Shown in pieces: positions 1-32,216 of a stretch of DNA of 32,216 nucleotides. The DNA is from Myxococcales bacterium (GTDB lineage: Bacteria > Myxococcota > Polyangia > Polyangiales > Polyangiaceae), in NCBI GenBank assembly GCA_003151595.1, contig PLXW01000004.1:5113-37328 (forward strand), given 5' to 3'. A program made the position numbers and the translations under genes. The stretch's first letter is position 1. The number at the start of each line of letters is the position of its first letter. The notes below the pieces were generated by a model. It ran no database searches. It was not told the DNA's origin and saw only the letters and a program-made list of their open reading frames with translations.

Positions 1-1310
1 TCGATGTCGAACTCGACGTTCGAGTTCGCGCCGCGTGAGAGGAAGAAGTAGCGGAGCGCGTCGCGCCCGGCCCCTTTGACTCCCGCGGCCTCGTCGATCT
101 CTTCGGCCACCTCTTCGCACGTGACGAAGTTGCCGGCGCGCTTGCTCGACTTGAGGACCTCGCCGCCCTTGTAGATGAACACGAGCTGATACAGCAGCGC
201 TTCGAACGACTCGCTGCGGAGGCCGAGCGCTTCGAGCGCGTTGCGGACGCGCGGCACGTAGCCGTGGTGATCGGCGCCCAGCACGGTGATGAGGCGGTCG
301 TACCCGCGCGAGACCTTGTCGGCGAGGTACGCGATCTCGCTGGCGAAGTACGTGTACTCTCCACTCGATTTCTTGACGACGCGATCCTTGTCGTCGACCG
401 CGTCCTTGCCCACGAAGAACACCGCGCCGTCCTTGGCCACGAGGTTCCCGGTCGCTTCGAGCTGCGCGAGCGCCGCCGGCACCGCGCCCCAGCGATGGAG
501 CGAGTCCTCGCTGAACCACACGTCCATCGTGACGCCGATGTCGGCGAGCGATCGGCGAATGCCGGGAAGCACGCGCGAGCCGGGGATGCCGCGGAGCATC
601 CACATCGTGCAGGTGCGGGACAGCTGCGCCGGGTCTCCGGTGAGCGACGCCGGGTCGGTCTTCTGGAGGTAGGTCGCGAGCTCCTCGACGTACGCGCCGT
701 GGTACCCCTTCTCGCCGACCTCGCGCCCTTCGGCGACCGCGCGCACGCTCTCCGAGAACTCGCGGATCTGATTTCCGAAGTCGTTGATGTAGTACTCGCG
801 CGTCACGCGATGCCCTGTGGCCTCGAGGAGGCGCGCGACGGTGTCGCCGAAGATCGCGTTGCGACCGCTGGCCACGTTGATCGGGCCGGTGGGGTTGGCG
901 CTCACGAACTCGACGTCGATGCGCTCGCCGATGCCGCTCGGCGCGCGACCGTAGCCCACGCCGGCGCGGAGGATCTCGCGCAGCTCGTCGTGGAGCGCGC
1001 GCGGGTGAACGCGCAGGTTGACGAAGCCGGGGCCGGCGATCTCGGCGCTCCGCACGACCTCGCTCTTGCCGAGCGCCATGGTGAGCGCTTCGGCGATCAC
1101 GCGCGGGGGCTTGCCGAGCTTCTTCGTGAGGACCATCGCCGCGTTCGTGGCCAGATCGCCGTGCTCGGCGCGCTTCGGGCGCTCGACGGTCCATTGCGTC
1201 GACGTGGCCAGCGCCGCGCGCACGGTCGCCGGATCGCCGAGTTCACCGGCGTCCGCGATGCGCTCCAGCGCGTGGGTGATCGCAACTCGGACTCGATCGG
1301 ACAGACTCAT
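1..1310 (-). CDS. argS: Arginyl-tRNA synthetase, 3' end missing (cut by window edge)
   Basis: Charges tRNA-Arg with arginine in the cytoplasm (class I aminoacyl-tRNA synthetase). Translating back from the ATG at 1310 gives an N-terminal additive domain, then the catalytic-domain entry EFVSANPTGPINVASGRN (about residues 135-152). Further on come REYYINDFGNQ and a KMSKS-like loop LKSSKRAGNFV, followed by RYFFLSRGANSNVEFDID. These are characteristic ArgRS segments. About 436 residues are in the window; the anticodon-binding domain lies beyond base 1. The usual HIGH-type signature (HVGH after NPTGPL) reads N145-V-A-S148, so both histidines are missing. The gene starts 16 bases after the pabB stop on the same strand, so the two are probably cotranscribed. 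Identification is secure; the signature variant is discussed as a finding. Confidence 0.96.
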   Translation of the reverse strand, partial: MSLSDRVRVAITHALERIADAGELGDPATVRAALATSTQWTVERPKRAEHGDLATNAAMVLTKKLGKPPRVIAEALTMALGKSEVVRSAEIAGPGFVNLRVHPRALHDELREILRAGVGYGRAPSGIGERIDVEFVSANPTGPINVASGRNAIFGDTVARLLEATGHRVTREYYINDFGNQIREFSESVRAVAEGREVGEKGYHGAYVEELATYLQKTDPASLTGDPAQLSRTCTMWMLRGIPGSRVLPGIRRSLADIGVTMDVWFSEDSLHRWGAVPAALAQLEATGNLVAKDGAVFFVGKDAVDDKDRVVKKSSGEYTYFASEIAYLADKVSRGYDRLITVLGADHHGYVPRVRNALEALGLRSESFEALLYQLVFIYKGGEVLKSSKRAGNFVTCEEVAEEIDEAAGVKGAGRDALRYFFLSRGANSNVEFDI

Positions 1311-1326
1311 CTCGCTCCTACTTCCG

Positions 1327-2727
1327 CTAGCGAAAACATGGGACTTCGGACAACTTTGCGGGGACGCGCTCCACCGAGCCGGACGGTGGCGACGCTGTCG
1401 AGATCAGCGACGCCAGCTGCGCCGCTTTCCACTTGGTCTCTTCGACTTCGCGCATCGGGTCGCTGTCGGCCACGATGCCCCCGCCCGTGGCGTAGCGTGC
1501 GCGCCTTCCGCCGGCGTTCGGCGCGGCGACTTCGAGCGTGCGGATCGCCATGGCCAGGACGAGATCGCCGTCCCGCGCGACGTAGCCGAAGGCCCCCGTG
1601 TACGCGCCGCGGCGGACCGGCTCGAGCTCGGCGATGATCTCCATCGCGCGGACCTTGGGGGCGCCGGTGACGCTCCCGCACGGGAGGACCGCGCGCGCGA
1701 TGCGATCGAGCGTGACCCCCGGCGCTCGTCGCGCGACCACCTCCGCGACGCGGCTCCACACCGTGACGCCGCCGAGGACGCGCGGATCGCCGAGGACGCG
1801 CACGCTGCCGATGGCCGCGACGCGACCGAGGTCGTTGCGGTGGAGATCGATCGCCATCGTGAGCTCGGCGCGCTCCTTCGCGTCGGCGTCGAGCGCGCGC
1901 GCCAGGGCGAGATCGGCGTGGGCCTCGTGGCCGCGCGGGCGTGTCCCCTTGATGGGCGTCGTGCGCAGTCGATCGCCGCGCACTTCGAGCGCGAGCTCGG
2001 GGCTCGCCGCGCACACGCAGGCGTCGCCGAAGTCGGCGAAGAACCCGTACGGCGCAGGCGAAGCGCGGTAGAGGCGCGCAAAGACGTCGATGAGATCGCC
2101 GGCGCGAATCTCGAGGTCGATCGCGCGCGCCACGTTCACCTGGTAGACGTCGCCGGCGGCGATGCGCTGGAGCACGGCGCGGATGCGCGCGGCGTGGGCG
2201 TCGTCGGCCTCGTGGGGCGGGAGGAGACGCGCGTCGATCGCGGTCGGAGCGCGATGCGACGCGAGCCCGTCGACGATCCGACGCGCGAGGCGCTCGGCGG
2301 CGGGCGCGTCGTCGGCCTCGATGCACACCGTCCCCGTCGCGTGATCCACGCGCGCCACCGCGTCGTACCGCAGCCACGTCGGCCGCGTGAAGAACGCCGG
2401 CGCGCGCAGATCGGGCGATCGCGTCCACGCCGCTCGCTCGATCGCGCGCGTCGCTTCGTACGGCACGAGGCCGATCCACCTCGGCGCCGCCGCGCGGCCG
2501 TTCCATGCGCGCACGTCCCCCCGCGACCCCTCGGCCGGCACCCACGCCTCGTCGCCCGAGCATCGCTCCACCGGCTCACACGCCACGAAGCTCGACGCCG
2601 CGTCGCGCTCGCGCAGCGCCCCTCGCCCGTCGCTCCGGAGCACCGCGAGCCCGGACGAACCGCGGAGCGCGCGCGCGATCGCCTCGACGTTCGCCGGCGC
2701 GGCAATCTCTCGGACGACACCCTGCAC
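1327..2727 (-). CDS. pabB: Aminodeoxychorismate synthase component I
   Basis: Converts chorismate plus ammonia (from a PabA glutaminase) to 4-amino-4-deoxychorismate for folate synthesis; cytoplasmic. The 466-residue protein has the chorismate-binding fold of the anthranilate synthase/PabB/isochorismate synthase family. Visible motifs are AGDVYQVNVAR, TTPIKGTRPRG, MAIDLHRNDLGRVA, LPCGSVTGAPK, GAYTGAFGY and ATGGGIVADSDP. The lysine in PIKGT is the residue that separates PabB from TrpE, which has alanine there, so PabB is preferred. The start is a GTG at 2727; the next gene upstream is divergent and begins 43 bases away. No pabA or pabC is visible, so the glutaminase must be encoded elsewhere. 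The downstream neighbour is argS, 16 bases on, a mixed housekeeping operon. Confidence 0.93.
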   Translation of the reverse strand: MQGVVREIAAPANVEAIARALRGSSGLAVLRSDGRGALRERDAASSFVACEPVERCSGDEAWVPAEGSRGDVRAWNGRAAAPRWIGLVPYEATRAIERAAWTRSPDLRAPAFFTRPTWLRYDAVARVDHATGTVCIEADDAPAAERLARRIVDGLASHRAPTAIDARLLPPHEADDAHAARIRAVLQRIAAGDVYQVNVARAIDLEIRAGDLIDVFARLYRASPAPYGFFADFGDACVCAASPELALEVRGDRLRTTPIKGTRPRGHEAHADLALARALDADAKERAELTMAIDLHRNDLGRVAAIGSVRVLGDPRVLGGVTVWSRVAEVVARRAPGVTLDRIARAVLPCGSVTGAPKVRAMEIIAELEPVRRGAYTGAFGYVARDGDLVLAMAIRTLEVAAPNAGGRRARYATGGGIVADSDPMREVEETKWKAAQLASLISTASPPSGSVERVPAKLSEVPCFR

Positions 2728-2770
2728 GCGCGTTTTCTAGCACGCGGGCGCGCATGGTAAGAGAGCCGGC

Positions 2771-4090
2771 GTGAAGCGCAGTCACCTCCCCGTCCACCCG
2801 GTGTTCTTCGCCCTCGCTGCGCTCGCCTCCGGCGCGTGCAAGGCGTCGCCCGACGAGGGCCAGATCCAGATCCTCACGGTCGACGACCCGTTCGTCGGAC
2901 CGCCGGCCGCGACGACGCTCGACGTCGACGGCATCAGCGCCGATGGTGGCGTGACGTCGCTGGTGCACGGGCAATCGGTGTCGCAGAGCTCGATCGACAT
3001 GGGCGACTTCGACGAGAGCGCGACCTACGCCATCCGCGTCACCGCGTTCGGCGCCGACGGGGGCGCGGTGGCGATCGGCGAGACGCTCCCCGTTCAGCTC
3101 GGCGCGCTCGCCGAGAGCGTGCTCGAGGTGTTCGTGCAGCGCGACGGGGTGCTCTCGCGCATGCCGTCGCCGCTCAACGACGCGCGCAACGCGCCGCTCC
3201 TCGGCGTGCTCGGCGGCCGCTACCTCTTCGAAGCCGGCGGCACCGACACGGCCACGGCGACGACCACGAACCTGTACGACCTGATCGGCTACGACTCGTA
3301 CGCCGCCCCGCCGACGTTCGCGACGGCGCCGAAGTCGATGGCGCTCTCGGATCTCGAAGCGCTCTCGATCGACGCCAGCGGCGCGACATGGCTCGACCTC
3401 TCGGCGGACACGACGACGGCCGCGACGCTGCCGAGCGGAGGCACATCCTGGGGAGCGGTCGCCGGCGGGCTCACGGTGCTGGCGGACGACGGGACCGAGT
3501 ACGTCGTGGGCGCAACGCGCACGACCGGCGATCCAACCGCAGCGATCCTCGTCGTGTCGACCACGCAGACGCTCACGTGGGCGACGCTCGGCACGGCGCG
3601 CCTCGGCGCGGCCGCGGGGTGGATTCCGGGACGCGGGCTCGTCGTCGCCGGTGGAAGCCCAGACGCGAAGAGCGCCGGGGCCGAGCTGCTCGGCGCGGGA
3701 GCGACGAACGCGACGCCGCTCCCCTACCCCGCCGATCCCACCACGGGCGGAGGGGTCGACGCGCTCGACACGTCGCACGCGCTCGTGGTCGCCGGATCGA
3801 CCGCGCGCGTGATCGACTTCACGTGCACCGCCGCCTGCACCGCAACTCCCTGGACCGCGACGCTCCCGACGCCGCTCGCCTTCGCGCAGGTGTTCGACAT
3901 CGACTCGTTGAACGCTTTCGTCGTCGGCGAAGAAGCGAGCGGCGTCTCCCACGCCTTCCGACTCTCGGCATCGCTGGCGCAGGAGATCCCGTTCAAGCTC
4001 CCCCGCAGCCACGCGCGCGCCGTTCGTCTGCCGCTCGGTCCCATCGCGATCGCCGGCGGCAACGCCCAGATGGAATCGTTCACGCCGTAG
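2771..4090 (+). CDS. Kelch-like lipoprotein of unknown function
   Basis: The 439-residue protein starts at a GTG preceded by a purine-rich AAGAGAG. A short basic N-terminus and a hydrophobic stretch end in a lipobox, ASGAC, so Cys23 should be lipidated and the protein anchored in a membrane facing the periplasm or outside. The mature part is rich in beta-prone segments. Repeated glycine-pair strands occur (GGRYLFEAGGTD, GRGLVVAGGSPD, SHALVVAGSTA, GPIAIAGGNAQ), which resemble kelch or other beta-propeller blades. I recognise no catalytic motif. The last 11 bases overlap tail-to-tail with the deacetylase-like gene on the other strand. Function is unknown; the propeller reading is inference from repeat spacing. 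Confidence 0.8.
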   Translation: MKRSHLPVHPVFFALAALASGACKASPDEGQIQILTVDDPFVGPPAATTLDVDGISADGGVTSLVHGQSVSQSSIDMGDFDESATYAIRVTAFGADGGAVAIGETLPVQLGALAESVLEVFVQRDGVLSRMPSPLNDARNAPLLGVLGGRYLFEAGGTDTATATTTNLYDLIGYDSYAAPPTFATAPKSMALSDLEALSIDASGATWLDLSADTTTAATLPSGGTSWGAVAGGLTVLADDGTEYVVGATRTTGDPTAAILVVSTTQTLTWATLGTARLGAAAGWIPGRGLVVAGGSPDAKSAGAELLGAGATNATPLPYPADPTTGGGVDALDTSHALVVAGSTARVIDFTCTAACTATPWTATLPTPLAFAQVFDIDSLNAFVVGEEASGVSHAFRLSASLAQEIPFKLPRSHARAVRLPLGPIAIAGGNAQMESFTP

Positions 4091-5072
4091 CGGGGAGATC
4101 CGTTCGCACGAAGTCGCTCAACGTCACCCCTTCGCACCCGTCGGCGCTCAGCTGCGCGAACGTCCCCTCGAGCATCGCGAACACCTTCTCGATCGACGGC
4201 TCGTCGGGGAACGACGGCGACGCTCCGGCCAGCAGCTCCGAGGAGTGAAGCATCATCGTCACGACCCGCAGCCCGAGATCGCGCGCGCACTGGTAGACGC
4301 GCGCGAGCTTCTTCGCATCCATCGACGGGTACGGACGAAACCACTGCGGCTCGAGCGAGAAGGCGCGGTTCAGCAGCCCGGCGCCGCTCCCTCCTCGGAT
4401 CTTCGACCAGGCGCCGCGGACGGCAGCGCTCTTCTGCATCGCCGGGCTGGAGTGGACGATCGTGACGGGGACTTCCCAGAGGCGCGTGTCACCCGGCGCG
4501 CAGATGTCGTTCGCGTCGAGCCGGTACGGCGCGACCGGCGCGTTTCGGAAGTCGGGGCCGGCGGCGCGAACGCCTTTCTCGCCGCGGCGGTCGATGAGCG
4601 GAGTCACCGACGTGTCGACGATGTACCCTAGCTCGAGCAGCACGGGGATCTGCTCGGCCGAGAACCCCCAGCGCCCAGCGCGGTAGCTCGTCGGCGCACG
4701 CCCGGTGCGCGACGTGATGAGCCCGCCGAGCACGCGCATCTTTTCGTGGAAGCGATCGGGCGTCAGCTCGCTGGGATAGCCCGGGTATTCGCCCGGGTCG
4801 ATATCGACCGCGCCTTGCCGCACGAACGGCGGGTTCGTCCACGGATGCAAGTGAGCGCCGACCTCGCATCTCCCGTCGTTCTGCCACGCGATGAGCGGCG
4901 CGAACGTCTCGGCGCGCACGACCTCGTACGTGCACAGGTACGTCGGCTTCATTCCGTAGCGCTCGCACAGCGCTTGAAAGCGCGGGAGCGCACGGAGATT
5001 GTCGACCGTGACCTTGTCCTTCTGCGTCCAGGCGCCGTCGCCTTCTGTGTCGATGGTGAGGACGACCTTCAC
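4080..5072 (-). CDS. Polysaccharide deacetylase-like (NodB-fold) protein
   Basis: The 330-residue protein belongs to the carbohydrate esterase 4/NodB-like deacetylase group, which removes acetyl groups from amino sugars using a metal bound by Asp-His-His. Here LTIDTEGDG (Asp8) stands for the first metal and catalytic motif, GAHLHPW (His74, His76) for the metal histidines, and SYRAGRWGF (Arg131) for the third motif. A late MMLHSSEL fits the final conserved histidine. I chose the GTG at 5072. It overlaps the stop of the upstream hydrolase gene (GTGA) and follows AAGGAG at a good distance; a longer reading would run into the upstream gene. Coupling to the hydrolase suggests a shared task, perhaps processing a glycosylated product or surface sugar. 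The actual substrate cannot be read from sequence. Confidence 0.82.
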   Translation of the reverse strand: MKVVLTIDTEGDGAWTQKDKVTVDNLRALPRFQALCERYGMKPTYLCTYEVVRAETFAPLIAWQNDGRCEVGAHLHPWTNPPFVRQGAVDIDPGEYPGYPSELTPDRFHEKMRVLGGLITSRTGRAPTSYRAGRWGFSAEQIPVLLELGYIVDTSVTPLIDRRGEKGVRAAGPDFRNAPVAPYRLDANDICAPGDTRLWEVPVTIVHSSPAMQKSAAVRGAWSKIRGGSGAGLLNRAFSLEPQWFRPYPSMDAKKLARVYQCARDLGLRVVTMMLHSSELLAGASPSFPDEPSIEKVFAMLEGTFAQLSADGCEGVTLSDFVRTDLPATA

Positions 5073-6859
5073 GTCAGCTCCTTGCCCGCGAGCCCGAGCC
5101 ACTCGTCGAGACGCGCGGTGAGGACGCGATGGGTCCAGATCGCCGTGAAGGTGTGATCGGCTCCGCGGACCTTTTCAATGGTGAGCGCCCTCTTCTTTCG
5201 GAGCCGAGAGACCATCGAGCCACCGAGCTCCATGAGTAGCTGCTCTCCGGCCTCACCGTCGGTAAAGACGAAGCGGAGGTCCACGGCGTGCCTGGCGATT
5301 GCAAAGAGCTCGGTCGCGAGATCGTTCTCGAGCGGTAGGTGGAAGCGCCGCGCCACGCGGCGCGCCTGGCTCACGGAGAAGTCGACCACGCGCTTCCGGA
5401 AGATCCGGCTCGCGGCGCCGAGCTTCACCTTCCCCGTGAAGAGCTTCTTCCACGACTCGCCCTTCAGCAGCGCTTGCCGATAGCGTGCAACCTCCGACGC
5501 CGCCTTGTTCGTGGTGACGGCCGCGACCCCCACCGGCACGTTCGGATCCCAGAAGAAGACCTGCTGGTTGATGCCGATCACGCGCTCGATCTTCGCGCCT
5601 TTCACCGCCGCCTTGAACGCCTGGTATGCGCTCCCGCACAGACCGACGACGTCGATCCTCCCCGCGCCCCACTCCTGGCGCAAATACGCGGCCGCGTCGT
5701 CGATGTCGGCCGGACCGGAGCCGGCGTACACGGCGTTCTCGGTCTCGCCCGCGCGCGGCCGGCTGTCGCCGAGCCCGGCGAGATCGAGCCGAAGCACGAC
5801 CACGCCCTGGCGCGCCCAGTGACGCGCGAGCGTGACCCACAGCCGATTGGGTCCGATGCGATGCTGCGCGCCGGCGTTGAGCACCAGGATCGCGCGCCCT
5901 CCGCGCGGCGTCGTCTCGGGTCGCGTGACGACACCGAAAAGCGTGCGACGCGTGTCGAGGAAGACGGGCGTCTCCACCACACCGGACTCCACGAGAGAGT
6001 CGACGCCGTGCTGGGGCGCGGTCTTCTTCGCTGCGGTTCCTTCCGGGTCACGCAGCATCTGCGGCGCGTGCGAAGTGAGCCACGCCACCGATGCCGCGAT
6101 CATCGCGTCGGGCACGATCGCCTTGTGCGGATCGAGGTTCATCTCGGTGAAACCGGCGATGCGACGTGCGTCCACGTCGACCCCGAGCGCGGAGAGAAGC
6201 GAAGCCCACTTGCCGGTCGCCGCGCGATCGGCGCGCTCGATGAGCAGCACGCGCGGCGCGGGAGCCTTCGCGATCCTGGTCAGATCGAGCGGCACGAGCG
6301 CGGCGCTCGTCTCGGCCGTGATCACGAAGCCCGCGGCCTCCTGATCCCCTTCGCCGATCCCGCTCACGCCGTCGGGCGACTTCTCGAGGCGTCCCCACGC
6401 TTGCAGCGCCTGGAGCTCACGCACGTACTGTTCGGGCGAGACCACCGGGACGATCGCGATGAGCCCCGCGCAGTCCGCGCGCTCCATCGCCGCCGTGGCC
6501 GCGAGCGTCGCGCCCAACCGGAGACCGAAGAGACAGACGCGACGCACGCCCGTCCGTTCGCGCAGCACGTCGACCGCCGCGTGAACGCTGTCGACCCACG
6601 CGCGCACGCGACCGGGATCGCGATCCGATCCCGCCGAGTCGCCCGTGCCGTCGTAATCGAAGCGGAGCGCGGGGAAGCCCGCGCGCGCGAAGGCCTCCGC
6701 GAAATGCCGGAAGCTCCGGTGCGTGCAGATCGCTTCGAAGCCGAACGGGTTGCACAGGACGACGCCGACCTCGGCTCTCGCGTCCGCCGCCGCGTGAAGC
6801 CACCCGAACGTCCGTCGCTGCGGCGGCCCGAAGAAGAACGGTCCCGCCGCGTCGGGCAT
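5069..6859 (-). CDS. Tandem alpha/beta-hydrolase fusion protein
   Basis: The 596-residue protein has two alpha/beta-hydrolase domains in one chain. Domain 1 (about residues 30-270) has VGVVLCNPFGFE, ALRFDYDGTGDSAG and the elbow FGLRLGATLA, with Arg114 where a serine nucleophile is expected. Domain 2 (about 300-590) has AILVLNAGAQHRIGPNR, RLDLAGLGDS, the elbow VVGLCGSAYQA with Cys408 at the nucleophile position, and a late GADHTF that fits the catalytic histidine. Paired hydrolases with GLRLG and GLC-type elbows are known beside exosortase/polysaccharide systems, usually as separate genes. The ATG at 6859 overlaps the upstream reductase stop (ATGA), and the 3' end overlaps the deacetylase start. 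A role in product release, editing or acyl transfer is possible. Domain 1 is probably non-hydrolytic. Confidence 0.85.
   Translation of the reverse strand: MPDAAGPFFFGPPQRRTFGWLHAAADARAEVGVVLCNPFGFEAICTHRSFRHFAEAFARAGFPALRFDYDGTGDSAGSDRDPGRVRAWVDSVHAAVDVLRERTGVRRVCLFGLRLGATLAATAAMERADCAGLIAIVPVVSPEQYVRELQALQAWGRLEKSPDGVSGIGEGDQEAAGFVITAETSAALVPLDLTRIAKAPAPRVLLIERADRAATGKWASLLSALGVDVDARRIAGFTEMNLDPHKAIVPDAMIAASVAWLTSHAPQMLRDPEGTAAKKTAPQHGVDSLVESGVVETPVFLDTRRTLFGVVTRPETTPRGGRAILVLNAGAQHRIGPNRLWVTLARHWARQGVVVLRLDLAGLGDSRPRAGETENAVYAGSGPADIDDAAAYLRQEWGAGRIDVVGLCGSAYQAFKAAVKGAKIERVIGINQQVFFWDPNVPVGVAAVTTNKAASEVARYRQALLKGESWKKLFTGKVKLGAASRIFRKRVVDFSVSQARRVARRFHLPLENDLATELFAIARHAVDLRFVFTDGEAGEQLLMELGGSMVSRLRKKRALTIEKVRGADHTFTAIWTHRVLTARLDEWLGLAGKELT
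5078..5083 (-). promoter_or_regulatory. Ribosome binding site AAGGAG deciding the deacetylase start
   Basis: On the minus strand AAGGAG lies five bases before the GTG at 5072, inside the end of the hydrolase gene. It supports the coupled GTG start over longer in-frame alternatives. Confidence 0.7.
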
Positions 6860-7899
6860 CAGGCCGCGCTCCCGGTCGCCTGGCTCGGCGACGCGATCCG
6901 CACCAGCTGCTTCCCGCGGTTCTCGCCCGAGAACAGCCGCGCCAGCGCCGCCGGCGCGTTCTCGAGCCCGTCGATCACGTCGCTCCGATGCTTGATGCGC
7001 CCCTCGCGCACCCATCCGGCGAGCGCCGAGAGCGCCTCGGGGATGCGTGCGTTGAAGTCGGTCATGAGGAACCCCTCCATGCGGCTCCGGCGAACGACGA
7101 GCTGCATGTAATTGCGCGGGCCGTCCGGCGGCGTCTCGTCGTTGTACCCGGAGATCGATCCGCAGATGACGACGCGCGCGTGAAGCGCGAGGTGCATGAG
7201 CGCCGCGTCGAGGATGCGACCGCCGACGTTGTCGAAGAAGACGTTGATCCCTTTGGGGCACGTCTCGCGGAGGCGCGTCATCACGTTGTCGACTTTGTAA
7301 TCGATGGCCGCGTCGTACCCGAGCTCGCCCGTAAGGTACGCGCACTTCTCGGCGCCGCCGGCGATCCCCACGACGTTGCAGCCGAACGTCTTGGCGATCT
7401 GCCCGACGACCGATCCCGTCGCGCCCGCTGCGCCGGAGACGACGACCGTGTCGCCCGCCTTCACGCCGCCGACGGCGATGAGACCGAAGTACGCCGTGAG
7501 CCCGGTGAGCCCGAAGACGCCGAGCGCATCTTCCATCGACACGCCCTTCGGGATCTTCCGCACGGGGAAGAGATCGTCCGGTCGCGCCACGCCGTAGTCC
7601 TGCCAGCCGCACATGCCGTAGACGAGCTCGCCTCTTGCAAAGGCGGGGTTGCGCGACGTGTGCACTTCGCCGGCCGAGAACGATCGCATCACCTCGCCGA
7701 TCTTCACGGCGGGCATGTACGTCTTGCCGGCCATCCACGATCGCTGCGTCGGGTCGCACGAGAGGAAGAGATTTCGAACGAGCACCTCGCCGTCGTTCAA
7801 CGTCGGCACTGGCGCTTCGATCCATCGAAAGTCGGCGGCGCTCACGACCCCTTTCGGTCGTCGTTCGAGCAGCCACTGTCGGTTCACGTCACTGGTCAT
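6859..7899 (-). CDS. Zinc-independent MDR-family NADPH oxidoreductase (CurA/LTB4-dehydrogenase type)
   Basis: The 346-residue protein is a medium-chain dehydrogenase/reductase of the group that reduces alpha,beta-unsaturated carbonyls with NADPH. Visible motifs are FLSCDPTQRSWM near the N-terminus, GLTGLTAYFGL, the nucleotide-binding GAAGATGSVVGQIAK, FGCNVVGIAGG, and VFFDNVGG. No zinc-ligand pattern is present. The start is the ATG at 7899 because GGAGG lies five bases upstream; an earlier ATG at 7917 lacks a site. The gene sits 41 bases after the ketoreductase stop and shares ATGA with the hydrolase gene downstream. In this operon it most likely acts as a free-standing enoyl reductase on the growing acyl chain. 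Detoxification of stray enones is the alternative. Confidence 0.9.
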   Translation of the reverse strand: MTSDVNRQWLLERRPKGVVSAADFRWIEAPVPTLNDGEVLVRNLFLSCDPTQRSWMAGKTYMPAVKIGEVMRSFSAGEVHTSRNPAFARGELVYGMCGWQDYGVARPDDLFPVRKIPKGVSMEDALGVFGLTGLTAYFGLIAVGGVKAGDTVVVSGAAGATGSVVGQIAKTFGCNVVGIAGGAEKCAYLTGELGYDAAIDYKVDNVMTRLRETCPKGINVFFDNVGGRILDAALMHLALHARVVICGSISGYNDETPPDGPRNYMQLVVRRSRMEGFLMTDFNARIPEALSALAGWVREGRIKHRSDVIDGLENAPAALARLFSGENRGKQLVRIASPSQATGSAA

Positions 7900-7904
7900 C
7901 GTGG

Positions 7905-7909
7905 CCTCC
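7905..7909 (-). promoter_or_regulatory. Ribosome binding site GGAGG deciding the MDR reductase start
   Basis: GGAGG on the minus strand, five bases before the ATG at 7899. It lies within the codons of the alternative upstream ATG (7917), so the shorter protein is preferred. Confidence 0.7.
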
Positions 7910-7940
7910 GGTTGCATCGAGCGTGGCATCGATCGCGCGC

Positions 7941-8684
7941 TCAGGTGAGGCCGCCGTCGACGACGAGGACCTGCCCCGTCAGGTATTGCGGCGCATCGGT
8001 CGCAAGGTAGCCGACGAGCCCGGCGACTTCCGAAGACGTTCCGAACCGTCGCATCGGCACCCGCTCGATCGACGCCGCGCGCTGCTTCGGCGAGAGCGAC
8101 GCGAGCATGTCGGTCTCGATGAACCCGGGCGCGACGGCGTTCACGCACGCGCCGTACCGCGCGAGCTCCTTCGAGAGCGAGCGCGTGAAGCCGATGATCG
8201 CCGACTTCGCGGCGGAGTACGCCGTCTGCCCGGGGATGCCGACGACGCCCGACACCGACGTGAGGTTGATGATCCGCCCTCCGCGCTGCCGCATCATCTG
8301 CTTCGACGCCGGCTGCGTCATGCCGAAGAGGCCGTTGAGGCTGGTGCTCAGCACCGCCTGCCAGTCGTCGACCGTCATCATCGCCAGCAAGCGATCGGCG
8401 AGGACGCCCGCGTTGTTCACGAGGACATCGAGGCGGCCGCGATCGGCGATGACCTTGTCGACCATCGCCGTGCAGGCACCGACGTCGCGGGCGTCGACGC
8501 GCGACGCGACCGCGAGCTTGCCGAGCGCCGTGACTTCATCGACGAGTGACGTTGCGGCCGCCTCGTCCTTCACGAACGTGAAGTGGACCTCGAAGCCGCG
8601 CGCGACGAGGTCGAGCACGATCGCCCGGCCGATGCCGCGCGAGCCGCCGGTGACGAGCGCGATCTTGGGCTCGGTGGTGGTCAT
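7941..8684 (-). CDS. FabG-like 3-oxoacyl-ACP reductase (ketoreductase)
   Basis: The 247-residue short-chain dehydrogenase has VTGGSRGIGRA for NADP(H) binding, LVNNAGVLAD, and a catalytic set Ser143-Tyr156-Lys160 in NLTSVSG and TAYSAAK. The end VAPGFIETDM...VVDGGLT is standard for 3-oxoacyl-[ACP] reductases. Length matches FabG. The ATG at 8684 overlaps the stop of the KS partner (ATGA), with GGAGG upstream. Position in a KS/partner/ACP operon says it reduces beta-keto groups on the cluster's carrier protein. It is likely a pathway-dedicated KR rather than the fatty-acid housekeeping enzyme, though sequence alone does not prove this. Confidence 0.93.
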   Translation of the reverse strand: MTTTEPKIALVTGGSRGIGRAIVLDLVARGFEVHFTFVKDEAAATSLVDEVTALGKLAVASRVDARDVGACTAMVDKVIADRGRLDVLVNNAGVLADRLLAMMTVDDWQAVLSTSLNGLFGMTQPASKQMMRQRGGRIINLTSVSGVVGIPGQTAYSAAKSAIIGFTRSLSKELARYGACVNAVAPGFIETDMLASLSPKQRAASIERVPMRRFGTSSEVAGLVGYLATDAPQYLTGQVLVVDGGLT

Positions 8685-9898
8685 GATGGATCGCCTCCAG
8701 GTGCGGCCGCCGGCGAGAGGACGAGCGCCGAACACGAACCGTTGCGCGCGATCGACGTGACGAGCGCGGCGCCACTCTCCACCGACGCTTCGTTCGTCGC
8801 GTAGCGAAGCCCGCTGACTTCGGGCTCTTCGAGGCCGGCTATCGGCGGCGCCTTCTTCGTCTCGAACGCCGACAGCGCCACGAGCGCTTGAAGCGCCCCC
8901 GCCGTGTCGAACGTCTCGCCCAGCGCGCCCTTCACGGCGGCGACCGGCACGCGCGACGCGTGCGCTCCGAGCGCCGCCACCAGCGCCTCGGCTTCGGCGC
9001 GATCGACCTCGTGCGCCCCTGACGCGCTCGCGCTCACCAGCGCCACGCCATCGGCCGCCACGTCGGCCGACCGCAGCGCCGCCACCGACGCGCGCTGCAA
9101 CGCGCTCGCCTGATTCTCCGCCTTCGTCGCAAACGTCGCCGCATACCCGCGCAGCGTTCCGCGCGCGATCGCGCCTCGTGCCATCGCGTCCTCGGCCCGC
9201 TCGAGAACGAACGCCACCGCCGCCTCGCCCAGCCCTGCTCCCGTGCCGCGGCGATCGAACGGGCGCACCTCGCCCGTCGACGCGAGCAATCCGGCGCGCG
9301 AGATGGCGCGCACGACATCGGCCGACGCCGAGAACGCGCTGACCACGACGCACGCACGCGCGCGCCCTTCGGTGATCCAGCGCGCGCCGAGCGCGATCGC
9401 GTCGAGGGACGACGACCCGCCGTCGCTGAGCGTCATCGAGAACGCCTTCGCGCCGAACGCCAGCGCGACCATCGCGCCGGGCGCGCTCGGGATCGCGAAC
9501 GGCATGAGCGCGCCGTTCGTTCGCTGCACACCGTTGGCGACGAGGCTCCGGTCGTACTCGAGCAAGACGTCGAGGTGACCGTACGTGCTCGCCATCAGCA
9601 CGCCGAGGTCGTCGCCCGGGAAGGTGGCGGTGTCTATCTTGGCGTCGGTGAGCGCGAGCCTAGTCGCGCAGATCGCGAGGCGCGTCGTCCGGTTGTACAT
9701 GCGGAGGCCGCGCACGTTCGTGTACTTCGTGGCCTCGAAGTCGGCGATCGATGCGAGCCCCACGCCGCCGTGCTCGCTCGAAGACGCGATCGCTCTTCGC
9801 CCTTCGCAGAGCGCGGCGAAGATCGCGTCGGGTGCGTCCCCGATCGGCGTGAGCACGCCGACGCCCGTGACGGAGACCGGCGCGCCCGGCGACGTCAC
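8681..9898 (-). CDS. Degenerate ketosynthase (chain-length-factor-like partner)
   Basis: The 405-residue protein has the thiolase/ketosynthase fold from end to end: VSVTGVGVLTPIG at the N-terminus, RPFDRRGTGAGLGEAAVAFVLE in the middle (written here as RPFDRRGTGAG and LGEAAVAFVLE). The active site is lost. At the nucleophile the sequence is SDGGSSSLDAI, with Gly161 for Cys. The HGTGT histidine region reads SASASGAHEVD, and the GHT histidine is replaced in VKGALGETFDTAG. It therefore cannot condense by itself and should be the KS-beta/chain-length-factor partner of the active KS encoded just upstream. The GTG at 9898 overlaps that gene's stop (GTGA), giving the coupled, equimolar expression expected for a heterodimer. 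Type II chain-length factors often have Gln at the Cys position; Gly is a different solution. Confidence 0.88.
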   Translation of the reverse strand: MTSPGAPVSVTGVGVLTPIGDAPDAIFAALCEGRRAIASSSEHGGVGLASIADFEATKYTNVRGLRMYNRTTRLAICATRLALTDAKIDTATFPGDDLGVLMASTYGHLDVLLEYDRSLVANGVQRTNGALMPFAIPSAPGAMVALAFGAKAFSMTLSDGGSSSLDAIALGARWITEGRARACVVVSAFSASADVVRAISRAGLLASTGEVRPFDRRGTGAGLGEAAVAFVLERAEDAMARGAIARGTLRGYAATFATKAENQASALQRASVAALRSADVAADGVALVSASASGAHEVDRAEAEALVAALGAHASRVPVAAVKGALGETFDTAGALQALVALSAFETKKAPPIAGLEEPEVSGLRYATNEASVESGAALVTSIARNGSCSALVLSPAAAPGGDPS

Positions 9899-11130
9899 GG
9901 CGCGCCTCGCAGCACGACGCAGGCGTTGAACCCGCCGAACCCCGCCGACAGGTTCAGGCACGTCCCCACCTTCGCGTCGCGCCCCTTGCCAGGAACGCAG
10001 TCGATGACGCACTCCGGGTCCTGCTCGATCAGGTTCACCGTCGGCGGTACCGCCTGATGGCTCATCGCGAGCACGCAGGCCACGGCCTCGATCGCGCTCG
10101 CCGCGCCGTTGGTGTGCCCGATCATCGACTTGATCGAGCTCATCGGAAGCGTCTTCGCGCGATCGCCGAACACGGCGTAAAGGGCGCGCACTTCGCAGAG
10201 ATCGCTGTAGAGCGTGCCGGTGCCGTGCGCGCTCACGTAGTCGACCGCATCGAGCGGCGTGCTCGTCGTGGCCAGCGCCTGCTGGATCGCGCGCGTGAAG
10301 CCGCGCCCCGTCGGATCCGGCGCCGTGACGTGGTGCGCATCGTTGCTGAGGCCGAACCCCGCCACCTCGGCGAGGATCCGCGCGCCACGCTTCTTCGCGA
10401 CCTCGAAGTCCTCGAGCACCAGCACGCCGGCCCCTTCGCCGAACGACACGCCGTCGCGGTTCTTGTCGTACGGGCGGCAGACGCTCTTCGAGAGCGCGCC
10501 CATCCGGAAGAAGCCACAGTAGATCGACCGCACCAGCGTGTCGGCGGCGCCGGCGATCATGCAGTCGGCCGCGCCCATCTGGATCAGATCGTACGCCGTC
10601 GCGATCGCCGCGTTCCCCGAGCTGCACGCCGCAGCGCTCAACACCACGGGCCCACCGAGGCCGTACCGCGCTGCCGTCACCGCTGCGAGTCGATGGTTGT
10701 CGCTGCGCGCGAAGAACCCGGCGTCGATGCTCTCTTCTTCTCGGCCTGCGGCGCGATCGATCGCCGTCCGATCGCTCAGGTCCCCCACTTGCCGCTCTTC
10801 GCCGAGCGTCGTCCCCATCACGACGCCTGTGCGCTCGCGAAACGCGCCGTCGCTGGGGAGCGCCGCCTGCGTGACCGCGCGCTTCGCCGCCGCCAGCGCG
10901 AGCTCGAGGCAACGCGCGCGAGAGCGATCGGCGTCGAGGTCCGCAGGGAGCTCGTCCTCGGCGGGCAACGTCACTTCACCGCCGACCAGCGACTCGAAAT
11001 CGCGAAACGAGAACGTGCGCAGCGGCTTCAACATGCACTCGCCGCGCATGAGCGAGCCCCAGAACGCCTCCAGCTCACAGCCGGCGGGCGTGACCACCCC
11101 GCATCCCGTGACCGCGACCCGTCTCGTCAT
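9895..11130 (-). CDS. Beta-ketoacyl-ACP synthase, active (KS-alpha)
   Basis: The 411-residue ketosynthase performs decarboxylative Claisen condensation of a carrier-bound acyl chain with malonyl-ACP. All catalytic residues are visible: Cys169 in SAAACSSGNAAI, His302 in VSAHGTGTLYSD, and Lys334 and His339 in SSIKSMIGHTNGAAS. The GVSFGEGAGVLVLED segment is also intact. Length matches FabF/KS-alpha proteins. The ATG at 11130 follows the ACP gene by 16 bases, and the stop overlaps the degenerate KS gene. The pair should form the elongating heterodimer that extends the pyrrole-carboxyl starter supplied by the genes upstream. Confidence 0.94.
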   Translation of the reverse strand: MTRRVAVTGCGVVTPAGCELEAFWGSLMRGECMLKPLRTFSFRDFESLVGGEVTLPAEDELPADLDADRSRARCLELALAAAKRAVTQAALPSDGAFRERTGVVMGTTLGEERQVGDLSDRTAIDRAAGREEESIDAGFFARSDNHRLAAVTAARYGLGGPVVLSAAACSSGNAAIATAYDLIQMGAADCMIAGAADTLVRSIYCGFFRMGALSKSVCRPYDKNRDGVSFGEGAGVLVLEDFEVAKKRGARILAEVAGFGLSNDAHHVTAPDPTGRGFTRAIQQALATTSTPLDAVDYVSAHGTGTLYSDLCEVRALYAVFGDRAKTLPMSSIKSMIGHTNGAASAIEAVACVLAMSHQAVPPTVNLIEQDPECVIDCVPGKGRDAKVGTCLNLSAGFGGFNACVVLRGAP

Positions 11131-11146
11131 GCGTGACCCGCCGGCT

Positions 11147-11389
11147 CTATTTGCCGCCGCCGCTCTTGAGCGACGCGACCAGCGCGACGGCCTTCTTCAG
11201 CGAGCGCAGCTCGTCGAAGCGCGTGACCGGGATCTTGATGTCGAACACCCGCTCGATCTCGAACACCAACTCGACGGCCCGATGCGAATCGACGTCGAGG
11301 TCTTCACGGAGATCCGCGTCGGCCGAGAAGTCGGCGTTCGTCTCCGCGATCTTCGCGATGATCTGCCTCAGCTCTTCTTCCATGGTCAT
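11147..11389 (-). CDS. Acyl carrier protein
   Basis: The 80-residue acidic protein has the four-helix carrier pattern with DLREDLDVDSHRAVEL. Ser35 is the phosphopantetheine site; the usual DSL is DSH here. The IERVFDIKIPV segment corresponds to helices II-III. The gene lies between the PCP (16 bases upstream) and the KS (16 bases downstream). It is the likely carrier for malonyl extension and the growing chain, distinct from the PCP that holds proline. The ATG at 11389 is preceded by AAAAGG. Confidence 0.92.
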   Translation of the reverse strand: MTMEEELRQIIAKIAETNADFSADADLREDLDVDSHRAVELVFEIERVFDIKIPVTRFDELRSLKKAVALVASLKSGGGK

Positions 11390-11405
11390 CGCCTTTTCGC
11401 GTTGG

Positions 11406-11651
11406 TTACGGCGTTTTCTGAGAAACGAGCGCCACGATCGCGTCGAGCGTCCGGAACGACTCGGCGTTGATGTCGGAGGGGTCGAGCTGAATCTTGAACG
11501 TCTCTTCGAGGAAGCTGATGAGCGAGAGCGTCGTCAGCGAATCGAGGAGCCCCGACTCCTGAAGATCCGTGTCGTCGGTGAGCCCGCGCTCGTCGCCGCT
11601 CAGCCACGTGCTCACGATGTACTCGCGAATGGCCGCTTTGATCTGACTCAC
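11406..11651 (-). CDS. Peptidyl carrier protein (PltL/RedO-like) for prolyl/pyrrolyl thioester
   Basis: The 81-residue carrier protein has the attachment motif SGLLDSLTTLSL with Ser38, and TDDTDLQ ahead of it, as in free-standing PCPs of amino-acid activating systems. It starts with GTG at 11651, overlapping the adenylation-enzyme stop (GTGA), with AAAGGAG just upstream. In the PltF/PltL/PltE type of pathway the carrier is loaded with L-proline by the adenylation enzyme and stays attached while the flavoenzyme oxidises the ring. Gene order here (dehydrogenase, adenylation enzyme, PCP, all overlapping) fits that role exactly. Assignment to pyrrole formation rests on the neighbours. Confidence 0.9.
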   Translation of the reverse strand: MSQIKAAIREYIVSTWLSGDERGLTDDTDLQESGLLDSLTTLSLISFLEETFKIQLDPSDINAESFRTLDAIVALVSQKTP

Positions 11652-13288
11652 GAGGCTCCTTTCTGATCGCTCGGTGCGAGGGGCACGAGCACCGCGCGAT
11701 CGTCGTCACGCACCGCCGCCGCCGTTCGCACGCGATCGATCTTCCCGCTCGACGTCCGCGGCAGCGCGCGCACGAGGCGCACGCCGAGCGGCACCATGTA
11801 CTTCGGGAGACGCGCGGCGCAGTGGCGCTTCACGTCGAGCACCGAGAGCTCGGCGTCCGACGGAACGGCGACGGCGACGAGCTCCTGATTGTGCACGACG
11901 ACGATCGCCTCGCGCACGCCCACGTGATCCTGGATCGCGACCTCGACCTCGCCGAGCTCCACGCGGAACCCATGGATCTTGACCATGTGATCGCGACGCC
12001 CGTGATAGAGCAGCTCACCGTCGCCCCTCCGCGAGACCATGTCGCCGGTCGGGTACGGATGCTTCGCCGGCGTGCGCTTCCCCGCGTCCCAGTAACCGAG
12101 CATCACGGTCGGCCCCTCGATGAAGAGCTCGCCCACGTCGCCGTCGGGCACGGGCTTCCCTTCGGGATCGAGGATCGCCGCCACGTCGCCGCAGCTCGCC
12201 TGACCGATCGGGATCGCGGTCACGTCGGCCGCCGGCAGCCCTTTCACTTCGTACGCCGTGCACACGTTGGTCTCGGTCGGTCCGAAGAGATTGAAGAAGC
12301 GCGCGCCCGGCAGCGTCTCCATCGCTCGGCGCAGGTGCTTCACCGGGAACACTTCGCCGGCGAAGAACACCGATCGAAGCGACGGCGCGCCGCCGCGCTC
12401 CGCGAGCTTCCCCGCGTCGAGCATGAGGACGATCGCCGTCGGCACCGAGTACCAGGCGGTGATCTCTTTCTCGCGAATGCGATCGACCATCCGGGGGCCG
12501 GAGATGACCGTGGCCTCGTCGACGATCACGATCGTGGCGCCGCGCGAGAGGGTCGACCAGATGTCGAAGACGGAGAGATCGAAATGAAACGGCGCCACGC
12601 TCGCCACGCGATCGGCCGGACCGAGCGCAATGAGCTCCGCCGCCCAGTCGACGAACGCCAGCGCGTTGCGATGCGAGAGCATCACCCCTTTGGGAACGCC
12701 GGTGGAGCCCGACGTGTAGAGCAGGTACGCGAGCTCGTCCGGCGAGTCACTCGTCGGCGGGAGCACAGCGTCGGAGGCGCTCGTCACCTCCGACCAAGCG
12801 TGAACGTGGACGCCCGAGGGGACGTCGATCGCCGGCGCGTCGGCTGCGACAATGAAGTGCTCGACGGAGTCCTGGGCCCCCGAGGCGACGCTGTTCGCGA
12901 TGCGGTTCTCGATGCGGTTCTCAATCCGGTTCTCGATCCAATTCGCGAAGAGCGGCGGCGCGATGACCACGTGACGGATCGCGCAGTCGTTCGCGATCAG
13001 CTTGAGGCGCGCCGGCGGCGAGCTGGGATCGAGCGGCACGTACGTCGCCCCCGCTCGCAGCGCCCCCAGCATCGCCGCGATCGCTCGACCCGATCGCGGC
13101 AGATGCACACCGACCCGCTCGCCCGGCTGAACGCCGCACGCCTTCAGCGTGTGCGCGAACCGATTCGCCAGCGCATCGAGCTCGGCATACGTAAGTGCTT
13201 CGCTCGGCCCGTCGACGGCCACGTGGCTCGGCGTCTTCTCCGCGAACGACGACACCAGCCGGTCGATCCGCATCACGTGAGTCTTCAC
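11648..13288 (-). CDS. L-proline-type AMP ligase (free-standing adenylation enzyme, PltF/RedM-like)
   Basis: The 546-residue stand-alone adenylation enzyme activates an amino acid as its AMP ester and loads it on the PCP. Motifs include LTYAELDALANRFA, the P-loop LLYTSGSTGVPKG (about 189-201), FHFDLSVFDIW (A4), FNLFGPTETNVC (A5), YPTGDMV (A7) and SSGKIDR with the A10 Lys516. Aligning A4-A5 by eye to GrsA gives pocket residues D237 L238 F241 Y280 F308 A310 L334 V342 C343 K516, that is DLFYFALVCK. From memory, pyrrole-forming prolyl ligases have DLLYLALVCK. The GTG at 13288 overlaps the dehydrogenase stop. A short IENR repeat interrupts the N-terminal domain near residues 118-130. Proline specificity is a strong prediction, not shown. 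Confidence 0.92.
   Translation of the reverse strand: MKTHVMRIDRLVSSFAEKTPSHVAVDGPSEALTYAELDALANRFAHTLKACGVQPGERVGVHLPRSGRAIAAMLGALRAGATYVPLDPSSPPARLKLIANDCAIRHVVIAPPLFANWIENRIENRIENRIANSVASGAQDSVEHFIVAADAPAIDVPSGVHVHAWSEVTSASDAVLPPTSDSPDELAYLLYTSGSTGVPKGVMLSHRNALAFVDWAAELIALGPADRVASVAPFHFDLSVFDIWSTLSRGATIVIVDEATVISGPRMVDRIREKEITAWYSVPTAIVLMLDAGKLAERGGAPSLRSVFFAGEVFPVKHLRRAMETLPGARFFNLFGPTETNVCTAYEVKGLPAADVTAIPIGQASCGDVAAILDPEGKPVPDGDVGELFIEGPTVMLGYWDAGKRTPAKHPYPTGDMVSRRGDGELLYHGRRDHMVKIHGFRVELGEVEVAIQDHVGVREAIVVVHNQELVAVAVPSDAELSVLDVKRHCAARLPKYMVPLGVRLVRALPRTSSGKIDRVRTAAAVRDDDRAVLVPLAPSDQKGAS
11656..11662 (-). promoter_or_regulatory. Ribosome binding site AAAGGAG for the PCP GTG start
   Basis: AAAGGAG on the minus strand, four bases before the GTG at 11651 and inside the end of the adenylation gene. 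It supports the GTG start and reinitiation at the GTGA overlap. Confidence 0.65.
12894..12941. repeat. Four tandem 12-bp units inside the adenylation gene
   Basis: Four imperfect copies of a 12-base unit (plus strand ttctcgatgcgg and variants) follow without gaps, and a partial fifth continues to 12948. On the coding strand they encode repeated Ile-Glu-Asn-Arg. The unit is a multiple of three, so copy-number change keeps frame. Confidence 0.85.
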
Positions 13289-14430
13289 GTGAGTCCCATC
13301 ATGCGCGCGACGATGAGCCGCTGCATCTCGGACGTCCCCGAGAAGATGCGCGACGGGATGGCGTCACGCAGGAGCGCGTCGATCCCCGTATCGGTCGCGA
13401 TCCCCGAGGCGCCGAAGATCTGAACGGCGTCGAGCCCCGACTGCACGGCAGCCTCCGAGATCCACAGCTTGCTCAGCGCGATCGCCTCATCGCATCGCTT
13501 GCCTGCGCGATGAAGCTCGCCCGCTCGGTAAAGGAGCAAGCGCCCCGCTTCGAGCCGCAGCTTCATATCGACGAGCCGATTGGAGATCGACTGGAACGAC
13601 GCGAGCTTGTGTCCGAACTGTTGACGTGATCGAACGTGTTCGACGCAGCGTTCGAGAGTGCGCTCCATCGCCCCGACATAATACGCGAACAAACAAGCGC
13701 GCTCCCACACCATCGATTCGGCGAAGAGCGCCGCGCCCGACCCCACGCGACCGACGAGCGACGACTCCGGAACGTGCACCCCTTCGAGAAAGAGACTCCC
13801 CCACGGTGACGTTCGCAGACCGGTCTTCTCGTGCTCGGGCGTGACGGTGAGGCCGGGCGTCCCCTTCGGAACGAGGAAAGCGGAGATCCCGAAGAAGCCT
13901 TTGCCGGGCGCGGTCACGGCGTAGATGAGAAACAGATCGGCGACCGGCGCGTTCGTGATGAAGCACTTGGAGCCGTCGAGGACGTAGTGGCCGTCGTCGG
14001 TCTTCTTGGCGGTCGTCTTCATCGCGTAGACGTCGGAGCCGGCGTCGGGCTCGGAGGTGCCGTTCGCGCAGATCAGCTTTCCGGCGGCGATGTCGGCGAG
14101 GTAGCGGGCGTGAAGCGTGGTCGACTTCGATCGCCAGAACGGGACCGCCGAGGCGAACATGTGCGCGCACAGCGAGAAGACGAGCCCGCCGTCCTCGCAC
14201 CCTTTGCCCAACGCCTCGATCACCAGCATCGTGTCGTAGGCGTCGAGCGCGCTGCCGCCGTGCTCTTCGGGGAGCGGGAGGCCGCAGAGCCCGAACGCGG
14301 CCGCCTCGTCCCACAGCGCGCGGTCGAAGGTTCCGGCGGCGTCTCGCTCGCGCGCGCCGGGGCTGAGGCGGGTGCGCGCGAAGTGGAGCGTGGCGTCCAC
14401 CCGCTGGCGTTGCGCGTCGGAGAGATCCAT
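13285..14430 (-). CDS. PltE/RedW-like acyl-CoA dehydrogenase (prolyl-PCP oxidase)
   Basis: The 381-residue FAD enzyme has the acyl-CoA dehydrogenase layout: an N-terminal helical domain with GLCGLPLPEEHGGS, a beta domain with CANGTSEPDAGSD and FITNAPVADLF, and a C-terminal helical domain with RSRQQFGHKLASFQ and DAVQIFGASG. Features recalled from PltE are GLVFSLCAHMFASAVPF, MVWERACLFA and SRIFSGTSEMQ. The late position that holds the base in short-chain enzymes (EGTS) is Ser here. Glu243 in VWERA lines up with the catalytic base position of isovaleryl-CoA dehydrogenase, as in PltE. With the overlapping proline-type adenylation gene and PCP it should oxidise prolyl-S-PCP to pyrrole-2-carboxyl-S-PCP. 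An ordinary acyl-CoA dehydrogenase is less likely in this context. Confidence 0.9.
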   Translation of the reverse strand: MDLSDAQRQRVDATLHFARTRLSPGARERDAAGTFDRALWDEAAAFGLCGLPLPEEHGGSALDAYDTMLVIEALGKGCEDGGLVFSLCAHMFASAVPFWRSKSTTLHARYLADIAAGKLICANGTSEPDAGSDVYAMKTTAKKTDDGHYVLDGSKCFITNAPVADLFLIYAVTAPGKGFFGISAFLVPKGTPGLTVTPEHEKTGLRTSPWGSLFLEGVHVPESSLVGRVGSGAALFAESMVWERACLFAYYVGAMERTLERCVEHVRSRQQFGHKLASFQSISNRLVDMKLRLEAGRLLLYRAGELHRAGKRCDEAIALSKLWISEAAVQSGLDAVQIFGASGIATDTGIDALLRDAIPSRIFSGTSEMQRLIVARMMGLT

Positions 14431-14473
14431 TCGGATCGCTCATCGTATCGACCGGAGCGCCGGGGGTGAAGCT

Positions 14474-15361
14474 CTACGGAGCGAGCTGCACGATGCCGTC
14501 GCGTGTGACGATCGCGTTCGCCATCGGCGCGACCACCTCCGCGCCCGGCCACACGACGCACGACTCCACGCGCCCCGCGCCCACGACGCGCGCCCCGTCG
14601 CCGAGGACCGCGCGGTCCAACGTTACGCCCTTTGCGACGCGGACGCCCCCTCCGCGCCACGCCGCCTCGCCGCGCGCGACGAGCCATCGCAGGTTCGCCC
14701 GCAGGTATTCGCGCGGCGTCCCGATGTCGATCATCTCGGCGTCGATCACCATCGACGCGATCCGCCCTCCGCTGCGCATCGCCGGCAGATAGACATCCCC
14801 CACGAGACACCCCGCCCGCGGGAGCCCGCGCCGCAGCTCTTCGCCGACGACGTGGACGCCTACGAAGTCGGCGGCGCGCGTCTCCGGCTTCCCGCCCTTC
14901 ACGGCGTTCTCGCCGCGAAGCCTCACCACGCGCCCGTCCTCGTCGAGTCCGACGTTGCCAAGCGCTCCGGCCTCGCACATCCGGACCGCGAGCGTCGCCA
15001 GCGCACCGTCCTTCGCAGCTTGCCCATGCGCCTCGACGAGCTTCGGCGCGTCGAGCGGTCCCACCATGTCGCTGTTCCACACGAGGACGTCCCCGGCGCC
15101 GAGCAAAGCAGCCGCTGCGTTGACGCCCCCGGCCGTGCCCAGGAGGTCCTCTTCACGCGACACGGCGATCCCGCACGCGCGCGCGAACGCCTCCACCTCG
15201 TCCGCCCGATGATGCGCGTTCACCACGATCGCCCGCGCGATCCCCGTCACCCGCTCCACCACGTGCGCCAGCGCCGGGCGATCCCCGATTGGAACGAGCG
15301 CCTTCGCACGCCACGACGAGATCGGCGCGAGGCGCGTCCCCAGGCCGGCGGCGAGGATCAT
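14474..15361 (-). CDS. Sugar-1-phosphate nucleotidyltransferase
   Basis: The protein transfers a nucleotide onto a sugar 1-phosphate. The N-terminal signature AMILAAGLGTRLAPIS with KALVPIGDRPALAHVVE is that of GlmU/MurU/mannose-1-phosphate guanylyltransferase relatives. WNSDMVGPLD supplies the metal-binding Asp, and the C-terminal part (WRGGGVRVAKGVTL...DGARVVGAG) looks like a short left-handed beta-helix. I chose the ATG at 15361 (295 aa), placing the signature at the very N-terminus as is usual. An in-frame ATG at 15409 would add 16 residues; neither has a clear ribosome site. The gene ends 43 bases before the dehydrogenase start, so it may head the biosynthetic operon. NDP-sugar supply to the pathway or to the deacetylase-like enzyme is possible but unproven. 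Confidence 0.87.
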   Translation of the reverse strand: MILAAGLGTRLAPISSWRAKALVPIGDRPALAHVVERVTGIARAIVVNAHHRADEVEAFARACGIAVSREEDLLGTAGGVNAAAALLGAGDVLVWNSDMVGPLDAPKLVEAHGQAAKDGALATLAVRMCEAGALGNVGLDEDGRVVRLRGENAVKGGKPETRAADFVGVHVVGEELRRGLPRAGCLVGDVYLPAMRSGGRIASMVIDAEMIDIGTPREYLRANLRWLVARGEAAWRGGGVRVAKGVTLDRAVLGDGARVVGAGRVESCVVWPGAEVVAPMANAIVTRDGIVQLAP

Positions 15362-15453
15362 GGCGGGGATCGGAATCGCGGAAATCGGGGGCGCCACGTG
15401 AGGGAGCATCGCAAAAGTTGGTCGCGGGCGCGCGGGTCGAGTACACGCGGCGT

Positions 15454-15876
15454 GTGGGAAACGTTCCTCGCGTGGCTGTGCTCGCGCTCGCAGTCGCGGG
15501 GGTCCTGTCGATCTTTGCGGCGTGCGGGACCGACGCCGTCGGCATTCAGCAGTGCCGCAACATCGAGAGCGCCCGCTGCATGCGCGCCCCCGCCTGCAAG
15601 ATCGACCTGTCGCAACCCCTCCACGAAGGGAGCGACGTCGACGCCTGCATCCGGTTCTACAACGACCAGTGCCTGCACGGCCTCGTCACCTCGGTCACGC
15701 CGGGCGCGAACCAGGTGAGCGCCTGCATCGCCGCCATCAACTCCGGCCCGTGCGACTTCGTAGTCAACCCGCAAGACTCGCCGGCCTGCGTGTTCCTCAT
15801 CCCGATCCCCGACGCGGGGACCGACGCGGACGGCGCGGAAGCGTCCACCGAAGACGCGAGCGACGACGGCGGCTGA
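15454..15876 (+). CDS. Small cysteine-rich lipoprotein, unknown function
   Basis: Starting at the GTG at 15454 the 140-residue product has a hydrophobic signal ending in FAAC, with Cys24 as the lipidation site. The mature part has about nine cysteines in a spaced pattern (CRNIESARCMRAPACKIDL, ACIRFYNDQCLHG, ACIAAINSGPCDF, ACVFL). It ends in an acidic Asp/Ala/Ser tail. The paired cysteines suggest disulfide-bonded helices. Longer readings upstream have no signal sequence and run into the divergent nucleotidyltransferase gene. I recognise no named family. Confidence 0.75.
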   Translation: MGNVPRVAVLALAVAGVLSIFAACGTDAVGIQQCRNIESARCMRAPACKIDLSQPLHEGSDVDACIRFYNDQCLHGLVTSVTPGANQVSACIAAINSGPCDFVVNPQDSPACVFLIPIPDAGTDADGAEASTEDASDDGG

Positions 15877-16025
15877 AACGCTGTCGGTCACCATCCGCGC
15901 GTGTGATGCGGACCCCCACGAATCGAGAGCCGCCACAGGACTTTCGCTTGTGATGCTCGGCTGAGCCAGGCCTCCTGGACGGTTCAGGCGAGCGGAGCAC
16001 GCGCTTCGTCCAGGGGGAGCACAAC

Positions 16026-17804
16026 ATGCGGTGGATGCGAGCTGCGGCGGTCGCTACGGCGCTCATGGTCAACATGGGGGCGATGAGCGGCCTCACGGGG
16101 TGCTCGAGCGATGACTCGTCGCAGGCGGCGCAGCAGCACGCATCGACCGTCGTTGGAGCCACGGGCGGCACCGTCACCACGCAAGACGGAACCGGCGTCA
16201 CCGTCCCCGCGGGCGCGGTCCCGGCGAACGTCACCATCACCGTCGACGCCACGCCCAGCGCGCCGACACCGTCGCAGGGCACCGCCGTCGGGACGCCCTA
16301 CACGTTCGGACCCGAGGGGCAGCAGTTCAGCGTCCCTGTGACCGTGACGCTCGCCTTCGATCCCAGCTCGCTCCCCGCGGGCAAGACGGCGAACGACGTC
16401 GTCATCTTCACGGCGCCCGCCGGCACGACCAGCTACGTCCCGCTCGGCACGTCGGTCGTCGACTCGACCCACGCCGCCGCGCAAACCACGCACTTCTCGA
16501 CCTTCGTCTGCGTCATCCCGCTCGAGCCGATCGTGGGCGAAGACTCGGGCGCGCCGATCGACGACGCTTCGGAAGCGACCGACTCGAGCCCGCAGCAAGG
16601 GGACGACGCGACCTCTGCTGACGACGGCGCCACGACCGCGACCGACGCCGGTGCGATCCCCGACGGCTCCGACCAAGGCGACTCGACCGTCGACAAGGAC
16701 AGCGGCTCCAACCAGGAAGACAGCGGTTCGACCGGCCCGAGTGACGCGACGATCGGCGGCAACGACGGCAGCGACGCAGTCGACGCATCGTCGCCGAGCG
16801 ACGGCGGCGGCTCCAACCAGCAAGACGGCGGTTCGACCGGCCCGAGCGACGCGACGATCGGCGGCAACGACGGCGGTGGCGGCGTCGCCGACGCATCGCC
16901 CCCAACCGACAGCGGCGGCAGCGGCCCTTCCGACGCGACGACCGGACCGAGCGATGCGAGCGGCCCTTCCGACTCCGGCGCAGCGTGCAACGTGAACGGA
17001 GCGCTTGGAGCGTCGATCATCCCGCTCCAGCAATTCGGCGGCCTGAACATGAACCAGAGCGGGCCCGGCCTCGCGACGCTGGCGTACGCCGAGAGCGTCT
17101 TCTGCGGACCCGGGGCGTTCGAAAGCGAGACCGACGCGGGCGTCACGACCGTGGGCTGGCAGAACCAGGCCATGAACGTGGACTACGATCAGAACGGTCT
17201 GCTCGTCTCGCTGATGATGCGCGCGGGGCCGGGAACGGTGACGTTCAAGAGTCGCGCGAACGGCGCCTATGGCACGGGACACGGCTACGTCATCGGGGTC
17301 GGCACCCTCACGAAAGACGGGTCGCCCCTCGTCATCGACTGGACCGGTACGCCCGCCACCGCCATCAACGAGATCTTCGACGGCATGATGGCGACGTTCG
17401 CGCCGACGTTTCCGGTCGACGTGGACTGCGTCGCCTCCGGCACGTGCGGCGTCAACCCCAGCAACCCCGACGCCGGAGTGACCAACTCGTTCTTCGGCAT
17501 ACGCACGCTGAGCTTCTACGCCGGCATGACCGGCAACACGTCGGTCCCCGCGTACGTCTACACGTTCTTCAACGGCGAGCTCCCCGTCCCCGACGCCGGA
17601 GCCTTCCCGGGTCTTCCCGGCAACGGCGGCATGGTGATCCCGAGCGGCTGCGCGCAGCAGGGTTCGGGGAACACGGGCGGCACGTGCGCGAGCCCGAACG
17701 CGGCGCTCTGCGGCAAGCACGCCGGAACGACGGCCGTCACGTGCGAAGACTGGCCGCAGTTCGGATACACCGCGACGTGCTGCCCGACCGACGCCGGCCC
17801 GTAG
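16026..17804 (+). CDS. Large lipoprotein with ZU5-like domain and Asp/Ser/Gly-rich repeat linker
   Basis: The 592-residue protein starts at an ATG with AGGGGGAG six bases upstream. The signal ends in LTGC, so Cys26 is lipidated. Residues about 40-160 resemble a ZU5-type beta domain: GATGGTVTTQDGTGVTVPAG, then YTFGPEGQQFSVPVTVTLAFD. About 170-320 is an acidic, low-complexity linker that includes a 35-residue tandem repeat (GSTGPSDATIGGNDG in each copy). The C-terminal domain (about 320-592) has eight or more cysteines and no family I know. Neighbours on both sides are also lipoproteins. The layout suggests a surface protein whose C-terminal domain is held away from the membrane by the linker. 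Confidence 0.82.
   Translation: MRWMRAAAVATALMVNMGAMSGLTGCSSDDSSQAAQQHASTVVGATGGTVTTQDGTGVTVPAGAVPANVTITVDATPSAPTPSQGTAVGTPYTFGPEGQQFSVPVTVTLAFDPSSLPAGKTANDVVIFTAPAGTTSYVPLGTSVVDSTHAAAQTTHFSTFVCVIPLEPIVGEDSGAPIDDASEATDSSPQQGDDATSADDGATTATDAGAIPDGSDQGDSTVDKDSGSNQEDSGSTGPSDATIGGNDGSDAVDASSPSDGGGSNQQDGGSTGPSDATIGGNDGGGGVADASPPTDSGGSGPSDATTGPSDASGPSDSGAACNVNGALGASIIPLQQFGGLNMNQSGPGLATLAYAESVFCGPGAFESETDAGVTTVGWQNQAMNVDYDQNGLLVSLMMRAGPGTVTFKSRANGAYGTGHGYVIGVGTLTKDGSPLVIDWTGTPATAINEIFDGMMATFAPTFPVDVDCVASGTCGVNPSNPDAGVTNSFFGIRTLSFYAGMTGNTSVPAYVYTFFNGELPVPDAGAFPGLPGNGGMVIPSGCAQQGSGNTGGTCASPNAALCGKHAGTTAVTCEDWPQFGYTATCCPTDAGP
16704..16874. repeat. 105-bp tandem direct repeat in the lipoprotein linker
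   Basis: A 66-base block at 16704-16769 recurs nearly unchanged at 16809-16874, a period of 105 bases (35 codons). It encodes GSNQ(E/Q)D(S/G)GSTGPSDATIGGNDG in both copies. The sequence between copies is diverged. Confidence 0.85.
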
Positions 17805-17839
17805 CCCGCGACGTCACCGAGGGCGCGCTCCGAGACGGA

Positions 17840-18331
17840 TCACATACCGTCGACGATCTTGTACTGGTCCCCTTCGGGCACGAGATCGAGGCGATTGTCG
17901 GCGACCGTGTGGCGCCACTCTTCGCCCTTGGTGCCGGGGATGCGGTAGCTCGCCGCGTACGTGTAGTCGACGTACACGTGCTGGTTCTCGTTGAAGGTCA
18001 CGCGGCGATACTTGATCTCGTATCGAATGCCCGTGGTCTTCATGAACGTACCGGCGAGGTACTGCTTCAACCCGTCGAAATCGATGTCGTCTTCGCCGCG
18101 CGTGTTGCCGCCGTCCTCGTGGTAGCGGGCGCTGGCGAGCGAGAGCAGCTTGCCGATGTTCTTGTCTTCGACCGCGTGCCGGTACTCCTCGCAGAAGAGG
18201 ACGACGCGACGGTTCTCGCTCGAGTCCTCGACCTCCGTGTTCGGGATGTACGTCTTGGAGCAAGCGCTGGCCGCGAAGGCCAACGCGGCGAGGGCGGCGA
18301 GGTGGGTAGTGGAAAAATGGGCGCGGGTCAT
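17840..18331 (-). CDS. NTF2-like lipoprotein, unknown function
   Basis: The 163-residue protein has a signal ending in AASAC (Cys24). A compact domain of about 125 residues follows, with a helix-rich first half (FCEEYRHAVEDKNIGKLLSL) and a strand-rich second half (RYEIKYRRVTF, HVYVDYTYAASY, RLDLVPEGDQYKIVDGM). That order, and the 'perform, then test residual activity' type ending, fit the NTF2/SnoaL-like fold. The start is the ATG at 18331; longer readings have no signal. It lies 65 bases downstream of the KS fusion gene on the same strand, so it could be a last, loosely coupled member of that operon. Confidence 0.78.
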   Translation of the reverse strand: MTRAHFSTTHLAALAALAFAASACSKTYIPNTEVEDSSENRRVVLFCEEYRHAVEDKNIGKLLSLASARYHEDGGNTRGEDDIDFDGLKQYLAGTFMKTTGIRYEIKYRRVTFNENQHVYVDYTYAASYRIPGTKGEEWRHTVADNRLDLVPEGDQYKIVDGM

Positions 18332-18396
18332 CGTGGGGGGAACCGCGCGAAGGGCGTCGGTGTTCCCGGAGCATAGTCGAACGGGGCGGCGGCGCG

Positions 18397-20370
18397 TCAA
18401 TTTGGGGGGAGCGCGGCGAGAGACACGGTCGCGGAGGCGTGCGTGGCGAGGAGGGTCGAGGTCGCGGTGACGTGGGAGGGGGCGCTCGGCGCGTCGAGGG
18501 GGGCGAGGGCGAGGTGGCCCGAGGGGGTCGGGGTCGGGGCCGCGGTCGAGGGGGCGAGCGAGGTGTACGCCGACACGATGCGCGCGAACGAGCCGGCGAC
18601 GCGATCGCGCGTGACCAGGACGGCGACGGCGCCGGCGGCGACGGGACCGACGAGCGGGCCGAGCGCGCTCGACCATGCGCGCGCGACCTCGTCGATGTCA
18701 TCGACGGCGACGACGAGCATGCGCGACGCGTCGCCGGCCCGAACCAGCGTGAACGCCGCCGCCAGAGCCTCGACCGCGGCGTGCAGGCCGGCACCGACCG
18801 AGAACGCGGGGCCGGTCAGGCCGAAGACGACGCCGCACTCTCCGGCGACGGCGTTCGGCGAGGTGTATGGGAAGCGTCGCGGTTCGACGAGGCGAGCGCC
18901 GCGCTCGCGCATGCGCGCGGCGTAACGGGCGTTGGTCTCGAGCGTGGCCGCCGCGGTACCGACGACGATGCCTGCGCCGGCGAACGCCTCGCGACCGATA
19001 CGCGATGCGAGCGCGTCGAGGGCGGCGAGCGACCATGTGACGTGCGCGTCGGCGCGGGCGAGCTTGTCGAGCGGGAGGCCGATGGACGCGGAGAGCGAGG
19101 CGAGATCGGGCGAGGCGGTGACGTGCGCGGCGCGCGTGACCCAGGCTTCGCTCGTCGCTCGCGCATCGTGCGGCGACGGGTCGCGGGCGAGGACGAGCGC
19201 GGCGTTGGCGCCACCGAAGGCCGACGCGAGCTTCAAGGCGACGCTTGGTGCGCCCGCTTCGGCGCGATCAAGGAGGCGCACCTTGGCATCGGGATCGAGC
19301 GGACCGTCGCCGGCCGTCGCGGGGAGAATGCCGCGGGTGAGCGCGTCGATGGCCGCGAGCGACTCCAGCGCACCGGCAGCGCCCAGCGTGTGACCGACCT
19401 GCGCCTTGAAGGCGTGGACCACGACATCGCCCGCATCGTCGGTCACGCGCGCGATCGCGCGAGATTCGGCAGCGTCGTTGAACGGGGTCGCGGTGGCGTG
19501 CGCGCTCACGAGGTCGATCCGCGGCGCGCCCGCTTCGTCGATCGCCGCTCGTGCCGCGCGCGCCAACCCCGAGCCACTTCGATCCGGCGCCGTCAGATGC
19601 ACCGCGTCCGCCGCCGCGCCGAAGCCGCGCACGTAGGCGATCGCATCGCGCGCGTCTTCCGGCCGCACGAGCGCGAGCACGGCGCCCGCCTCGCCCAGCG
19701 CCATTCCGTCGCGCCCGATGCGGAACGGACGGGGCGGAACCTGCGTGCTCGTGGCCTGCAGCGCCTCGAAGCCAGACGCGACGAAGGGACTCACCGCGTC
19801 GAAGCCGCCCGCGAGCACGAGATCGCATTCACCGGCGGCGAGCCAGCGCGACGCGAGACCGATCGCGATGGCCGACGATGCGCAGGCACACAAGACGAGC
19901 GAAGCCGGCGCGAAGGCGAGATCGATCTCGGCCACTGCGTCGAGCAGCGGACCGAAGTACGCGGCGCGAGCGGCGAGCGCCGGCGAGAGCGGTTCCCCTC
20001 GCGCGATACGCGTGAAGAGCGTCTGCGCGGTGCGCATGCCGCCGCTCGACGTGCCGATGGCGAGGCCCACGCGCGCCCCCCGCCACCCCGGACGCCTGGT
20101 ATCGAGCGACGCCGTGCACGCGCGAAGGCTCCTCGTGAGAATGCGCGTCGCCCGATCGGCGCCGGCCCCGACGTCGTCCCTCTCCGCGTTCGAGAGCGCG
20201 ACCCGCGCGGCGAACGGACGCGCGAGTCCACTCGCCTCGAGCTCGGGGTCGCGCGTGATGGCGACGCGCGCCGGCGCACCGATTTCTCCCGCGCTCGCAG
20301 CGCTCCACCCTTCGCCGAGCGCCGACACCGCGCCGAACGCGACGACCGCAGCGCCCGCGCTCCCGCTCAC
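18397..20370 (-). CDS. Ketosynthase fused to an inactive half-ketosynthase (KS-KS')
   Basis: The 657-residue protein has a full ketosynthase at residues 1-400 with Cys163 (LCACASSAIAIG), His291 (VSAHATATPFND), Lys322 and His327 (AFKAQVGHTLGAAG). From about 410 to 600 a second, shorter KS-like N-terminal domain follows (GIVVGTAAATLETNARYAAR, FPYTSPNAVAGECG, GLTGPAFSVGAGLHAAVEAL). It has no active-site Cys and no C-terminal half. That matches the beta-ketoacyl-synthase-like N-terminal domain often encoded separately in aryl-polyene clusters. The GTG at 20370 overlaps the upstream lipoprotein stop (GTGA). The first KS looks able to condense; the second probably acts as a built-in partner. The C-terminal tail is Ala/Thr/Pro-rich. 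Confidence 0.88.
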   Translation of the reverse strand: MSGSAGAAVVAFGAVSALGEGWSAASAGEIGAPARVAITRDPELEASGLARPFAARVALSNAERDDVGAGADRATRILTRSLRACTASLDTRRPGWRGARVGLAIGTSSGGMRTAQTLFTRIARGEPLSPALAARAAYFGPLLDAVAEIDLAFAPASLVLCACASSAIAIGLASRWLAAGECDLVLAGGFDAVSPFVASGFEALQATSTQVPPRPFRIGRDGMALGEAGAVLALVRPEDARDAIAYVRGFGAAADAVHLTAPDRSGSGLARAARAAIDEAGAPRIDLVSAHATATPFNDAAESRAIARVTDDAGDVVVHAFKAQVGHTLGAAGALESLAAIDALTRGILPATAGDGPLDPDAKVRLLDRAEAGAPSVALKLASAFGGANAALVLARDPSPHDARATSEAWVTRAAHVTASPDLASLSASIGLPLDKLARADAHVTWSLAALDALASRIGREAFAGAGIVVGTAAATLETNARYAARMRERGARLVEPRRFPYTSPNAVAGECGVVFGLTGPAFSVGAGLHAAVEALAAAFTLVRAGDASRMLVVAVDDIDEVARAWSSALGPLVGPVAAGAVAVLVTRDRVAGSFARIVSAYTSLAPSTAAPTPTPSGHLALAPLDAPSAPSHVTATSTLLATHASATVSLAALPPN

Positions 20371-21131
20371 AACGCCGCTCCGTTCTTGTCGATAGCGTCC
20401 GGATCGAGGAACGCCGCCGGATCGGGCTCGTGCTCCCCTACCCCTTCGACCAGCACTTCCACCTCGAGGCCGCTCGCGCCATCGACGTAGTGCGCCTTGT
20501 CGCCCGCGTGCGGCGCCACCGGCGATCGTCCGAGCCACTCGAGGCGCTCGACGCGCGCATCTTCGCGACGCGCAGCGACGACGTGATCGCGTCGCGATCG
20601 CGCGACGTGTCCTTCGCGGAGGAGCACGGTCTCGTCGCCGCGCCGGAGCAAGTAGAGCGCGCCGGCGTCGCGCGCCCACGCCGCCAGCAGACGGCCGTCG
20701 AGCGGGTGGAGCATCCACCATCGGAAGAAGCCGATCGGCAGACCACGCGCGGCCTGCACGTCGGCGCCGCCACGACGCAGGAACGCGATCCCCGGCACGG
20801 CGAACCGGAACTGATCGTCAGTCACCCACGCATCGAGCGCCGTCGCGCCGCCGGGGCCGACGAGGATCATGCGGAGGGCGTGCTTGGGATCGACGGCGAT
20901 GGCGCCGCGCGCCTGAAAGATCTTCCCCGTTCGCGGCTCGCGCAAGGCGACGACCACGTTCGCGACGTACGGTCGCTCGGGCTCGGCGCTCCGCGCGATC
21001 GCCAGGCGCTCGCGCAGGCGCGTCCACTCGCGCGCCGTCGGATCGGGGAGCGCCGTCGGCACGAACGGCGAAGGGCGCGGCGCGCACGCGGCGATCGCGA
21101 GCGCCATCACGCCGAACGCGAGCGCTCTCAC
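20367..21131 (-). CDS. Outer-membrane-type lipoprotein within the ketosynthase operon
   Basis: The 254-residue protein starts at a GTG overlapping the upstream KS-fusion stop (GTGA). The signal ends in AIAAC, so Cys16 is lipidated. The mature protein contains a strand-rich region (NVVVALREPRTGKIF, QARGAIAVDPKHALRMIL, VTDDQFRFAVPG). It recalls the LolA/LolB-like and DUF3261/DUF4292 lipoproteins found in aryl-polyene clusters. No catalytic motif is seen. Being locked between two ketosynthase genes implies a role in the same pathway, perhaps carrying or inserting a hydrophobic product at the outer membrane. The fold comparison is by eye and uncertain; the lipoprotein call is firm. Confidence 0.83.
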   Translation of the reverse strand: MRALAFGVMALAIAACAPRPSPFVPTALPDPTAREWTRLRERLAIARSAEPERPYVANVVVALREPRTGKIFQARGAIAVDPKHALRMILVGPGGATALDAWVTDDQFRFAVPGIAFLRRGGADVQAARGLPIGFFRWWMLHPLDGRLLAAWARDAGALYLLRRGDETVLLREGHVARSRRDHVVAARREDARVERLEWLGRSPVAPHAGDKAHYVDGASGLEVEVLVEGVGEHEPDPAAFLDPDAIDKNGAAL

Positions 21132-23311
21132 GGCGCGCTCAACGCGACGAGATAGCCGCGCCCTCGCGACAGCCCCACGACGAGCACGTCGCTCGCCTCT
21201 CCGCGCGCGATCCGGCTCACGGCCACCGCGATCGCGATCGCGCCCAACGCTTCGTGCTCGCCGCCCGATCCCACGCACGCCGCACGCGGGACGTCCCGCC
21301 ATGCCGAGTCCGCGAGCAGCGCGCCCATCCCATCCAGTCCGCGCGGAGAGATCACCTGCGCGCGCGACGCATCGCGCGGCGCGGGGGGCGAAGGGGCCGC
21401 ATCTCCAGCGCGCCAGCTCGCCACCGACGTCACCCGCGCGATCACGTTCGCTCCGCGCGCGCGCGCGCTCTCCTCGGACTCGAGGATCACGGCGCCTCCC
21501 CCCTCGCCGTGCTTGCCGCGCGCGGAGAAGCCCTCGCTCGCGAAGAGCGCCGCGATCACGCGCTCCACGATCCCGTTGGCCTCTTCGCAGTCGCCGGCGG
21601 CGATGGCGTCGGCCTCGCCCGCGGCGATGAGCTCCACGGCTTGCATCGTGGCGCATTCGCCGCTCGCGCCAAGCTCCGCCGCGGCGAGCACCGGGCCGCG
21701 CAGGCCGAGATAGATCGACGCGTGCCCGACCGGCGAGCTCGGCACGAGGTTCGGAAACTCCGCCGGGCTCGCGAGCCTCGGCCCCTTGGCGAAGATGCGG
21801 TGCATGAACGCCGCGGAGGCATCGATGCTCCCGAACGAGCTGCCGAGGATCACGCCGGTGCGTTCGACCGAGAGCCCGCGCGCGTCCTCCAGTGCGCGGC
21901 CGACGACGATCGCTCCGAGGCGCGCCGGCCGATCGAGCCTCCGCGCGCGATCGAGATCGAGCATCGACTCCAGCGGCGGCAACGTCGGTCCGATCGACGA
22001 GCCGTCCCCTTCCATCGCGCGCGCCGAGTCGTGCGTGCCGAGCAGGCCCACGGGGGTCAGCGTCGCCGCCGCGGTGACGACCACGCTTCGCCGCGAGGGC
22101 GCATGCTCGCGCCCCAGCTCGGGCTCGGTGATCACGAGCGCGCTGTCCATCCCACCGAAGCCGAATGCGTTCGTGATCGCCGCCCTCACGCGCGCCGCGC
22201 GCCCCACCCCTTTGACGTGCGACACCCCCGCGCACGCCGGATCGATCTCGCCGAGCCCCGCGGTCGGCACGAGCGTCTGCCGCGCCACGACGAGGGCCGT
22301 GATCCCCGCTTCGATCCCTCCGGCCGCGGCCAGCGTGTGCCCGATCTGCCCCTTCGAGCTCGACACGGCGACGTCGGGAGAGAGGGCGCGCGCGATCGCC
22401 GCGCACTCCATCGGATCGTTGAGCGGCGTCGCCGTCCCGTGCGCATTCACGTAGTCGACGTCGCGCGCCTCCAGTCCTGCGCGCGCGAGCGCTCGCTTGA
22501 TCACGCGCTCCGCGGTCGCGCCGGTCGGCTCGGGGTTCGTGATGTGGTGCGCCTCGGCCGCGAGCGACCACCCCGCGAGCTCGGCGATCGGCTCACGCTT
22601 TCGCGCGCGCGCCACGTCGTCACGCTCGACGACGAGGAACCCCGCCCCCTCGCCCAGGTTGAGCCCGCGCCGTCGCGCATCGAAGGGCTTGCACGGCTCG
22701 GGATCGATCGCGGCCAGCGCGTTGAACCCGGCGAGCGTCAGTCGACACAAGCCGTCGGTCCCGCCGGCGACGACCGCATCGACCTCGCCCGCGAGCAGCC
22801 ACGACGCCGCGACGATGAGGGCGTTGGCGCCGCTGGAGCACGCGCTGGAGAGCGTTCGCACGCGCGCGAACGGGCCGAGCGTCTCGTGCAAGCGATCGCT
22901 CGTGGCCCACAACGGGTGCGACAAGAGCCCGCGCAGCTCGTCGCTCCGTGAAGGGTCGGCGTACACGCCCGCCAGCACCTCTTCGTTCTCGAGCATCCCG
23001 CCGGTCGTCCCGCCGACGACGAGCCCCACGCGCCGCCCCTTCACGTCGATGCCCGACATGGCGATCGCTTCGCGCGCCGCCACGTACGCCATCTCCGCGG
23101 TGCGCGACCACGCCGCGTCGTTCGGCGCGTGCGCCTGCGTCGCTTCACGCAGCCCGCGCACCTCGCACCCGAGCGCCGCGCGATACCCCTCGGTCGCGAA
23201 CCGCGTGATCGGCGCCATCGCCCGGTCGCCGCGCACGAGGCGCTCCCACGTCGCCTCCGCGCCAATCGCGAGCGGCGTCACGAGCCCGATGCCGGTGATC
23301 CAGATCCGCAT
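21128..23311 (-). CDS. Ketosynthase fused to an inactive ketosynthase domain (KS-KS')
   Basis: The 727-residue protein has an intact KS at residues 1-400: MRIWITGIGLVTPL, Cys158 (TLSSACSSGANAL), GLNLGEGAGFLVVE, His291 (VNAHGTATPLND), Lys320 and His325 (SSKGQIGHTLAAAGG). From about 408 a second KS-like domain begins (SVVVTAAATLTPVG; GVILGSSFGSIDAS; EFPNLVPSSPVGHASIYLG). Its nucleophile region, AELGASGECATMQ, lacks the Cys at the expected place, and the later histidine motifs are absent. The ATG at 23311 is ten bases after the ACP stop; a longer start at 23344 would overlap the ACP. The stop overlaps the lipoprotein start. It is a second KS with an in-cis inactive partner, similar in plan to the protein encoded at 18397-20370 but clearly diverged from it. 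Confidence 0.9.
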   Translation of the reverse strand: MRIWITGIGLVTPLAIGAEATWERLVRGDRAMAPITRFATEGYRAALGCEVRGLREATQAHAPNDAAWSRTAEMAYVAAREAIAMSGIDVKGRRVGLVVGGTTGGMLENEEVLAGVYADPSRSDELRGLLSHPLWATSDRLHETLGPFARVRTLSSACSSGANALIVAASWLLAGEVDAVVAGGTDGLCRLTLAGFNALAAIDPEPCKPFDARRRGLNLGEGAGFLVVERDDVARARKREPIAELAGWSLAAEAHHITNPEPTGATAERVIKRALARAGLEARDVDYVNAHGTATPLNDPMECAAIARALSPDVAVSSSKGQIGHTLAAAGGIEAGITALVVARQTLVPTAGLGEIDPACAGVSHVKGVGRAARVRAAITNAFGFGGMDSALVITEPELGREHAPSRRSVVVTAAATLTPVGLLGTHDSARAMEGDGSSIGPTLPPLESMLDLDRARRLDRPARLGAIVVGRALEDARGLSVERTGVILGSSFGSIDASAAFMHRIFAKGPRLASPAEFPNLVPSSPVGHASIYLGLRGPVLAAAELGASGECATMQAVELIAAGEADAIAAGDCEEANGIVERVIAALFASEGFSARGKHGEGGGAVILESEESARARGANVIARVTSVASWRAGDAAPSPPAPRDASRAQVISPRGLDGMGALLADSAWRDVPRAACVGSGGEHEALGAIAIAVAVSRIARGEASDVLVVGLSRGRGYLVALSAP

Positions 23312-23321
23312 CGCGCCGTCG

Positions 23322-23615
23322 TCACCCCGCGGCCGCGGAGGCACGCGACGCCATCACGTGCGTCGCCAGCGTCCGCACCGATCGAAAGATCGGCCGCGCG
23401 TCGTCCCCTTCCGGAATCCGAATTCCGAAATGCTCTTCGACGCTCATGGCCAGCTGCAACGCATCGAGCGAGTCGAGCCCCAGGCTCGCCGTCCCGTTCT
23501 GGGCCGGACCGAACAGGAGCGCGTCGTCGTCGATCGCGGCCGGATCACGCCCTTGCAGGTTCAGCTCTTTGACGATGAGGGCCTTGAGCTCGGCGCGAAG
23601 CTGCGATTCATCCAT
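23322..23615 (-). CDS. Acyl carrier protein heading the second operon
   Basis: The 97-residue carrier protein has the site ASLGLDSLDALQLAMSVEE with Ser49, followed by HFGIRIPEGDDAR. This pattern is typical of ACPs of aryl-polyene and type II fatty-acid-like systems. It is the first gene of the four-gene operon that continues with KS-KS', lipoprotein and KS-KS'. It should carry the chain for those ketosynthases. It differs clearly from the ACP encoded at 11147-11389, so the two operons each have their own carrier. The ATG at 23615 follows a short region with a pair of direct repeats. Confidence 0.93.
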   Translation of the reverse strand: MDESQLRAELKALIVKELNLQGRDPAAIDDDALLFGPAQNGTASLGLDSLDALQLAMSVEEHFGIRIPEGDDARPIFRSVRTLATHVMASRASAAAG

Positions 23616-23651
23616 GAAGCGTTGAGGCGTCTACCACGCGAGGCTTGTCTC

Positions 23652-23686
23652 GTCAGGTGCAGACCGCCGCGTCAGGTGTAGACCGC
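23652..23686. promoter_or_regulatory. Direct repeat upstream of the second operon (possible operator)
   Basis: gtcaggtgcagaccgc (23652-23667) recurs as gtcaggtgtagaccgc (23671-23686), 15 of 16 bases identical with a 19-base period, about two helical turns. It lies 37-71 bases upstream of the ACP ATG and downstream of the small ORF stop at 23689. Each copy contains a partial dyad, GGT(C/G)TA(C/G)ACC-like. Position and spacing suggest binding of a regulator to one DNA face. Confidence 0.5.
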
Positions 23687-23688
23687 AC

Positions 23689-23919
23689 TCATACGCTCAC
23701 GGATTCGTCGGCGTCGAACAGGGGCGCGTCATGGTGCGCGGGGCCCGACGGCGCGGCCGGCGCCGGGGGCGGATGGGCGAATCGAAGCTCTTCAGCCCCA
23801 GGGGCGGGGGCGAGGGCAGCGTTCAGGGTTCCGGCCGCGAGCGCGAGCGCAATCGAGAACGGGAGGGCCGCCCATCCACGACGCCGACGCGAAGACCGTT
23901 CGCCCATCTTCCGACTCAC
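23689..23919 (-). CDS. Small predicted membrane or secreted protein
   Basis: A 76-residue reading frame begins with a GTG preceded by GGGAGAGG. The product has an arginine-rich start (RKMGERSSRRRRG), one hydrophobic segment (WAALPFSIALALAAGTLNAA) and a Pro/Ala-rich tail ending in acidic residues. That is the plan of a single-pass membrane or signal-bearing peptide. It sits upstream of the second operon on the same strand. I recognise no family and the tail is low in complexity, so this may be chance; codon bias in such GC-rich DNA does not decide it. Confidence 0.4.
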   Translation of the reverse strand: MSRKMGERSSRRRRGWAALPFSIALALAAGTLNAALAPAPGAEELRFAHPPPAPAAPSGPAHHDAPLFDADESVSV

Positions 23920-24046
23920 CCTCTCCCAAGGAGCCTAGCGCGTTCCCGGGCGGCGGCGAGGGGCGCCGGCGAGGGGGCCATCCACGCACATGCGCCCCCC
24001 GATCCTGCTGGCAGTGCGCTCGCGAAGCCGGATACAACTCTGGCCC

Positions 24047-24841
24047 ATGGGCACGCTCGTCAATTACACGACCGAAAAAGGCGTCGCGCTGATCACGCTC
24101 ACCGATCCGCCCGTCAACGCTTACACGCACGAGATGATGAAGGAGCTCGACTCCGCCATCCTCGAGGCGCGCTTCGATCAGGATGTCCACGTCCTCGTCC
24201 TCACCGGCCACGGCGACCGACACTTCTGCGCCGGCGCGAACATCAACATGCTCCGCGAGGCCGACGAGGCCTTCAAATATTACTTCTGCCTCCACGCCAA
24301 CGAGACGCTGCTGCGCCTCGAGCACACGCCGAAGCTCGTCATCGCCGCGCTCAACGGCAACACGATGGGCGGCGGGCTCGAGGTCGCGCTGGCGTGCGAC
24401 CTGCGCGTCGGACGCGAGGGGCCGTTCCAGATCGGGCTCCCCGAGGTCGAGCTCGGCGTGATGCCGGGCACGGGCGGGACGCAGCGCCTGACCAAGCTCC
24501 TCGGCAAGGGGCTGGCGATGGAGATGATGACCGAGGGTGATGCGGTCACGTTCGAAGAGGGACTCCGGTTCGGTCTCATCAACAAGCTCTGGAGCACCGA
24601 CACGCACGAAGCCTTCGTGCGCAAGGTGATGGAGTACGCGCACACGTTCACGCCGCCGCACAAGGCGTCGCTCGCGGTCGGCCGTATGAAACGCGCGGTG
24701 CAAGCGGCGATGGAGATGCCGATGGAGCAAGGCCTCGCCTTCGAGCGCGAGCTGCAGGCGTCCCTCTTCGCGACTCACGACGCGAAGGAGGGCCTCGTCG
24801 CCTTCAGCGCCAAGCGCAAGCCGGTCTTCAAGGCTCGCTAG
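24047..24841 (+). CDS. Enoyl-CoA hydratase/isomerase (crotonase family)
   Basis: The 264-residue crotonase interconverts trans-2-enoyl and 3-hydroxyacyl thioesters, probably acyl-CoA, in the cytoplasm. Both hydratase glutamates are present: Glu112 in MGGGLEVALACD and Glu133 in GLPEVELGVMPGTGGTQRL. The oxyanion-hole segment HFCAGANINML is also present. The ATG at 24047 was chosen because homologues begin a few residues before the first strand (VALITLTDPPVNAYT); a longer reading from 23990 adds an unlikely basic stretch. It converges on the QEGLA gene with only four bases between. Its place beside the polyketide operons, which lack a dehydratase, is noted as a finding. An ordinary beta-oxidation role is the simpler view. 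Confidence 0.92.
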   Translation: MGTLVNYTTEKGVALITLTDPPVNAYTHEMMKELDSAILEARFDQDVHVLVLTGHGDRHFCAGANINMLREADEAFKYYFCLHANETLLRLEHTPKLVIAALNGNTMGGGLEVALACDLRVGREGPFQIGLPEVELGVMPGTGGTQRLTKLLGKGLAMEMMTEGDAVTFEEGLRFGLINKLWSTDTHEAFVRKVMEYAHTFTPPHKASLAVGRMKRAVQAAMEMPMEQGLAFERELQASLFATHDAKEGLVAFSAKRKPVFKAR

Positions 24842-24845
24842 CGAC

Positions 24846-26363
24846 TCAGCCCGTCCGGGCGAAGAGCTTGCCGTAATAGTCGCTCACGACTTCGCCCGCG
24901 AGCTGCGTGAAGAAGCTGGAGTACGCCATCCAGATCGCGAGCCCGTTCAGGTCGCGGAACATCAGAGGCAAGTAGCGCGGGGGCTTCACGACGCCGTCGG
25001 TCACGCGCCTGGCGAGCACCGGCACGTCTTCGTGCGCGACCTTCCCCACGAAGAGGAACGGGATCAAGTCGGCGCGGTTGTGTTGAATCGCGCTGCGGAT
25101 GAAGGCGTAGTTGAGGACGATACCCTTGCAGTAGCAGGCGTCCTTGGTGAACGGGGCGCCCCCTTCGACGACGCCGCCGCGGAAGATCCGCCGCGTGTTG
25201 TGGAAGCACTCTTCTTCGTCGTACCCCTCGGTCCTGAACCACTCGAAGACCTCGATGAAGGACGCGCCGTCCTCGGCTTTGTCCACGGCGAGCACGCGAT
25301 CGTTCAAGCGGCGCGCGCGGCGCGGGAACGTGCGGAACGTGAAAATCTCGAGCAGCGCCGCGAGCCCCTCTTGCACGGCGACCGTGCGCGGCGGCCCCTT
25401 CGACAGCCACTTCGCGACCGTCTGCGCTTGCCCGTTGAGCGACGTCGCGACGTGCACCCACCCCTCGTGCACTTCGAGGATGTCGATGTCGCGCGGCGAG
25501 AACTTCGCCCCCGTCCGCACCTTCACGTAGTCGTTGCCGGCGGCGGCGTCGGCCAAGATCGAATCGTCGGCCATGCAGCGGACGGTCGTGTCGGCGAAGT
25601 AGTTCGCGAGGCGCGTGTTCAGCTCGGCGGCCGCGTCTTGCGAGGAGAGCGTCCGCTCGAATGCGGCGCCGCCACCGGTCATGAGCGAGTCGTGATCGAC
25701 GTTCGTGAGGAGCGCGTAGAGCATGTGCCCGAGATCGCGCACGGTGCTCTTGCCGTCGGGGAACTTGTCTTTCGGCGAGCCGTACAGCTTCCGCGAGTAG
25801 CCGTAGAACCCCTTCGTCCCGCGCGCGGCGAGCATGCGCACGGTGTCGCGGTACTCGATCGCCGTCTTCGACATGATGTCGCCGATGGCGTCGTCTTCAC
25901 CGAGCTCGCGATCGATGTCGCGCGCGATGTCCTCGAACTCCTCGGCCTTGGCGCGCGGCTCGAAGCCGAGATCGACCGAGGCGTACCACTCGGGCCCGAT
26001 GTCCGGGAGCTCACGCCCTTTGTTCTTGAGGAAGTTCTCCTCCACCGAGTTGTCCCAGCGAATCGCCTGGAGCACGCGGATCGGCCGCTGCGCTTCCACG
26101 ATGCGGGAGGCAATCTGCGCGACCTGCTCCTTGTAACTCCGCCACGGACCTGCGGCCGGCAAGGGGGGGATCGACGGCGCGAGATCGGGCGGCGGCTCGG
26201 AGTCGGGCGCGGGCGCCGGGGCTTTCGACGGCGTCGTCGCTTCGGCCTTCGTCGTCGGCGCGTCCTTGGCCTTTTCTTGCTTCTCGGCCTTGTCGGCCTT
26301 CTCGCGCTTGTCGCGTTCTTCGGCCAAAGATCCTCGCTCGGCCATCTTCGTTAATTGTGCCAC
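24846..26363 (-). CDS. QEGLA-motif protein (DUF1704/MATCAP-like putative metallopeptidase)
   Basis: The 505-residue protein matches the family annotated as flavohemoglobin expression-modulating QEGLA motif proteins (DUF1704), related to the eukaryotic tyrosine carboxypeptidase MATCAP. The metal-binding HExxxH is His299-Glu300-...-His304 in EVHEGWVHVATSLNG. The naming motif QEGLA is at 331-335 (TVAVQEGLAALLE), and RIFRGG with KDACYCKG occurs later. Residues 1-75 are a charged Lys/Glu then Pro/Ala-rich stretch, probably disordered. The start is uncertain: a GTG at 26363 preceded by AGGTGA is used; an ATG at 26345 is possible. It is divergent from the PLP enzyme with about 20 bases between starts. 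The bacterial substrate is unknown. Confidence 0.86.
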   Translation of the reverse strand: MAQLTKMAERGSLAEERDKREKADKAEKQEKAKDAPTTKAEATTPSKAPAPAPDSEPPPDLAPSIPPLPAAGPWRSYKEQVAQIASRIVEAQRPIRVLQAIRWDNSVEENFLKNKGRELPDIGPEWYASVDLGFEPRAKAEEFEDIARDIDRELGEDDAIGDIMSKTAIEYRDTVRMLAARGTKGFYGYSRKLYGSPKDKFPDGKSTVRDLGHMLYALLTNVDHDSLMTGGGAAFERTLSSQDAAAELNTRLANYFADTTVRCMADDSILADAAAGNDYVKVRTGAKFSPRDIDILEVHEGWVHVATSLNGQAQTVAKWLSKGPPRTVAVQEGLAALLEIFTFRTFPRRARRLNDRVLAVDKAEDGASFIEVFEWFRTEGYDEEECFHNTRRIFRGGVVEGGAPFTKDACYCKGIVLNYAFIRSAIQHNRADLIPFLFVGKVAHEDVPVLARRVTDGVVKPPRYLPLMFRDLNGLAIWMAYSSFFTQLAGEVVSDYYGKLFARTG

Positions 26364-26383
26364 AACTCACCTGGCGATTGCGA

Positions 26384-27562
26384 ATGGCCACCAAACCACC
26401 GACCTCCACCGACGCCGTTCACGCGGGCGACACCCGCGCGAAGGCGTACGACTCCGTACCGACACCCGTGGTGCAGACCTCGACGTTCACGTTCGAGAGC
26501 AGCGCGGCCATCGCGCGCTTCACGAACGGCGACGACCCGAGCGAGCGCGAGGAGTACGGGCGCTACGGCAACCCCACGACCCGCGCGGTCGAGAAGCGAC
26601 TCGCGCAGCTCGAGGGGACCGAGGACGCGATCGTCGTCGCCAGTGGAATGGCCGCGATGACGACGACGATCTTGGCGATGGTCCGCGCCGGCCAGCACAT
26701 CGTGTACGTGCGCGACGGGTACCGCATGACGCGCGAGTTCATCGAAGGGACGCTCGCGCGCTTCGGCGTGACGGCGGACCTCGCGCCGGCCGGAGATCTC
26801 GGCGCCATCGAGCGCGCGATTCGCCCCGAGACGCGCCTCATCGTGAGCGAGTCGCCGACGAACCCGTACCTGTCGTGCGTCGATCTCGCGGGCCTCGCGC
26901 AGCTCGCGCAGCGGAGGCGCGTGAAGACGCTGGTCGACGCCACGTTCGCCACGCCGTTCAATTGCCGGCCGGCGTCGTTCGGGATCGACCTCGTCGTTCA
27001 CAGCGTCACCAAGTACATCGCCGGTCACAACGACGTCCTCGCCGGCGTCGTGTGCGGCCGCGCAGGGCTCGTGTCGATCGCGCGCGATCTCCGCGGCGTG
27101 CTCGGGTGCGTGTGCGATCCGCACGCGGCGTCGCTCGTCGAGCGCGGGATGAAGACGCTGGCCCTCCGCATGGAGAAGCACAACGCGAACGGCCTGTCCG
27201 TCGCGCGCTTCCTCGAGTCGCATCCACGCGTCGAGCGGGTCTATTACCCGGGCCTCGCGTCGCACCCCGACTTCACCGTCGCCAGCGCGCAGATGAGCGG
27301 CTTCGGCGGCGTCGTCAGCTTCGTCGTTCGCGGCGGGCTCGAGGGGGCGAGCGCGGTCGTCGATCGCCTTCGCCTCGCGCGGATCGCGCCGTCGTTCGGC
27401 GGCGTGGAGTCTCTCGTCGAGCAGCCCGCGGTCATGAGCTTCTACGCCATGAGCTCCGACGAACGCGCTGCCATCGGGATCGCCGACGGCCTCGTGCGCT
27501 TCTCGTGCGGCATCGAAGAGGCCGACGATCTCGTGGCCGATCTCGATCGCGCGCTCGCATAG
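26384..27562 (+). CDS. Cys/Met-metabolism PLP-dependent enzyme (cystathionine gamma-synthase/lyase family)
   Basis: The 392-residue enzyme belongs to fold-type I PLP enzymes of transsulfuration. It makes or breaks cystathionine, or uses a related O-acylhomoserine or methionine. Motifs are AVHAGDTRAK, PVVQTSTFTF, RYGNPTTRAVEKRLAQLEG, ASGMAAMTTT, ESPTNPYL, VDATFATPF, HSVTKYIAGHNDV with the Schiff-base Lys210, and FGGVESLVEQPAVMSF. The residue stretch DGYRMTREF replaces the usual YGGTYRLF, so the active-site tyrosine is displaced; exact activity is therefore open. The ATG at 26384 is used; in-frame reading extends to 26357, into the divergent gene's leader. The downstream lipoprotein begins 68 bases on. 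Confidence 0.9.
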   Translation: MATKPPTSTDAVHAGDTRAKAYDSVPTPVVQTSTFTFESSAAIARFTNGDDPSEREEYGRYGNPTTRAVEKRLAQLEGTEDAIVVASGMAAMTTTILAMVRAGQHIVYVRDGYRMTREFIEGTLARFGVTADLAPAGDLGAIERAIRPETRLIVSESPTNPYLSCVDLAGLAQLAQRRRVKTLVDATFATPFNCRPASFGIDLVVHSVTKYIAGHNDVLAGVVCGRAGLVSIARDLRGVLGCVCDPHAASLVERGMKTLALRMEKHNANGLSVARFLESHPRVERVYYPGLASHPDFTVASAQMSGFGGVVSFVVRGGLEGASAVVDRLRLARIAPSFGGVESLVEQPAVMSFYAMSSDERAAIGIADGLVRFSCGIEEADDLVADLDRALA

Positions 27563-27630
27563 GTCCCCGCTCGCGCTGGTCGCTTAGCCGGACGCGAGCG
27601 TTCGGTTATTCTGAGGTCTGGGGGGTATCC

Positions 27631-28248
27631 ATGCGCCGATCCATCCTTGCGTCCTCGATCTTCGCTCCGTTCGTCCTCGCCGCCGCCGTCGCGGCCTGCA
27701 CCAGCGACGACAACGCTCCGGCCACCAGCTCGAACGACTCGGGCTCGCCGAACGACTCCACGGTCGGCGACGACATCGACTCCTCCCCCGGCCAGACCGA
27801 CGCCGCGTCGCCCATCGATTCGCCGAACGACACCGCGCCCGCAACCGACGCTGGCGACGGCGGCCTCACGTTCCTCTGCGTGAGCTGGGACGCGGCCGTC
27901 GAGCTCGACGCCGCGACGTATGCGAACGACGACGCCCAGGCGCTCCAGCTCCTCGCCGACGGTGGAATGGCGGCGCTCCCCGGCTTCTACCCCACGCTCT
28001 GCTCGATCGACGGCGACGCCCACGCGCCGATGACCATCACCAACAACGGCCCCTGCCCCATCGATTACTGGTGGGTCGATTACAACTGCGCCGAGGAGTA
28101 CTACGGCACGATCCAGCCGGGCCAGCAGGGCCTGAGCGACACCTTCGTCACCCACCCCTGGCGCCTCCGCGCGACGGGGAGCGAGATCCTCCTGAAGGAC
28201 ATCGGCCCGGCGGAGACGCCCGACGCTTGGACCGCCGCCTATCCCTAG
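27631..28248 (+). CDS. Lipoprotein with a VHL-beta-like domain
   Basis: The 205-residue protein starts at an ATG with a GGGGGG run five bases upstream. The signal ends in AVAAC (Cys23). An acidic Asp/Ser/Pro linker covers about 24-78. The C-terminal part has MTITNNGPCPIDYWWVDYN (133-151), then EEYYGTIQPGQQ and TFVTHPWRLR (171-180). The succession N-(x)-W-x-D-(x)-Y-x-x-[IL]-x-P-G-(x)-T-[FY]-x-T-H-P-W is that of the von Hippel-Lindau beta domain as seen in bacterial VHL-like proteins. It probably folds as a small beta-sandwich on the outside of the inner or outer membrane. Binding partner unknown. It ends three bases before the stop of the convergent RND gene. Confidence 0.82.
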   Translation: MRRSILASSIFAPFVLAAAVAACTSDDNAPATSSNDSGSPNDSTVGDDIDSSPGQTDAASPIDSPNDTAPATDAGDGGLTFLCVSWDAAVELDAATYANDDAQALQLLADGGMAALPGFYPTLCSIDGDAHAPMTITNNGPCPIDYWWVDYNCAEEYYGTIQPGQQGLSDTFVTHPWRLRATGSEILLKDIGPAETPDAWTAAYP

Positions 28249-28251
28249 CGG

Positions 28252-31200
28252 TCAGTGACCGTGCCCCATCGCCGGCGGCATGATCGACGGAATCACCGGC
28301 GGCTTCCGGCTCTCGAGCCAGCGGTGCGCCACGAGGAGGAGCGGCGGCTGCACCGCGCGCGCGACGACGGCGAGGATCAAGCTCCCGCCGATGACCACGA
28401 GCGCGAGCGGCTTCTGCGTCTGCGCGCCGATGCCGTTCGAGATCGCCGCGGGGAACAGACCGATCATGGCGACGAGCGTCGTCATCAAGCACGGGCGCAG
28501 TCGCTTCTCGGCGGCTTCGCGCGCAGCGTCGGCGATCGACAACCCTTCGACGTCACGCAGACGCTGGAAGTAGGTCACGACCAGGATCGCGTCTTGTACG
28601 GCGATGCCGAAGATGGAGATGAACCCCATCGCCGCCGACACCGAGAAGTGCACGCCGGTCACGAGCAAGGCGAGGATGCCGCCGGCGCTGGCGATCGGAA
28701 TGTTGGTGAATACGATCACGGTGTCGACCCAGGTCTTCACCGCGGCGTAGACGAGGAATGCGATGAGCAAGAGCGTGATCGGCAAGATCACTTTCAAGCG
28801 ATCGACCGCCTCCTTCAGCTCGTTGATCTCGCCGGCCCACTCCAGGTGCGAGTCGTACGAGAGGTGCACGTTCTCGGCGATCTTGCGCTGGCTCTCGTCG
28901 ATCGTGCTGGCGAGGTCGCGGCCACGAACGCTGAACTTCACCGGCGCGTAGCGCTGCCCGTCTTCGCGGTAGATGACCGACGGTCCGTCTTCGAGCGACA
29001 CGGTGGCGATCTGTCCGAGCGGCACGCGCCCCCCTTCGGGCGTCGACACCGTGATTTCGCGGATCGACTCGAGTGAGCTGCGGTACGGCTCCTGCCATCG
29101 CACGACGAGATCGAACCGCTTCTCCCCTTCGAACACCTGCGTCACTGCCTGCCCGCCGACCGCGGCCTGCACGACCCCTTCAACGTCACCCGTGTTGAGC
29201 CCGTAGCGCGCGCACGCGACGCGATCGGGGACGATCTTCACGCTGGGCTGCCCCATCGAGTTGAACATCCCGAGGTCCTTCACGCCGTTGACCGTGTTCA
29301 TCACGTCGACGATCGACTGCGCGTTGGCTTCGTTCGCCTTCAGGTCGGGGCCGAACACCTTCACGGAGTTCTCGCCTTTGACGCCGGAGACGGCCTCTTC
29401 GACGTTGTCGCTGATCATCTGCGAGAAGTTGAAGACGACGCCGGGGAACGCCTTGGCCATCTCGGCCGAGAGCTCGTCGGTGAGGTTGTCTTTCGTGACT
29501 CCCGGGCGCCAGTCGTCGAACGACTTCAGCGGCGCGAAGAGCTCGATGTTCTGAAAACCCGCGACGTCGGTACCGTCATCCGGTCGCCCGAGCTGCGAGA
29601 TGACCGTGATCACCTCGGGGTGCCGCGCCGTCTTCTCGTCGCACGCCTTCCCCTCGTCGCAGCCGCGTAGGATCGCGCGCATCTTGCCGACGTATTTCCC
29701 CGACTGGTCGAGCGAGATCGACGTGGGGAGCGTCGCGCGGATCCAGAAGTTCCCTTCCTCGAGGTGCGGCATGAACTCGCCGCCGAGCCTGGTGAACGCG
29801 AGGAGCGCGAGGACGATCGGGATGGCGCCGAAGGCGATGGCGCGCTTCGGATTCGCGAGCGCCTTGGTGAACAACGGCGTGTAGAGCCGGTGCAGCGCGC
29901 GCATGATCGGAGGGTCCTTCTCCTCTTCGTGCGCGGGGATGAACTTGCCGGCAAGCACCGGCGTGAGCGTGAGCGCGAGGCAGATCGCGCCGCCGATCGC
30001 GAAGGCGTATGTCGTCGCCATCGGCGAGAAGATGACGCCGGCCACGCCCGTCATCGTGAAGAGCGGAAGGAACGCGACGCCGATGATGAGCGTCGCGAAC
30101 GTCATCGGCCCGGCGACCTCGCGCGCACCGGCCAGGATGCGCTCGCTCATGTCCCCTTTTCCGTGACCGCCGAGGTGACGGAAAATGTTCTCCATCATGA
30201 TGACTGTGGAGTCGACGACGATCCCGAAGTCGACGGCGCCGAGCGAGATCAAGTTCGCCGGCGTGTGCGTCGCCACGAGACCGATGAACGCGAGCAAGAG
30301 CGCCAGCGGGATGTTGAGCGCCGTGATGAGCGCCGCGCGGAACTGCCCGAGGAACAAATAGAGGACGACGGCGACGAGGAGCATTCCCTCGAGCAAGTTG
30401 TGAAGCACCGTGTGCGTCGTCAGCTTCACGAGGTTGCCGCGGTCGTAGTACGGCACGATGTCCATCCCCGGCGGGAGGATGTGGTACTTGCGGATGTAAT
30501 CTACACGTTCGTGGATCCCCTTAAGAGTGCTCGGCGTTTCTCCGCCGTAGCGCATGAGGACGACCCCTTGAACGATGTCCGGGTTCTCGTCGTGACCGAC
30601 GATGCCGAGGCGAGGCGCGGGGCCAACGCTCGTCGTGGCGATGTCGCGCACGCGCGTCGGGATCCCCTTGGTCTCGGCGAGGACGATGTTGTCGATGTCG
30701 TGCGTGGTCTGAATGAGCCCGATGCCGCGGACGACGTACGCCTGCTCCCCGATGACGAGGCGCTGCCCGCCGACGTTCGTGTTCGCCTGCGTGACGCCGT
30801 TCTCGAGCTGCGTGAGCGTGATCCCCTGCCCGCTCAGGCGAAAGGGGTCGACGCCGATGTGGTACTCCTTCGTCTCGCCGCCGAAGCTCACGACGTCGAT
30901 GACGCCGGGGACCTGCTTGAACTGCCGCTCGAGGATCCAGTCCTCGGCGGTCTTGAGGTCCATCTTCGAGTACCCCTTGCCGACGACCTCGTAGCGAAAG
31001 AGCTCGCCGATCGCGTTCCACGGCGAGAGCTGCGCCTGCATGCCGCCCGAGAGCGAGACGAACTGGATGCGGTTGATGACCTCCTGGCGCGCGCCGGCGT
31101 ACGGCGTGGCCCACGAGAAGTACGCCTTCACGTCCGACAGCCCGAACAGCGATTGCGAGCGCGTGTGCTCCAGCCCCTGCATCCCCGCGAGACCGATCTC

Positions 31201-31407
31201 GAGCGGGATGGTCACGTACCGCTCGACTTCTTCGGCGCTGTAGCCGGTCGGCTGCGTGATCACTTCGACCATCGGCGGGACCGGGTTCGGGTACGCCTCG
31301 ATGTCGAGGTCGCTATAGGCAGCGAGCCCCGCGAGGACCACGAGCACCGCCATCGACAACACGATGAACGGCATTCGCAGCGCGAGTGCGACGAGTCTCT
31401 GAATCAT
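28252..31407 (-). CDS. Heavy-metal-type RND efflux pump inner-membrane subunit (CusA/CzcA family)
   Basis: The 1051-residue protein is a proton-driven RND transporter of the HME group, which moves metal cations or related solutes from periplasm to outside as part of a tripartite pump. TM1 is at about 13-31. AYPNPVPPMVEVITQ and GYSAEEVERYVTIPLE are the porter-domain entry. The TM4 signature AVDFGIVVDSTVIMMEN gives Asp393, Asp399 and Glu406, with the 6- and 7-residue spacing of the CzcA proton-relay acids. FLGQFRAALITALNIPLAL and a second TM bundle near the C-terminus complete the family length. The last residues are PPAMGHGH, a possible metal ligand. The ATG at 31407 follows GGAG by ten bases. 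No membrane-fusion or outer-membrane partner is in the window, so substrate and complex are open. Confidence 0.94.
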   Translation of the reverse strand: MIQRLVALALRMPFIVLSMAVLVVLAGLAAYSDLDIEAYPNPVPPMVEVITQPTGYSAEEVERYVTIPLEIGLAGMQGLEHTRSQSLFGLSDVKAYFSWATPYAGARQEVINRIQFVSLSGGMQAQLSPWNAIGELFRYEVVGKGYSKMDLKTAEDWILERQFKQVPGVIDVVSFGGETKEYHIGVDPFRLSGQGITLTQLENGVTQANTNVGGQRLVIGEQAYVVRGIGLIQTTHDIDNIVLAETKGIPTRVRDIATTSVGPAPRLGIVGHDENPDIVQGVVLMRYGGETPSTLKGIHERVDYIRKYHILPPGMDIVPYYDRGNLVKLTTHTVLHNLLEGMLLVAVVLYLFLGQFRAALITALNIPLALLLAFIGLVATHTPANLISLGAVDFGIVVDSTVIMMENIFRHLGGHGKGDMSERILAGAREVAGPMTFATLIIGVAFLPLFTMTGVAGVIFSPMATTYAFAIGGAICLALTLTPVLAGKFIPAHEEEKDPPIMRALHRLYTPLFTKALANPKRAIAFGAIPIVLALLAFTRLGGEFMPHLEEGNFWIRATLPTSISLDQSGKYVGKMRAILRGCDEGKACDEKTARHPEVITVISQLGRPDDGTDVAGFQNIELFAPLKSFDDWRPGVTKDNLTDELSAEMAKAFPGVVFNFSQMISDNVEEAVSGVKGENSVKVFGPDLKANEANAQSIVDVMNTVNGVKDLGMFNSMGQPSVKIVPDRVACARYGLNTGDVEGVVQAAVGGQAVTQVFEGEKRFDLVVRWQEPYRSSLESIREITVSTPEGGRVPLGQIATVSLEDGPSVIYREDGQRYAPVKFSVRGRDLASTIDESQRKIAENVHLSYDSHLEWAGEINELKEAVDRLKVILPITLLLIAFLVYAAVKTWVDTVIVFTNIPIASAGGILALLVTGVHFSVSAAMGFISIFGIAVQDAILVVTYFQRLRDVEGLSIADAAREAAEKRLRPCLMTTLVAMIGLFPAAISNGIGAQTQKPLALVVIGGSLILAVVARAVQPPLLLVAHRWLESRKPPVIPSIMPPAMGHGH

Positions 31408-31515
31408 TTAGACGTGTCTCCGCGGATCGACGCTCACCGGCAGCTCCTATCGCGAACGCATTAGGAGGTGTCGGCGCGGGGACACAAGCAAAAGTTGGGA
31501 CAGGGGCTCAGCCAG

Positions 31516-31529
31516 GTGACCTTGATCAC
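31516..31529. promoter_or_regulatory. CRP/FNR-like dyad upstream of the RND gene
   Basis: GTGACCTTGATCAC is a GTGA-N6-TCAC dyad, the core arrangement recognised by CRP/FNR-family regulators (consensus TGTGA-N6-TCACA). It lies about 110 bases upstream of the RND ATG and 77 bases beyond the MoxR stop. The outer consensus bases do not match fully. The rest of the 31408-31605 gap shows only a short GC hairpin at 31591-31603. Confidence 0.3.
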
Positions 31530-31605
31530 GAAGTCCCGCAAATCACGGGTATCGGTCGCTAGTTGGTGCCCCACTCGGCGGCGCGCGAGCGGGCGAAACG
31601 CCCCG

Positions 31606-32216
31606 TCACCCGGCGAGCGCTCGCTGGATTTTTTCGAGCAAGTCCACGTCCTTCACCCCTTCGGCCTCGGCGCGATAGGAGAGGACCAGGCGGTGGCGGA
31701 GGACCGGGATGACGAGGGCGCGAACGTCATCGACGTCGGCCGCGGCTTCTCCGTTGAGCGCCGCGCGCGCCTTGGCCGCGAGGACGAGCGCCTGCGAGCC
31801 GCGCGGTCCGGCGCCGAAGCGGACGAACTCCTCGACCTCGCGAACGCGCGTGCCGTTGGCGCTCGCGTTCGGACGGGTCGCACGCCCGAGCGCGACGGCG
31901 AGGCGCACGGCTTCGTCGGTCACGGGGATGCGCGGGACCAGCGCTTGAAGGGCGCGCACGTCGTCGGCCGCCAGCACCTGCGGCACTTCGCCGACCGACG
32001 CGCTCGTCGTCTTCCGCGCGATCTCGCGCTCTTCGTCTTCGCTCGGGTACTCGATGTGGATCTCGAGGAGAAAGCGATCCAGCTGCGCTTCGGGGAGCGG
32101 GTACGTCCCTTCTTGCTCGATCGGGTTTCGCGTGGCGAAGACCTGGAACGGATCGGGGAGCGCGTGCGTGGTGGTGCCGACCGTCACGCGCCGCTCTTGC
32201 ATCGCTTGCAGCAGCG
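31606..32216 (-). CDS. MoxR-family AAA+ ATPase, N-terminal part missing (cut by window edge)
   Basis: About 203 C-terminal residues of a MoxR ATPase are present and the frame stays open through base 32216. Family-defining sequence includes [33 protein letters not shown] and [17 protein letters not shown] (sensor 1 and following). After these comes the C-terminal lid with [31 protein letters not shown] and [14 protein letters not shown]. MoxR proteins act as chaperone-like ATPases, usually beside a DUF58 protein and von Willebrand factor A proteins, which would lie on the downstream side. Downstream here is only the RND gene, so such partners, if any, are upstream and outside the window. The Walker motifs are also beyond the edge. 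Confidence 0.93.

Follow-up and report, generated by a model that had tools for sequence, protein, structure and literature searches.

Pathways of the DKxanthene type, known from myxobacteria, use a pyrrole-primed modular polyketide synthase (PKS), and iterative KS-CLF systems combine a ketosynthase (KS) with a separate, inactive partner, the chain-length factor (CLF). In prodiginine synthesis, as outlined in PMC6667630, the discrete proteins PigI, PigG, PigA and PigJ are employed, the pyrrole-2-carboxyl group being moved to a KS and condensed with a malonyl unit, with PigJ carrying out one condensation alongside discrete partners. The premise of the first-pass annotation of the DNA considered here, namely that modular megasynthases are required for pyrrole polyketides, is thus too strong, and pyrrole priming by discrete enzymes is not new in itself, since prodiginine synthesis already proceeds in this way. 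A literature search covering titles and the openings of abstracts, with most subscription papers, preprints and MIBiG outside its coverage, returned no description of a pyrrole-primed KS-CLF pathway.

Here, we describe two operons from a Myxococcales bacterium, found in a window of 32,216 nucleotides (the whole stretch of DNA analysed). The genes named in the first-pass annotation, i.e. a KS, a KS partner (KS'), an acyl carrier protein (ACP), a ketoreductase (KR), an MDR reductase, a pyrrole cassette and the fusions of operon 2, are all present between 4080 and 23615. With a probability of about 0.7, we read operon 1 as a set of free-standing enzymes that starts and extends a pyrrole-primed chain, polyketide or fatty-acid-like, operon 2 being separate.

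The genes of operon 1

Operon 1 occupies 4080-14430 on the minus strand, and six of its gene junctions overlap, five by 4 nt and the sixth by 1 nt. Its genes, in the order of transcription, are:

13285..14430, minus strand, prolyl-carrier-protein dehydrogenase, PigA type, acyl-CoA-dehydrogenase fold (NF053553)
11648..13288, minus strand, L-prolyl-AMP ligase (TIGR01733, PDB 6o6e)
11406..11651, minus strand, carrier protein, presumed PCP for proline (PF00550, 33.9 bits)
11147..11389, minus strand, ACP, presumed malonyl/extension ACP (PF00550, 45.2 bits)
9895..11130, minus strand, KS, FabF-like (PF00109/PF02801)
8681..9898, minus strand, KS', CLF-like, without catalytic residues (motif rows, placed by eye)
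7941..8684, minus strand, KR, FabG-like (PF13561)
6859..7908, minus strand, MDR enone/alkenal reductase, CurA/PTGR-like (PF16884, PF00107)
5069..6859, minus strand, fused double alpha/beta hydrolase, hydr2 plus hydr1 like (TIGR03101 and TIGR03100, both under their cut-offs)
4080..5072, minus strand, probable polysaccharide-deacetylase-like protein (homologue names; 4-nt overlap with the preceding gene)

The eight genes from the dehydrogenase to the MDR form a core of ~7.6 kb, which recurs in at least six other genomes, all of one class (317 class genomes searched), one of the contigs stopping before the KR. The order dehydrogenase-ligase-PCP-ACP-KS is kept in all six, and the MDR is likewise present in 6/6. 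The gene overlaps, together with the same gene order recurring in other genomes, argue that this grouping is not due to chance, and the proposal that a pyrrole cassette shares one operon with free-standing KS, KS', ACP, KR and MDR is supported. Three of 377 genomes in a sample of the phylum carried operon 1, none of them beyond those already known. As class-wide searches scored the best three to five candidates per genome, the counts of 6/317 for operon 1 and 66/317 for operon 2 (see below) are lower bounds.

The dehydrogenase passes the NCBIfam PigA model NF053553 with 561.6 bits (cut-off 500) and falls under the cut-off of the RedW model NF045652 (425.6 bits; cut-off 650); its closest PDB chain is 5zw0, an L-prolyl-PCP dehydrogenase (380 bits), and it shares 68-84% identity with the copies in the six other genomes. 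Across the class, an over-cut-off dehydrogenase of this type occurs in 7/317 genomes, namely the six with operon 1 and one other. The ligase scores 359.2 bits against TIGR01733 (cut-off 317.4), and its closest PDB chain is 6o6e, an L-proline--[L-prolyl-carrier protein] ligase (380 bits). Read at positions that we take to follow PheA numbering, its specificity code is DLFYFALVCK; the first nine residues match seven of nine in 6o6e (DLLYLALVC), the remaining two being hydrophobic swaps, in agreement with a free-standing ligase carrying a pyrrole-type proline code. The DS sites of the PCP and of the ACP are each kept in the six other loci. Conversion of a prolyl group to pyrrole by ligase, PCP and dehydrogenase is strongly supported by sequence.

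The KS contains the catalytic Cys-His-His motifs (ACSSG, HGTGT and KSMIGH). In a comparison of the window with up to six other genomes, where the KS' positions were set by eye, these motifs were retained in every KS copy reaching them and their counterparts lost in every KS' copy reaching them. The closest PDB chain to the KS is 9s5h_B and that to the KS', by profile, is its partner chain, 9s5h_C. A structure model of the KS' (pLDDT 93.6) has the KS fold, with the actinorhodin KS/CLF among its fold matches; 9s5h was absent among the 50 matches listed for this model, and a literature search with the 9s5h entry codes found no related paper. The predicted combination of an active KS, a KS lacking catalytic residues and a separate ACP corresponds to a type II-like (KS-CLF) arrangement. 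As for the reductases, the KR exceeds the cut-off of the FabG subfamily model NF009466 (255.6 bits; cut-off 222) and lies under that of TIGR01830 (273.9 bits; cut-off 297.75), and the MDR lies under that of NF058644 (344 bits; cut-off 440). Pfam and NCBIfam profile scans found no dehydratase, malonyl acyltransferase, PPTase or classic thioesterase in operon 1.

Relation to operon 2

The genes of operon 2 and its surroundings are:

23990..24841, plus strand, enoyl-CoA-hydratase family gene, divergent from operon 2, in its neighbourhood (PF00378)
23322..23615, minus strand, ACP (PF00550)
21128..23344, minus strand, first KS-KS' fusion (PF00109/PF02801)
20367..21110, minus strand, lipoprotein-like gene A (lipobox-like AIAAC, by eye)
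18397..20370, minus strand, second KS-KS' fusion (PF00109/PF02801)
17840..18331, minus strand, lipoprotein-like gene B (lipobox-like SAC, by eye)
16026-17804, opposite in orientation to the operons, lipoprotein-like ZU5 gene
14474..15409, minus strand, nucleotidyltransferase (NTP-transferase; PF00483)

The two fusions and the ACP agree with the first-pass annotation, which gave operon 2 a single lipoprotein where two lipoprotein-like genes are present; the double hydrolase, the deacetylase-like gene, the NTP-transferase and the ZU5 gene of the interval were absent from it. Relatives of lipoprotein-like genes A and B were each found in 9/9 operon-2 loci compared, and the enoyl-CoA-hydratase family gene adjoins operon 2 in 9/9, where one of the matches is partial and lies at the end of a contig. 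In L135/L146, L139 and L147 the NTP-transferase is close to operon 2 with operon 1 missing, and it belongs with the operon 2 neighbourhood rather than with operon 1. Both it and the enoyl-CoA-hydratase family gene were considered as operon 1 genes and rejected, since genomes that lack operon 1 have them close to operon 2.

The first KS-KS' fusion has a match at E <= 1e-100 in at least 66/317 class genomes, and the second scores more than 470 bits in 13 of the 14 genomes searched for it. Between these 66 genomes and the six with operon 1 the overlap is 0, against an expected 1.25 (P(0) 0.24), which gives no positive association between the operons. The operon-1 KS' had no match in the 66 operon-2 genomes (best three to five candidates per genome), and the six operon-1 genomes, rescored with all candidates, contained no operon-2 ortholog, their best fusion score being 206 bits versus at least 340 for the class-wide matches. 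Three loci (L141, L142 and L144) were not counted as operon 2, because no frame in them had lipoprotein A, lipoprotein B or the second fusion as its best match. In three genomes (G245, G210 and G278) operon 1 is absent and operon 2 persists together with some, or most, of the flanking genes seen in the window; operon 1 therefore looks inserted, most likely beside operon 2, the latter looking like a KS-KS'/ACP/lipoprotein system in its own right within the class.

Counting against a separation of the operons, a KS-KS' fusion of almost full length but distant in sequence (34% identity, 183.5 bits) occurs in G002, and frames of fusion size score similarly in G003 and G014. G+C content (operon 1, 0.687; operon 2, 0.727; left flank, 0.717; right flank, 0.672) was dropped as a sign of insertion, the right flank also being low.

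The two operons had been proposed to make up a single hybrid pathway, in which operon 1 would provide pyrrole priming and operon 2 would elongate or export an aryl-polyene-like pigment. In the window the operons are indeed neighbours, share a strand and are each built on KS/KS', and the longest-contig figure is 40,125 bases for a relative of the KS' (71%) and also for one of the KS-KS' fusion (78%); the nearest clade may thus still have them side by side, if the equality is not a coincidence. However, each operon occurs in relatives without the other, as the class-wide counts and the gene order in G245, G210 and G278 indicate, and in the window itself 3.4 kb containing the NTP-transferase and the opposite-strand gene lies between them. 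We consider a joint pathway improbable and have rejected it on genome distribution and gene order. Equal longest-contig figures (40,125; 19,285; 19,178) are a hint of association only, and can arise by chance, as 5,867 is shared by a KS-KS' relative and L128, where no such gene was found.

Proposed pathway and its alternatives

The MBC branch of prodiginine and tambjamine synthesis (PigI, PigG, PigA, PigJ and PigH), so far as it is outlined, has the same discrete prolyl ligase, PCP and prolyl-PCP dehydrogenase, whereas in operon 1 two separate genes encode the KS and its inactive partner, both scoring under the PigJ cut-off and accompanied by their own KR and MDR. The DKxanthene-type PKS shares the ligase, PCP and dehydrogenase cassette, but in operon 1 the KS, KS', ACP and KR are single-function proteins and multidomain modules are absent; elsewhere in the class, the pyrrole cassette lies beside large KS-bearing frames in two of 13 other loci read (L172 and L181). 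Type II PKSs (actinorhodin, 1tqy; 9s5h) also pair an active KS with one lacking catalytic residues, and differ in that the operon 1 starter would be a proline-derived pyrrole and an MDR reductase is present; no cyclase or aromatase was found among the operon 1 genes scanned.

Aryl polyene and flexirubin systems resemble the window in having KS and KS' pairs, a FabG-like KR and an ACP, with lipoproteins in operon 2. The likeness drawn in the first-pass annotation goes no further, as no curated aryl-polyene-type cut-off compared was reached. For PRK09185 (KS; cut-off 407), the operon 1 KS scored 246 and the operon 2 fusions 303.5 and 211.6; the operon 2 ACP gave 58.9 bits for PRK09184 and NF006617 (cut-off 70); and the KR gave 242.1 for the FlxB reductase model (cut-off 340). 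PRK09185 and PRK09184 are models that we take to mark aryl polyene genes. Neither operon yielded a dehydratase by Pfam; the divergent gene at 23990 is of the enoyl-CoA-hydratase family.

Under the reading that we prefer, the ligase would load L-proline onto the PCP and the dehydrogenase oxidise it to pyrrole-2-carboxyl-S-PCP, steps for which sequence support is strong. The KS and its inactive partner, paired in the manner of a KS-CLF heterodimer, would then accept the pyrrole acyl group and condense it with malonyl-ACP in one or several rounds, after which the KR and MDR would reduce the beta-keto group and double bond to give a pyrrolyl-acyl-ACP, with a dehydratase presumably supplied from fatty acid synthesis. 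The product of operon 1 is most likely a pyrrolyl-acyl chain. If true, a pyrrole starter enters a KS-CLF-like system of free-standing enzymes that includes reductases of its own, which sets it apart from modular PKSs and from prodiginine synthesis, and the eight-gene core is of a size suited to heterologous expression and to tests of how KS/KS' accepts a PCP-bound aromatic starter.

The KS' could serve just a single condensation, and a diketide-only pathway, in which one PigJ-like KS/KS' condensation followed by KR and MDR gives a short pyrrolyl-propanoyl building block, is unlikely though a serious contender. PigJ makes one such condensation with discrete partners (as outlined in PMC6667630), and the single C-A-T-TE NRPS module that follows the KR in two of the six other operon-1 genomes is as expected for a small acyl-amino acid; the KS, however, reaches just 97.1 bits of the 900 set as the PigJ cut-off (KS', 33.6 bits), which places neither protein in the PigJ family, and a KS with a separate inactive partner is more like an iterative KS-CLF. 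Those same PigJ scores count against a prodiginine-type bipyrrole pathway, which would share the priming trio and the over-cut-off PigA-family dehydrogenase, and which we regard as very improbable: the window genes scanned include no PigH-like serine-condensing enzyme, methyltransferase or PigC-like condensing enzyme, and the KR and MDR have no role in the prodiginine pathway as outlined in PMC6667630.

Accessory genes and chain release

Downstream of the core, the double hydrolase is found in one of the six other operon-1 genomes (L001; the G001 contig stops inside the hydrolase gene), and no deacetylase-like gene was found in any of them, which places both outside the conserved core. No Pfam or NCBIfam model matched the deacetylase-like protein, two of its best 120 homologues are named PgdA/CDA1 deacetylase and its best PDB match has an E-value of 0.41, so a deacetylase role for 4080-5072 is at most weakly suggested. 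In the window lineage, chain transfer or release is probably the task of the double hydrolase, and a glycan acceptor may be the substrate of the deacetylase-like protein, both weakly inferred; in the two relatives with an NRPS module, its thioesterase probably performs release. The NRPS code in L127 is, we presume, glycine-like, a hint only, as the alignment is shifted by one at the last positions. More tentatively, we can envisage a dedicated Myxococcota pyrrole-primed type II FAS/PKS that would build acyl chains tipped with pyrrole, with its own chain-length partner and a release step that differs between lineages, either by NRPS-thioesterase or by the hydrolase onto a (deacetylated) glycan. 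The hydrolase moving the pyrrolyl-acyl group would then be one shared with aminoacyl-carrier-protein systems.

Relatives of the hydrolase outside operon 1 sit near carrier-protein cassettes: among eight such loci (query locus L193 included), six have a carrier protein and a PPTase and four an amino acid:[carrier protein] ligase. None of these eight loci gave a match to the window KS. The PRK07080 amino acid:[carrier protein] ligase cassettes of the same class share the double hydrolase, an acyl-CoA-dehydrogenase-like enzyme and a carrier protein with operon 1, but use a tRNA-synthetase-like rather than an AMP-binding ligase. The double hydrolase is in this way tied to carrier-protein-bound amino-acid chemistry, a link that makes its role testable.

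Gene content and predicted starter unit of operon 1

The genes named in the first-pass annotation are present in the window, as called from codon-position G+C and then scanned against Pfam and NCBIfam. Operon 1 reads from right to left, from the dehydrogenase to the deacetylase-like gene, with 4-nt overlaps at five junctions, a 1-nt overlap at one and gaps of 16, 16 and 32 nt at the remaining three.

Genes of operon 1, in reading order
13285-14430, minus, prolyl-PCP dehydrogenase
11648-13288, minus, prolyl-AMP ligase
11406-11651, minus, PCP
11147-11389, minus, ACP
9895-11130, minus, ketosynthase (KS)
8681-9898, minus, ketosynthase partner (KS')
7941-8684, minus, KR
6859-7908, minus, MDR
5069-6859, minus, fused double hydrolase
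4080-5072, minus, deacetylase-like protein

Against the PigA model, the dehydrogenase reaches 561.6 bits (NCBIfam scan; cut-off 500). Its closest solved relative is the L-prolyl-PCP dehydrogenase 5zw0 (380 bits), with the prolyl-ACP dehydrogenase 4irn at 292 bits; that of the ligase is 6o6e (380 bits), an L-proline--[L-prolyl-carrier protein] ligase, with 4d4g at 227 bits. At the specificity positions, placed by PheA numbering, the alignment gives DLFYFALVC in the window and DLLYLALVC in 6o6e, and the pocket motifs have identical residues in the six other copies, bar one garbled-looking stretch of locus L128. Given the model score, the solved relatives and these residues, the predicted starter, pyrrole-2-carboxyl-S-PCP, is well supported at the sequence level.

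Proposed elongation, known systems and distribution

The KS keeps its catalytic motifs (ACSSG, HGTGT and KSxxGH), whereas the KS' lacks the Cys and both His at the matching stretches, placed by eye; both patterns hold for the window and for all other copies that extend to those sites. Their top matches, 9s5h_B for the KS (298 bits; runner-up 261) and 9s5h_C for the KS' profile (234 bits; runner-up 189), are two chains of one PDB entry, and the confident KS' structure model (pLDDT 93.6) has a KS fold, with matches that include the actinorhodin KS and CLF. On this basis, the two probably work as a KS-CLF heterodimer. The KR and MDR would supply reduction; the Pfam and NCBIfam scans found no dehydratase in operon 1, so one would have to be borrowed should full reduction happen.

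The first-pass annotation had set this gene set against modular megasynthases, a contrast that is incomplete because prodiginine synthesis already uses discrete enzymes to prime with pyrrole (PMC6667630). Operon 1 differs from the prodiginine system in having separate KS and KS' genes together with a KR and an MDR, and its KS falls below the PigJ cut-off. As to the proposed likeness to aryl-polyene clusters, none of the aryl-polyene-type and flexirubin cut-offs compared is reached. No description of the gene set was found in open-licence literature, judged by title and the start of the abstract.

Relatives of the KS' number 178 proteins at E <= 0.001 (7,995 candidates scored), and the four organism names given among the best 120 are Polyangiaceae, Anaeromyxobacter, an Anaeromyxobacter family name and Myxococcales. 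Whole-genome search placed the KS' in 6 of 317 genomes of the class (that of G001, one of the six) and in 3 of 377 genomes of a phylum sample, each already among the class finds. All six carry the dehydrogenase (68-84% identity) and keep the order dehydrogenase, ligase, PCP, ACP, KS, across two contigs in G003; the KR comes next in five, and the sixth contig stops within the KS'. The MDR, present in all six, lies downstream in G001, where the double hydrolase follows as in the window up to the contig end. In four genomes it is upstream and divergent, and in G005 upstream with the operon's own orientation; in two genomes an NRPS module (C-A-T-TE) follows the KR. PigA-like matches at E <= 1e-100 occur in 37 of the 317 class genomes, and matches above the PigA cut-off in only seven, namely the six operon-1 genomes and G281. 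Of the 35 PigA-like matches outside operon 1, 13 were inspected in stretches of up to 20 kb: all 13 lack an operon-1-type KS/KS' pair, and two have large KS-bearing frames beside the PigA-like gene. Operon 1 is a genuine, conserved variant of pyrrole-primed polyketide biosynthesis, rare among the genomes searched.

Operon 2 and its surroundings

Genes of operon 2, in reading order
23322-23615, minus, ACP
21128-23344, minus, first KS-KS' fusion
20367-21110, minus, lipoprotein-like gene A
18397-20370, minus, second KS-KS' fusion
17840-18331, minus, lipoprotein-like gene B

The first-pass annotation had joined both operons in one hybrid pathway, a reading left unsupported by genome distribution and gene order. 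At E <= 1e-100 the first fusion has a match in 66 of the 317 class genomes and, even with all candidates scored, not in any of the six genomes that carry operon 1, three of which have more distant KS-KS' fusions. Since this overlap of zero falls within chance (expectation 1.25, P 0.24), it shows a lack of association rather than avoidance. All nine operon-2 loci examined hold the set of a divergent enoyl-CoA-hydratase family gene (ECH; partial match in L139), ACP, fusion, lipoprotein A, fusion and lipoprotein B. The gene order of genome G245 is mostly that of the window: chorismate-binding, Kelch-like, IgGFc-binding-domain and NTP-transferase genes, some further genes, operon 2, ECH, further genes, MATCAP and AAA; none of the operon 1 genes has a match there. 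Partial agreement comes from G210 (Kelch, NTP-transferase, operon 2) and from G278 (ArgRS, NTP-transferase, operon 2 genes). These genomes keep operon 2 with part or most of the flanks but lack operon 1, which is most simply explained by an insertion of operon 1, in the lineage of the window, between the Kelch-like gene and the NTP-transferase gene; G+C is uninformative here (operon 1 0.687, left flank 0.717, operon 2 0.727, right flank 0.672). Operon 2 looks like a separate system.

In the window (17840-23615) and in L132-L140, operon 2 comprises two KS-KS' fusions, two lipoprotein-like genes and an ACP, with reductase and dehydratase absent. Three operon-1 genomes have an additional KS-rich locus (L141, L142, L144) with a distant KS-KS' fusion and another KS, plus a faint ACP match in two of them; it may be these genomes' equivalent of operon 2. 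Between the two operons, on the opposite strand, sits a ZU5-domain lipoprotein-like protein (16026-17804) with, by eye, acidic, glycine- and serine-rich repeats. The window also holds a MATCAP-family tyrosine carboxypeptidase gene (24846-26363; PF08014, 413.8 bits), which adjoins an AAA ATPase gene in L135, L138, L140 and L151, and a CusA/CzcA-family heavy-metal RND pump (28252-31407; TIGR00914, 816.2 bits, cut-off 701.45).

Double hydrolase and deacetylase-like gene

With the best 4 candidates per genome scored, 32 of the 317 class genomes have a relative of the double hydrolase at E <= 1e-40, only one of them an operon-1 genome; one is also present in 8 of 9 regions extracted. In G279 its neighbours are an acyl-CoA-dehydrogenase-like gene, DUF1839, a PPTase, a carrier protein, a GH2-like gene and an acyltransferase, and the locus also holds an amino acid:[carrier protein] ligase (396.8 bits, cut-off 357). 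Scored by similarity to the G279 genes, and with that query included, hydrolase loci have GH2 in 8 of 8, carrier protein and PPTase in 6 and ligase in 4, several contigs being incomplete. The recurrence of carrier protein, PPTase and ligase links the hydrolase with the chemistry of amino acids bound to carrier proteins, and GH2 perhaps connects it to glycans.

A recurring cassette (L193, 7745-17190; also L191, L194 and L198) comprises an amino acid:[carrier protein] ligase, carrier protein, PPTase, DUF1839, acyl-CoA-dehydrogenase-like and GH2-like enzymes, a double alpha/beta hydrolase and, in most, an acyltransferase; its make-up suggests an aminoacyl-carrier-protein pathway that includes a glycan step, and the literature search found nothing relevant to it. 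Of the candidates scored, 3,639 are relatives of the deacetylase-like gene; among the top 120, two have PgdA/CDA1 deacetylase as source name, and most of the others that bear a name are hypothetical proteins.
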